Shown in pieces: positions 1-64,000 of a DNA stretch of 64,000 nt. Below the pieces are notes generated by a model that saw only the letters and a program-made list of their open reading frames with translations, was not told the origin of the DNA and made no database searches. The stretch is taken from the NCBI GenBank assembly GCA_003971905.1, contig RSEE01000001.1, positions 744,001 through 808,000 of the forward strand, written 5' to 3'. How positions within the stretch are numbered: position 1 is the first letter of the stretch; every line of letters starts with the position of its first letter. A program made the position numbers and the translations under genes. The stretch comes from Moniliella sp. 'wahieum' (taxonomy: Eukaryota > Basidiomycota > Moniliellomycetes > Moniliellales > Moniliellaceae).

Positions 1-36
1 CCTAGGCACTCGGCAGGGCCATGTCCAGCCCAGCAC

Positions 37-96
37 GATGCATGATGTGTGATGTGTGATGCATGATAGCCAACCTTCAAGCTTCAAGCTTCAACC
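37..96. repeat. Compound heptamer array (GATGCAT/GATGTGT then TTCAAGC)
   Basis: Five units of period 7 (GATGCAT, GATGTGT, GATGTGT, GATGCAT, GATAGCC) at 37–71 are followed after four bases by three TTCAAGC-type units at 76–96. The second array overlaps the last codons and stop of the lysyl-tRNA synthetase relic on the minus strand, so it supplied the relic's present C-terminal residues. Confidence 0.85.
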
Positions 97-1175
97 TGGG
101 TCTCTGCTCCGGCTTCATCGCCGGGAAGGCGAGGACTTCGGCGATCCGGTTTGAGTAGGTCAGGAACATGGTCAGCCGGTCAATCCCCAGCCCCCAGCCC
201 GCTGTGGGCGGCAAGCCGTGCTCGAGCGCGCCGCAAACACCTCGTCAATCCCTTGCGCCTCGTCGTCGCCGGCGGCCGCTTGGCGCGACTGCTTTCGAAC
301 CGCTCCCGCTGGTCAAAGGGATCGTTGAGCTCCGTATACGCATTGGCAATCTCCTTTGATGCCACAAGGCTCGAACCGTTCGGGCAGACCCGGGATGGAG
401 CGGTGGTACTTGGCCAGCCAGCGGGCTCATCACCTCAAGGTGGCCCATGATAAAGGAAGGATTGATGCGCTGAGGCTCAATGTACTCGCCCACAAACTTG
501 TCCACCAACCGGGCCGATATGCGGGGCGCACTGCACTCCACCCTGTGCTACACTGCCAACTCATCCAGCCACTTACGCGCAGCCTCGGTGGAGCTGTTTG
601 GCAGGCGGGAAAGTGACATTGAGCTGCGCCTCGAGCTCCTTGATCATGTCGAATCGCCTCCAGGGGGTAGCAAAGTCAATCTCGTACACGGGGCCATCGG
701 GCTTATTCTTGCCGACATGATCCGAGGCAGAGACCATGATCAAGACCTTCTGACCCTCCGAGTGAAGATCATAAAAATGCAACTTGGCACCCTGCGCGCG
801 CACCGTGTGGATGCGGCCGGTAATGGACACTTTCTCCTCCAGCGTAGCTCCAGGGTCGGTGGTGGGGCCGTACTTGTCGATAAAGGCACCAAGGGAGGTG
901 TTTACATGGAACCTGTGAGGATACGGGTTGGACGCCTTGCTCTCACGCAGAGCCTTGATCGTGCGCGAGCGCTGCTCGTACTATTGCTGTGGGCTCAGTT
1001 CCCCCTCGTCCGTAGCGGACTTCGGCTTGGTCGCAGCCACGGGAGCAGCAGCCATCTTTGCCGCCTATTTTTCGGCGGACTGGCGCTCCTTCTGACGCCG
1101 CTTCAGTTCGCTCTTGCTGACCTTCTCGCCCATGACGGGGTCGAGGTGTGGGGCAGCGGCAGTAGCCTCAGACAT
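77..1175 (-). pseudogene. KRS1: Lysyl-tRNA synthetase relic (internally deleted)
   Basis: Class II lysyl-tRNA synthetases charge tRNA-Lys in the cytosol. On the minus strand the relic opens at 1175 with a lysine/alanine-rich N-terminal extension, then the start of the OB-fold anticodon-binding domain (MSITGRIHTVRAQGAKLHF). It then jumps directly to the C-terminal part of the catalytic domain ([62 protein letters not shown]). About 230 residues expected between these blocks, including class II motifs 1 and 2, are absent. At least three in-frame TAG codons (1065–1067, 981–983, 548–550) and several frameshifts interrupt it. It is read through to a TGA at 77–79. The lost core and substitution stops make this a true pseudogene, unlike the other broken genes in the window. 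Arrays of the same TTCAAGC heptamer lie at both ends. Confidence 0.9.
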
Positions 1176-1186
1176 GGTTATGGTGG

Positions 1187-1207
1187 TTCAAGCTTCAAGC
1201 TTCGAGG
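1187..1207. repeat. TTCAAGC heptamer array
   Basis: Three period-7 units (TTCAAGC, TTCAAGC, TTCGAGG) start 12 bp upstream of the first codon of the lysyl-tRNA synthetase relic. They match the array at 76–96 at the other end of the relic. Confidence 0.85.
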
Positions 1208-2402
1208 TGAATGGACGCCGGACTGAACCAACAGGTTGTGGAAAAGAAAAACAGGGGCCTACAGACACTGGCGCTGTGCCGTTCTTTAGACATATTCGCC
1301 CGGTCCGTGCATGTTAGGTTATAGCCCTAGGAGAGGATCTGTATCGTTTACGCCGGTAAACCCAATGGAATGCGGGGGCGGATGCACTATTAGTGCGAAC
1401 TCTTCCCCCCCCTTGTACTCCAACTCACTAACATTACCCACCCCCTCAAGTTCAACAGCCCCAAAGGATCGCGATGATTGGGTATCGTCAGGCTACATAG
1501 GAATGTCTCCTACATATGATACTAGTTTATTCACGTTCAACCCCCCCCCTCGGGCCTTGCAAAGCAGAGGAAAAGAGTGTAAGTGTGGCCCGAACGTCTC
1601 TGCCGACATTATAGCCAACCACACACCGGTCAGGCAATGCTGAGAACATATCCCGCCCGCCTCTCGTCACAAATGAAAGTCATTTATAATTCCCACACCT
1701 GTAGCAACTGCACACTCTTCACGACCTGCTCAGGCTGAGCCTTCGCATATAGGTGAGAGGCCCGATCGCTACTCTCCTGGCAACAGTCAACGCTCTACCT
1801 CCTCCCCTCTCACAGAGGCCACCATTTCGAGCATGCCAGACAACTCATCTCCGCATGTCCCATGGGCCCGGCTCCGGGAAAGGCTGTAAGTCCCGCCTCT
1901 CTCGGCTACAACTTTTGTGTGGCACAGCTTCGGCGGCGTGTTCCGACCGTTGCCGAACTGCATCAGTTGCTCATGTCCGCTCGTTCATTTTCCCTTTCGC
2001 ATATCCTCTCCTCCGCTAGCTTCCACCTGGATGAGATACTGACGGACTGTGTGCGGCTGCGATTATCCATCTACTACAGTCGCATCGGTATGGTACAAAT
2101 GCGAGAACCGTTCCTGGACGGCCATCCGTTTTATGAGCCCAACAATAATACCCAACACGCTGCCCCCCATCCCGAGCACTTGGCTGGACATCCCCCCGGT
2201 CCTTGGTACATCCCCTTTGCTGATCAGCCTCCCTTTTCTCCGCCACTGAGCTTGCGAAGTGTCGAAACACGTTCAGCTTCTGGTACGACTTTAGCCCTGT
2301 GCCTTTTTCCCGCCCCCAAGCCGATGGGGGCGCGTTGCTGGCCCGCTCGGTCCTCCCGAGTACCGCGATGTCCAGGTCCGTTTTGACCACCCACCCGGTG
2401 GG
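1208..2402. other. Spacer, possible 5' exons of the metacaspase
   Basis: No recognisable gene. Frames between about 2095 and 2400 are Pro/Gly/Tyr-rich (for example GHPPGPWYIPF), as expected for the low-complexity N-terminal prodomain of fungal metacaspases. I could not assemble a continuous reading frame or find a convincing start. Confidence 0.4.
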
Positions 2403-3498
2403 ATGATGGAGGACGGAGGGCGGTACGAGTACAGCACGATGACGGGCAAGCGCAAGGCCCTGCTGATTGGCATCAACTATGTTGGCTCCAGAGCGGAGCT
2501 CGGCGGATGTTGGAAGGATGTGGTAAACATGCGCAGCTTTCTCCTCACCTGCGGATTCCATGCGGAGGACATGGTTGTCTTGACCGATCAAACACCCGAT
2601 CCATGGGGACACCCTACCAGGGCCAACATCTCCGCGGCCATGCAGTGGCTCATCAGGGACGCTCAACCGGGTGATTCCCTCTTTTTCCATTATTCGGGCC
2701 ATGGCGCGCAGGCCAAGGCGACTCAAGGTGATCACGGTGCGTGTATGTCACCCTTCCTGTATGACTAGTGACTCCCCTCTGCCCCTCCCTCCTTCCTAGC
2801 ATGTTCCTGGTCTGACTCTCGCCTGCACCCACAGCGGACGGATTGAACGAGTATATCGTTCCTGTGGATTACCTTACCAATGGCATGATGGCGGATGACG
2901 AGCTGCATGACATGCTAGTGACCCCCTTGCCGGTCGGGTGTCGCTTGACCGCCTTGTTTGATTCGTGCTACAGTGGCACCGTGCTGGACCTGCCCTATGT
3001 CTACGCAACCAGTGGCCAACTTTTTGAACTCACCGTGGGGGCCAACATGGGCTGTGGAATGCGCAAAGCCATCCAATTGGCTGGCAAGATCACGGGGGAC
3101 TTTTCCACCGTACCTTCCGATAGTAATGCCGCTGTATACCCCAAAGCGCCAAGAGAAAAGGGGCGCAGGAGGATACAATTTGTACCCAGTCTTCTGGGGC
3201 CGATGTGGTGATGTTTTCCGGTTGCAAGGATAGTGAGACGAGTGCGGACACCTACGAAGCCCACAAGGCAACGGGTGCAATGAGCTTTGCTTGGATCACC
3301 GTCTTTTCACGCTGGCCCAACATTACCTATCTTCAGCTCCTAAACGCTCTCCGTGATGAGCTGGTCAAGTGTTTGGTCAGAAGCCTCAGGTTTGTACCTT
3401 GACTTCCTCCATTAGAGTATCTGTTGACTTGGATCTGATTGTGCCTCCGCAGATGAGCAGCTCCATCCATGGGATCTGAACCCCTGTTCACCATTTGA
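2403..3498 (+). CDS. MCA1: Type I metacaspase
   Basis: Metacaspases are Arg/Lys-specific cysteine peptidases of the caspase fold, linked in fungi to stress responses, protein quality control and regulated death. The p20 domain begins at KRKALLIGINYVGS. The catalytic histidine is in HYSGHGAQ (His codon 2700–2702) and the catalytic cysteine in DSCYSGT (Cys codon 2966–2968). The SGCKDSETSADT block of the p10-like region follows, and the gene ends in the typical DLNPLFTI-type tail at 3498. Introns are supported at 2737–2834 and 3390–3452. Four frame breaks (near 3190, 3378, 3463 and 3484) are each mended by adding one C or G to a short C/G run, so sequencing error is more likely than loss of function. 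The start is uncertain: 2403 is the first ATG in the p20 frame, and a Pro-rich prodomain probably lies upstream. Confidence 0.9.
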
Positions 3499-4312
3499 TC
3501 TCCGATACCCATCATATATGAGTCATGCCGGGATGGATATAACACGGGCGGACATATGTGTTGGATTGACACAATATTTTGTTTCAACATAAAACGCATC
3601 TGAAGCTTGAACCCTTGGATGTACCTGAACGTAATAGCTGAAGCTTGAACAAGCTTTGAAGTAGTACTGGCTGACATGTGTCCTTAAGCCTTAGGCCTTA
3701 TGTTAGGTCCTCATAGTACAAACTCTGAGAAGTACTTGGCACACTCAGTGCCCATATACACAGTTGCAATAACCTTTTGTAGCCCGTTGTACACCACGTA
3801 GGGCAGTGGAGTAAAGATAGTAGAGCGTCCCACAGCCGACGGATCGTACACGCGCCATAACGCTCGTCTCCGTTCCTGACGGCAAAACGTCGAAGCGCCT
3901 TTTGGGGTCATTTCCGGGCATGCCAACACAGGTCCTGCTGCATACCGTCTCTTCTGGCCTACCCGTGTATCACACGTGCATAATCTTGCCCTCATTCATA
4001 TGTGTGAGTCCCTCAAAAGCCTCTGGTGCACCCCCAATGAAAATTTCCGATAGTTTTGTGTAGTCGAATCCGAAGGAACGAGTTGGGATTGTGAGTCGGT
4101 GCGAACCATGAAGCCCATGGCGAAAAACCCTCGGGTGAATAATATTAAGGCCCGAGAGGGTATATACCCCGTTCCATACTGCTGAAAACGTACTGAACTG
4201 TGTGGCGCGCGCCAAAAGCTTCAAAAGACTGCAACACGGTACAACCCATGTAGCATCGAAGCAAAAATCAGCATGTCAATCATTAATCAATCCCAGTACC
4301 CAGTGTGTGTGG

Positions 4313-4333
4313 GTTTAACGTTTAACGTTTAAT
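4313..4333. repeat. GTTTAAC heptamer array
   Basis: Units GTTTAAC, GTTTAAC, GTTTAAT with exact 7-bp spacing. The same unit family (AACGTTT) recurs at 45.8 kb. Confidence 0.8.
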
Positions 4334-4395
4334 TACAAGGCGAAAAAAGGGAAGGCGAAAAGGTAATGGGACTTTTGAAGATGCATGATGGACTT

Positions 4396-4423
4396 GATGC
4401 ATGACATGCGACATGCGACAGCA
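4396..4423. repeat. GATGCAT/GACATGC heptamer array
   Basis: Four consecutive 7-bp units: GATGCAT, GACATGC, GACATGC, GACAGCA. Related units occur at 37, 25,713 and 52,584. Confidence 0.8.
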
Positions 4424-4809
4424 ACTATTGACATGGTGACAGTAGCGTGCGTAGCGTGGGAAGCTACCAAACACCTGCCAGGGTGTTGTGATTCGATACA
4501 TACCACCGACGGTTCATGATTTGTCCGGAGACAGACGCATCGCGAGAGCGTTTTTGTCCGGCCGGTCATACGTGTCTACCCTGCGCTATGCAGAGCAAAT
4601 GAGAGCCCGAACTGAGAAACGCAGGTTTGACACTCGATAGAATAGCATGGCTATCATATATTAAGGTCCTTAGGCCTACTAGGGCGTACTAGGGCCTGCT
4701 ATGAAGCTTAAGTCAAGTACGTTAACGCGTTAATACGAGTTTGACGTCAAGTGTCCGAGTTATCGATGCTATCGCGGGTTTCGAATTGGACACGTACCCA
4801 GAGCCAGTA

Positions 4810-4830
4810 AGCTTGAAGCTTGAAGCTAGC
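4810..4830. repeat. AGCTTGA heptamer array
   Basis: Units AGCTTGA, AGCTTGA, AGCTAGC; a permutation of the AAGCTT-core family. Confidence 0.8.
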
Positions 4831-5481
4831 TCTTGAAGCTTAATTGAATTGATAATTCAAGGCACCACGATGATGTGCGATACATATGTTGCCCAATGCA
4901 TGATGCGTGATGTTGGCGGTGGGCGTTTCCAGGAGCTCGACGCTTGGCGCTTGGAGCGTGGAGAGCCTGTGATGGACCTAGTGGGGAAGAGGGAAAAGAA
5001 ACTGTCCATTCACGCGGCGCGCAGGGCACGCCAAAAAGCGTATGGATTCCTCCGGACGGTGGACGCTGTGAGTGGTGCTCGGCAACCTTCTGCAACCCGA
5101 ACGGGCGTTGGAGGTGAGACCGGAGAGCACAAAGTGAGATGGCCAAATTGGGGGTTTCAGGTTCGCGATGGCGAATCGACTAATCTCTTCGTTCGGATAT
5201 CCGCCTGTGGTACGCAGCACGGCATTCCCACCCCAAGGCCAACTAAACTCGGTGGCCCTGAGGACCTGTTGAGCACAGGCCTTCAGGTCGTCAGGGCCTC
5301 GCCGGTCACCGGCCCCGAGGAGGAAGCAGCGGCGCAAAGCCAATCCGCACCGCTGGGGAGCAGGAAGCGACGCTGTGGGCAGTGTGATGCAGTGTGCAGG
5401 CACTGCCCCCATAGGAGTCATTCGGAGATTGTGCGGGACAAGGCTGCTGCGTTCTTTTGCAGCATGCATCATGTGTGATGC

Positions 5482-5502
5482 AGTCACTAGTCACTAGTCA
5501 TG
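5482..5502. repeat. AGTCACT heptamer array
   Basis: Units AGTCACT, AGTCACT, AGTCATG, passing in phase into TCATGCA. The ACTAGT palindrome spans unit junctions. Confidence 0.8.
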
Positions 5503-5805
5503 TCATGCACCATGCGTGTTTGCACGCGGGGGGCATGTCACACACCCATATCACCGGCCCAGGTGCGCGGGGAAATGCGCTGCCCCCGTGTGTCGCATGG
5601 GGCGAGCATCATAACCCTAATTGGCCGCAGCGCTGTCTGGCGCAGTCTCCGATTTGATCGATTCAAAAAGCCGTGTTTGGGGCCGACGCAGGCGGCAGCG
5701 CGGGGGCAGTGGGAGCACGGGGCGGGGGTCGGGTGTGCCTGAACGGGCGATTAGCATGGGACTGCCCCTGTGCGGGCATGGCCAGCAGTGCAGCCACTGC
5801 GATAT

Positions 5806-5826
5806 CGATAATCGATAATCGGTACG
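5806..5826. repeat. CGATAAT heptamer array
   Basis: Units CGATAAT, CGATAAT, CGGTACG with 7-bp spacing. Confidence 0.7.
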
Positions 5827-6221
5827 TGAGATATGGCCGTGCACGCGTACGTAGGCAGGCGGGACGGGCGTGTTCCTGCAGCAGGTTTCCTTGGCCTGTA
5901 GCGCCGCCCGCACTGCGTCTGTGCTGGGCCCAGCCCCCCAGGCTGCGCTAGCACCGAGCATGGGTCGTCGCGGCTGCCCTCGTGCCTGGGCCTTTGCCAC
6001 AGTCGGCATGCTCTGCAGCAGGCTGGCCACTGCTTGGCCTGTGCCTGTTGTTCTTTGTGCTAGCTCCGTCTCATATAGTCGCACCCTCTCGCCACCACCA
6101 GTGCCTGCGGCCCCCCCGGCACCCCTCTGATTGCTACGCTCGTCAGTCCCGTCCCTCCCACGTTGCTCAGCGCCCCCCCGGCACGCCTCCTTCGTCTCTG
6201 CCGTCGTGCCCGCCGCCTCGA

Positions 6222-7974
6222 ATGCGTCCCTCCCATCCCCAGCCCCCGGCCCATGGCTACCCGCCTGCCGCTCGTATTCAGCGCACGCTCACCGTGAACC
6301 AGCCATGGCCCCTCCCCCGCTCCACTGGCCCCGCTTCCCTGCCTAAGCGCGGCTCGGACTATCATATTCCGCCGTCGTCCCTCTACTCATCCACCTCTGG
6401 TGTCTCTGTCTCTCACGGCTTCGCGCCCTCCCAACACACGGCCAACCGCCCGCGGCTGCCGCCTCTACGCGGCCTGTTCGATGCTCCCGCGGCTTCAAGT
6501 TCCAGCGTTAACCGTATGTTCTGATTTTCTATTCTCCCCTCTTTATCTTCTTCCCTGAACCGGGAATGGTGAGTGCGGGTACGGAATTACGGTGAGAAGC
6601 GAGATTGCATCTCTAGTAGGAGAGACTTGGTCTACTCTGCTTCCCGTTTTTCTGTGCTCGTGCTTGATCGCCCAAACCAAGAGTTCTCTTTCACCCTATC
6701 CTTGTGGTGTATCGGGATTTGTGCGCTGACTGATTTGGGTTTTCTCCATTCTGTTCGTCTTGGCACGACTGTGGGGATCTGGATCAAAATTGTTCAGGCT
6801 CATCCTCCTTCAGCGCTAGTTCTTATCGTGAACCCCCTGCCCCCCAAGCCTCCGAATATGGATCGCAAATGACGGGCCCTCTAGCTGCGCAACGTTCTCA
6901 TTCGGACTCCAACCCGTATTACCCTACAATATTGATGGACCCGCCTATGGCACCGTACCACCCGCTGTGCAAGCCCGTACCAGAGGTGGAAGTGCCTCGT
7001 CGGCTCCATCGGCACTGGATGTTGGTCCTGACTTTGCTCCCCCCGGCCCCGCCTCGCATCAACAGGCCCCAGGGTCAGCCGACTGGAATGCCCCCTCGCA
7101 CCCAGGTACCATGTACGGCGAGCATGGACGCCATCATTCGTTGCCTGGTTTCGGTGTTTGCGGGACCAACGTCAGCGGGCCTCTGCTCGGTATGGATGAA
7201 CCCACCCGGGCTGCCTACATCTCCAACCTGGTTAATTCCATCGACCTGCAACGTTCCCTCCGCCCACGTGTGGGTGCGCGGGAAGGTCAGCCGGCCTGTG
7301 ACGAGTGTCGTACGGAAAGTCAAGTAGGTACTCACCCTTGACGTTCTCCATGATGCCAAGGTTACTGACCCGGTATGAACGAGCAGATGCGATCGCAACA
7401 CCCGTGCGCCAGGTGTGTAGCGAGCAAACGTACCTGTACCTCCAACGATACGCTCATGCGTCGCGGGCCGTTGACGAGGGAACAGCGGGCGGTGTTTGCG
7501 TTTTCGGGCATCACGTACGAATCCCACCGGGAGCGCATGAAGAAGCGTCGGCTGCTGCAGCAAGCTCAGCAAGTCATGCCGCCCCCCACGGGCGGGGGGT
7601 GCCAACCTTTCCGCCTACCCCAGGGACTGGCGCGTCGTACCCGACCGCCATTCCGTCACTGCCCCCATCCCTATTTCCATTCAGGTCCCCCCTGCCATCC
7701 CCGACCGAGGCGTACCACGAATACAGTTACCCTGCGGGCGAACGATATGACCCGACGGCAATGGCGCAGCATTCCCATGGTGGCCCCCAGGCGTGGGGAT
7801 GAACCATGGTGGCCTGCACGCATACTCGGGTCATGCGGTGGGTCGTTCGAGCTTCAGCCATAGCGAACTTGCCGTTCACGACCGATCCGCGGTGGACATT
7901 CCACTTCGATCGGCTCCTCTGCGCCCGGGTGGCCTACCTATCCTCTGCACGGCTCTGTGCCGTCATCGTATTGA
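6222..7974 (+). CDS. Zn2Cys6 fungal transcription factor
   Basis: Binuclear zinc-cluster regulators bind DNA through six cysteines that hold two zinc ions. The cluster is split by an intron (about 7324–7386): PACDECRT lies before it and CDRN, HPCARCVASKRTCTS after it, giving all six cysteines in the normal order with two local frame breaks. A linker and basic stretch (SHRERMKKRRLLQQAQQ) follow. The N-terminal exon from ATG 6222 and the C-terminal part are Ser/Pro/His/Tyr-rich low complexity, as in many basidiomycete regulators of this type. The intron 6514–6797 joins the first two exons in frame. The proposed end at 7974 (reading PLHGSVPSSY) follows another frame break at a G run near 7795. 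No fungal regulatory (MHR) domain is visible. Target genes are unknown. Confidence 0.75.
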
Positions 7975-10115
7975 GATGGAGGGTCTTGGCTCTGGGCCTG
8001 CCTTGTTTTGAGCACACGATGCTTCTTGTGCCCCCCTTTTTTTCTTGCGCTGATGCTTTTCAGCGCCACGGCCTTCGTACCCCTCCCCTACCGAGGAGGG
8101 AGGTGCTCTCTGCCCAATGGGCTCACCCTATATCTGCAAGTCGGACGCTTGACGACCCATTGACGACCCTTTTGCTGACGAATCTCCTATGGGGCACTAC
8201 GGTTGGGCCCACCACTTTTGTTTTATTGTTCTCATCAGGCTTGTCTAGCAAGCTGCCGACTTGGTTTGCCCACGCCTTGAACCCCCCTCCCGTTCCACCC
8301 TGCCCCCCGCCTATCCAAGCCCTGCACCTCTGTTTCCTGATGTTTGTACTTGTATTTGTACCTTTCGCTGAAAAGATGATGGCGTGACTATCGAGACTAC
8401 CGAGCGTGAGGACTATTGATCGCCACCGTCTACCCATAGCTACCTTCCCCTTGGTCCTCTCATGCCCGCGTGCACTGGACGTGTGGGAGTGGAGCGAGAG
8501 ACGTTTGAGCGCTACAGCTGGGGAAAGAGGTGGGATTCTCACCGTAAAAATGTACTGATGAACTACTGTGCTGCAATGGATGCAATCGTATGGGGGGTAG
8601 GGAGATCAAGGGGATCTTGTCGAGAAGACATATGGGGAGGTTCCCACATGTTGGCCACGGTGCTTTCGGCTCTCTCTTCTCTGGGCGTAGGAACCCCGAG
8701 CTCTGAGAGCGCCTAAAGCCCTGAGAGGCAGTCTGGCGACGACCCGAAGCGTTCTTCTCAGGCTTGGTTGTTCCGCAGCCACAGGCCCAGTGGCGCTTTC
8801 TTGGCGTGTTGTCATTAATCATTTGTCGGTACTGAACTCAATCTTCATTCGCGTCATTAGTACACTTGGATCACCGTGCTCCCACCACCACTACTACTAT
8901 GGTAGTGCGATGATTGACGGCGTTCCTCTAGACGGCCGTTAGGGCCTTACGGGCGTGCCACTAATAGGCTTCTTCCACAGGTCGCATTGATCAGATAGAA
9001 TGTGGAGACGCTTGGGGGTGAGGCTGGTGACGCTGGGGCACAGGAGAGGATGGGATGGGACGAGGGGTCGGGCAGGCGGGGTAGTTCGTGCTGGCGACGA
9101 GAGGCCCCGTTTGGGTTGGGGCAGCACAACCGAGGTGCTTCGGCGCGTCTGGTCTGGTCCGCTTGGGCCGCGCAGCACCCAGCTGTGGGCAGCAAGCAGG
9201 GGTGCCGGCGGGAGGCTGGGCGGCAAGTATCAAATGGCGACGGGCGGGATCGCGTGATACGTGGTGCATGCTGGCTAGCGCTGCGCCTGCATGCGCTCCC
9301 ATGTTCCCAGGCGGGCCTGCGACGGCGCTGGGCCCCGCTGTGCTGGGCGAGGCGCAGGAGCGCCGGTGCCTGTCACGCGTTGGGCTAGTGTGCGCTGTGC
9401 GCTGGACGAAGATCTGATGAAATGCAAGATTGAAGCTGCAGATGGCAGATGGCCGATGGAAGATTGGTGTTGAAGCGGACATTGACTAGCGACGTTATGC
9501 GGAAGGACTAAGTGACGATCGATGGAGATTGATCGAATTGATCTTGCCCCGGGCCCGGCATCGCCACGCCGGGCACTAGGCCGCTGCTGGTGCATCCACC
9601 GCCGCCTGGTCCGGCACAGCAACACACTGGCCACGCACGCAGGAGAGCGGGCAGGTGCCTGCCCACACATATGCATGACATGCGTCTGCTGCGCCAGCGC
9701 GGGGCTCCGCATGCGGTTATTTCCGGAGCGGGGGCGCTGTGCTGCTGGCCGCCCTCCGCCGCTGGCAGCCGCACGGGCGGGGCAGCCGGCGCAGTGCACG
9801 GCAGCAGCCCGCACAGCACACTCGCGCCCTGCCGCGTGCGGGCAGCGCATGTCCGCCTGCGCCGCCCCAGGCGGCTCCCACCGCTTTGCAGCGGCTTTCA
9901 CGGGCGGAGGGCAGAATAGCGCAGCAACTGTCGCCTGCGGCCGCAGACGGCTGCATGCGCCGCTTCCCCGCGCAGGCGCTGCCCCCCTGCCGCGCCACGC
10001 CGCCACCGCTCGTCGTCCCCGGCGGCTGCACCGGCCGCATCCGGCCCGGTGCGGCCGGTTTAAAGTCGCCGGCGCGCCTTCTTCTTGGTCCGCCACGCTT
10101 CTCCTCCCCCCCACC
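7975..10115. other. Spacer with GC-rich island before PDH1
   Basis: No gene recognised. The part 9550–10110 is very GC-rich with alternating CG and GC-type trinucleotides and lies directly upstream of the 2-methylcitrate dehydratase start, so it is probably its promoter and 5' leader. Long antisense frames here are products of GC bias. Confidence 0.5.
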
Positions 10116-11775
10116 ATGGCCCGTTCGCTTGCGCTTGGCTCGTCTGTGTCTGCTGCGCTCCGCCGCCCCTTCGCCTCGGCCCGCCCCGCTGCCCCCGTCC
10201 TCGCCTCGCTTGCCCGCCCCTCCTCGGCTGCTGCCCTCGCGCCCGCGCCCGCGTCTCGCCCTCCGCCTCCGCTGCTTTCTCCTCGTCTGCCCGCACCATG
10301 GGAGCCGGCCTTGGCGCTGGGGAGGACAACGTCCGCCCCCCCCCCGACCAGGTGATGCAGGACATTGCCGACTATGTCCACAGCTACGACATCACCTCCG
10401 ATGTCGCCTACCGCACTGCCCGCCTCGACCTGCTCGACACGCTCGGCTGCGGCATTGAGGCCCTCCGCTTCCCCCAGGCCAAGGCCATCACGGGCCCCGT
10501 CGTGCCCGGCACAGTGGTGCCCAACGGTGCCCGTGTCATTGGTACCGAGTACGTGCTGGACCCCATCCGCGCTGCGTTTGAGAACGGCGCGCTGGTCCGC
10601 TGGCTCGACTTCAACGACACGTGGCTTGCCGCCGAGTGGGGCCACCCGTCGGACAACATTGGTGCCATCCTGTCGGTTGCCGACTGGATCTCGCGCGAGC
10701 GTGTGGCCAAGGGCGCCGAGCCGCTGACGGTCAAGGATGTGCTCGAAGGCGCGATCAAGGCGCACGAAATCCAGGGTGTGATTGCGATTGAAAACTCGTT
10801 CAACAAGGTCGGCCTGGACCATGTGGTGCTGGTCAAGGTGGCCTCGGCGGCGGTGGTGAGCAAGCTGCTGGGCAACACGCGCGACCAGACGGTCGACGCG
10901 ATTAGCCAGGCGTTTGTCGATGGCCAGGCGCTCCGCACCTACCGCCACGCGCCCAACGCGGGCAGCCGCAAGTCGTGGGCTGCCGGCGATGCCTGTGGCC
11001 GTGCCGTCAACCTGGCGCTGCTCGTCAAGAATGGCGAGATGGGCTACCCTTCGGTGCTGACGGCGCCCGTGTGGGGCTTTACGATGTGCTGTTCAAGGGC
11101 AAGCCGTTCAAGTTCCAGCGTGGGTACGGGCAGCTATGTGATGGAGAACGTGCTGTTCAAGCTGCCCCGGCCGAGTTCCACGCCCAGACGGCCGTCGAGG
11201 CGGCGCGCGAGTTGCACAAGCAGCTCAAGGCCCAGGGCAAGACGTCGGATGACATTGCGTCGATTAAGCTCCGTACCCAGGAGGCTGCCATCCGCATCAT
11301 CTCCAAGGCTGGCAAGCTCAACAACTATGCTGACCGTGACCACTCGCTGCAGACATGGTTGCCGTTCCCCTCATCCACGGTGTTCTGGAACCCACATGTA
11401 CACGGACGAGTTTGCCGCCGACCCCAAGATTGACGAGCTGCGCGCCAAGATGACGGTGGAGGAGGAGCCTCGCTACACGGCCGAGTACCTGGAGCCGGAG
11501 AAGCGCTCCATTGGCAACAGCGTCGAGCTCGTCCTCAAGGACGGCACCAAGTTGGGCCTGTGGCGATTGACTACCCCGTGGGCCACGCCCGCCGCCGCAC
11601 GGAGGCCATCCCGCTGATTGCCGCCAAGCTCGACAAGCACCTCGACGGCTTCTTCCCCGAAGAGACCAAGACGGCCATCAAGGACTTCTTGAAGGACGAG
11701 AACCACGACAAGCTTGCCTCGACCCCGGTGCACAAGTTTGTCGACCTCTGGGTTAAGCCCGAGGCTCGCTCCTAA
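10116..11775 (+). CDS. PDH1: 2-methylcitrate dehydratase, mitochondrial (PrpD/MmgE family)
   Basis: This enzyme dehydrates 2-methylcitrate to 2-methyl-cis-aconitate in the methylcitrate cycle, which removes propionyl-CoA from odd-chain fat and Val/Ile/Met breakdown. ATG 10116 opens a Ser/Ala/Arg-rich presequence (MARSLALGSSVSAALRRPFA) fit for mitochondrial import. The PrpD fold follows: DIADYVHSYDITSDVAYRTA, LDTLGCGIEAL, FNDTWLAAEWGHPSDNIG (active-site loop), HEIQGVIAIENSFN, VDGQALRTYRHAPN, SRKSWAAGDACGRAVNLAL. The C-terminal lobe ends KFVDLWVKPEARS at 11775. Total length of about 550 codons matches the family. Frame breaks occur near 10290, 11080, 11128, 11165, 11355, 11390 and 11560; those at 11080 and 11165 are explained by one lost T and one lost C in runs. 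No intron is needed. It converges on CDC45. Confidence 0.93.
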
Positions 11776-12306
11776 ATGGTGCTCCTGCTGTAGGTGCCAT
11801 GCATTCAATTCAATATGGCCTCAAATCCAACCTGATTGTATGTATAGATGCTGCATGGGGACCTTCGAACAGCTTATAGAAAGGGCCGTAGGCGTTCTGC
11901 TGGTGTCCTGATTCAGGCAGTACGGCTCAAGGGGAAGGCTTGAATTGAATCCGAATGCAAGTCCTCCAAACTGGTCCTTCAAGAGATAGGGTGGTGCTGT
12001 TCCAAGAGGAGCACAAGGGGAGGAATGGAAGACGGGGGAGTTGAAGAGAGTGTGGGGGGAACGCGTGTGGGCTAGTATATGTTGGAGTGTTCTAGAAGGT
12101 GCGCAGGCCCCTCTGGCCATGCTTGTGGCCAATCAACATGGGGCAGCAGGCAGGACCGAGACCTGCTTGGCCCACTTCCCTCTGGGCTACAGAAACCAAA
12201 AAGGGACGGGGGATCTTTCATGTAAATGCATCTTTCTCAGACTGTTGCAAAGGGGTGGAAGCGGGCGCGCGCGGGGGGGGGGGGGGGGGGGGGGAGGGGT
12301 AAACGA
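11776..12306. other. Convergent spacer between PDH1 and CDC45, with a G22 tract
   Basis: Holds the 3' ends of both genes. A run of 22 G (12273–12294) preceded by a GC dinucleotide stretch lies 12 bp beyond the CDC45 stop, so it would read as C22 in the CDC45 transcript. No gene seen. Confidence 0.6.
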
Positions 12307-15017
12307 CTAAACGCGCAAGTGGAGGGCCTCGATAAAGGGCATGAGCTGTTCCGCCGGCACGTCGACCAGGTGGGTGTCGAAGCGGTCATGGACCGACTCT
12401 ACCCCAGCTTCCAACGCCGCCGACTGGAACGCCAGTCCAAACCGGTTGGCCTTGACGGCGCCCACTTGCGACCCGCCAGCCAGACGACCACGACGTACAC
12501 TTGCCGTGCCACATCCAGTGCTGCCACCACAAACGCGATTCCACGCCTGGCACTTAGCCGCTCCGCATGGTCCCGCGCCTCCTGCGCGGCCTCTGCTCCT
12601 GCGCGTCTTCCTCGCCTGTGGGGGTTGGAAGAAGAGAGGGTGGTGGGGGGTGCGGGCCGCTTGCGGTTGCGCTGGCGTTGCGCTGCCTGGACGACTTGTG
12701 GTGCGCATGGCGCCGTTCCATGTCGGCAATCGAGTCGCGCAGCGCATCTACCAGCCAATGCGCCAGGCGGGGCCAGCATGGCCGGTTGAGCAAACAAGGC
12801 AAGGTCCGGCCATCCTTGAGTACGACCAGCCGAAAGTTGCGCAGCGCCTTGATCGCGTGCTTCTCTACCAAGGCAATCCCCGTACTGAGCACCGCGCGGT
12901 GAAGCGCTTGGCCAAGACCAGCGACGATTGCAGCAGATCCAAACTGCACAGGACACAAGGCGTAGGGTACAATCAGGTCAGTCTTTGTACTGGGTCGCGC
13001 GTTGAAACGAGAGAGGGAGAGAGAGAAAAGAAAAAAACCTACCTTTGCGGCCGCGTCGCATCCAATGCACTGTAGGCAGCGAAAAAATTGCGCACCCAAG
13101 CGTCTTTGCGACGCTCATCTACTTGGATTGATCCTTGATTCGGGTCCAACTCATCCGTCCCAGTCGAAGCAGTGCCTGGGGGACCCGAGGGGAGCACTCC
13201 CGAGCCAGGCAGACGCCAGGCCGTTTGGACGCAAACCAATCTGATGTGTACGTCCCGCCGGCCGCGGCCGAGGCCGCTCGCCAGCCCTGAGCAGCGGCGG
13301 AGCGGAAAAGGCAAGACCAGGCGCATCGACGGTAACCTGTACGCCGGTCGCGGCGTGCAGCAGCGCCGCAGCGCCTTCGACCGCATCGGCCGCGGAGAGT
13401 TTGGGGCTCGAAAGCCCCGTTGGCGGGCAAAGGAGCGGAAGGTCGAGTCGCCCAGGCCATATTCTCGAGCGATCGTCTTGATGCGCGGGATGAGAGCTTT
13501 GCAAGTCCAGGTCCATGTACGCGTGCGGCTGCCGACACGCCGTCAAGCTGAACCCCATCTTGGCCAACAACCCACGCAGTTGGGCTCGGCCAGTCGCGCC
13601 ATAGGGAAAGTTTGGAGGCGACAAAGCCAGTGTGGAGCATGCTTTCCTCCAGCGACCAGTGGCGGTACAGAACAAACCGAAGTTCGGCATTGACGACGCG
13701 AATGGCGCGGCTGTCGGCACCAAGAGTGCGGGATGCATCCAAGAGCGACTTGGGAGCTTTGGATTTGGTGGTGGAGGACTGATCACACTGGCTCCATCGT
13801 CCATCGCCTTCCTCCTCATCTTGGTCCCCTTGCATCACGTCCCCGCCGCCGCCGCGATCGGGGTCGGGGTTGCGAGCAATCACCCCCTCTGCCAACTCAT
13901 CGGCTTGCTCAGCGTAGGCTGACCCAATCTGCCCACTTGTGTACTGCGATGTTACACCAGAACGGCGAGCCTGAGGCAGGGGACAAAGGGGAGGGTCGGT
14001 CAGTTGACTGTAGACAAAAAGCGATGCGGGGGAGGCAAGAGGGGGGGGGAGGTGGGGGCATACCATAAGATCTCGTTGTCTACACGGCCCAGCGCCTCAG
14101 CCAGCATCCAGAGCATAGCGGCCACGCTGCGCCCCATGGTGGTACCCGTTCGTAGTACCGGGTGAGCACGTTTTGGTAAACGGCGCGTGCGTGATCGGTT
14201 AAGCGTTTTGGCTTGGCTTGGCTTGGTGAAAGGGCAGACCATCCGGCCAATGAGGGTCTTTTTGCGGGGGCGGTCCTCGGGATCAACGTCGCTGCCATAG
14301 TCGGAAGGAGCAGCGTCGGAATCTTCCTCCGAATCGGACGCTTGGCCATCATCAAACTCGAGTTGGTCGTAGGCCTCCATCTCGCTCGACAGGTCGGCCA
14401 CGCCGCCATCGTCCCAGATGCAGATGCGGTCCATGATGTCAGACGTGGCAAAGAGACTGTCCAAGTTCCATGGGCGATGGCTGTCGATCACATGGACCGT
14501 ACAGAGGGGGGCAGGGGCAAGCGCGTTTTTCCTCCTCGTCGTCGCTGAGGGGGTGGAGCGGGCGTCAGCCTGCGAGTGGGCGTGCGAGGTACGGAAGTAG
14601 GTGGAGAGGGAGAGGACGGATCCGAGGTTGAGGAAGACGACGGTGCGGAGCGAGTGTTGGTGGCAACATGCTGCTCGAGGACCTGCTGTAAGCTGGCGTA
14701 CCCTTCCACAGGCACAATCCGGTACGGCACATCGTCGTCGGTGAGGAGACGTGCCAGAGCGGGGCGCCAGCGAGCGCGTCGACGTCGGCAGCAACCAAGA
14801 GGAGAACGGCGGTAGCAGCAGCGCCGAGACGGGCGGGGCGGGGTCAAGCCAGGCGTCGCCTTCGTGGGCGGCGGGGGCGTCGGCGCGCGGCGGAGGCCGA
14901 TGAGTTTGGCGCCGCGCGCGGCGCGGACAATGGCGCGGTAGGCGGTGGCGAAGTCGGGGCCGGGCGGGGCGGTTCTGCGCTCGGACGAGGCGGGCTGGGG
15001 GGGTAGACGAGCACCAT
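12307..15017 (-). CDS. CDC45: DNA replication initiation factor CDC45
   Basis: CDC45 joins MCM2-7 and GINS to form the CMG replicative helicase in the nucleus. From ATG 15017 (MVLVYPP) the blocks run in family order: LVAADVDALAG; DDVPYRIVPVEGYASLQQV; VVFLNLGSVLSL; VHVIDSHRPWNLDSLF; an acidic linker with SDSEEDSDAAPSDYGSD; GTTMGRSVAAMLWMLAEAL; GRVDNEILW; ELRFVLYRHWSLEESM; LLAKMGFSLTACRQPHAYMD; LSAADAVEG; KNFFAAYSALDA-like; ALRNFRLVVLKDG; ANRFGLAFQSAALEAG; FDTHLVDVPAEQLMPFIEAL; stop 12307. An intron at 13971–14063 restores LAVLGVTSQYT once one G is added to a GG run. Several more frame breaks occur in C/G runs. Poly-C tracts abut both ends of the coding region in the mRNA. An essential gene is unlikely to be broken this often, so base-calling error is inferred. 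Confidence 0.93.
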
Positions 15018-15433
15018 GGGGGGGGGGGGGAGGGAGGAGCGGTGGAGGAGGACTGGCGCGGATCCTGCTGGTGTGCGCATCCACTCGTGCTGCCGCTTCA
15101 CCTCCACGCTGCTCGGCGCGACGCGTTCCAGGCCACGCCGCGCGCGCTTTGAAATTGCAGCGCCCAGCCCAGCCGCCTCCTGTCGCGCGCTGCTTCGGGA
15201 GGTCGTCGACAAGTCGGTGGTTCGAGCCCAGGTGGGAACAGCTGCGTCGCTGCTGCCCCCAAAATACGCCCAGGGCATACGTAAGCGCCCCATTACTAAT
15301 TTCTCCCCCCGCTCCCCCTGCCCCCCTACGGGTACTGGGCACTGGCTCGAGGCGCTCTGAGCTGCAGGCCCCAGGCTGAGGCCAGCCTGCTCCTGCTCCC
15401 GCGCCTGCCCTGCCGACACCACCTGCCCCAGCC

Positions 15434-15932
15434 ATGTCTCTCCGCATCGCACAACGCGTGTACACCCTCGGGTGGAGGCAGTCCTCCGCGAACTCGTCTT
15501 CCACGACACGATCGCTGTCGGGACGCTGGTGGGCACCGACCGGAACGGAAACCGGTACTTTGAGAACACCTCGAACCGGGACCACCCGGGCTACCGCGAC
15601 CGGTGGATCGAGTACTCCCAAGGCTTCACCCGCAACGTCTCCCAGATCGACCCCGACTGGCATCCTTGGCTGCACCACATCACCCAGGTGCCCCCCACCC
15701 AAGATGCTGTGCTTCAGGCTAGCAAGCAACCATGGCAGCCCGTAAGTGTCTGCTCCTTCTCGCGCTGTTTCGGTTCCCGTGCGTGTACCCGGATAAGCTG
15801 ACTCGTCCGCGCGCTGGTCGCTGGTAGGTGGACGTGGTGGAGAACCTGACGGGCACCCGGGGCCTACAAGCCCTACCCAACCAGCGGAGGCACATCAACC
15901 CATGGGAGCCCAAGGTGGCCCCACGCGCGTAG
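15434..15932 (+). CDS. NDUFA12: NADH:ubiquinone oxidoreductase subunit NDUFA12 (B17.2 family)
   Basis: An accessory subunit of mitochondrial complex I on the matrix side of the inner membrane. Start MSLRIAQRVYTLG at 15434; then LVGTDRNGNRYFENTSN and RWIEYSQG, the family core (GTD–GN–YFEN, RWVxY); then PDWHPWLHHITQVPPT and, after a clean intron (15742–15827), VENLTGTRG. The end, WEPKVAPRA with TAG at 15930–15932, is near the normal length. One frame break lies between YTLG and AVLRELVFH (about 15475) and another after TGTRG (about 15870), where one missing base turns AYKPYPT out of frame. The paralogous assembly factor NDUFAF2 shares the fold, but the PPEWHxWLH-like and NLTGT blocks favour the structural subunit. 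It is divergent from CDC45, with 416 bp between starts. Confidence 0.85.
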
Positions 15933-17907
15933 CGCGTCCCGGATGAAACCGCAATGTGCATGACTCGGTAGGAACTAAACTTGGACCCATCCATCCCATT
16001 GCTGGCCCGCTTTTTATGGTGCAGGCTCGAGTTGTCCAGGTGGGGAAACTGCCCTTCCTATCTGTCTTGTTATGTAGCTTATGAATGGCTCGACAGCAGA
16101 AGGCCCACGCCACAGACACGTGATCGGATGATTGCCAGGCAGCAGAAACCCTCTCCGCTACAATGACCTCTTATCCAAATCCTGCAGGCCTAAGAGTGGA
16201 TCGAGACCGGTACCATGAGCAAGCTAGAGGAGGTCAAAGGTAAAGCTTTGGCTCTTAGCAAGGTTGGTAGTCACGAGGTGGGGGGGGGGGCTGCGGACGT
16301 GATGGCAAAAACAGCCGAGAGTGAAGGCATTGGACGAAGTCAGGCCCTGCAAGCCTCTCGATGCCTCCAAATCGATGGTATAGCCCGAACCTTGGCACCG
16401 CCAAAAGAAGTGCTTGGTTGAGGACGAGACCCCAATCATTGATGGTGACCCTGTCTGAACGCTTGAGCTTTCGAGGACGCTGGCTCCCAACCCACAGAAC
16501 GAGTACCATTGATAATTTCCCAGTCTCCCTTGCTGGCTAGGGAGGCAAGAATGAGGACGGCCAGTGCAAACAATTTTCCGGAGATTTACATCGTATGAGC
16601 AGTGACATCCATCGCCTCAAGAACTTCGGTGCAAAGTACTTGTGCATGGGTCTGTGTGGGTGGTGGACAGGCTGCCCCCCTACGTGCAAGGTTGTCCCTG
16701 GGCCAGAACTTCCATGGTCAGCTGCTCCAGTTGATCAACCTGAGCAACCGCAACCATCGCGCCGCGATCGCAGTATCGGCGGGGGCTGCCCCTCTGTGGA
16801 GCCGAACAATGTCCCCGACTTGATTGCATCCGTCTACTATACAACGCATCCACCTACTGGGTATCTCCACCAATGAAACCCTCGGTCCCAATGCAGTGAT
16901 GTAACCACACCTTGGAAGGCAACACGGAAGAACATGAAGGATCATTGAAGGTATCCGCCGCAGCAGATGCAGCCTTTTTGCCGGTTGAGTCGGAGCCAGA
17001 GCCGCACGGGGATAGTGTGTGACGGCCTCAGGACGCTCAGGGCGCTCAGGGAAGCCAGGACGATTTGAACTTATTCTTCAGTTGCGCTTATAACTGCCCC
17101 CGCAGCTATGTTTAGATGGCCCACACAAAGTACTTGGCGGACCAGGTCACTTCTATTCACATTGTGTAGGTGGGATGTGTTATACTTCCAACTGACCATC
17201 AGGGGGGAGCAATGAGACGCGCACAACTGGCTCGCAGCGAACAGTGCAGACTTTGTGGACAACATAGCAAGGGGCTGCCCCTCCCTTCCGAGTCGCTTCG
17301 GGCGATGCAAGCCAAGTCGCTTCGGCAGCTGCCTTCGACGGTTCGCGCAGCTTGACGATCGACGGGTCATTTTGCCAGCACCTGGAAACACGAGAAATGT
17401 CTTTCGAGTCTGTCCAGTCCAAGTGCGGTATACGCATCAGCGCATCAGCGTATCAGCGCTCTCAGTTTCAAAATTGCACGTAACATTTGAAAACGCGATC
17501 ACGTGCAAACACGTGATCGCCCACGCGGTCCCGATCACCGTGAATCCAATTCCAAACCCCAACCCTATCGCCCTCAGGTCACGCGCACGCGGCCACTCAA
17601 ACACTGCACTGAGCTCATGCGAGCGCCTTCCTCACCACGAGAGACAGAGCAGATGCCGTGGCCTATGCCAGCGCACACGCTCAGCTGAGCCTTTCTCGTT
17701 GCGCCCCAGTGGGCGCACTACTTCGTTTGCTGTATGGTGGCAACTAGCTAGGATCGATTTCAGCGTTCGCCCCCCGCCGTGCGCGACGCCAAGCCAACCG
17801 AGTCAAAACGAGTCATAGAAAATTAGATCGCCTAGGAGTACAGGAACCAGCGGCCCAAAGCCGCGCCAACGAAGTCAAACGGAAGGGGAGAGGGAAAAGG
17901 AGAGCGC
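15933..17907. other. Spacer with no recognisable gene
   Basis: Contains a period-9 motif (GGACGCTCA, GGGCGCTCA) near 17030 and an octamer array at 17434–17457 (GCATCAGC, GCATCAGC, GTATCAGC). Short frames such as 16215–16421 and 17255–17818 have no domain signatures. Confidence 0.5.
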
Positions 17908-18459
<552 letters not shown>

Positions 18460-18539
18460 CTACTCACACTTTGGATAAGAGTACCGACGGCGGTGGGGAG
18501 GGGGAAAAAAGGCGGGTCGAGGGCGGCGGGGGACGGGGG

Positions 18540-18547
18540 TATTTATA
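18540..18547 (-). promoter_or_regulatory. TATA box of histone H3
   Basis: TATAAATA on the minus strand, about 220 bp upstream of the H3 start codon. ATTGG/CCAAT motifs follow further upstream near 18800 and 18832. The order (CCAAT, TATA, leader) suits a strongly expressed histone promoter. Confidence 0.6.
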
Positions 18548-20113
18548 CGCGCGCTTCCTTGGTTGAGCGCGTGGCTGTTGGCTCAGAAACGGGGCGCTCG
18601 GGGCAGAAATGATGCGCTTGCGGACGGGCCCGGAGGGGGAAGGCAGAGGGGGACGCACGGGGGCAGTGGCATCGGTAGCCACTAGCCCTCCTCGCCGTCG
18701 CTGTGGCATCCTGGCCTGCCATTCCCCTCGCTTCCCTGCTCCGTCGCTGGCTTGCGCCGTGCCTGCCGCGGCTTGCACCCCGTCCCCTGCTCTCGATTTT
18801 TCATTGGCCGCTCTGGCACCAGGTATCACCCGCCAATCACTGTTCCCGTTTCCCCCCTCGGCCAACCCATTCAAAACGTCCAACGTGTTCGTCGCAACAA
18901 CTCCCGACAAAGACCGGGAGCTGGCAATCGCCACACCAGCAGGATCGGCATGATGCAACCGGGCAGTGTCGCGCTATTGGTGAGATGCCTGGATGATCAA
19001 TGATCGAGATCGATGATCAATTGAATATGGAATCGAGCTTCGAGGAGGCCTCAGGCTCAACTCAGCGCTGAGGCCGAGGACTGCAGGGTACTGCTTACTA
19101 GCTGCCATTGTCATTAGTACTTAGTTGTCGCTGGTTGGCCCAGTAGGGCGGGGGAGGGACTGGGGTGGGTATGTATGGCATAGTGGCAGTGTAGCCAGAC
19201 TTTGCTAGAGTGAAGGTAGTGATGGCAGGATGCCGTTTCCCTTCCAGCTTCACGCTCCAAGTCCTATTCTCTCAGTGTACTCATCTAGTCATAGTACCCA
19301 ACATCCAATAGCTACCCGGGCGTCGTAGCCCAGGGAGGAGCCCGGAAGGAGCTGAAGCCTGCGTTGCCATCCCAGCCGGCCCAGCAGAGCCTTTTAGATG
19401 GGTCCAGAGGACGAGTCCTGCTAGGTCATCGCATCCTGGTGCTATTCTGGAAGCGTCGTTAAAAACTTTCACACCTCTGTCGACTTGAGGCACTCTGCTT
19501 AGAAACCAGTCTGGCTGTATGTTGCAAGTGTTAGATTCACATTCCATCTCCCCAGGCCCTACCCGCACCCTCCTCCCACGAGGACCATATGCGTGCTTTC
19601 GCCGTGCGGATACTGATAAGCCAACCCTAGCTACCATACCCCCCGCCTGCTCCGACTGATTGGAACCTTACCTCCGCATAGTGCTTCGGCCACCACTGCG
19701 GAACAGCGCTGGCCGGGCTAGCTGCCCAGGCGTTTGGGCGGGGGAGCTGGCTACGTCACGAACAGCAGCTTCAGGGCACTGATCGAGTGATCCAGTGTGC
19801 AACAAATTAAGGCTGCAAGTTGGCCCTGGCCGCCAATGATAACCGTCTAGCGGGGTGGAGTCGGGCAGTTACTCGTCGGGCCTCAGGCACAGCGCCTCAG
19901 TCCCCAGTCTGGCCGGCGATGTGCAGGGCCTGGACCAATGCCAGAGTGCCTGCCCAAATCAACGTTCAGCAGGTCTCTGATCCGCCTCGACACATCCAGC
20001 CGATCCGCTCCCATCACGTTGGGTATCAACGGCCTGTCTGAACTCTGAACCAGGCCTCCATTAACTATCCCCGCCCCGCTTCCCTCCCGCTGCCACCGCT
20101 GCGTTTTCCCAAG
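18548..20113. other. Spacer upstream of H3 and the MFS gene
   Basis: H3 promoter region, then sequence with no recognisable gene. GATGATC/AATGATC heptamers lie at 18992–19025 and CTCAGCGCTGAGG-type palindromes near 19060. Confidence 0.5.
18992..19025. repeat. GATGATC heptamer array
   Basis: GATGATC, AATGATC, GAGATC (one base short), GATGATC, AATTGAA. Nearly constant 7-bp phase with GATC palindromes in each unit. Confidence 0.7.
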
Positions 20114-21687
20114 ATGGTCAATCCGTGGGTGCAGATTGCCTGCGCCACTACCTGGTGCCTCCTCTCCGCCGGCGTTTGCTTTGGCTTTGCGGCCATCAAG
20201 CCCGTCTTTATCGCCGAGGGTGTGTACTCGGAGCTATGCCAACCTGGCAAAGCGCCTTGCCAGGCCCAAGACCTGCAGCTCAACTTTATGTGGACCGTTG
20301 CTGCCGGTAGCACCAACGCCGTCTCGCTCATTGTCGGCGCTGTGCTGGACCACAAGGGTCCACGCGCCTGCGGCTTTATCGGGGTCGTTTTCCTCACCCT
20401 TGGCGCTCTACTACTGAGTGAGCAGCCGTCGAACAGTTGGTTCGACCCTTTCATGGTTGGGTACTCGGTTCTTGCGCTCGGCGGTCCATTTGTCTTTATC
20501 TCTACCTTCCAGTTGGCCAACGCAGTGCCCGACCACTCGGGCAAGGTTCTTGCCGCCATCACGGGTGCGTTTGACACGTCCTCTGCCCTCTTTCTCTTTT
20601 ATCGACTTGCCTACCAGCATACGGTCAAGGGCATTTCCCTCTCCACCTTCTTCCGCCTCTACCTCGTTGTACCCCTCTTCATTCTGTTGTGCCAGCTGTT
20701 TCATGCCCACGAGAGTTACACCGCCGGGGGGCTAAAGCCTTCGGGTGAGATTGCCCAGGCGGTGAACGAGGCGACCGAACACGAACAGCTGCTGGAGCAG
20801 CACCAGGAGAACATGTCTTCGTTCGGTCGCATCGGTGGCAACCAAGGTGGTCTAGCAGCAGGCACGAGCGCGTTTAGCATTGTTGGCAGTGTGCCTGAAG
20901 GCGGACGCCTGGCTGCACTCCATCCAACTTGAACCTTGACGCCTCCTATCTCGCTGATGTGCATGAAGACGTGACCGAGCGTCTGATCCGCAAGACGGGC
21001 GGCATCTTTGGCATCTTGGATGGACGCAGTGCCAGCGAACAAATCTGTTCCCCTTGGTTCATGCTCATTCTCGTCATGACCTGTCTGTGCATGCTGCGCA
21101 TCAACTTTTTCATCTCGACCGTCAGTGCTCAGGAGCTCTTTTTGGTGGGGCCCTCGGGTGCCAGCACGATTGGGGGCTTGTTTGATGTCGCGCTTCCGGC
21201 GGGAGGGGTGGTGGCGATCCCGTTCATTGGGATGCTTCTGGACGAGTTGACGACGTTCCAGGTGCTGGAGGTGATGTGCACGGCGAGTGTGCTGACGGGT
21301 GTCTTGGGGTGCTTCCGTTCCTTTTGGCTCAACATTCTGGGTGTACTGATCTTGGTAGTTTACCGTCCCTTCTATTACTCGGTCACCACCGAGCTGGCTG
21401 CCAAGGTGTTTGGACCGATCACGTTTGGGCGTCTGTACGGATTGATTATGACGCTTTCGGGTGTGTTCAACATGCTGCAGGCCGTGCTGGATCGTTCGCT
21501 TCACGGGCCGCTCCACGGCAACCCCATCCCGATCAACCTGCTGCTTACGGGCGCAACAGCGGTGACGGCGTTGTCGCTGCTGGCATACACCAAACACGAG
21601 GGCGCTCGTCGGCTCAAGCAGATTGAGGCGGGCGAGGACGAGGAAGAGGAGGAAGAGGCGGTCCGCGGATCTTATGGGGCGGTATGA
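20114..21687 (+). CDS. FMP42: MFS transporter of the FMP42/SLC43-like family
   Basis: A multi-pass membrane carrier resembling yeast FMP42 (YMR221C); its substrate is not known for fungi. ATG 20114 opens a first transmembrane segment (WVQIACATTWCLLSAGVCFG). Further segments follow: FMWTVAAGSTNAVSLIVGAV, GFIGVVFLTLGALLL, FMVGYSVLALGGPFVFIST, then a long hydrophilic middle loop (HEQLLEQHQENMSS). The second half carries WFMLILVMTCLCML, FDVALPAGGVVAIPFIGMLL, VLTGVLGCF, ILGVLILVVYRPFYYS and a C-terminal acidic tail (GEDEEEEEEAV). About 12 segments are visible in total. One frame break near 20915–20928 in the loop separates the halves; adding one C to a CC run joins HPT/HPN to NLDASYLADVHEDV. No intron is seen. 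Confidence 0.85.
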
Positions 21688-21850
21688 TATCTCGATGAGA
21701 GCGACGTCTCTCTTCTTCTGCTGTGGTGGCAGCGTCTGCAACTGTGGCAGTGTTGTGCGAACTGCTTTCGCCTGCTCCCCTACCTCCCACTCCCTTTGTC
21801 TTTTTGCCTACTATTAATCGTGCGTGTTGTTTGGCTGTTACTATGTGATG

Positions 21851-21864
21851 GATGTGTGATGTGT
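21851..21864. repeat. GATGTGT heptamer pair
   Basis: Two exact GATGTGT units followed by GCTAGCC; identical to the units at 44–57. Confidence 0.65.
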
Positions 21865-22261
21865 GCTAGCCGCAGACTGGCAGCCTGAAGCACTGTGGCA
21901 GACTGGGGGTGCTTTAAAGTTTAACATTGCCACTGGCAGTGAACAACACGCAGCCTGATCGAGTGACTAGCTAGTGATCTGATCTGGCACGCACCAGTGG
22001 GGAGTTCCTGGCGCGGCACGTGCTGCGTGTGCTGGGTGAGTATGCCCTCCCCTTTCACGCAGCCCCCCCGGCCCCGCTTGGCGTCGCAGCCGGCGGGCAG
22101 CAGCGGGCAGCGAGCATCGAGCGCCGGCTTGAAAGTTGAAGCCTCAACTTCTGCCGCGCGCCTCGTTCACCTTGCCGTCCGGCGCATCGGCCCGGAACAC
22201 CTGGCCAGCAGCAAGCCGCTTGCGCTGGAAGCCTCCAGCTCCCAGGCGCACCACACCCCTG

Positions 22262-22299
22262 CCAACACCAACACCAACACCAACACCAACACCAACAAC
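22262..22299. repeat. Hexamer microsatellite (CCAACA)n
   Basis: Six tandem hexamers ending about 20 bp before the ATG at 22318, so probably in the 5' leader of the TMEM135-like gene. Confidence 0.85.
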
Positions 22300-22317
22300 A
22301 TCGCCAACCCCAACGCC

Positions 22318-24518
22318 ATGTCGACCCGCCCCCCTGTCCGCCTGCGGAACCCCCCTGGCTCCTCTCACGGCGCTCCTGTCGTCCTCGGTGCTTGCCCCCG
22401 CCACGCGCGCCTACCTCATCGGCCTTCTCGCCGATGCCATCCCAACCATCCTCAAGATCCTCGTCAAGTTTTCCCGAGCCCACATGCGCCGTGCTAGTCA
22501 AATCAGCCGTCGTCTCGCAGAAGAGCAGCTTCCATCCGTGCCCGAGAACCATACGCAGGCTGAGCGCGCTGCCGCCAAGGCCCGCACCAGCCACAAGGCT
22601 GTCCGCCGGACCATCTTCGAGGCCCTCACTGCCCTTCCATCGCTCCTCCTCACCACCCTTCGTGCCATCCTATCGGCCGCACACAATCCTCATGGCCTGG
22701 CCTTGTGTGGAGCGTTCACTGTACTTGTTTGGCGCATTCTGGAAGCTTATCTGTACCAGGCTCTGGCCCGGCTCCGGCCTGGCATGGTCAGCGCCAACGC
22801 TCAGCGTGCGCGCGTGATGGCCTCGTTTGTGTCTGCTACCGCCTCGGCGGTGGTAGCCCTGCACTATCTTGGCTCAGGGCTCGCTCCTGTTCCCCGTCGA
22901 ACCCAAGGGATGAGGGAGCGAGGTCTGGGCCGATCTCCCAGCGCCGTGCTTTTGTTCCGTAAACTCCAGACCCCCACGCCGCTTGCTCCGGGGGGGCACT
23001 TTATGTCGCGCCTCACCAACTTGAGTATCCCCGTCTCCCCCAGCGATCCAGGTGCCACATCTCCCGCACGAAAGCGCGCTTTATCAGGTACATGCGCTGG
23101 AGCCCAGGAAACGGCCTCATCCCAGCCACTGCCTGAAGAGGACAAGCCCGTGCCCAGCCCCACACTGGAGTTTACCCTCTCCCTCCTAGTCCGGGCCATT
23201 GACACGGCCACCCGGGTTGTGCCCGTCATCATGGCTGGCTCGGCGGTTGTGGCGCCACACAAGGCCGTGCCGGCGGCTGCACCGGCTCACCGCAATGCTC
23301 TGCGCCGCGCCCTGGGAGCGGTGGGTCACTGGGCTTCCGACCAACGCGATGGGCTGCTTTTTGTTGTGTGTTGTGCGGAAATTATGTACTCGTGGTTTTA
23401 TGAGCCGCAACGCTTGTCGCCCATGTACAACAAATGGTGCGTTCACCCCCATGTGCTCTGTCGTTGCGTTGGGGTGTCTTTCCCGTGTTGCTGACCCGGG
23501 ACGCTTGGTAGGATTACCAATCTGGCTTCGATGGACGAGCGCTGCCTAACGGCATTGCGGTGCCACCGAACGGGCAAGCCTTACCATTGGAAGTATGGCC
23601 AAAAGCATGACTTGGAAGTGGGATCGATCGCGCTCATGTCGGGCTTGGCCGAGTCGCTTGGGTATCCATACGAATGGGGCGACCCAACCCGCGTGCCCCA
23701 AACGGCAGCGGAGGCCAAGATGCTGCGTGACGCGGCGCGGGCGAAAAACCGCGCGCGATGCGAAAAGGAAGGGATCGACTTCGATTCACTTCCTCCCATC
23801 GAACAGGACGAAGGATACGTCCTGGCTGGCGCCGCTGGTCCTCGCGGGCGAGGGGAGATGGGGGGCGTGCCGTGCGAAGTGGTGCATTGCGGCATCACAG
23901 GGTCCAACTGTTATGCTGATGCGGGTCTGCGCTGGCTGCGTGGATTCAAAGCCAGCTTGGCCATCTACATTCCCGTTCACCTCGCCCCCGTCTCCTCTTT
24001 GCCCCACGCACTTTTTTCCGTCATCCCTTTGCCGGGCTGTGGCGTGCGCTCAAGGGGGCCTCACGCAGCAGCGCGTTCCTCGCCACGTTTATTGCTATCA
24101 TCTGGTTCTTAGTGTGCATGGTGCGCACCGAGGTGTGCCCTCGCCTGTTCCCCAATGTGTCGTTCAACGTATGGGACCATGGGTACGGAGAGATCCTTGG
24201 TTCGTGGGGTGTGGCTGGTCCGTCTTTTTGGAAGAGAAGCGCAAACGGGCCGAGATGGCGCTGTACGTGGCACCCCGTGCGCTCTTTGCTCTCATCGAGT
24301 CCTTCCGCCCCGGCTGGCTCAACGACCGGCGGCATCTGTCGGCTCGGATCACCGAACGTACCCTCTTTGGTCTCTCCACCGGCCTTCTCCTCACCACCGC
24401 CCGCTTTCGCCCCGACTTGCTGCGCGGGATTGCATCCATTCTGCCTTGGGTCGTCCGCGACCCCTCTATGCGCAAGGTCCGCATCACCGGCGACCGCGCT
24501 GTGCCCGCCCTGTTGTGA
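22318..24518 (+). CDS. TMEM135-like multi-pass membrane protein
   Basis: The TMEM135 family consists of peroxisomal/mitochondrial membrane proteins linked to organelle division and lipid handling in animals; fungal members are poorly studied. After MSTRPPVRLRNPPG the main frame gives ATRAYLIGLLADAIPTILKI, HGLALCGAFTVLVWRIL, VMASFVSATASAVVALHYLG, LLFVVCCAEIMYSWFYEP, LSPMYNKW, then an intron (23437–23511) and ITNLASMDER. A conserved Cys/His-rich stretch follows (PCEVVHCGITGSNC), then AFLATFIAIIWFLVCMVRTE, GWLNDRRHLSARITERTLF, and the stop at 24518. Frame breaks occur near 22350, 24040, 24200 and 24235. The long Pro/Ser insertion around 23030–23160 is typical of fungal members. The start at 22318 is the only ATG after the (CCAACA)n leader and needs one frame shift in a C run. 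Confidence 0.8.
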
Positions 24519-26054
24519 CGCCCACCCCGCTCACCCCGCACAACCTCCCGCCCACCTCAAGCTGCTCTGTGTGAGCACGGTCGTCCCACCTTCCGATGGC
24601 AGACATGTCCTATCACTTCGTTTCCTTGCCCCCGTTTCGTCAATCTATTCGTCATCTGGATGCCCCCACTGTGGAAAAGGGTTGCTGTCAGATGGTATGC
24701 ATGTGCTCGATTGGGTCGGTGCTAGGCGGGCAATGTATATAGGAATGGCTGCCCACCACATAATAGCACCAGCGCACAGAAGCTGTACTTGCACTCGATT
24801 CGCTCGTCCTTGGCATATTCCAACAAGCGCGTCCACATACCTCCGTCCTGACTGCCGAATCAAGCAACGGCGAGAGATGACCTCGAGCAGGGCGACCAGC
24901 ATTCGCACCTGCTTCCAGGCGTAGTAGGCATGCCCGCGTCACACCCTCATTCGCTGGCACGAGGCATCAGGCCTTGCTGCGCCCGATATTGTAAAGCTTG
25001 ACCTGCAACCAGTGTGACATTCAAGTAAGAGCGCAGTCAATAGATAATGGCCGTGACAATCATGTTCCCTTGGACGCCAGGCATTACAACAGCAGCATCA
25101 AGGACCGATGCATCAACTATGGAAACGCAAGTAAATACGAGCAGAGTGGACAAGCCACGGCATGCAATTGCCAGCAACGTACAGGGAGGCATCAGAATTG
25201 GCCATCTCGCCTCCACGCCTCACGGCCCCCCGCAGCTCAGACGAGCACGCAGGAAATGGGACGAAGGGTGGCCAGGTCATCGGAAGGCGACATCGACCCC
25301 GAGAGGGGAAGGGCCTTTGCTCCTCACTGCTTAAGGGCGAGACGTACAAGAACCAAAGGATTCATCCTCTGCCCTGTAGTTTGTGGCTCAAAAATAGAGC
25401 TGGCCAGACTCGGAAGATAACTGTATGCACAGATTCTGCTGAGAATGGTCTTGGTTTGCAGACAGGGAGCGCCCACCACGCCTTTTATACCCTGCGGAGA
25501 CGCCAAAAAAAATGCTGCGGTCTGCGCTCAAAAATTGAGCACTAGGGTTTGCCCCCGTTTCTTTTCGCGCTGCCTCCACCTCCACTGCTGCCCCCAGTTC
25601 CGCTGGCGCAATTCTGGTGGAGGCAATGTGCTTCTCCGCCACACGCAGCGCTCAAATTCGGGCTTGTTAAACATTTCAGTACAAGCACACTTCCGCTGCC
25701 AGCACCAGCGGGGACATGCGATGTGACATGTGATGTGATGTATGTGTTTCATCGGGACAGCGTCTTCCAGCTTCATACCTGGGGCAGCTACGCCTCACTA
25801 CTGTTATACCCAACTCCTCATCCACCATCCACGTTAACTTCCCGCAATCACGTCTCTCTGCACGATGCACTGGTTCTGAGATCTGGAGGCTATAGTATCG
25901 ACCAGTGCCCACAAGACATGACAGATTGGTAAAGACATGATATTTACGCGACGTTGCAAAAGGTTCACACCTGCCCATCTGATAGGTCGAGATGGGAATG
26001 CCTTTCAACGCCGTTCAGCCCACAAGCGAGGCCGTGTTAACCCGCAACGCCACA
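24519..26054. other. Spacer with no recognisable gene
   Basis: Holds a GACATGC/GATGTGA heptamer array (25713–25740). A few short open frames on the minus strand (24645–25010) look mildly protein-like (LEYAKDERIECKY) but have no family match I can name. Confidence 0.4.
25713..25740. repeat. GACATGC/GATGTGA heptamer array
   Basis: Four in-phase units: GACATGC, GATGTGA, CATGTGA, TGTGATG. Confidence 0.7.
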
Positions 26055-27127
26055 CTAAAGCGCCGTGTTAACCTTGAGCGCGGCCTTCTGCTCTGCCGGC
26101 GTGCCAAACACATCAATGGGCCACGAGGGCTTGTAGAGGAAGGGGACGTTGTTGCGGCTCTCGCCATACTCCTTGATCAGTCCCGACACGGCATCAAACT
26201 CTTCGGGCGAGAGAGTGATCTGCTCAAAGTTGCTCTGGATGCGCGAGGGCGTGACACTCTTGACCAGCACATTGTATCCACGCTGGATACCCCAGGCAAT
26301 GAGGACCGCAGCGGGCGTGTGGTTGACGCGCTTGGCAATCGCCTCAATGCCAGCATTTTGCGTGAGCGGGGGCTTGCCAGCAACGTTGTTGCCCAGCGGG
26401 CTGTAAGCCGTGATGGCAATGTTCTTTGCCTTATGGTGGGCAACCAGCTCGTCCTGTTGCAGGAGCGGGTGCGCCTCAATCTGGTTGACAGCCGGGCGCT
26501 CCCCCGATGCCTTCTCCACCAGGTCCACCAGGTCGGTCGTGAAGTTCGACACGCCCACAGACTTGGCCTTCCCAGTCTTCTTGAGAGCCACGACCGCCTT
26601 CCACGTGTCGACCAACTTGATCGACTCGTCAATCAGGACCTCGTCCTGGTTGGTGGGGTTGCGAGGGAACAGTTCCTGAGGAGTCGTGTATTTGAACGAA
26701 ACCGGCCACTGATGAAACACAGGTGGTTAGCAAGCAGCATCCAACACGCCGAAGAGCCAAGGGCCCAAACAACGAGTCAAATAGCACGTACGTGGATCAG
26801 GTACAAGTCAAGGTAGCTCAACCCCAGCTCCTTGAGCGTCTCGTCGAGCGCGGGCTCCACCTGCTCCGGGGCGTGGCGGTTGTTCCAGAGCTTGGAGGTG
26901 ATGAAGAGGTCCTCGCGCTTGACAACGCCTTGGTCAAACAGTTCCTTGAGCGCCACGCCAATTTCCTCTTGGTTCTCATACACCTTAGCAAGGTCGAGGT
27001 GACGGTAACCAGCCTTGACAGCGAGCTTGCCCTCGCCTACCTGGCCGGGCTCCGCCAGCCAGGTGCCATAGCCCAAGGCGGGGATGGAGCGGCCATCATT
27101 GAGAGGGATCGACTTGCCGTAGGACAT
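26055..27127 (-). CDS. Aldo/keto reductase
   Basis: NADPH-dependent carbonyl reductase of the AKR fold. Exon 1 is 26792–27127 ([20 protein letters not shown]), exon 2 is 26055–26708, and the 83-nt intron 26709–26791 has GT–AG ends. The spliced product is 329 residues, normal for the family, with no frame break. The catalytic tetrad is present: Asp and Tyr in [12 protein letters not shown], Lys in ITSKLWN, His in LYLIHWP. Also visible are the signature [20 protein letters not shown] and the cofactor motif [13 protein letters not shown]. Substrate class cannot be read from sequence; related fungal enzymes reduce glycerol, xylose or aliphatic aldehydes. A TATA box lies about 80 bp upstream of the start, and a GC-rich island spans about 27300–27700. 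Confidence 0.95.
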
Positions 27128-27205
27128 TTTCGAGGTGCACGGGAGCGAGGGGGGCAGGGGAAGGGAAAGAGGGGGGTACGTCTGTTGGCAAGGCGGGGGC
27201 AGGCG

Positions 27206-27212
27206 TTTTATA
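27206..27212 (-). promoter_or_regulatory. TATA box of the aldo/keto reductase
   Basis: TATAAAA on the minus strand, about 80 bp upstream of the ATG at 27127. Confidence 0.6.
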
Positions 27213-29123
27213 TCAAGAAGGATGGGCTTTGCACTTGGCTCGTGCCGGGGTTAAGCTTGGAGCGCTATGCATCTTGCTCTTGCAGCGCGGCTCGTCAACG
27301 TCACCTAAGCTCCACACGGTCAGCGGCGGGGGGGCAGTGTGCACTGCACCGGCGCACGGGCCTCCATACGTGCTCTGTCGCAATCTGGGGTTGCCTTCGC
27401 AGCGGGCGGATGGCTGACGCACGTCGGCGGCGCGGCAGCACGCCGCTTGGGAGCTCGCAGGGATGGTGATGGATGATGTGCACGGGGCGCATCGGCTACT
27501 GCGCTGCTGCCCCGACGCAGAGCAGCGCATGAGCCGAATGCATGCTGCCCGCCGTGCTTGCTGGATGGGGCACGCAAGCGCACAAGCCATCTCCTGTGGG
27601 GCACTGGGCGGGCGGCCGTGCGCTCATCGCGCCACCCACGTTCCGGCGGCTCCACCCCCGCCATCCCTGCCACCCAGCCGCCCGGGCGCGAAACACGTCA
27701 TGCAGTGTGTGCAACGTGTGCTAGAGGAATCTCGAGGCAAGGCCACCGCTAAGCGGCAATAAAGCCTCCACACGCCGCCTGTGTGTGCGTCAGCGCAAAA
27801 AGCCCCAACAGGCAGCTCTCCTGAGATATGTAAGGCGTAATCCGACCTTCCCACCGTCAGTCGGTCCTGCAGTCCTGGGCCCATCCTGCTACTATGGTCT
27901 TACGCGCACTCGTGGTCCATCCTTTAGTGCCTGTCAGAGCAACCGCCGATCGAAGCAAAACCAAGGCCGCGCTCGGCATAGGCTCTGTGCCTGACTCCCT
28001 CTCTCGCTGACAGTAGGGCAGGACCATATGTCCCAATGCCATCCAGATGAGAGGCAGCATCTCGCCCCGTCGCAGCAGGCAAAAGCCAAATAGCAAAAGT
28101 GCCGCCTAAGGTTCAGGAGTTCCTCCCGTCCAAAGGTAGATAAGCGAGAGGGTGGGGGTGAGAGTGAGGACGAGGGCGAGGTTAGTGACTCTGCGCTTGA
28201 GTGCTGTCCAATCCACCGTTGCATGTTGAAGGTCGTTGTGCATCTATCGGACTTGTTAGCTTCATTGCCTCTTGGCAGCTGAGGTCAGATTAGTGTGTGT
28301 TCATACTATACCACAAGCCCGCCACGGCCGCGGAACGGCGTATAGTGCGTCCCAGCCGCGCCTCACGACCGTGTAAAGTGGGTGTGTCATGTGGTCGTGG
28401 TAGGTGCCACTCCAAAACGCATAGGAGCCACTGGGGTACTAGAAAAGAGTACAACAAAGACCCCCTTAGCAAGATGCCATCAATGTGACTGTATCATTAT
28501 GTGGAAGGGGAAGGGTGCCCGGTATACGCAGAGGAAACTACTAAGAGCTGTGTACGTTTCCACACAGGAACGCATTCCACTGCAAACGCGCCCCAGCCAT
28601 TCCAAGGAAGCACCCCTACTTGAAAACACCCACAGAGCCACCAGAGACAAACAAAACCGCGTATCGAGAGACGTAGCGAATTTAGCCCCCTTTTAGACCA
28701 TCCCACTCATGACTCCATCGTCCTCGTCGGTGCTTAAAGCAAACGCCCCAAGGGGGCAACATCAGTGTAAAGTTGCTTGGGCTTTTCGTGCCTGCTTTTG
28801 CCCGGGAACGGCAGAAATCGGTACATGATCCACAAAAACAATCCTGCCGAATCCTCTTGTTGTCGATCGACGTCCAACACATGTAACGCCCTTTCAGTAT
28901 TGTTGGAGCATCTACTGTTGGTGCGGTTTATTGGGTTGAAGCTTGATGACACAATGTTCCAACAAGCCGGCCTAACGACGGATAGATGGGCACCACGAGG
29001 TGAAAAGGGCACTGACATGTACGGGGTCATAGTTGATTGGATACAGCAAGAGGAACTCCTTGGGGGCATTGCATTCGTGCCGTCTATCTCCCCGCCAAGG
29101 GTCGTTTTGTTCTAGGTAAAAAG
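27213..29123. other. Spacer with GC-rich island
   Basis: The part 27300–27700 is GC-rich and lies upstream of the aldo/keto reductase. The rest, up to the tRNA, has no recognisable gene; open frames are short and unlike any family. Confidence 0.5.
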
Positions 29124-29218
29124 TGACTTCGCCCGGGATCGAACCAAGGACCTTATCCGTGAACATAGGCACAAGGCCGGTGTTAAGGATACGTGATAAC
29201 CAACTACACCACGATGCC
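29124..29218 (-). tRNA. tRNA-Val (AAC) with a 21-nt intron
   Basis: Read on the minus strand: acceptor GGCATCG pairs with CGAAGTC (one A–A mismatch at the fourth pair), discriminator A. D-arm GTG…CAC; anticodon stem TATCC/GGATA with loop TTAACAC (anticodon AAC, decoding GTT and, as inosine, GTC/GTA). Variable loop AGGTC; T-arm CTTGG–TTCGATC–CCGGG. An intron of about 21 nt sits one base 3' of the anticodon, the canonical nuclear position. Without it the tRNA is 74 nt. GTGTAGTTGG and GGTTCGATCC form the A and B boxes of the internal pol III promoter. Confidence 0.93.
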
Positions 29219-29608
29219 GTATGACCTACCTTTAGGAACATGTCTTTCCACGTCTATCCCTTGCCTCGGTTGGGCTTGCGTGCTGTGGCAGCGTTTCAAC
29301 GCTCCTGTTTGCATATCTCGGCTTGTTCGTTTTGCACTGTCTGTGGTGTGCTTGTCCACGGGCAGCCTCAGCTATACACGCTCCTGCCTGGCACAGAAAG
29401 ATGCCCACATAAGAAAGGGTTCTAAAGGAGAGGGTCCATTGAATTGCAGGTATAATGATCGTTTTGCTTTTTGTCTGCAACACGGCGCCGTCATGCACAG
29501 AAACACAGAGAGAGAACGAGGACCGGCACTAGGTCCTTAAAGCCCCAAGAGCAGGAAAAGAAAAGCGTGCAGAAAGGAGAGCAAGGGAGAGTGCACAGAA
29601 GATGAGCG
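29219..29608. other. Short spacer
   Basis: Region between tRNA-Val and the 3' end of the lyase gene; nothing recognised. Confidence 0.5.
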
Positions 29609-31879
29609 TTAGTCGTGACTGGTCAGCGACCAGTCGTCCAGTGCCACGCGCTTGGGCACCTTCGTGTCGCTGGAGCCGAGGTCGTCCCACTGGGGCTGCC
29701 ACCAGGTTGTCACTGTCTGGTCCTTGCCGGGCTTGAGGGTAACGGTGATGGTCGTGACACCCTCGTTGGAGGGGTTGTTGAAAGTGTTGGAGTAAGCCGC
29801 GCCTTGGCCGGCCGGAGTGTGGACGCGGAACTTGGCGTCGGAAGGAGACAGAACGACAGCTTGAGTGTCTTCTTGGGGACCGAGATGGGTAGGTCGATGG
29901 CCGCGTTGGGGTCGTTGATGGTATCAATGGTCAATGTGGCGGTCTTGGCATCGGCCGAAAGGGCGACAGTGGCATTGGTTTGCACGCGCCATTGCACACG
30001 GCTGGACCCCACCGAGCTAGCAATCTCATCTTGCTGCAGCACTTGGCGACGGCCATTGAGAGGGAATGCCGCGCTTGACAGAGCCTTCGGTAGCGTTGTA
30101 CAAAGTGCTCAGATCCGTCACAAAAATGCCGTGTCTGCCGTGGTGGGCTTATAATCGATCGCGCCCGATTGCTTGGCTGAGCGGGCCGAACCAAAGCGGG
30201 ACGTCGGGGTGCCATCCACGTTCTGGTCTTTCCCGTCGACCAACAAGGTGTTTTGTCCGGCGGTGCGCTTGCGGAAGTAGGTCCAACGCTGGCTCTTTTG
30301 CGCCTCGGAGCTAAAGTAGCCAGGCGAAAGGTACTGGGCCGAGCCAAACTCACCCGCCCACCGCGTACCGAGGGCATCAATGACAAAGTCACCACCGTCG
30401 AGGTCACCATGCGTTTGGTGGCCTGTCAACTTGGATGCCTTCATTCCGATAAAGAGACCGTTAAAGTCGGTCCAGGAGGAGCGCATGCTCATCCAATTTC
30501 CCGCACCATTCGACTTGGAAAAGTAGTGGTCCAGGCCCTTTCCGTTCCAGTACGCACCCTTGGCCGTTTCGTCATACCAGAACAGCGCCAGCGGGTCGCC
30601 CATTGCATCGGCACGATCACGTTGGTACAGGGTGAAGACGGGGTGGCGGTACTGCTTGCCCCACCAGAGCATGCCGTTGGCGTTGGTCGAGTACTTGTTG
30701 GGGCCGTGGTCGCCGTATGCAAAGAGACCCGCGTTGCCACCAACGTACATGTGGAAGTTGCCCGTGCGCCAAAAGCGGGTGCTCAGGCCTTGGTTGGATC
30801 CGTAGCAGAGATGAGTGCCGACTCGGCGCGCGCAGCGGCGTTCGTGCCAAAGTACCAATAGTTGGGTGTTTCGGTCCAAGTGCCATCGGCATAGGGGCCT
30901 TGGAAGCAGTTGTCTTTGATGTTGCCCAGTGCCGAGTTGTACACACTGGATGCCGTCTGATGAGGGTCATCCCCGTCATCGCCCCGGATGGCCAGCGCAC
31001 CAAGCAGCATGCCCGCGTTCGACACACAGTTCCAGTTGCCAGAGCCATTGGAGTCGGTTGTCCACAGCCAGTAGCCATGTCACCATTGTACGCCTTCTTG
31101 CCCGGCTTGAGGCCGAGGGAGATGATGCTCCAGCGAATCGCCTTGCGCTGGTTCGGAGTCCAAACATCGTACAGCCAATCATAGCCAATCGCGAACGCTG
31201 TTGTCATCTCGGCCGTGTCAAGAAAGTGGGCAGGGTTCCAGTGTTGGTCTGGCAAGGGCGATGGGCCTTGGCCAAAGGGCTGGGAGGTGTTGCCGGCCGC
31301 AACATGCAGCTCGCGCCAAACACGTTTGCTCCACTTGGTGTCCTTGGTCAGACGGTAGACATAGGCCCAGGCGCGCACGCGCTGTTGCACCTGTCGCGCC
31401 CATCGAGGACGCCCGAGCCGGTGTAGCCGCCATCAATGGAATAGTTGGTAGGTGCCAGCGAGTACCACGCGGTCGCGTTAGCAAAGACAGAGGCGTTCAT
31501 GGCCTGGAGATAGGGGTCGGAGGCGATACGGTCAGGGAGACAGTCCCACATGTAGCCGGGGGCGATGAGGCGCGGGTGGGACCGAAGATGGTCAGCCGAC
31601 AAGCCCGAGGACGAATCGTGGCACTGAACGGAGGGGCTGCCGTTGCCTGAAGGGGCGGAGGTGTCGATGCCGTGCTTGAAGAGCGGATTGCCATAAGGAT
31701 CCGTGCCGTCATAATCGAGGCTGGCCGAAACGGCGGCGGCGTGGTGCTTACGGGCGCGGTTGGGGGCGAGCAGGCTGTCGATGTCGTCGTGGGTGCGGGG
31801 GACGCGGGCCAAGCTGGCGGCAGCCTGGCCGCGCGAAGGCGGCGGCGGCCAGGGCGGTAGCCACGGCGACGCTGCGCAT
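29609..31879 (-). CDS. Secreted heparinase II/III-type polysaccharide lyase
   Basis: Members of this fold (alginate-lyase-like helical toroid followed by the Hepar_II_III beta-sandwich) cleave uronic-acid polysaccharides by beta-elimination; the fungal substrate is not known. From ATG 31879 a signal peptide reads MRSVAVATALAAAAFA. The toroid follows: RLIAPGYMWDCLPDRI, QQRVRAWAYVYRLTKDTKWS, HFLDTAEMTTAFAIGYDWLY, ADGTWTETPNYWYFGTNA, NFHMYVGGNAGLFAYGDHGP (tandem aromatic/His motifs). The C-terminal sandwich has GNWMSMRSSWTDFNGLFIGM, HQTHGDLDGGDFVIDALGTR and WAGEFG, the conserved H–D–D–G–F block, and the gene ends DDWSLTSHD at 29609. Frame breaks occur near 31850, 31390, 31060, 30790, 30085 and 29840. 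Total length fits the family (about 750 residues). Confidence 0.85.
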
Positions 31880-33745
31880 GCTGGGCGGAACGAGTGTGGG
31901 GGTGGGACGGGAGAGAGAGGGTGTGTGGGGGCGCAGCGGACGGGAGCAGCGGTTCTTTTTGTAGAGCGGCGCGGCCAGCGGGCAGGAGTACTGGGCGAGT
32001 CTGTCTGGGCGCAGGAGACAGCCTGAGCGCGTAAGCATTCAATATGCAGTGCCACAACGAATCACTTTAACCACTAAGCATGAATCCCCCGGGCACGGCC
32101 GCTGTAAGGCCCAAGGCGCTGGAAAAGGCCGCGGCGGCGCGGTGGTGGCGCATGGCCAGGGTGCAGGCTGTGCCGCCCACGCACTGCCTGGCACTCCCCC
32201 CGGCATGCCGCGCGTCGCCGGCAGCGGAATGGAGGCGACGCGCCCCGTGCCTGTGCCCAGCAGAGCGCCACACGCGCCGCCAGGGGCCGTCGGCCGGGCG
32301 ATCGGCAGGCGCTGCGATCGGAGCTGCTGCGCCAGTGCGCCGTCTCAGCTGCCCCCCCCGTCCCTCTCGCCCCAGCCGGGCGCTGGCACGATCGTCGCAG
32401 CTGCCAGGCACCCCGCCCGTGTAAGACGCCCGGCCGACCACCGAGCGGGCCAGTGGTGCGGTACACTCGTCCAGTGCGGCAGCGCCTGAGGTACCGCCGG
32501 CTGGGTGCCGTGTGGCCTGTGTAGCCTGGTGTGGCTTTGTTGCGATGCCGAGGCAGTCAGACTGGCGACAAGTACGGTCTGTGGCAGAGAGAAGTCTGTT
32601 ACATTGCGATTGGTCGCTTCCCCAGGCTCCGACCAGGACCAAGCGTCCACCCCGTGTCAAGGAGGGACGTATCCCGCGCCCACCACAAGGTTGCATTGCT
32701 GAAGTCGCCCCAGAAAGATATCAGGCAAATGTCGTGTTGGGAGTATCGTCGTTTGCGTGAGAAGCAAGGATCAAGCTAGTGGTCCACGTACGCCGAGCTC
32801 GGCAACGCAGAAAGACGCCAGGCCTTCTTCTTCCACAGCTTGATAAGAACGACAACCGAATGATTTGGTGGAGAAGAAAGGACAATGTTTCTCGTCGCGT
32901 CTTGGAACTGTCCGGCCTGCTCGTATGGTTTCGCCGGACACCTGTCTCCCTCCCTGACCCGGAGTGGGGAACAGAGTCCAAGGCGAGCATGTTGAGCTAG
33001 GTGGCTCGTGCTTTGGCCAATGTCCCTTCAGTTCCTCCTCAGGCCTAGGAGTTCCGCTGTTTTCTCTCTCCTGTTTTCCTCCTTGTCCTGCAGCTTAGCC
33101 CCTGATGGCGACTCGCTGCTTGATGTTCCTCTGTAGGCATTGCTGGTTGCCACACCACCACCAGTGCGATTGCATCACCCTCGAGGACCATCAGGACTCC
33201 AGGTCTCATCAGAGCAGCCGTATCGGGACACCACTACTTGAACAACATCGGACAACCCCTCGTCCTCCCTCGACATGAGGAGATGCTTCTGCACTCGCAG
33301 CCAAGAGCGTAGTAAGGGGTAGTGTCACGGGCCGATACCCCTAGCAGCCACCGGAACATTTCCTTGACACCGCTGCTGCTTATCGCACGCTCTCGGCTTC
33401 TAACCGGCGGTGATTGAGGTGGTCCGCCGCGCGATCGCGCCCGATTTACCTTCAACCCATGTGGTCTCCCAACAAACACAGCTTGGCCGCTTGCCTATCG
33501 TTTAGCTCGCGGGCCTTTGCTTGCCTATTAAAGACCCGCTCTGTACTAAGAATGCATTAGGGGGAAGCGACCAATCTTCTTGTCCTACGTCCCCCCCAAT
33601 TGGCCTCGCTTGGCCTCAACTTGGAAACGCTACCGCTAGCAAGGCAAGAGGGGCGACACCTTTTTCAGTGCGAAGCTCGTGCTTCGGGCCAACGTCTCGT
33701 CCATTGCCCGACGAGCCGAGAGGGCTGACTCCTTCTCGGTCCACG
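31880..33745. other. GC-rich lyase promoter region, then retroelement flank
   Basis: The part 32090–32500 is strongly GC-rich and lies upstream of the lyase. From 32537 a 58-bp segment is repeated on the far side of the retroelement relic. Between 32600 and 33745 no domain is recognisable; it may be further element remnant. Confidence 0.45.
32537..32594. repeat. Direct repeat copy A flanking the retroelement relic
   Basis: About 58 bp starting TTGTTGCGATG and ending GCAGAGAGAAG. It is roughly 85–90% identical by eye and in the same orientation as 35364–35424. Probably a decayed piece of a long terminal repeat. Confidence 0.6.
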
Positions 33746-35279
33746 TCAGACAACGTTGTCTTCGCTCAGGAGGCCACGTCGTTTGATGCAGGGTGCACAA
33801 GGCGACGGCCGAAGAAGATCTCTTCGGGGACACCATGCGCACGGGGAGAAGTTGCGGTTCCCCCCGGAGCAAATGCGGTCGAGAAGCAAGTCAATGCCCA
33901 GCCGGGGGCGCGGGAGGATAGACACGTTCACCATATGGGTCGAGATCGCAATGCGTATTTGCTCCTTCATCGTCTTCGCCCTAGTTTCAGGCATATTAGC
34001 GCCAGAGTTGGATGGCGTGGAATAGACCGGGGTAATGCCATACGACTGGAAGAACTGCTGCAACTCTGGAGAGGTCAAGCTGGTGGCAGTGTCCACGGTG
34101 ATCGTCCTAGGTGGGCCGAACGGCTTGATCCATGTGCAATACAACGCCTCAATGACCGATCCAGACTTCATGTCCGGCATCAGACCCGCAGTAAGAAACC
34201 GAGAAGATTGGTCCCTGATGACCAGGAAATTCTGAACGCACCCGTCAGGGACGAGGTCACCGATGTATCCAAATTCGAGATTTAGATGCAAGCCAACATC
34301 CGCCCACTCCCTGTGTCCGAGACCAGCGGAGGAGCGACGCGGCGGGCGGTGGTGGCGTGGGGTGCCCTTCTTAGCCTTCTTCTTAGTGGCGGCACTCGAA
34401 CCCGGTGCACCGGAAACAAGAACAGCACTACTGGCAGACCGGTGATCCAAGACGTAGCGCCTTGCGCATGCGAAGTAGTCCATCCGCTTGGTAGCGAGAT
34501 ACTCCAAGGCGGAGGCGGGTGTGTTCCCGTCGCGGGTAGCAGCAGCCAACAGCCTGTCCGAATCACGGTCCTCAAAGCGGCTGATGATGGCATCAATGAC
34601 GTTATCAGACGTGTCCGTAAACGGCGTGTGAAGCATGCCAAGGAGCTCGAGATCGTTCCGGGCCTCACGCAGGGCCATGTCCAGCGGCATATGATTGTAA
34701 CGGGTGCCGCTGGCGATGTGCAAGCGCAAATCACGCATGGCACGGTCCCGCGGATAAGCCGTCTTGAGGGCGTCTTGCAGGTCAGACCAACCGTTAGCCT
34801 TCATGGAGTATGTGTGCGCAGCACCCTCCAGAAGGTGGCGCAGCGCGAACTTGATGTGATCCAGGAACTCGGCCGCCTCGGTGGAGTGGGATCGAGATCC
34901 GCTGGCAGATCTTTCTCCGCCTCCTCATCCAGAACCCGGAGCCATTCGTCAAGACGCCACGGCTCCGAACCATCGAAGACGTTAAGAACGCTGCTCAGCG
35001 CAGTGGGGGCGGTTAGGCGTGCCTGCTGAATGTGCGCCTTGGCAAGGGAAGCACGAAGCACGGCGAGCTGCTCGTCAAAACGGCGGCGATCGTCCTCCCG
35101 TGCTGACGATCTTCCTCGCGCTGTGCACGGAGTTCGGCTAGGGTCGAGGCCATAGTATCCTCGAGGTGTTCGACGCGAGCTTTCGTGGTACGGGCAGCGG
35201 GTTCTTGTGATGCCTGGTGGGCAGCGTAACGAACCTCGCGTTCGGCAGCATGGGTTTCCGGAGCAGAAGTTGCGGCCAT
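33746..35279 (-). mobile_element. LTR-retrotransposon relic: gag joined to integrase, protease and reverse transcriptase missing
   Basis: On the minus strand a gag-like frame starts at 35279 (MAATSAPETHAAEREVRYAA) with a coiled-coil-like VEHLEDTMASTLAELRAQRE. It continues in another frame (RFDEQLAVLRASLAKAHIQQ, GSEPWRLDEWLRVLD) and then in a 352-codon frame from 34804 (MKANGWSDLQDALKTAYPRD, a retrotransposon gag capsid-type helix bundle). That last frame passes directly into an integrase core: FLVIRDQSSRFLTAG with the first Asp, PRTITVDTATSL with the second Asp, and GANMPETRAKTM with the Glu 35 positions later (34 residues between), the DDE spacing of retroviral-type integrases. No protease, reverse transcriptase or RNase H lies between, so the copy is an internal deletion derivative and cannot move by itself. 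Gypsy-like affiliation is likely but unproven. Confidence 0.8.
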
Positions 35280-35346
35280 TGGGAATGATGGTACTTTTGA
35301 AGGAAAGGAAGAGGGTGGGTGGGTTCAATTCAGAGAATTCGGGAAG

Positions 35347-35538
35347 ACCTTTTGGCTTCAATCTTGTTGCGATGGCCGAGGCAGTCGGACTGGCGTCAAA
35401 GTACAGTCTGTCGGCAGAGAGAAGCACCGGGAATCAAGGCGAGGGGCAGAGAGGGAAGCAGCGAGTTACGCGAGGAGTCGAGAGGGCACGAAGCCGAGTA
35501 GGAGTCAGGGCCTCAGAGGGTAATTGAAGCCAAAAGGT
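35347..35538. repeat. 192-bp segment bounded by perfect 16-bp inverted repeats
   Basis: ACCTTTTGGCTTCAAT at 35347–35362 and its exact reverse complement at 35523–35538. Direct repeat copy B lies inside. It may be a small element of its own or part of an LTR. Confidence 0.7.
35364..35424. repeat. Direct repeat copy B flanking the retroelement relic
   Basis: About 61 bp, same orientation as 32537–32594 and sharing GAGGCAGTC, GACTGGCG and GGCAGAGAGAAG. It lies just upstream of the gag start. Confidence 0.6.
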
Positions 35539-35615
35539 GGGACAAGGAGATAAGCAACGGAGGCCGTGGAGCGCGTTGAGCTCGTTATTTCCTAACCCCA
35601 AGCCTCAACCCCCTC

Positions 35616-35636
35616 GATGATCGATGATCAGCGCTC
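35616..35636. repeat. GATGATC heptamer array
   Basis: GATGATC, GATGATC, then AGCGCTC in the same 7-bp phase. Confidence 0.75.
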
Positions 35637-36618
35637 AGCCCACCACGTGAATTGGCCGCCCCAACCCAAAATGCTACCACCCCCAAACCTCGTCGGCCGG
35701 TGATCATAGTGACCGGTGACAGCTTAGCGTCACATGTCCCACATCACTAGCTCATCACCGCACACTGGTTGCGCCAGCCCTGGGCGATCGATGGGTAGGT
35801 AAGGGTATAGCCTTGTGTAGCTGTTGTAGTAGAGGGCATATACTTGCCTGCACCCATTGAAGCGTTCTCCCCAGTGTTGAACAGCTTCCTCCTCGATCCT
35901 ATCAACGCCGAACATATGAGCACTGCAATCTATACGGAAGGTGCAGGAGGCTCTCCGCCAGGGATCTGCGGCGCGAAGCAAGTGCTTCATGCAGTTTGTT
36001 CCACCGCGCGCGTTCTTTCTATTCACAATAATTCCCACCTCTTCATTGAAAGGTGCCGCCACGAAACCTGCAACAGCTCCAAGTCCTTCTTCTTTGCCAA
36101 CGGAAGCGAAATGAGGTTTTCTCCTCTCGTCGTCCCATTCAAGATCAAAGAAAAGCGATCAAGAATGACATTCATGCCTCGGGAGGGCCGCACTGTGCCG
36201 AGGTAGCGAACCGCCTACCGTGGGTGTTTATGGCCGAGTTTGTTGCCAATGATGCGTCCCATCATCGAGCACCTAGACATGGCTTGATTCGGTGAAGCTT
36301 GTTGGCAGCTTTGACGATAGGAGGATCTCAATCCTGGCCGTCTGCTCTTCCTGCCTCGGACTCATTCAGTAGGGAAGACTGGTGCCACCTCGACATCATT
36401 TGTTCGTCCCCAAGCAGAACCCAGCGCTGTGTGGCAGATGCCTGGGGCTCTATGCTCCTCCATTTGGATTGGAACAGGGGTTGAAAGGTTTGGAGAACTC
36501 GTTTGCAGTGCTTGATGAGGATCTTGAGTTGGGACGTCTTTTTTGAAGGAGTCCTGGCGAAACAATTCGCCCGGTAGCGAGACTGAAGGAATAATTGGCA
36601 GCAAAACTAATAAAAGTC

Positions 36619-36714
36619 TGGTCAATATGAGGCTTGAACTCATGACCTTGGCATTACCAACACTCTTAGAAAGACATATTAGTACCACGCTCTGACCAAC
36701 TGAGCTAATCGACC
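36619..36714 (-). tRNA. tRNA-Ile (AAT) with a 22-nt intron
   Basis: Minus strand: acceptor GGTCGAT pairs with ATTGACC (one G–T), discriminator A. D-arm AGCTCAGTTGGTCAGAGC; anticodon stem TGGTA/TGCCA with loop CTAATA…A (anticodon AAT). Variable AGGTC; T-arm ATGAG–TTCAAGC–CTCAT. An intron of about 22 nt follows the base 3' of the anticodon. Mature length is 74 nt. It is divergent from the CENP-C gene, about 200 bp away, and a short T run follows its 3' end as a pol III stop. Confidence 0.94.
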
Positions 36715-36914
36715 GATTGTCCAACTTTAAATTGTAGCAATTTTCCGCGGTTGGAAACGCGGAGTACGGTGGAGCCGATGGGCTGCTGCCGGAATCTTTG
36801 CTTCGAAGGTGGACGTTGACCACCACCATCGTCACGCTTTCCCGCTTTCGCTTAGCACGCCAGAGAAGCCTCGCATACGCATTTCCAGTGAACGTCCTGA
36901 GCAGCCCTGCTACC

Positions 36915-38762
36915 ATGCGCGCCCAAGTGGACCCCCTCTTTCGCGGACAGCTGCATGCTGGTAGCGCCTGCAGCAGCCACCTCATTGCCCAGCAGGACTC
37001 CAACATGGCCATGTACCGAAGCAAGTACCGGCATATCCTGCGCATTAACCAGGACGTTGGATTGTGTGATGTATGGTCGGGGACCCATGCAGGAGTACGA
37101 CGATACCGACGATACGGAGGAGGAGAAGAGGACGACGAGGAAGAGGAGGGGGGGTCAGCGAATGATGCGCGGTACGAAGGATCCCTTTCCCATTCATATT
37201 TCCGTGGTGCCTCGATTCGAACATTTCTAGCATCTGCTTTGACACGAGAAAAGACCCAGGTTGGCCCGCGGTCTAAGCCACGCAGTTCTCGTCCCAGCAA
37301 GCGCAACTGGATGGAGGAAGGGAGTGATGATGACGAGTACCACGACGAGGGAGACCAAGAAGAGATGGCATCAGGTTCTTCGTCCCCACATGGCCAAATA
37401 AAGAAATCGATACCCCGTCGACGTCTACGTCCATCTAACCTCGCTAAGCGCAACAGTTCGCATGCTGATGTTCAACCACCATCAAAGCCACCTACTTCAA
37501 AAACCAACAAGAACATGAAGACGTCGCATGGGCCTCCAAAACAGCGGAAGAGGACACATGAAGACACGTCCTCTACGCTTTCCCACTCTGAGCGAGAGGT
37601 ACAAGAGAGAAATCGGCATACTCGAGATCCTTCCGATTTGGAGGAAAACGCCAGCCGAGTGAGCAGCCCTGAAAAACCGGCTCGGCTAAGCAGAGTAGGA
37701 CGCAGGAGGGCATCTGCTCCCAGAGGAGTTCCCCTCTCTGCGAAGAGGATAAGAGCGCGCCAAGATGTTGTCGCGAAAGAGGTGGAAGAAGATATCGTAG
37801 GCTCTGACCACCATCGGGGTTCACTCGAAGGATTGCGCCGAAGCACGCGGAACCGGATCAGGCCATTGGAGTGGTGGCGAGGGGAGCGTGCCCAATATGG
37901 TGACCCAAGCCAGGGCGAGGCAACCCGGACTTCGGTCGATGGAGTGGTGGGCCCTACACTGCGCAAGGTTTACCGCGTTCAGCGTGTTGAGGGGGAAGGT
38001 ACCTTTTCGGGCTTGCGCATTGTTGGGCCAAAGCGCTCCAAGTCGAGCACAGCGCCTCGCGCCAAGCAAGAAACGCCCCCCTCTTCAAAGGAAGTGATGC
38101 AAGACCATGGCGTGCTACAACATGAGCCTTTGCAGGAGCAGGAGGGCGGATATGTCGAGTTGGACCCTACTGCTGACAATGTGGCAGTAGAAGACGGGAT
38201 GGACGAGAAGACGGAGCGTACGCAGCGGGTGTGGGATGCAAGCCTCGGTCGGGAAGTGGAGCGGGTGATTGTGTGCACCGCGTCTCAAGCAAGTCCACTG
38301 GTGTCGGATGGAGGCATATATTCCTCCCGAACGCTCTTATCCTCCGACGATATGTTGGTAACGGGGATCATATCGGTCCCGGTAGGCGCAAGCAAGGCCA
38401 CCAATTCAAGCGAAGGCAGCAACTATGTACGTTTTCCGTTCTTTGTTAAAACTGTGAGCTTGCAAGATACTGATATTGTATTCTGAACAAAGATCTTTTT
38501 CGTGATCCAGGGGGCGGTTTTGGCCAAGGTAGGTCGAAGCGAGTTCATCATTGCTCCGGGTGGGATGTTTCTCGTACCACGAGAGAACTACTATTCCCTT
38601 GTCAATGTGTCACAACGAGAGTTAAAGCTCTACTTTACCCAGTCCCCGATCAGTACTCCGGGGACAAAGCCCTCCCAGTCTAAATCTCGTCCTTTCTGGG
38701 AGATATATCGCCCTCGATGTCCCGCTTATATCGTTTTGCCGACAATACCCACAGTAGTGTGA
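36915..38762 (+). CDS. MIF2: Inner kinetochore protein CENP-C/Mif2
   Basis: CENP-C binds the centromeric (CENP-A) nucleosome and links it to the outer kinetochore. The long exon (to 38426) is basic and Ser-rich with acidic patches. It holds the CENP-C motif GLRRSTRNRIRPLEWW (about 37829–37876), where the Arg contacts the H2A/H2B acidic patch and the Trp pair contacts the CENP-A tail. Intron 38427–38492 is followed by the cupin dimerisation domain (FVIQGAVLAKVGRSEFIIAP, GGMFLVPRENYYSLVNVS, ELKLYFTQ), ending at 38762. No frame break over 1.8 kb. The ATG at 36915 is the first in frame; the N-terminal Mif2 block that recruits the Mis12 complex is not visible, so upstream exons may exist. HIS3 starts 36 bp after its stop. 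Confidence 0.92.
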
Positions 38763-38797
38763 CCTGTGGCCGCTTTGCCATACAACTTTCCCTCGCC

Positions 38798-39503
38798 ATG
38801 TCGGCTTCCGAGGTGCAGATTCGCCAAGTCACCGTGCAGAGCGAGGCGGGAGAGAGAAGCATTGATCGCTCACCATAGCCTTGGACACGTCTCCTGCTGA
38901 ACCTCAGGCCATCTCCATCTCAACTGGGAATGGGTTTTTGGAACACATGTTCACTACGCTCGCCAAACACGGCGGCATGTCCTTGATGCTCAAGTGCAAT
39001 GGTGACCCGTGAGTCGACGACCACCATACCGCGCTGAGGACTGTGCGATTGCCCTGGGCGATGCATTTCAGCAGGCGCTTGGTTCTGTGCGTGGCATTCC
39101 TCGATACGGCACTGGCTTGCCTCCCTCGACGTGTCCCTGTCGAGGGCTGTGCTGGACATTTCCCTGGTGCGGGCACTGCGTTCCCCGTTACCGATCTCCA
39201 CCTCCGGCGGGAAAGATTGGTGATCTGTCGACCGAAATGATCCCGCACGTATTTGCTTCGTTTGCTACAGCTGCCCATGTTACACTTGATTTGGACATTT
39301 TGCGTGGCGAGATTGGTCACTCACCGCGCCAAATCAGCCTTCAAGGTGCTTGCCCTGACCTTCAAACAGGCTACTGCTCGCACTGGATCGACCGATGTGC
39401 CTAGCCCAAAGGGTATGTTTATCTTCTTGCATCTTGTTCCTTTTCTGACCCTGTGCTGACACTTGGTCAGGTGCACGTTGAACTTGACACGCCGACACCC
39501 TGA
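38798..39503 (+). CDS. HIS3: Imidazoleglycerol-phosphate dehydratase
   Basis: Catalyses the sixth step of histidine synthesis, turning imidazoleglycerol phosphate into imidazole-acetol phosphate with two Mn ions. Blocks in order: MSASEVQIRQVTVQSEAGE (start 38798), AISISTGNGFLEHMFTTLAK, HGGMSLMLKCNGD, VDDHHTA plus EDCAIALGDAFQQALG (metal-binding DDHH and E), KIGDLSTEMIPHVFASFATA, HVTLDLDILRGE, KSAFKVLALTFKQA and the tail TDVPSPKG before a last intron (39412–39470) and stop about 39503. The second DHHRAE metal motif is only partly readable. At least five frame breaks and one TGA (before VDDHH) interrupt it. All conserved blocks are collinear, so this is either error-ridden sequence or a recently lost gene. 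The promoter must lie in the CENP-C coding region. Confidence 0.85.
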
Positions 39504-40095
39504 ATTGCTTCGTGTCGTCGGGCGATCGGTTTACCTTGATGACGGATCCCCATGCCATCATCCACATACCCCATGCCGTCCCAGGCCGTCTCAGGCCGTA
39601 AAATGAGGGCTACTTCACCAGGGTCATATCGCCTGCACTGCAACTTATTCTTATTGTTCTTCACAAGAAATTGCCCCATGAGGAGAAATGCAAAGATAGC
39701 AAGGCCAAGAGGGAGTGGACCAGGAGAACCAATGACGGCAATGTGAAAGTGGGGTCATAAAGAAAATGCTCGAATGGAGATGGAGGTGGCGATGCGGAGG
39801 AGCGGTGCTCGGGTAGGCAGGGGAATGCCAACCCAAAGGCATCCCCTGCCATGCAAACATCAAATGATCGGTTTTGATCCGATAGGACCACTCGAAGTAG
39901 CTATTTTGGCCAGGAGGACAATCGAGGACAAGGCATATTGGGGAGCAGACATAAAGAGACACAAGCGAGGGTAACGCGAGGGCTGTTGGGCGTCCGGTTT
40001 TGGTTAGTGGAGGGAATTGGTAAAGCCCATGAGCAGGGGCCCAAAACGGATGCTAGATGCGGGTGAAGAGGCCAGCAAAGCGCACCGCATTGGAA
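39504..40095. other. Spacer, no gene recognised
   Basis: No domain, repeat array or RNA gene seen. Confidence 0.5.
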
Positions 40096-40917
40096 TCATA
40101 TCGAGGGGTGGGGTCCAAGGTTCATGGCAATCTCGAGTCGAAAATGGACAGTGAGGTCAGGGTTGAGGCCTAATGGAAAGGAGCGATCCTGGCAAGGCCT
40201 CTCGGTGGTCCTTGGGCCCAGAGAGGAAAGGATTTTCTTCGCCAATCCTAGGGGAAGGGGAAACGTTGTACGAAGACGGGGTGGAGGTAGGTGTGCTGAG
40301 CGGTGGGAGATCGTCTGGCTGGCAAAGGTAGACCAGGAGGTCCAGGTTGACCCAGCGCCGGGGGCTGAAGGACCAGAGTGCGCATCACCACGCACGGTAT
40401 GCACGCGGCAAAGGCACTCGTCCAGGCGGGCCAATGAGCTTGCGGTCACGCCGTCGGTTGGGTCGCGGGGAGGAAGCAGGGGGGAATGAAGAGGGGTGGG
40501 GGCACAGAGAGCACTGCGATGCAAACGCTTGCCGAGCGGCAGTGAAAAGGTAGGTTCAGGGGAAACTGCCATGGATGAGGCGCTGACGTCGTCCATATCA
40601 ACCTCGCCCAAACCGCGCTTGCGAGAGCGGACGGGATCGGGGGCAGGGGGAGTTGGAGGGGGGTCATGGATGATAGCAGGGGGGGAAAGACGCAGGAGCC
40701 GAAGTAGGGGGTCGCGACAGGGGTAGTGGCAGCAGAAGTAGGCGTAGGAGCAGAAGGAGCAGAAGCGCCACGGCCGCGGAGAGGCGCAGGGGCAGAAGAT
40801 ACGGGGTGACGAGCGAGCCCTGAGAGACGGCGGGGCGAGACAAGAGAGCAGCGTGTGGGAGGGTCGGGGAGAGCAGGTTGGTGCACCTGGCCGCTCGTCT
40901 TGGCGGGTGGGGGACAC
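40096..40917 (-). CDS. Hypothetical Ser/Pro/Arg-rich protein
   Basis: An open frame of 273 codons on the minus strand with no family I can name. The stretch RKRGLGEVDMDDVSASSMAV looks like a basic nuclear-targeting patch followed by an acidic patch, and PTPLHSPLLPPRDPTD is Pro-rich. The upstream part is probably frame-shifted, because a neighbouring frame (LRGRGASAPSAPTPTSAATT) reads more like protein than the annotated one. It may be a real, fast-evolving gene or a chance frame in GC-rich DNA. Confidence 0.3.
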   Translation of the reverse strand: MSPTRQDERPGAPTCSPRPSHTLLSCLAPPSLRARSSPRIFCPCASPRPWRFCSFCSYAYFCCHYPCRDPLLRLLRLSPPAIIHDPPPTPPAPDPVRSRKRGLGEVDMDDVSASSMAVSPEPTFSLPLGKRLHRSALCAPTPLHSPLLPPRDPTDGVTASSLARLDECLCRVHTVRGDAHSGPSAPGAGSTWTSWSTFASQTISHRSAHLPPPRLRTTFPLPLGLAKKILSSLGPRTTERPCQDRSFPLGLNPDLTVHFRLEIAMNLGPHPSI

Positions 40918-40989
40918 GGTGGACGTGGACGTGATGGGAGGTAGTGTAGGTGAGCGTCACGCCGCTTTCAGTACTTGCGTCTGGGCGCT

Positions 40990-41017
40990 GACTAGTGACT
41001 AGTGACTAGTGACTACC
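40990..41017. repeat. GACTAGT heptamer array
   Basis: GACTAGT three times exactly, then GACTACC; ACTAGT palindrome in each unit. Confidence 0.9.
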
Positions 41018-41140
41018 TAGGTCACTTGCCATGCAGCGTGATGCATAAGTACGAGCCAGTGCAGGCTAGTGCCCAGCCGGAGCGCTGAGCCAGTCACACG
41101 CCACTAGTCACTTTCCCAGTGTGCCAGCCGGCCCTGGCGA

Positions 41141-41161
41141 TGTGATCGATGATCGATGATC
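41141..41161. repeat. TGTGATC/GATGATC heptamer array
   Basis: TGTGATC, GATGATC, GATGATC in phase; same unit as at 35616. Confidence 0.8.
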
Positions 41162-43036
41162 ATCCCCGAGATGATCGGTCGTCGCTGAGGCTGGGCGCTG
41201 ACGCTGGTCTTTCCCTGCGCCGGTAGAAGCCGCGTGGTGCAGCAGCCGCGGCGGGTAGCAGCGATGCGCTCGGAGTAACTAGCAGCGAGGAAGCGGACAA
41301 TTACGCCGTGTCGCACTGCCAAGTGCCGTTGGGCCATCGGTGCAATGGCATGGTCTGTGAGCAGATAGGGCCGTGTGAACAGGTCTGCGTTTCGTTTCGT
41401 TTGGCCTGTCGTCAATCGTTGCACTACTTCACTGGTCTCCCCACCTCCATCGACCCAGCGCAGGTGCTTAGCATGCAACATGCGCTCCTCGGCTCCAAAG
41501 CGCACTCCCATTCGACACTGAAGTTCAATACTCAGTGTACTCAGTGCTCAATGTGGGTGATGCATGATGTGACTCCTCCTCGATCATCGCAGCTCGGCGC
41601 TTGGAGCTTCTCTAGACCCTGTACAGCTATCTGTGCCACTGCTGCAACTGTGGCGCAGATATCCCCGCCAACGTCGAGATATCCCCACACGCCCGCTGTT
41701 GCAACACATGTGTTGGTTGCAAGTGAATCAGTTAACCATTGGTCATTAGTCATTGTCAACATCCAAGCAGCTTCTCTCCGCCTGCCTGGTCCACACCGTC
41801 GTTTGGTTTTGCATGGCCACACTTATGGTCAGCTGTTTCCGTTGTGCCTGCTCCTGGGCGGCCGCTGGGGGGTGAACGGAGTGAGCCTGGGTGAGTTCAT
41901 TCCGTCAAGCGTCACGCGTCACTATCGGCATTGTGGCATGTACCCATCCTCCCAACGACCCGTTATTTTACACACAACTACAGTGAGGCCCTTGTCTCTT
42001 TCCACTACCATTTGTCTGTTGGCCCGTCTTATTGACCGAGGATCAGATCGCAGAGAGAGGTCCAAGGCCAAATCCACGATGACGTACGCTGCAATGCGGA
42101 CACACGTTGGCGGCGAGCCAATGGAGCCTGTACTCTCTTCCAATTCCCCGAAGAGATGAGCGTAGGCGGGCGTGCGAACAGATACTCCCCAAGAGTCTCC
42201 TTCCGACCCCCAACAGATTGCACCCAATTTAAAACCTCTGGGACGGGCGCCCAGACTGGGAACGCCCATGTCAAGGGCCCCATAGCACGGCGCGAGTCTG
42301 ACATCACTCTTTTCTTCTTCCCCCATCCTTAGTCCGCGGGCTAGAGATATTAGATCCACAGATTCTGTCTTCTCTCTACGTCTGCATAGCAACTGCACTT
42401 TTGGGACGTTACTGCGGCAGATTGATCTCCACGCTCCAGCATGTTTGACATTTCCTATTGCGTTACGCATATATGCCCTTTTGGGTAATCCTGCACCCGT
42501 TTGCGAGCTTCTCTAACGTCTGCGCTTCTCCGCTCAAGCGTTTCAGCTGCAATGCCTTGCTTTGAATCTGGAACGTTTTGAACCCATCGAGCTCTCTTCA
42601 CTAGTCACTGCATTTCAGCTTCACAATCTTTCCATTTAATTGTAACCCTCCAATCTATAGAAGCTATGATTGAGTACAGTGAATTCTATGGGTATGCCAA
42701 TTTGCTTGCTGGGACATGTGGTTGTGGACCTGCCGCTTAGGCAGCGCTCAGCCTGAGCGCGCATGCAGCTTGCGCTACGCAAGCGCATCATGCAATCCAT
42801 CACAGATGCTTGTCATGACGACCCCGGCATTGATGTCTTGGCGATCGACTGTCTCGATGATCTCTCGGTGATCGCAATGGTTAATGTTCGAGAGCATCGG
42901 AGCGGCAGATGTGAATTTTGTGCGTGCGTGGGTATCTCACAGATGTGGCTACGACCAACGTGAATAGTGACTATAGTCACATGTCACATCTAGTCACAGG
43001 AACTAGTGACTATTGATTGTCACAGTGGCCAGAAGT

Positions 43037-43071
43037 GACTAGTGACTAGTGCTAGTGAAGCTTGAAGCCAG
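43037..43071. repeat. Compound heptamer array GACTAGT to AAGCTTG
   Basis: GACTAGT, GACTAGT, GCTAGTG, AAGCTTG, AAGCCAG: one family passes into another without loss of the 7-bp phase. Confidence 0.8.
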
Positions 43072-43514
43072 TCAAGTATTATAGCGACTACAGTGAAGCT
43101 ATTTGAGCTTGAAAAGCTTGAAGCTTGAGGAGCGGTTAAGGAGAGTTCGAGAAGCTGGAACTTGGAGCTTGAAGCTGTAGTAGTTGTACGTTATCGATTA
43201 TCGACCTATGCCCCTGGTCCGCAGCATCTCAGCGCGCTGAGCCGCTTAGGCACTCCGAGGCCTCGAAGCTACCTAGCTGACGCGCTCATCCGGCTGAGGA
43301 GCCTAGTATAGTCCTCGCAGGCCATTTTTTGATGTTCAGCTTTTTAAATCACTGAAACGCCGAGGGTGCTCAGCGCGCTGAGGCTGAGGCGCTGATGGGC
43401 TCAGTCCGTCGCCCTTGAAACTTGAAGCGTAACCACCAGCGCTTTTAGCAACTCGACGCTTATTACCACCGTCTTGTGTGACCCTACATCCTCTCTTCCC
43501 ACCAGCTTCGCACC

Positions 43515-44668
43515 ATGGGCCAGGCCAACGGTCGCGAGGGTCGCAACCGCCTCATCCAACCGTAGCCGCAGCTCTCATGCCCGTCCCGCCAGCTCGATCT
43601 TTATCCCAAGTTCCAGCCCCAGTTCCTCCCCTGTGTCCCCCTCCCTTCCTCTCTCCCGCCCTCCCACGGACCCGATGGCCAGCGCACCTCCAATCTGAGA
43701 TCAGCTGGCCTGCCACTTTTGACTCTGGTCTTCTTGTGACGACTGGAGTGTATGCAAATACGATCCAGGACTACTCGCACGACATTGTCAAGACGCTCAT
43801 CTGTTCTCGCCGTCTTGCCCCGTTCTACCACGGTGTCGATGAGGTGGATGAACTGGCTGGCTGCTTTGCGGGGCGAGTAGTTCCGACTGAATGCCCTATC
43901 TGCATGCTCGTTTATCCTTCACCACTAAATCGTACACGTTGCTGTGCCCAGCACATCTGTACCGAATGTTTTGTCCAGTCCCGTCGTCCCGACCCATTCC
44001 AATCCATTCCGCCCACCAGCCCACCAGTGCCATGCCCCTTTTGCATGAAGGTCGACTTTGGGGTCATCTACAAACCGCCCCGTGCAGTCCTCGAAAACGT
44101 CTTGCTTCATGATCGTCCACCGGAAATTGGCCCAACCGGGCCTGTCCTTGTTCAAGATATGGATCCAATTCAACGTGGCCTTGATACTGCCAATCCGTAC
44201 GTGGTAACCGTCGATGAGATCCGCCCTATGTGGGAGGCACAGCTCGAGGCTGCCAAGGCTGCTCAAGCGCGTAAGGCAAACCCACGCATCGTTATGCGCA
44301 ACGTCGATGGCCACCTGGTACCCGTTGCCTTCAGGTCATCCCGCGTTAGTGCGTCTGCACCCTCCCGTTCGGATGGCGAGCGTGCCCCGGCTATGCGAAC
44401 GGACTCAGGATCAAGGGAGCTTCCTAGGCGGCCCAACTCCCGGCCGAGGGGGCGAGTCGCCCCGTCAGCAGGTGAACTGGAGCAGAGCATGCTGCTACAG
44501 GCCATTCGACAGTCTTTGCTTGATCATGACGAGGAGGAACGGAAGAGAGAAGAAGAACGTACGGACAGCACCGCCTCTCCCACGCCAGTCGAAATGGTAG
44601 ATCCAGCCCTTCGCAGAGGAAACCCCCCTTCCGCGCCCCGATCGCAGCCCACGCGAACTCTGGCTTGA
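43515..44668 (+). CDS. SIP5: SIP5-like RING-type protein
   Basis: SIP5 was found in yeast as a partner of the Snf1 kinase and the Glc7/Reg1 phosphatase, so a role in glucose signalling is likely. The N-terminus MGQANGREGRNRLIQ (ATG 43515) has Gly2, a possible myristoylation site. After a frame-broken Ser/Pro linker come TTGVYANTIQDYSHDIVKTL and RRLAPFYHGVDEVDE. Then the family's zinc site: ECPICMLVYPSPLNRTRCC, QHICTECFVQ and CPFCMKVDFGVIY. The C-terminal part contains ARKANPRIVMRNVDGHLVPV and a helical MLLQAIRQSLLDHDEEERKR, ending at 44668. An alternative frame after 44600 (SSPSSASKPGKGNYDRRLRN) may be the true C-terminus. Breaks lie near 43562 and 43700. Confidence 0.8.
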
Positions 44669-45773
44669 GGGTGCCCGGACCGTTTCTTCACCTTCATCTG
44701 CTTCCAAGCCCGGTAAGGGAAACTATGACCGCAGGCTGCGCAATGCCAACACCACCCCTACTTTGCCAAGAGTCCTTTAAGCTGGCAACCCTCAGCGCAT
44801 CCTCTACCTCTACGAGGGCCAAAACCATCCCGTGCATTCCTACATCGGCCCTGAAGGTTATGATGTTCAACCAATCACCCTACCGATCCGTACCACTTGA
44901 CCCTGTATTTGAACGGGGTGTCCTCGTTGCGTTTGGGGAAGTATACACCATCCAGATCGATGGGGATGATGCTTTTGGTGTGCGATCCAGGCCACTACAT
45001 TATGACATTTACATCTGAACCCTGCCACCTAACCCTGCGCGTTGCATCTCGCCCGTTCCATTCCTGAATGGTTTATCGTGTAATCCTCGTCATCAGTTTT
45101 CTCATCCGTCCAACCTGCGGGACTAAAGCAGAGGAGAAGGGGGGGACATATTTGCACTATTATGACCCTAGCATAAAACCGCTCTGATCTCCTGCCTCGG
45201 AGGTGTGTGGTCACGTTCCTTCTCACCTCCGCATCCGTGGTTTCGATCTCCCGCCCCTCTTCCCGCCTATTCCTCTCGACTCCTTAACACACTCCCCCTG
45301 ACCCCGCTTTCCCTCTGGGTCCATGCTTCTCATCCGCATCCTTCCATGAATGTCTTACCATCTTGTTTCGCTTTCTCCCGCGGCCTGTGTGCCACCATTC
45401 CATATGCTCATCAATGTACTTGTCAGGGGGTTTCCCCCGGCGCGTACGTAGTACCGCTCTATGTACGTTCCTGCAACCCGGGGCGCATTCCGTCTCCGCT
45501 CGGTTGGTGCGTTCTTGTCTGAGACTGCCTCTGGGCGATGGCGTGGAGGATCAGTTGCTGCAGTATACCGAGCAAGTAGCGCAACAGTAGGATGACTGGC
45601 TTTCTCCCCATCATCAGATAGTAAGCTACCCCAACGGGGCCCCTCGGCCTCGTTGCCACTACTGCGGGGACATGAACAGGTCTCAGGCTCTCCGGCTGAG
45701 GTCTCAGGAAACCCATGGCCCCAATGCCAGAATCAAACCCCTAGTTCTGGCCTATTTGCCACAGGGGCGCGTT

Positions 45774-45930
45774 CGACGTTCAACGTAACGTTAAACGTTA
45801 ACGCTAACGCGATAACGTTTAACGTTTAAGTGTTAACTGTGAACGTCACGCGTCAAGTGCCCAACGGCGATAATCGATAACGCGTAACGCGGAACGCGCA
45901 ACGGTTAAACGGAAAGCGTATAATAAGGTT
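45774..45930. repeat. AACGTT/AACGCG palindrome-rich block
   Basis: About 150 bp made almost only of permuted AACGTT, TTAACG, AACGCG and CGATAA words, including two exact AACGTTT heptamers at about 45814–45827. Confidence 0.8.
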
Positions 45931-46420
45931 TAACGTGTTTATACGTTTATCCATCTGATGCATTGCACAGTACTAGTACTGGTTCCTAGACGGACCAGCG
46001 CGGGGGCACGCTGGCGTTGAGACGCTGATGGCGCTGATGCACTGATGAGAGCATTAGGGTCGCGGCGCCGCCACCAAAGCCGAAGGAGGGTGAGCGGTCG
46101 AGTGGCGGCTGTAGGCCAAAGGCGATGATCGATGACATCTGAGATTGGCTGGCCGAGTCTCCTGACCGCCTGACCCTCCGGTCACCGCTGTCACCGGTCA
46201 CCAGCAGTCACGCACATGCATCATGCTACACGCTACCCCCCCAGTAATGGCCTGAGCGCCTGCAAAGAGCGCCTGAGCCCAATGCTTAGGAGCCGTTGAG
46301 CGAACATGCATGTTGCGCATCATGCTCATGTCGGTACGAGATGCGATCTGCCAACAGGCCATGCCGATCGGAGAAAGAATAGGCAGGAAACTGTGACACA
46401 ACAAAGTCAGTATGTAGAAA

Positions 46421-46441
46421 ACTAGTGACTAGTGACTAGGA
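46421..46441. repeat. ACTAGTG heptamer array
   Basis: ACTAGTG, ACTAGTG, ACTAGGA; same family as 40990. Confidence 0.85.
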
Positions 46442-46874
46442 TCGGCGGGAAGAGTGGTGAGAAGATTCCCCTGATTAGCTACGAGGACCGTGACAGAAAC
46501 GACAACGCGTTCAATATTCCATCTCCTGCTTCGGCGCCCAGGCCAAGACAGGCCCCCACGTGTGTTGTGCTAATCAACATGACACTTAAAGCTTAATTCA
46601 ATACCAGGGCATATACCTGCTATAGCACTGCTATATATCTTTCCGCACCAGCCGTCTGTACGTCCAATACGGCTTCCAAGTACCAAGTACTCAGACTGGG
46701 TTCTGAAAGAGTATACTGAGTACTGGTGGATATTCCCCTGCAGAGACGAGAGCGACTCTTACGAGCTCAGTATGGAATCCCCGTGTATGTGTGCCGCCTT
46801 TCCAGCGCCCCGCGAACTTCCCCACGGTTTGACCTGTGGATAGTGCATGTGCTTGGCCAAACTGGTCAGACAGT

Positions 46875-46917
46875 GGTCATCGGTCATCGGTCAGCGGTCA
46901 GCCGGGCAGCCGGGCAG
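46875..46917. repeat. Compound heptamer array GGTCATC to GGTCAGC to CGGGCAG
   Basis: GGTCATC twice, GGTCAGC twice, then CGGGCAGC and CGGGCAG. The unit changes by one base at a time along the array. Confidence 0.85.
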
Positions 46918-47047
46918 AGGGGCAGACCTCAGCCTGAGACCAAAACTGCATATTCGTTTTTTAATGAGCGGATGCAGTGTTGGTGGAGAGCAGCAATTAA
47001 AACGTCAAACTGTGGAGCTACACAGACTCGTTGGGGCATCCTGCGCT

Positions 47048-47068
47048 GCATCATGCATCATGCATCAC
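47048..47068. repeat. GCATCAT heptamer array
   Basis: GCATCAT, GCATCAT, GCATCAC; reverse complement of the GATGATGC/GATGCAT family. Confidence 0.8.
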
Positions 47069-47153
47069 ATGTGATGCGTGACACGTGAGGTGAGCAAGCC
47101 ATGCATACCATGCTCACCATCACCGATCACCAAAATCATTTGATCATCGGCCC

Positions 47154-47220
47154 AATCATCGATCATCGATCATCGCCAAGTCTGGGGCATCTGATCTCCG
47201 ATCTCCGATCTCCGATCTCA
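47154..47220. repeat. GATCATC and GATCTCC heptamer arrays
   Basis: AATCATC, GATCATC, GATCATC at 47154–47174, then GATCTCC three times plus GATCTCA at 47193–47220. Two neighbouring arrays share the GATC core. Confidence 0.9.
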
Positions 47221-47366
47221 GAAAGTTCAACGTACTCTTCACCGTACTAACAACGCTCACGCCCAACACCAATGTGCTTTGCGCTCACCTCTAGCAGAGC
47301 TGCGCGCCCAAGCTCAACCGCCCAACCATCAACAGGAGTGTATAGGTGTGGGGCACCACGGAGCTT

Positions 47367-47387
47367 TTCAAGCTTCAAGCTTCAGGT
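47367..47387. repeat. TTCAAGC heptamer array
   Basis: TTCAAGC, TTCAAGC, TTCAGGT; same unit as at 76 and 1187. Confidence 0.85.
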
Positions 47388-48731
47388 CTCCGCCGCCGGC
47401 CCTCGGGCTTCAGCCTGAATGTGTTGGGACGCAGCGGAGAAGCAATACGATCGAAGACCACTGTTCGTTGCCACATCGTCCGCCCCCGCACCCCCCGCAG
47501 AGACAGGCGATTAAATAAGCAGCCGTTGGGGGGCACACCATTCGTTCGGCGGTCCCTGGCTGCGCTATCGCATATCGACGTCGAACACGTTCAACGTCCC
47601 ACCCTTCGCATAGCCGTCCGGCGTCAGCGTCATGACCGATGACTTGGACGACTTGATGAGCTTGATGGCCTGAGGGCCTGGGCGTGATGCCCGCGATCTG
47701 AGATGTGAGAAAGAACAGCACGCCCCATATCAAACGAGCACCAGGCGGGGCGGATGGGAGGAGCCTCGCATCAGAATCAGGCCGTGTGGGGACGAGGTGC
47801 TATGGGTGGGCAGACGGCGGACACCAGGCGGGCAGACGGCAGGCAGGGAGCATGCGAGCACTGCTGTGCCTCCATGTGGCGGCCACCCAGTGCACCCGAG
47901 CCTCGGCAGGCGGATGCACCCTCGCCATGCATCACGCGTCACCAAGGCGGCTGGGTGCGGTGACGGTGACGAGTTGACTGCGACGAGTGACTCCAGCGAC
48001 GAGTGACGAACGATGGTATAGGACGGCGACCCAGCAGGTCAGCCGGCAGGGGCGGCACTGGGGCGACGCAAGGCAGCCCCGCTGGCGTGTGTGATGCCAT
48101 GCCGATGGCGTGTCAGCTGAGGGCCACCCTCCCTCCAGGCAGCACCTGCAGCCGGAGCGCCAGAGCGCTCACTGCCCGCGGGCGTGTCGCCAGTGCGTCG
48201 CCTGCGTCGCCCTTGCTCGCCCTTGCTCGCCGCTCCAGACGGCGCCCCAGGCGCTGTCCGCCCGTCGTCCCAGTGGTGGTCGCCGTGGTCGTCCCCACGC
48301 GTAGGGGGCGCATGCGGGGTTTGAGTGCGGGCCGCCCCGTGGGGGACACTGGCGGGGTGCGTGCGGTGGCCAAGACACGTTCGGCCGCCGCGGGCTGGGG
48401 GGTGGCACAGCGCAGGCGCAGGACGGTGCTGTGCGGTACCTTGCAGCTGGCTGCGCCTGGCCGGCCGCAAGCGAACCCGCAGCCTGGGGGACACTGGCGC
48501 GGTGCTGCGGCGTTGGGCCCGCCGTGGCCTGCAGGCGGCATTGCGACTGGCAGACGCAGCTGCTGCTGCCGCGTGCCTGCCTGCTGTGTGCGGCCGGCCG
48601 CCTGCCGCTCTTTCCCGCCGCTCGGCCGGCCAGCAGCAGCGCCTGTCTGCGATAAAACTGCAACGCAGACCGCACTCAGCACACCGTCGCCCCTCCGTCC
48701 CACCACCACCACTCCCACCGCTCCCCGCGAC

Positions 48732-51613
48732 ATGGCCTCTGCCTCCGCCCCCGGCAGCACCTCCGCCTCCAGCAGAGATCTCCCCTCCCCACCGCCTCCA
48801 CCTCGCCCACCCGCACCTCACGCCCGCACCCGCCGCCCATCACTCAGCCGCCGTCAGCTCGTCCCTCAGCATCACCCCCCTTCTTCCCCGCCGCGCCTGG
48901 CCACCCGCCTAGCCGCGCTCATGCCCTTGCTTCCGCCACACCCACGGGCGCCTCCCCTTCCCCCAGCACCGTCGCCTTCCCCACCGCAGCGCAGCGGGCC
49001 AGCCGGACAAGTCCGTCGCCACCCCCTTCACGCCGCATCGCGCAAGGTGCTCGCTCTGAAAGCTGCTGCTGCACCAGGAGACGCTTCTGGTACTCTCCAG
49101 CTCGACCTCCACAACCTTCCGCCCCCCGAAGGCGTTGTCTCCAGGGATCGGTATGGTGGCCTTGCTTCGGCTTGCGCCGGCACCATCCGCAAAAAGTCGG
49201 GCGAAATAGTCAAGTCGTCGCTCAAATGGCGCCCAGCAAGCGCCCATCCTTCAATTTGCCCGGAGAATTTTGGCAGCCGCTTTGCTTCCCCCACCAAGCC
49301 CGAGGGATATACGAAAAGCATGCCTACCAGCCCGGTCGTCAAGGCTGTCCACTTCAATCACGATCTGGAACAGATCAAGGTCTTCCGCCATCGCTCCCGG
49401 CCCTCAGCTGTTAGTGCCACGACCAGTCCTGAGCACACCGAGACGGAAACTGAGACTGAGACTGAAGCTGGTGTGGCCTACCCTTACTTTGCCATGCTCC
49501 TTCCAATCACTTTTCCAACCGTCCAAGGAGGTCCCACGGGAAAGGCGATCCGTTGCGTGACGGCGGTGGCCGTGCACTGGCCAACAAATTGCGCTCGCTG
49601 GCATTGCCCAGCGGCTGGCAAAACGGTCTGGTTCTCCGTCTGCCAAACTTCCCTTCTTCGGCTCAGATTTCAGCCGACAGGCCCGTGTTCCTTGAGAGTG
49701 TTGTGCTATCGGACGATCTGCGCAGCATCAAAGGCACGGCCCAAGTAAAAAACATCGCGTTTGAAAAGTGGATTGCTGTCCGCTTCACAACAGACAATTG
49801 GGTCACCGTCAACGAAGTGGGAGGAACCTACCAGGAAACTATCAAGAATGGCCAAGCTGACCGGTTCAGCTTTTCTATCCGTCTCAACGAACTGCTGGAC
49901 TGGCCTGCTGGTCAGACCAATTCGGACACCAAGACCATGTCGCTCTGCTTGCGGTACACTACAGCTGGCCAGGAGTTTTGGGATAACAACCAAGGACAAA
50001 ACTATCAGCTCGACTTCCGCAAGCGCCCACCCCCATCCACACACCCAGCTTCTGCACCCTCTACCCCTCCGCACCGTGTGCCCGCTGCCGAGCGGGCGGC
50101 AGCGGCCGCCGCCCGTGCTAGCGCTCGTTGGTCCAATCCTCCCGCACCACACCCTACGGCGCTACCCCCGTTCTACACCGTTGGCACCGCACATTCGGGA
50201 GGACCAAGTTCCCCTTCTCTCTGGGGCGCACGGTACGACTTGCGCGATGCGCTTCGAAGTAGCACCAAGTCATCATCAAGTCCCTTGGTCCCTTCTCCGG
50301 ATGCGACTGATTACTTTTCCGGTGCCGCAAAAAAACCCTCGCCTGTCTCTAGCTCACCTGCCGTATCTCCTACTTCGTCCGAGAGGACTGTTGACCCCCT
50401 TGCAATTTTCGCCCCTGGCTCGGTTCCTACTTCGCCTCGTCTGCCCTCGGCGGTCACATCTGCCTCATCACTAGGACCTGATGTTGATGCTCCAGCTGGC
50501 ACACTAGGCACTCCACCCGAAATCCCCACATCCTTTAACAGTGTCCGGAGCTGGGGTTCTCGTCACTCGTCCCTTACCAAGCCTTCTGTACGTTGTCGTC
50601 TTCACATACTGCCACTCATTGTTCGGATCATTGACCTTTTACCCACTCATAGTCATTGGTTATGCGGAACAATCAAACTTCCATGTCCGCTCCGGATGCT
50701 TTGGCCGTTCCCATTCCTCACGCTCGTTCACCACCTACATCATCAAATTTCCCCCATTCGTTCTCGTCCACGGTGCAATCCCGTGATCGACCGTTCCCCA
50801 AGGATCTCATTCCGCCCCCGATCCACACCTCGCCCCCGATGCTGGCAGCCGCCACCGTTCCCTTGCTTAACGATGACAGCGGGTCGCCCGGGTCGACCCC
50901 GATGCTCTCGGGGGAGAGCAGTGAGGGAGATTCACCTTCCCCAGGTCCTGACCCGGCTTCGCCATCGCATAGCATTCTCTCGTTCGAGAGCTTCACTTCC
51001 TTGGTCTCTCCGATTTCTTCGCGAGACACCTCGCCCGGTGAAGTAGGGTCGAATCTGCCCTGTGTCCCCTGGTCCACTGGAGCCGATCCCCTGGAGCTGG
51101 ACCTGGGTTCGCCCCCGCTGGGAAAACATTTTTTCGCCTCGCGTGGTCGCACCCCTTCGCGCGCGAGTTCCCTCGACAGTCTAACGACCGTCTCTGTCGC
51201 CACCATTACCGAATCGGATGCGCCCCCCAACGCGACAGGGCCCCCTACACCTTGTGCCGGCGTTGTGACTGCCACCGTTCCCACCCCGCCTGTGTTGACG
51301 ACGTCTTTGCTGGGTGCGGAATATTGTTCGGGCGCCCACCCATCCGTCCCAAGCTCGGCCTCGACCACACGCACTGCCACACCAACCCCGAACCATCATG
51401 ATCTACTGCCGCCACTCTTGCGCCGAAGGGTGCGTTAAGCCTCAGTGATCTGGTTGAACGGTTTTGCTGGAACTCCGGGTCTCCAGAAACAAGCAGCCCC
51501 GGATGGACAGCGCCTCTGTCTCTGTCTACTTCGCCGGCACGTCGCCCAAACCCGCTCAAGAGCCTATGCTCATGGCTGAGTCGGCAGGTGCTGGTTTGGC
51601 TCGTGAGCATTAA
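48732..51613 (+). CDS. Glycogen-targeting regulatory subunit of protein phosphatase 1 (CBM21 family)
   Basis: Proteins of this type (GAC1/PIG in yeast, PPP1R3 in animals) hold PP1 on glycogen and help activate glycogen synthase. ATG 48732 opens a Ser/Pro/Arg-rich N-terminus. The PP1 docking motif of RVxF type, KAVHF, lies in SPVVKAVHFNHDLEQIKVF (about 49330–49390), the usual place ahead of the CBM21 domain. The CBM21 domain spans about 49600–50030: VFLESVVLSDDLRSIKGTAQ, NIAFEKWIAVRFTTDNWVTV, DRFSFSIRL, LCLRYTTAGQEFWDNNQGQN. It holds the aromatic/Asn residues that bind glucan. A long Ser/Pro-rich tail continues across intron 50588–50652 and after a frame break near 51430 reads LSLSDLVERFCWNSG, a motif of the fungal family's end. 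One frame break lies near 49470–49550. The stop at 51613 is a best guess. Confidence 0.85.
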
Positions 51614-53421
51614 ACCTCTTCATTTCTTTTGCATCATCTGTCAAGGTACTCGTGGAAGACCTTCAGTTCCTCTCACGTCTTCTTCCTCTTTCACTGTCGA
51701 ACGTTGCTGAAGTCTACGAGCTGTTCCCCTCGGGTACGCCGCCTTCTTTTCTCATGTCCTTTCACGCCAGTGTCTTTTGTCCGGACCTCCTTTGCACGTC
51801 TCCCTTGTTCTCCCCTCCGGTTGTGAATCGCTTTGGGCCATTGGCTCGTTTCTTTCTGTCCCACGGGGTCGTTGTGCCTCTAGTCTTTGTCCTCTCTTGA
51901 TCTTCATCACGCTCTGCCATCAGTTGTTGCAGGCAACACGGCCGAGTACGACCGCATTAACCCCTCCCCCCTCTCTCACCTTTGCCCCATCTCCCTTTTG
52001 TTCGTTGTCTAGCTCTTGTTTCATCTCAGTATTGCATGTCTTCGCCCTGTCTCCGCCCATGAACTTCATGCAGTTGCGCCCCGTTGGCTAGCTCGAGCCG
52101 GAGACGGCTGCCCCTGGTGAATGACAGTTGAACGTTGATGATTGACGCGGTTGACGTGGACCGGTTATGGTGAAGGGGATGGACGGTGAGCCTACGTTGA
52201 ACGTGTTCCGTACGCTGAATGCAAAATGAACTGCTTTGAATATCTCTCTACTGTAACCAGATCGTCGACAGAGCTTTAAGGCCCGTTGGGACGAAGAAAC
52301 GCTGCGCCTACTAAACCGACATGCCCATCCGGCGTGTGTTGCTTGGTAGCGCCAAACACTCACGTTTAGGGAACCAGGGGAATCGCCACTAGGTCAGGAC
52401 CTTCTGGGGCCCGCCATCCGGTCTCATATCCGAGGTAGCGCGTGTGGATACGAATGAACGTGGTACACATCCGAGCGGGGAACCACCTCCATCGAGACTC
52501 AGTTGTAGGTAATTGGGGTCGATGGTGGACACATGGGATACGGTGGAGGAGGTGCATTGCCCAGAGGTGTCGACATCACATCTGACATGCGACATGTGAT
52601 ACGGCATGCATGTGACATGGGGCATGTGATGCGATATGTGATGTGACATGTGACGCATCCCCATGGGGAAAAGGAGACCTGCTCGCTTGGGCCGTCATGC
52701 CCAACACTGGCGCCATTGCCCACCACCATCCCCGCCACGCGGAACGACTTGGGGATGGAATGTGCGACCGGTGCGGATGGGAAGCCACGCGACGCTTTCT
52801 TGGCCGGACCCTGCATGGCCGCCTCCATCTGCCTCGCCGATTCTCCTGGGTTAGAGGCAACGGTGGATGAAAGCCCCAGCTCGGTTGCCGGCGAGCCACC
52901 AAGACCCCTTTCATGGTATACCACAAGGCCCAAGTCCACATGTCCACAGGTCCACATGTCCACTTTTCCAACCCAGGTTACCAAAAGGTACGGCGAACCG
53001 CACAGGCCAAACCCTTCTGGTTGGCGATTGTAACGTGCTAAACCAAAAGGCTATGTGTGTCTGATCGAGAAAACGTGTTTGATTCTGTAAGCGCAGACCG
53101 GAAGAACATCGATCAGCCGGAAACGGAGGAGAATGGAGGTTTTCTCTCCATCGTCAGAGAAACGGGGGAGAGGATCAGAGTACTTATGATGGTGGCGAGG
53201 AGCCCACACATGCAAAAGCCGTCAATCATCAAGGGAGACATTGTCCCCGCAGCGGAGCCTGAAAAGGGAGCGCCCGGCCTCTGGCCATCAGCCTTGGGTG
53301 CCCGGCGGGAGGCACGCTCCCGGCGTTTCTTGGGATGGGAAACTATGTGATACGAGCACGCCACGAGAGGGACCCGGCCGACCCGGTGTCGATCTAATTT
53401 GGGGATGGTAGAGGGGGTGAG
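51614..53421. other. Spacer with GATGTGA/CATGTGA block
   Basis: No assigned gene. Frames at 52650–53033 (plus) and 52499–52984 (minus) overlap and neither shows a domain. A heptamer block lies at 52584–52655. Confidence 0.4.
52584..52655. repeat. GACATGC/GACATGT/GATGTGA heptamer block
   Basis: GACATGC, GACATGT, then GATGCGA, TATGTGA, TGTGACA, TGTGACG-type units with imperfect phase; related to 4396 and 25713. Confidence 0.7.
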
Positions 53422-53994
53422 GTGGCACGGACCACTTCGGTGCGGACGATCTGTTGGGGACGAGGCAAGGTGCCACTGCTAGCCGCTTCAGTGCTGGCGA
53501 TCAGAAGAGGGGTGACCGGAACTAGTCGAGGCGAGTCGGCCGATTCAGTCTCGGTTGAAGGAGGGGGCATGGTGGAACTGGGATCGACCTCAGTGCTGGC
53601 GGTCTGTGCGACGGGGGGGAGAAGAACGTCAGTGTCGGCGAAAAAAAAAAGTGCAGGTACTGTGGCGCGTACATGTTCGTCGAAGAATGTGTGCGCTGTT
53701 CAAAGTCCAACCCATGCTTTTCCTTATGTTGCGGTCAAGGTGTGTTTCATCTCTCCTCTCCTCCTGTATTGTTCCACTGATGTAACCCTTCCATTCAGAC
53801 CAGGTACCCAAAACCCAAAGGTTAGGCCATGCCCTGAGTTGTACAAGCTTTTTGCGGAACAGTGCACGAGCGAACTGCAACACCTTTGGAACGCCGGGAG
53901 AAGGAACTGCTTTGACTGTTGGAACAAAGAGAATGTGCCAAAAATGTCAAGTACCACGGGCACACCGAAGAACGCTTTTTCTCTCTGGTTATGA
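53422..53994 (+). CDS. Cysteine-rich orphan protein (uncertain gene)
   Basis: I do not recognise this gene. Across an A10 run (53641–53650) the frame must shift, after which the sequence reads CRYCGAYMFVEECVRCSKSN and then PCFSLCCGQ: seven cysteines in C-x2-C-x8-C-x2-C-x5-C-x3-CC order, suggesting a small zinc-binding or disulfide module. A possible intron (about 53738–53799) is followed by CPELYKLFAEQCTSELQHLW and NCFDCWNKENVPK, with two more Cys. The upstream part (SADSVSVEGGGMVELG) is low complexity. Start, end and frame are all uncertain. Confidence 0.35.
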   Translation: MARTTSVRTICWGRGKVPLLAASVLAIRRGVTGTSRGESADSVSVEGGGMVELGSTSVLAVCATGGRRTSVSAKKKSAGTVARTCSSKNVCAVQSPTHAFPYVAVKVCFISPLLLYCSTDVTLPFRPGTQNPKVRPCPELYKLFAEQCTSELQHLWNAGRRNCFDCWNKENVPKMSSTTGTPKNAFSLWL

Positions 53995-54977
53995 CGACAC
54001 GAGGATACTATGCCACCAAGACGACGAACACGATGTTGGCCTCTCCTCGTCCCTAGATCCGCTCGGATCCACCACCTGGCCCAAGTCCGAAACTAATATC
54101 ACAGCTCCCGCTAAAACCTTCCTCCGACATCTGTATAGTTTCTTTTTCTTCGCAGTCGTTGCCACTCCTTTCCTCCCCCTCTTTCTCTCTCCACTCCATT
54201 CTCATCCTCTTCTCTCTCCGTTATCTGCTCTTTTCCTTGCCATGATTTCATCAATCCACTCGATCTCCTGTGGACCATTTTCTGACTCTTGACTGTGCGC
54301 TGCTCCGCTTGGGGGCATCATATCAAGAGCTGGTCGTATCTTTGGTGGCGGTGGACATGTATAGTACCATGGCCAACACGACGGACACACTCGGTTAACA
54401 CACTTGACATTCCAGCTCACGGGCTACTTATATAGCATGATCTGACGCTACAGTGATAGAATGAGTTGGGGTTGCCTTCCTTTCTCACTCTGATGATTTG
54501 CCGCCATTTCGTCGTCGCTATGAGGCCTCATAACTTGATGCTCTCTACGGTGGCCAGGCTGGTTTGGTTGATTATCTCGCTATCCGGGAACAGGGACCGG
54601 GAGCCATTTCGGGACCGCATATGGCAATGGGACAAAATGCAGCGGATCTTGTGATGCTGCATTCAGCCCCTCGCGCTCCGCCTCCTCTTTCTGTTCTTGT
54701 AGGATGGTGCTTGCAAGCAAGTGGGGAATTGGTGGGGGCCCAGGCGCAGAGTCGATCAGAGACACCCGCTCAAAAATCCAAGCACGGGGGCTGTGTCCAA
54801 ACAAGAGTGGCGCTGCTCGCGCGTCTGGCCATTTCTCCTGGATCCTTTTCATTACTGCGCCCGGCGTTGTCCTGCCCAGAATCCTTTCCTTCCACCACCA
54901 CCGCCTCTTCCTCCTCCTCCTCCTCCTTTTTCAACCGTTCCCCCTTCCTGGACCTTGCACACGACCCCAGCAGCACC
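53995..54977. other. Spacer upstream of Rab GDI
   Basis: No gene seen. CT-rich pyrimidine tracts (54180–54240 and 54890–54960) lie in the probable GDI promoter and leader. Confidence 0.5.
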
Positions 54978-56503
54978 ATGGATGAGCATTACGGTGCGTG
55001 GATTTCCGCCTGCTGCCTCTGCCCCTGAGGGTCCCACGCACAACACTGACCATGATGCATAACGGCCCACACGCACGTCATTTGTTTTTTCAGACGCCAT
55101 TATTCTCGGTACTGGTGTTACCGAGTGTGTCCTCTCGGCCCTACTGGCAGTTGAGGGAAAGAAGGTACTGCACATGGATCGCAACGAGTACTACGGTGGC
55201 GAAATGGCCTCCCTCACCTTGCCCCAACTCTTTGCTAAATTTCGCCCCGACGGCGAGGTGCCTGCCGACCTTGGCCGTGGCCGTGACTGGGCGATTGACT
55301 TGATCCCCAAGTTCATCCTTAGCAGTGGAGAGTTGACCAACATGCTTGTCCACACTGATGTGACTCGTTACCTTGAGTTCAAGCAGATCTCGGCCTCTTA
55401 CGTCTACCGCGATGGTAAGATCGCCAAAGTGCCCGCGACTGAGTTGGAAGCGGTCAAGTCGCCGCTGATGGGCGCTCTGGAGAAGAACCGTGCCCGAAAC
55501 TTTTTCCTTTTTGTTCAGGGTTGGCGCGATGATGACCCGGCCACCCCCAAGGTGAGTAACTTCCACCCTCTCAACCCTTCGCCTATGACTGACCCTTTCC
55601 TTCACGGGTGCACTTGTATGCAGGGTTCGACATTGATTCGGGAACGATGGAGGAACTCTACACCAAATTCGGGTTGGAGAAGGGAACTCAAGACTTTATC
55701 GGTCACGCTATGGCACTTCACCTTGACGACTCGTATCTTCATCGTCCCGCGCGGGAGACGTATGACCGGATTATTCTCTACACTACTTCGATCGCGCGTT
55801 ACGGCAAGTCGCCTTACATTTACCCCCCTACGGCTTGGGCGAGCTGCCACAGGGATTTGCTCGTCTGTCGGCCATCTACGGTGGCACATACATGCTGGCC
55901 AAACCCATCGACGAGGTTGTAGTGGACGATGAAGGAAAGTTCAAGGGTGTCACGAGCGAAGGCGAGACCGTCACGGCCGACTTGGTGATCGGTGACCCTT
56001 CCTACTTCCGCGGTCAGATTGGGGGCAAAGACAAAGTCAAGGTCACGGGTAAGGTGGTGCGAGCCATTTGCTTGCTTAAGCATCCGATCCCCAACACGGG
56101 CGATGCCGACTCGGTTCAGCTCATCCTGCCGCAGAATGAATTGGGCCGTCAAAACGACATTTACGTGACCGTGGTCAGCAAAAACCACAATGTGACCCCT
56201 GAGGGCCTCTACGTCGCTTCGGTTACCACCATTGTTGAGACGGACAGCCCTGAGGAGGAGCTCAAGCCAGGACTGGACTTGCTTGGCCCCATCTTTGACA
56301 AGTTTGTTACTGTGGCGGCGCAAGAGGAACCTGTCGAGTCGGGTGCTGAAGATAACATTTTCATCACTCGCTCCTACGACGCCACGTCTCACTTCGAGAC
56401 GGTTGCAGGTGACATTCAAGATGTATGGGCACGGGCGACCAAAGGCCAGCCTTTGGTCCTCAAGCGCCCCGAGAATGGCGGCGGGGCGCAGGTGCAGGAT
56501 TAA
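54978..56503 (+). CDS. GDI1: Rab GDP-dissociation inhibitor
   Basis: Extracts GDP-bound, prenylated Rab GTPases from membranes and recycles them; cytosolic and essential in yeast. MDEHY is followed by intron 54994–55093 and the FAD-like domain: DAIILGTGVTECVLSALLAV, KKVLHMDRNEYYGGEMASL (Rab-binding platform), GRDWAIDLIPKFILSSGEL, VTRYLEFKQI, SPLMGALEKNRARNFFLFVQ. Intron 55552–55623 follows, then FDIDSGTMEELYTKFGL, IGHAMALHLDDSYLHRPA and GELPQGFARLSAIYGGTYML, ending with a short polar tail at 56503. Two frame breaks are mended by one G in a GGG run at 55623 and one C in a C6 run near 55825. Length (about 445 residues) is normal. Confidence 0.95.
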
Positions 56504-56647
56504 AACATAAGGCAAGTCCAAACCACCAATACAGAGAGTTCAATCAAGGCCAAGTGCCTATAAGGATGTCCCCATTTTCCCATTAAGGATGAAATATGCG
56601 TCAAGTATACAGGACAGAGATGCATAGCACACATACCGTTCGCTCAA

Positions 56648-58496
56648 TTAAGCCCCCAATGCGAGGGCTGAGCTCAAGGATGAACCCACCAAGATCATCT
56701 CCAGGGCTCCCTTGACCTGGATGATTCTTTGTTGTGAATCGAGATCGGAATCAATCTTGTTCCAAATTCGTCCAAATGTCTCGTCCACTAAGGGCGACTG
56801 ACCCAGCATGCCCGAATACACATCAATGATCACATCCAGGGTATCAGCGACAATGTCAATGTAGGCAGGCTCAACAGCATGACGCAACAAGAAACGTAGC
56901 AACGGTTCTAGTCCCACATCATCGCGGTCCATCACAGCGATTCTGAGGGCTTCCGAGCTGCCCGTTTGAACCGTTGATACTGGACTGCGATGAATGAGCT
57001 CAAGAAGAAGAGCAAATGTCACTTCGGGTGCAACTCCTTTGCGCAGCACGGCATCCAAAGCGCCATGGTAGTTGAACGATTTGAGATACTTGTCGTATGG
57101 TTTGAGACGAGCCGAGCGAGGTCGATCGGCCCGCAAGTCATCTTGACCGCTCACGCCCGCCGTCCTGTACAGACGCCTCTCCCACCAACGCACTGCTTCG
57201 GGCCAGCTGGTTGTCCAAGCCACGGCCCAACAAAGCCGTTCTCCTATCTTGGCGTCGGGCCACCTCCGAGGCCTTGAGGTCCCGCTTTCGGATGCACATC
57301 GTCCCATCCGACATGCCCACAAGTTGGCTCTCATCTGGTGCGAGAGCCATGCAGAGAATAGGGGCAGGGTAGCGCATTGTGTGGGTAACGCGGAAATCTT
57401 GGGCAGGATCATACACCTTGACCAACTGGTCGAGCCCGCCCGTCAAGATCCGTAAGCTCTGCGATCCTTCGTCCGACGAGCCTGCCACATCACTGTCCAT
57501 GGTGATGGCCAAGCTGGTGATCGCTTTTTGGTGATTTGACACAGCCTTGAGACTGCGCCCTCCCATCATTAGATCCCATGCCCGCAGCACGGGACCGCCA
57601 ACACTGAGCGCCACGCCGCCGCCAGCAGTTGGATAGATAGTAACATCATTGACCGGGGAACGATGCTCCATCCGCATCACCTCTCCCCCGTTCTCCTCGA
57701 CGCGCGAATCCCATAGCCTCACCGTTCCATCGTAAGATCCACTGAGCACGAGAGAGGGGTTGTCGGGGCTCACGGTTGCAGCACGCACATAATCCGTGTG
57801 CCGATCAAAGATGCGAACTGCGCTCTGGTCAGGCATGTCCCATAACCGCACCGTCTGGTCATCCGAAGCAGAAAGGACTTGAGTGGGAGCGGAAGAGAAC
57901 TTCGTCACATGAACAGGACTAGAAAGGAACCGGGGTCAGCGTACGCTCCACCATCCAAAGATGGAAAAGAAGGGATGGAACATCGGACGTACTGCTTGTG
58001 GCCGCGGAAAGTCCGCAGGATGGCGCGAGAGTTGACGTCAAATACCTGAATCAGGCCCGAATCATCACCGGCAACCATGAGACGGCCATCAGAACGAATG
58101 TGGCCCGAACGAGCGACATCGGTAAAGCGCGAGACGGTCTTGACAACTTTGTCGGTGCGAGTCGAGAAAGCTGGACGCGGGGCCGGCGGTGACGGCGTAG
58201 CGTTGGATGGCCTGAGAGGGCAGGGCCCCGCTCTGGGCACCTGGAACGGAAGCAAACAGAGGGTTGGCTACCGCTCGCTCGCCAGCCAGAGCCTCGGGAC
58301 CAGTGGAAGCGAGGGGGGAGGCGGGCACATAGTGGATGGAGGTGATGGGCGCATGCTCCTTCAGAAAGACGGGGGCACGGAAGCGACGCCAGTAGGCCGT
58401 CTCACTGGAGATCGAGCTGGCAACTGCCTTGGATGCCTGCTGGGCGGTGATCGCCTTGGCTTGGACGTTGGCAATGTCGAGCTTGGCAAAGTCCAT
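56648..58496 (-). CDS. UTP15: U3 snoRNP protein UTP15 (WD40)
   Basis: Part of the t-UTP/UtpA subcomplex of the 90S pre-ribosome, acting in the nucleolus in rDNA transcription and early 18S processing. ATG 58496 (MDFAKLDIANVQAKAI). Then YWRRFRAPVFLKEHAPITSI, KVVKTVSRFTDVARSGHIRS, DGRLMVAGDDSGLIQVFDVN, RAILRTFRGHK. After intron 57919–57992: PVHVTKFSSAPTQVLSASDD, QTVRLWDMPDQSAVRIFDRH, TDYVRAATVSPDNPSLVLSG, SYDGTVRLWDSR, GGLDQLVKVYD. The UTP15 C-terminal domain follows (RLKPYDKYLKSFNYHGALDA, NKIDSDLDSQQRIIQVKGAL), with the stop at 56648. Frame breaks lie near 58185 and 57130–57250. It is convergent with GDI1 (144 bp between stops) and divergent from CBP20. Confidence 0.94.
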
Positions 58497-58796
58497 CGCG
58501 CCCACGAGCCGGTTGGTAGTCTGCGGGGACGTCGAGGCGACGGGCAGGCAAGTCGATAAGCAAGTACTTGGGGCTGGTCCTGGCAAGAAAAAAAAGCGGC
58601 GCGGAAAGGGGGAACCAGGCATGCGATCCAGCATGCCACGACCGAGCAGCGGTGGGTCCAGGGTCACCGATGAGGCCCCCTCAGCGGTCAGTCAGGTGGC
58701 CGCTCAGGCCCAGGGCAGCAGCCGAGGGGCCTGCCTTCTGCTTCCTTCAGTGTGCCACCCGCCGCCCCATCGACCATCGCCACCCCCCTTCTTGCC

Positions 58797-59554
58797 ATGG
58801 CCCACGTGTATACCCCTGGCCAGGTCTCTCCGTGTATGTCCGCCTCCTCCCCATGTGCCTCTCTCGCCGCTGCCGCTGACACCTCCGCTCCTTCTCGCCC
58901 AGACGCGATTCGCGTCCAATGTGACGATGGACGTTACTACGACAGCTAGCCAAGACGTCGACACTCTATATCGGCAATCTCTCGTTCTACACGACGGAGG
59001 AGCAGATTTACCAGCTATTTAACCAGTGCTCTGTGCCCGGATTTGGGATCAAGCGTGTGATCATGGGCCTCGACCGCAACACCAAAAACGCTTGTGGCTT
59101 TTTTTGTTACTACAAGCACTCCGAGGCGTCGCATGCATGCGCTACATTAGCGGCACCAAACTCGACGAACGCTTCATTCGCTGCGACCTGGATCCTGGGT
59201 ACCGGGATGGGCGCCAGTATGGGCGCGGCCGCAGCGGGGGCCAAGTCCGCGATGAGTACCGTCAAGAGTACGACGCCGGTCGTGGCGGTTGGGGGCATGC
59301 GCGGATCCAAGAGGACGAGGATCGGAGACGGCGTGAAGAGCAGATCCGCGCCGTGTATGCGCTTCCACAATCGAGGGAGTGCCCCATGCCGAAGGGGACC
59401 AGCAACGGATCATTCCATCCGGTGCCGAGGGGGAGTATTATGAGACTATGCCCAGGCCCGTGGTCACGTTCCTGACTCGCACCTCAAGCGTGCTCGTAGT
59501 GATGAGGTGGACGAGGACGATGGTCGCAAAAATCCCAGAATGGAGGATGAGTAA
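58797..59554 (+). CDS. CBC2: Nuclear cap-binding protein subunit 2 (CBP20)
   Basis: The small RRM subunit of the nuclear cap-binding complex; it stacks the m7G cap between two tyrosines. MAHVYTPGQ is followed by an intron (58824–58902), then GRYYD and, after a one-base break, [20 protein letters not shown] (RNP2), [18 protein letters not shown] (RNP1 region), and after another break [40 protein letters not shown] and [12 protein letters not shown]. This last [17 protein letters not shown] block is diagnostic of CBP20 and closes on the cap. The C-terminal tail [20 protein letters not shown] ends at 59554 and carries a basic then acidic patch. The N-terminus is shorter than usual. Phase at the first intron does not fit perfectly. 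Confidence 0.9.
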
Positions 59555-60050
59555 GGTGCGTTTCAGGTGGAATTGATTGAACCGTACAAATCATGATCCA
59601 AATGGGGGAAGTGGTATATACCGTAGGGAGCGACACAGAAACAACCTTCTGCGCTGTGTCCGCTTCACGTCTACTTTCCAAGCCTCCATCCCACCCCCTC
59701 CCCAGGTTCACTATGCTGTTTTGCGCCCTTGTAGGGCGTGGACTCTTATTTCAAAAGTTGGATGTAATAACCGCAAGGGTTTGAAGGATGTGCAATTGCT
59801 GAACATGCAATGCCTGCTCTGGCGAGCCGGTGACTTCTGTGATCAATCAGGCGATGGAAGATTGATTGATCCCCGTGGGTTGATGCAGTTGATGAGGGTC
59901 TCAGGACAAAAGCCAGGTCAATCAATTCATTGGTTGTTGTCGAGAAGAAGCCATGATCATTTGGGGTGATGAGTAAGAGGTGAGAGAGGTGATATGTGGT
60001 GCCGTGCGGCAAAAGGCGAAAAGAGTTAACCATCTGACATGGCCAATCGA
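59555..60050. other. Convergent spacer
   Basis: 3' regions of CBP20 and the second Zn2Cys6 gene. AT-richer than its surroundings; no gene or array seen. Confidence 0.5.
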
Positions 60051-63000
60051 TCAAGCGTCAACAGCATCAGGGTGAAGACCCTCAGTAACATCTTGATCAA
60101 ACAGCATCTGACTCGTTCTCAAGCAAACCTGTACTTCCTCCGCCATGGGAACAACCATGTCGTAGTGTTGGGCAAGCCGTACAAGCGTGTCATGGGCCAT
60201 GCGAACCTTGTCCCAAATGTCGACAAGCACCAACAAGCGGTCTTGCCCTGAAGGGTTTGCCAGCATCTGGTTGTGCGTGGGTTGCAGTGCAGCTGACGCC
60301 TGGGCCGATTGGAGCAGTTGTGCGATTCGTCCGAGTTGGAATTCGCCATGAGGTCGGCAATCAAATCGTTGCTTACGCTCATTACTTGCATCAGCAAGGT
60401 GTACGAGATGAGCAAGCACTGCAACGGGAACGGGTTGGCCCTCAATTCGTCGTGTCCCATAATCTCCAGTAAACGCTTGGATGCGTACACACACCGATCC
60501 AGTGAGTATCGCGCATCAAATACGCCTGGCGAAGCGCGCTGCTTCATATCCGCCTGCAACCGTATTGTCCGATCCGGACGGTGGGGCGGAGGAGCCGGGC
60601 GCCTGCAACTGCCCTGTCCTCTGGTCCAACGTAGGCAAACCAGCCATATGAAGCAACCATTCGCCGGCGGAGGTAGTCGGGGTAGTAAAGTCTTGAGCAA
60701 GGTCCATATTGCTCGTGAGCCAGTCAGTATTGTCCCCGCCCGTCGGTAGGTTCGAAGCATGACGCGACTGGTCTGAAGATGGCGGAGTAGGCGTCCGGAA
60801 TCGGTACAGGCGAAATCGGATTCCCCCCTGTGGAGCGGGAACGGACAATGCCAGAGTGGGGAGTGCCCGCCGTCAAGCTGGTGGCACTAGGCGACTTTGG
60901 AGTCTCGTCATTGACACAGCTGAGGAAGCACAACTTGCGTTCAAACAAAGAGGCTCCATGGAACGCTGAATACAGGTGAAGTGTAAGCCAGGCAGTGTAC
61001 AACTGAAGTCCACTCCCGAGTCGTTGGTAGGCCACCAATCCCGCCTCAACCTGCGACAGGTCTTTGGGCTTGTGTGGCCAATCGGGCTGGAGCCAAGGGA
61101 GGGTTGCTGTTCCAGCTGCTCAATTTGGCTAGACAAAGCCTTGTCAATCGCACCATATTTTCAATTATCTGGCGGCGCGACGAGGCGGAGGTAGTAGAGG
61201 TGCGTAGGGCCAGACTTGTATTTCGCCCAGGCGCTCCAACTTGATCCTCCTCTGAGAGGGCATCAAAGACGGGATTGGGCCAGGCCCACAATGCGTGAGG
61301 CCTCAGCGAGGGAGGTGGCCCCCAGGCGAACCCAAGGACCAGGACGGCGTAAGCGCCTCAGGGGTGGCTAGCGTCGTCCATATCAGTTGATTGGGACAAG
61401 GCCAAAACTCGGTCTGCACCAGCAACATGTTTGGAGCGTCAATATGCTATCCACCCAAGTGTTGGGGTGACTTGAACCCGACGGGAGGGCCGAGGTGACA
61501 CGGGGGTCATCAGCGCGGATGGTCAACAGCTTTCCTGTGTTATACGAGGCGTACATCAGGAGCGACCAGGTGACCCACCAGATGCGCTTGGACTCTCAAA
61601 CAGACACTCGGACGAAAAGTGCTCTGTGATGTTTGTCCCCGTGGACGAAGCAGCGCGGGCACCCACCAGGCTCTCAAACGCGCTTGGGAGGAGAGGCGGT
61701 GGAGGCCATGGGACATGGCCAACCCTAAGGCCTGGTCCGCCTTGAGCCGAGCCTTCACCGCTCGCCCCGAACCATACTCATAAATGGCCAGCACAGCGAG
61801 AGCCTGCAACACTTCGAGCAGAGCCCCAATCTGCCTTCTCTTCGATCGCCTCGAGCACTTCGTCAATCGCATCTCCGGCCTGTCGGGCATAGTATGCTGC
61901 CGTTTGGCGCCGCAGTTGACGTGCCGGTGAATTGAATGCCTCGGGCCCTTCAGTCGGCTCAAGTTCCACCTTCTCGTCCATCAGAGGAAGGATGCACTCG
62001 AGCGACAACAAAAATGCCGAACGGTGGGATCCAAATAGGTGTACAAACGTTTCAAGATACTCGGGGGGAGTAAACGGGGATGAAAGCATATAGCTTGAGG
62101 TAGAAGTCGACCAACAACTGCCGCGCCCGTGTCTGAGGGTCGGGCACACTGGCACCCACAGGGAGCTTTGAGTATCCACTCCGGGTAGAAAATTAGGAAG
62201 GGACCCAGACGCCAGAGGAATTGGCTGTCATTGGAGGCACAACGGTGCGGTGGTGCCGAGTTGAGTGGGTCCGAAAAGGGTATATCGTGTTTGATCTGGT
62301 CGGTCAGCTGGGACACAGCCTCAGCTGAAAAGCCCCCGCATTCGTGGAGGTGGTAGGCTCGACTGTCCCGCTGCCAAAAGGGCACCATTCAGCACTGGCG
62401 GCTGGGTGGTCCCTCCCATGAGCCAGGAGAGGAATTGCTGTTGCTGCTGTGCTCCGCAGCTGGCTGAGGGGCAACGTTTGTAGTCGTGTCAAAGGTGGGC
62501 TGTGCCTGATCTCCATTCATGTTCAAACGATCCAATGCAATCGAAAGGAGTGGGTTGAAGCTGGATGGGTTGGAGCCAGGCTGGGGGGAGGTCGTGTCAG
62601 GGGGTTGGACGCGGAGATAGCAGGAGAAGGGTTGAGCTCAGCAGCGGAGGCGGAGGAATCCAATGCGTTTCCCTGGCTCCGGGTACCCTCCTGGGCCGGA
62701 AGGCCTCCTGGAGGGCATTGATATCGTAGGATTGAAGGCTCAGGTCGACGGGCTGCTGGAACGAGCGCAGTTGGGGAACGAGCCCAGGGACACGGACATT
62801 GTGCGGCAAGTTGGACAGGCTGAGCAGCTCATTGAGATGGGACTGGACGGGGCGGGATCAAAGTGCTTGCGCTTAGCACCGCGGCGAGAGGCCGTGTAGA
62901 TGCACTCTTGGTCTTGCTTATGCACGTCTTGCACGGCTGCTTGCCGTCGCACTTGGACTTGCGCGCACGGCAGAAGAGGCAGGCGGCTTTGACGGGGGGG

Positions 63001-63140
63001 GCCGGGCGGGCGGCGGGCGGAGACGCGCTGGCACCGGAGCTGGCAGACTGCTTTTCTTCGCCTTCGAGTTTGATGCGCTTGGCAGCGGGGTTCGCTGGGC
63101 GCGGGCTGGATGCCGGCGGGAAGGAGGGGGGTGATGGCAT
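60051..63140 (-). CDS. Zn2Cys6 transcription factor with fungal MHR domain
   Basis: From ATG 63140 (MPSPPSFPPASSPRPANPAA) a nuclear-targeting-like AAKRIKLEGEEK leads to the zinc cluster ACLFCRARKSKCDGKQPCKT plus CISKTKSECIYTASRRGAKR, all six Cys in standard spacing with one frame break before EC. A Pro/Ser linker follows (LVPQLRSFQQPVDLSLQSYD). Then the middle homology region: FLWRLGPFLIFYPEWI, YLETFVHLFGSHRSAFLLSL, LEVLQALAVLAIYEYGSGRA, LKADQALGLAMSHGLHRLSS, LVAYQRLGSGLQLYTAWLTL, HLYSAFHGASLFERKLCFLS. The C-terminus has RCVYASKRLLEIMGHDEL and ends TEGLHPDAVDA at 60051. Helix order fits the fungal_trans fold. Frame breaks or introns occur near 62930, 62790, 62520, 62170, 61800, 61300, 60740 and 60490, so exact exon borders are unresolved. 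Target genes are unknown. Confidence 0.85.
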
Positions 63141-64000
63141 GGTGATGGTGGTAGGAGCTTCGGGAGTGACTTGGTGCGGTGATGGATGGCCCAACCTGCC
63201 CAGCCCAGGGAGACAAACGTCAAGGAGCCAAGACCGGGCACAAAACTGAACGTTCAGTTCAGGTGAACGGTGAGCCGAGCGCTGACTGCTGACTGTCCGC
63301 CTCCTGCGCGGCGGAATAGGCGCTCGTCCAGTCGGGCGGAATGAGTCGGGCGAACGCCCGTGCGTATAGCTTGGGCAGCCCTGCCCCACCCCAACGCAGA
63401 AACACCAACACCTCGACGCCGGCGATGCCGCTGCACGTCTGTGCGGGAGGCCTATCACCTGTACTCATGTCCAGCTACACGGCTCACTACTTGTATCTGG
63501 GAACAGTCGGGCATCCCCACTCAATACAAGATACAGATTACTCGTCCTTTTGAGCCGTCTACGCGAATCTTTCAGCGGCACTGGGCAACGCTCGAGATGC
63601 GGTATGGATTGGTCCATGGATTTATCTCCTGGGTCAGCGAGGAATGGAACAAGAGCTCGACGTCCTATCTCGAGCACGTGAAGGCGAAAACCAAGGAGGA
63701 GATCGAGGAGGCTGCTATCTTGGTAGCCGAGTCAAGCCAAGCGGGAGGGGGTAGAGCTAGCACATGCCCACCTATTTGCACGCCCAGAACTTACTCAGTT
63801 CGACTTTCATTCACTCTCGCGCCAGCTGGGCGGGATTGAGCAGATATGCGCAAAGAAGTGGGGCGCAATGCGATTGTGATGAGAAAACCCCAACAGTCTG
63901 CCTTTCAATCCTGGACGACGATGGCCACAACCGCGTGCACCAACAAAAGGCGTGGTACGCACCAACTGTCTCGATGGCCCGACCGCACCAAGGTGGTTCA
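63141..64000. other. Spacer and possible 5' part of an unidentified plus-strand gene
   Basis: From about 63440 the plus strand reads protein-like (MRYGLVHGFISWVSEEWNKS, YLEHVKAKTKEEIEEAAILV, then in another frame PELTQFDFHSLSRQLGGIEQ). I recognise no family, and the window ends before it is complete. Confidence 0.3.

Follow-up and report, generated by a model that had tools for sequence, protein, structure and literature searches.

Across a 64,000-nucleotide stretch of Moniliella sp. 'wahieum' (contig RSEE01000001.1, positions 744,001 to 808,000; hereafter the window), short tandem arrays of differing sequence share a 7-bp period, which raises the question of what process writes them.

Period-7 arrays in the window and the genome

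Every array listed by an earlier sequence-only reading was recovered, at most about six bases from where it had been placed, by Tandem Repeats Finder and an exact-run list. The 7-bp period as an observation was confirmed: exact arrays are far commoner than in shuffled DNA, both within the window and across 200 kb of contigs C1-C10. Exact period-7 runs of at least 9 matching bases occur 23 times in the window. At a minimum of 10 bases there are 18, whereas 20 dinucleotide shuffles, done block by block, averaged 0.05, and the runner-up at that length is period 3 (n=5). Outside the window, 20 stretches of 10 kb, two per contig C1-C10 (L009-L028), gave 39 period-7 runs versus 0.4 in 10 Markov simulations. 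The claim that 7 dominates holds in so far as this period leads, but in L009-L028 other periods exceed simulation too (period 6, 22 runs; 3, 15; 18, 15; 12, 14; 24, 14; 9, 13; 23, 11). The reported range of 2-5 units was only partly reproduced: exact arrays in the window have 2.3-3.9 units, and the longer ones, of 4.6 to 11.3 units, are all imperfect (63-88% identity). In the whole genome (69.5 Mb), three copies of TTCAAGC gave 432+502 matches and TSATGCATSATGCATSATG gave 875+837, overlapping matches and the two strands of one array being counted separately; both patterns written in reverse gave 0 matches genome-wide.

The proposed avoidance of coding exons was borne out, as none of 69 arrays (runs of at least 9) overlapped predicted coding sequence, the mask being a home-made codon HMM of modest sensitivity that covered 52,941 of 264,000 bases. 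The same applies to the palindromic core: 45 of the 69 arrays have a unit consisting of a full 6-bp palindrome plus 1 base, a form taken by 122 of 1172 possible unit classes and expected in 15.9 arrays with unit letters shuffled, while a perfect palindrome is absent in 24. As 44 of the 45 palindromic units are centred on TNA, a heptanucleotide microsatellite with an unconstrained unit was rejected.

Unit grammar and junction classes

To speak of many different units, as the earlier description did, is misleading: a single grammar underlies most of them, namely TNA, a palindromic tetramer and TNA in direct orientation. Arrays and single-unit forms (scars) in the window are listed below without strand (T, Tandem Repeats Finder; E, exact-run list; R, run scan; H, haplotype comparison).

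33..67, degenerate array GATGCAT/GATGTGT in 7-bp phase, exact core 43-61 (T, E)
75..94, array (CTTCAAG)n, TCA + AGCT (T, E)
1187..1203, array (CTTCAAG)n (T, E)
2762..2773, single scar TGACT-AG-TGACT; other haplotype TGACT-ATATTG-TGACT (R, H)
4313..4332, array (GTTTAAC)n, TTA + ACGT; one unit fewer in other haplotype (E, H)
4403..4420, array (GACATGC)n, an exception with 2 of 3 positions pairing and no TNA core (E)
4809..4827, array (CTTGAAG)n; one unit more in other haplotype (E, H)
5482..5500, array (AGTCACT)n, TCA + CTAG; single TCA in other haplotype (E, H)
5804..5821, array (GATAATC)n, TAA + TCGA (E)
8812..8823, single scar TCATT-AA-TCATT (R)
19114..19125, single scar TTAGT-AC-TTAGT (R)
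35614..35629, array (GATGATC)n (E)
40989..41015, array (AGTGACT)n, TGA + CTAG, 3.9 units (T, E)
41143..41161, array (GATGATC)n (E)
41909..41922, scar CGTCA-CG-CGTCA; empty site in other haplotype (R, H)
42598..42609, scar TCACT-AG-TCACT; empty site TCACT in other haplotype, flank differing by 1 bp (R, H)
43034..43068, array (AGTGACT)n, then TGA-AGCT-TGA; two AGCT units more in other haplotype (E, R, H)
45813..45829, array (GTTTAAC)n (E)
46190..46202, scar TCACC-GG-TCACC; one unit fewer in other haplotype (R, H)
46421..46439, array (AGTGACT)n (E)
46875..46893, array (GGTCATC)n, only 2 of 3 pairs (E)
47047..47067, array (CATCATG)n, TCA + TGCA; two units more in other haplotype (E, H)
47155..47175, array (GATCATC)n; extra TTAA unit at left in other haplotype (E, H)
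47193..47219, array (GATCTCC)n, an exception with only 2 of 3 pairs and no TNA core (T, E)
47367..47384, array (CTTCAAG)n (E)
52127..52138, single scar GTTGA-AC-GTTGA (R)

The scar at 2762..2773 is, in our reading, intronic in a metacaspase gene, called by Peptidase_C14. A Zn2Cys6 domain, also found, points to a fungal source.

Between direct TSA pairs at 7-bp spacing, the 13 commonest tetramers are all palindromes, as are 159 of 295 overall (chance, 6%); inverted TSA pairs flank only 20 and 26, versus the 159 direct ones (each tallied on both strands). The second TNA carries the same central N and not its complement, and the palindromes (yy.yy') centre between bases. Maximal period-7 runs with TNA-palindrome-TNA peak at length 5 (48, then 32, 16 and 9), whereas lengths 3 and 4 account for just 7 and 9; the direct repeat therefore measures 5 bp, its copies separated by 2 bp of reverse complement. 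Written out, the basic product is xxTNAyy·yy'·TNAyy, yy' being the reverse complement of the neighbouring dinucleotide. Rarer 8- and 9-base forms retain 1 or 2 bases of xx, and a rarer 6-base form also drops the T. In 103 events TNA was required and N was free, the flanks being close to background apart from one position, and TNA with a loop of 3 and a 2-base stem was found 228 times versus 0.5 in shuffles.

TNA-palindrome chains number 157 in 211 kb of non-coding DNA. Those of one, two and three units (124, 26 and 7) depart from the 188.5, 4.1 and 0.1 predicted for independent events, and something therefore makes events recur locally. Seven of the 33 chains with at least two tetramers are mixed; each of these contains two tetramers, no more, and switches between them once, which is the pattern that outward copying of each side of one TNA would give. 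Non-TNA cores of the same form gave 145 matches; 89 remain after removal of the 56 that overlap a TNA link, against about 34 in shuffles, and CAT/ATG and similar cores were set aside as largely other readings of the same arrays. A general preference for palindromes was likewise rejected, the 64 hexamer palindromes ranging from 1.74 to 0.66 of expectation with no overall excess.

A junction scan, with array members counted in, compared TNA with ANT, CNG and GNC. For TNA it gave 119 and 109 junctions of the +2/-2 class (controls 0-7), 16 and 9 of +2/-1 and 11 and 8 of +2/0 (controls 0-2 in both). The second copy starts at -2, -1 and 0 from the T in 19, 25 and 228 cases (controls at most 8). At +1 there are 21, versus 3 for ANT, the only control of like abundance, 21 for CNG and 19 for GNC; at +2 there are 21 (controls 25-54). 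The 0/0 class (68; controls 16-29) and the +1/-1 class (84 and 82; controls 0-15) are affected by palindromic array members that fit several classes at once. Spacerless TNA-TNA (-2/-2, a 3-bp step) occurs 171 times versus 80, 514 and 406 in controls, and TNAyy repeats with 3- and 4-base spacers have the predicted content in only 25 of 72 and 38 of 106 cases.

The product reads as a duplicated 7-bp symmetric core NNTNANN with two palindromic bases (P nucleotides) added at one end and usually two lost at the other. The 8- and 9-base classes, with their +2/-1 and +2/0 junctions, favour this xxTNAyy core; the main class shows a 5-bp repeat and permits a 5-bp reading.

Haplotypes and the origin of the scars

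The two haplotypes are about 97% identical over 40,901 aligned columns. Under a looser filter (439 of 627 gaps passing), gaps of 5 to 15 bp numbered 2, 3, 11, 4, 6, 2, 1, 0, 1, 7 and 4; a strict flank filter (n=221) left two of 7 bp and five of 14 bp, so that the haplotype peak is weak, and certain 7-bp gaps, e.g. at 35843, are not TNA units. Seven chain records are longer by exactly 7 and six by exactly 14. Filled/empty pairs lie at 41912, 42598, 46191, 48003 and 3745, with a gain of 14 over the single-copy site at 3745 and 48003. As the haplotypes differ by whole 7- or 14-bp units and by filled and empty sites, the process is recent.

In each scar a TNA-centred site is duplicated; one copy ends in two extra bases, the reverse complement of its last two, and the other, taken as the 7-mer xxTNAyy, usually lacks its outer two bases, less often one or none, and sometimes the T too, for a net gain of 7, 8, 9 or 6 bp. 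On these sequence features, arrays and the more numerous single-unit forms may be repair scars of a TNA-centred, 7-bp-staggered breakage whose hairpinned ends are nicked open at 2 nt from the tip before end joining, a reading that we rate at close to even. Cuts in the two strands at TNA would lie 7 nt apart, or else an inserting element would make a 7-bp target duplication and later leave. The flanking ends would be closed into hairpins, and an Artemis-type nick 2 nt from the tip would give a 4-nt overhang, whose ligation to the other end's recessed strand would produce the +2/-2 joint. Each scar would create a perfect palindromic NNTNANN, and growth into arrays is likely, whether the event recurs or the new 7-bp repeat slips. 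A TNA-specific event with a 2-nt palindromic addition agrees with the earlier suggestion that an enzyme or a hairpin mechanism left the footprint; copying in 7-nt steps is not the most economical version of that suggestion, as steps of 6, 8 and 9 also occur, partly with predictable content, and what the steps share is a symmetric 7-bp core with 2 palindromic bases gained and 0-3 bases lost. Several observations weigh against the repair-scar reading: the local recurrence of events, the non-TNA cores in excess of shuffles, the 3- and 4-base-spacer repeats that lack the predicted content, the weak haplotype peak under the strict filter, the 24 arrays that are imperfect palindromes, a joint more uniform than known Ac/Ds footprints, and the lack of an element or a transposase match.

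It is possible, though we hold it somewhat doubtful, that this represents a previously undescribed system of TNA-specific DNA breakage, genome-wide and without a recognisable mobile element, in which 7-bp-staggered hairpin-ended breaks in fungal non-coding DNA undergo V(D)J-like repair that continually writes palindromic 7-bp scars and arrays, as a leading source of small insertions. One simple grammar accounts for a large part of a genome-wide class of short repeats usually dismissed as microsatellites, and the scars preserve the junctions of apparently very many hairpin-type break repairs. A responsible transposase would be very active and nearly invisible; if there is none, a sequence-specific source of double-strand breaks is implied. 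Whichever the agent, a natural system becomes available for testing indel spectra, strain typing and hairpin-opening enzymology (Pso2/Artemis family).

Elements with terminal inverted repeats inside TNA-type 5- or 7-bp duplications, with ends up to 6 and up to 12 kb apart, were sought over about 310 kb (the window, the C25 stretch, L030 and L009-L028); none was credible, the matches being arrays or weak. Three large haplotype differences, checked by eye as possible filled sites, showed no TNA duplication, namely a 2.8-kb window-only stretch between near-direct repeats of roughly 40 bp, a single-copy 178-bp window-only stretch and a 165-bp C25-only stretch. Whole-genome Pfam searching, which gave 71 RVT_1 matches, returned nothing over cut-off for the hAT models PF05699 and PF14372, KDZ (PF18758) and RAG1 (PF12940), four of the six transposase models, for which the control genomes were silent as well, so that these zeros do not amount to absence. 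The MULE model PF10551 (control positive in three prokaryotes, a measure of sensitivity that does not extend to eukaryotic MULEs) and the PIF/Harbinger model DDE_Tnp_4 PF13359 (E<=0.1; control positive in two prokaryotes) also had 0 matches. Two sub-threshold PF05699 matches are, in our reading, alleles adjoining a panB-like frame and not hAT. PIF/Harbinger has a 3-bp TSD; it was rejected for want of a domain match. Footprints of element tips with fixed ends were discarded in general, since the two inserted bases are a copy of the flank. An LTR retrotransposon TSD as scar core was discarded too for the one LTR-like family examined, two copies of which have 5-bp duplications AGAGC and TCCAA, without TNA.

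The main rival is snap-back copying, in which, in the course of replication or repair, a 3' end wwTNA folds back and is extended by ww', and the template is copied anew past the extruded 7-nt mini-hairpin wwTNAww', iteration adding 14 or 21. In the main class the inserted sequence is indeed a 7-mer that forms an odd palindrome around a 3-base centre, and the 8- and 9-base forms are alike with 4- and 5-base centres; the geometric fall of chain lengths (124/26/7) resembles an iterating process, the +14 gains at 3745 and 48003 agree, and no transposase was found. We nevertheless consider it unlikely. ANT, CNG and GNC centres would pair equally well yet their +2/-2 counts stay at background, TNA has 2 stems of 3 and 0 of 4, against 17 non-TNA stems of 3, and the 6-base class requires a 2-base loop (21 cases; 3 in ANT). 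Inverted repeats with loops 3-8 (arms of at least 6) are near shuffle, although those with loop 0 (arms of at least 7; 27 vs 13.2) and loop 1 (arms of at least 6; 124 vs 61) exceed it.

Staggered TNA cuts might also be made by a sequence-specific nuclease, a domesticated transposase or a DNA-damaging agent, a mobile element never having inserted. The density of scars in non-coding DNA with no filled site seen in about 310 kb, and the six transposase models without a match over cut-off, suit this explanation; we hold it quite improbable, as hairpin ends would still have to be explained and stagger with fill-in predicts plain TNA duplications. Exact plain 7-bp duplications at TNA, arrays excluded, number 7, equal to the ANT control, which also counts against the hairpin-repair reading, our best explanation, as a plain 7-nt stagger should yield them. 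Plain duplications of any sequence outnumber those in shuffles at each of the lengths 5, 6 and 7 bp (412/270, 185/82 and 108/33; both strands), with no link to TNA. Ordinary slippage, which we regard as very improbable and as an origin already contradicted, may contribute once two units exist, array lengths differing between haplotypes by whole units; it accounts neither for the TNA rule and the palindromic tetramer nor for the single-unit scars of 5 bp + 2 bp and the period-7 lead. Selection for binding sites would suit arrays lying beyond the coding mask, but at least 13 different palindromic tetramers serve and the copies are polymorphic and dispersed, so that we give it hardly any credence.

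Comparison with known systems

The scar chemistry proposed here is that of the flank-hairpin transposases (hAT, Mutator-like, Transib/RAG). RAG/Transib elements have a 5-bp TSD, and the palindrome of V(D)J coding joints is centred between bases. In Candida albicans, as described in PMC5873905, Ds excision leaves P-nucleotide footprints, Ac/Ds footprints fall into 28 types among 128, and the hAT footprint palindrome has as its centre the complement of the base next to the element. The scars are alike in the duplicated target bases, the palindromic P-type nucleotides observed at the joint and the proposed end-joining of hairpinned flanks. Unlike the footprints covered there, the joint is nearly uniform (+2/-2) and the palindromes centre between bases; the target is fixed at TNA, and neither filled sites nor hAT matches over cut-off were seen. 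According to PMC3528771, Artemis opens hairpins dominantly 2 nt 3' of the tip and V(D)J P nucleotides have a dominant length of 2. With V(D)J joining (RAG and Artemis) the scars thus share P nucleotides, that length and the between-base palindrome; they differ in a less variable joint, a duplicated core without V(D)J counterpart and the lack of a RAG1 match (control silent). Target duplications of 7 bp are given in PMC12730594 for hAT7 families of rust fungi and for the basidiomycete KDZ element Kyakuja, whose likeness ends there, no KDZ match (control silent) or element having been seen. In the open-licence PMC literature on fungal 7-bp repeats, 7-bp TSDs and footprints or P nucleotides, titles and abstract openings among the matches listed held no description of the pattern. 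Microsatellites and heptanucleotide repeats share tandem units and unit-number polymorphism with the arrays, which are set apart by their unit grammar, TNA specificity and single-unit scars with a mirror spacer.

Period-7 arrays and their units

Arrays of 7-bp period are present where the sequence-only reading had located them in the window, and they exceed shuffled sequence. The window has 18 exact period-7 runs of at least 10 matching bases, where shuffles average 0.05; 39 such runs, against 0.4 in simulations, were counted in a 200-kb sample consisting of two 10-kb stretches, taken at fixed positions, from each of contigs C1-C10 of the same assembly (L009-L028). The claimed dominance of 7 held in part: it was the leading period of this sample, but runs at periods 6, 3, 18, 12, 24, 9 and 23 (22, 15, 15, 14, 14, 13 and 11, respectively) also exceeded simulation, the excess being smaller than at 7. 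The avoidance of coding exons was confirmed, with none of 69 arrays inside an approximate, codon-based mask covering 20% of a 264-kb sample. A palindromic core in most units was likewise found: in 45 of the 69 arrays the unit consists of a 6-bp palindrome and one further base, and 44 of these 45 are centred on TNA (37 TSA, 7 TWA).

Two array words gave 934 and 1712 hits genome-wide (overlaps and both strands included), against none for the same words read backwards. By our reading the reversed TTCAAGC word is also an odd palindrome, with centre AST in place of TSA; palindromy alone is therefore insufficient. In non-coding DNA, a palindromic tetramer is enclosed by 159 of 295 direct TSA pairs 7 bp apart, and the 13 commonest tetramers between such pairs are all palindromes. 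The inverted arrangements TCA-palindrome-TGA and TGA-palindrome-TCA, perhaps deeper hairpin openings, are rarer than the direct one (20 and 26 in the non-coding sample, both strands counted) and above the chance expectation of 5. Chains of linked TNA-tetramer-TNA units contained one tetramer in 124 cases, two in 26 and three in 7, isolated forms thus outnumbering arrays; independent hits would predict 4.1 and 0.1 for the two longer classes. Either a fresh palindromic site is preferred, or chains are extended by slippage, or several units arise per event. The period-7 finding is real and more orderly than was first perceived.

The elementary product and its junctions

The period-7 run length of TNA-palindrome-TNA forms peaks at 5, and the simplest product is therefore TNAyy, the reverse complement of yy, and TNAyy again. 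When isolated pairs were compared with their flanks, one flank was matched in 34 and 35 cases, both in 17 and neither in 19, while the ANT control yielded 3 palindromic cases altogether. TNAyy repeats exceeded ANTyy repeats at spacers of 3 bases (72 against 27), 4 bases (107 against 29) and 1 base (53 against 33), and also at several spacers of 7-11 bases, some being second neighbours within arrays; spacers of 0 and 5 showed no excess. The predicted content, two palindromic bases and then the last one or two bases preceding TNA, was carried by 25 of 72 3-base and 38 of 106 4-base spacers, the remainder being unexplained. Because part of these spacers carry it, the pattern suggests that the duplicated core is xxTNAyy, symmetric around TNA and probably 7 bp long.

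The second copy starts at the T of TNA in 228 cases, at -1 in 25, at -2 in 19 and one base inside in 21, a distribution which places the centre of trimming at 2 bases. One base inside, the control centres ANT, CNG and GNC gave 3, 21 and 19, and starts two bases inside were at or below control; the T may be lost in a minor class only. At TNA, stems of 3 and 4 occurred 2 and 0 times, while at other centres 17 stems of 3 occurred. With 2-base stems there are 145 cores other than TNA; 56 of them overlap TNA links, and the remaining 89, more than the 34 in shuffles, may include mutated TNA. Little target preference was seen outside TNA.

Differences between the two haplotypes

The 69.5-Mb assembly holds two haplotypes of the window locus. 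Window 2000-7600 and 23528-64000 match contig C25 in reverse orientation and with gaps (C25:38447-75000 and L030); the alignment spans 40,901 columns and is about 97% identical. A further allelic pair, L039/L040 on C69/C13, shows 95% identity. Array alleles, whose comparison the sequence-only reading had proposed, differ by whole units of 7 and 14 bp. Under the looser filter (439 of 627 gaps kept), gaps fell from 247 of 1 bp to 2 of 5 bp and rose again to 11 of 7 bp and 7 of 14 bp; strict flanks kept 221, with 2 at 7 bp and 5 at 14 bp. The aligned part includes 82 chain records: 23 have equal lengths in the two haplotypes, in 7 the length is greater by exactly 7 bp and in another 6 by exactly 14 bp. 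The TNA process has been active recently, and filled/empty haplotype pairs include the following.

Window 41912
Window 42598, with a 1-bp flank difference
Window 46191
Window 48003

At window 2762 a TGACT duplication is common to both haplotypes and the spacers differ (AG vs ATATTG). Many gaps of 1-3 bp, which look like long-read errors, were left out of the analysis. Gene frames at window 1-1200 and 2430-3400 are interrupted by differences of 1-3 bp, and those breaking frames in the metacaspase region are often missing from the other haplotype; such frame-breaking differences look like uncorrected long-read errors.

Proposed hairpin-ended breaks, the rival snap-back copying, and elements seen

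The sequence rule is read directly from the DNA, and from it we infer the steps of breakage and hairpin opening. Whatever the agent, arrays and scars appear to behave like the outcome of repairing hairpin-ended breaks around a TNA-centred core. TNA would be cut with a 7-nt stagger, or a 7-bp target duplication would form there; the ends would be sealed as hairpins and opened 2 nt from the tip, and the resulting overhang would be ligated to the recessed strand of the opposite end. Artemis products have a 4-nt-overhang geometry, and flank-hairpin chemistry belongs to Mutator-like and RAG/Transib enzymes. Among known parallels, Ds excision in Candida albicans is described as leaving footprints with P nucleotides (PMC5873905), Artemis as opening hairpins predominantly 2 nt from the tip (PMC3528771), and fungal hAT7 and Kyakuja elements as having 7-bp TSDs (PMC12730594). 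Known hAT footprints are more varied and differently centred than these scars, which are placed in no known family.

The main rival is snap-back copying, to which the addition of several units by one event is well suited, given the excess of two- and three-unit chains, but which leaves both the need for TNA and the stem of 2 unaccounted for. Three results cut both ways between this and break repair and do not shift the odds: the class starting one base inside, 3- and 4-base spacers of which part fit, and the residue of non-TNA cores. A scan of about 310 kb revealed no element with TNA-type duplications. Six transposase models gave no match over cut-off in the whole genome; four of the six were silent in controls and the other two rang in prokaryotes only; reverse transcriptase (RVT_1) gave 71 matches. 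Other elements and haplotype-specific stretches are as follows.

L017:8975-9828, L027:414-1281 and L015:9273-9999, LTR-like family of about 854 bp
L014:3250-4686, minus strand, open frame whose translation, by our reading, looks like a non-LTR reverse transcriptase
Window 32594-35432, 2.8 kb present in the window haplotype and absent in C25, including an integrase-core (rve) frame
Window 42061, 165-bp insertion in C25 only
L013:4958-5255, tandem repeat with a period of about 23 bp as judged from offsets
L027:3602-4074, tandem repeat with periods of about 18-36 bp as judged from offsets

The 165-bp insertion shows no visible target duplication and no inverted ends, and the rve stretch is flanked by near-direct repeats of roughly 40 bp. 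The LTR-like family has the ends TGTCACGGG...CCCGTGACA; two of its copies are flanked by 5-bp target duplications, AGAGC and TCCAA. The two longer tandem repeats are different from the 7-bp kind.
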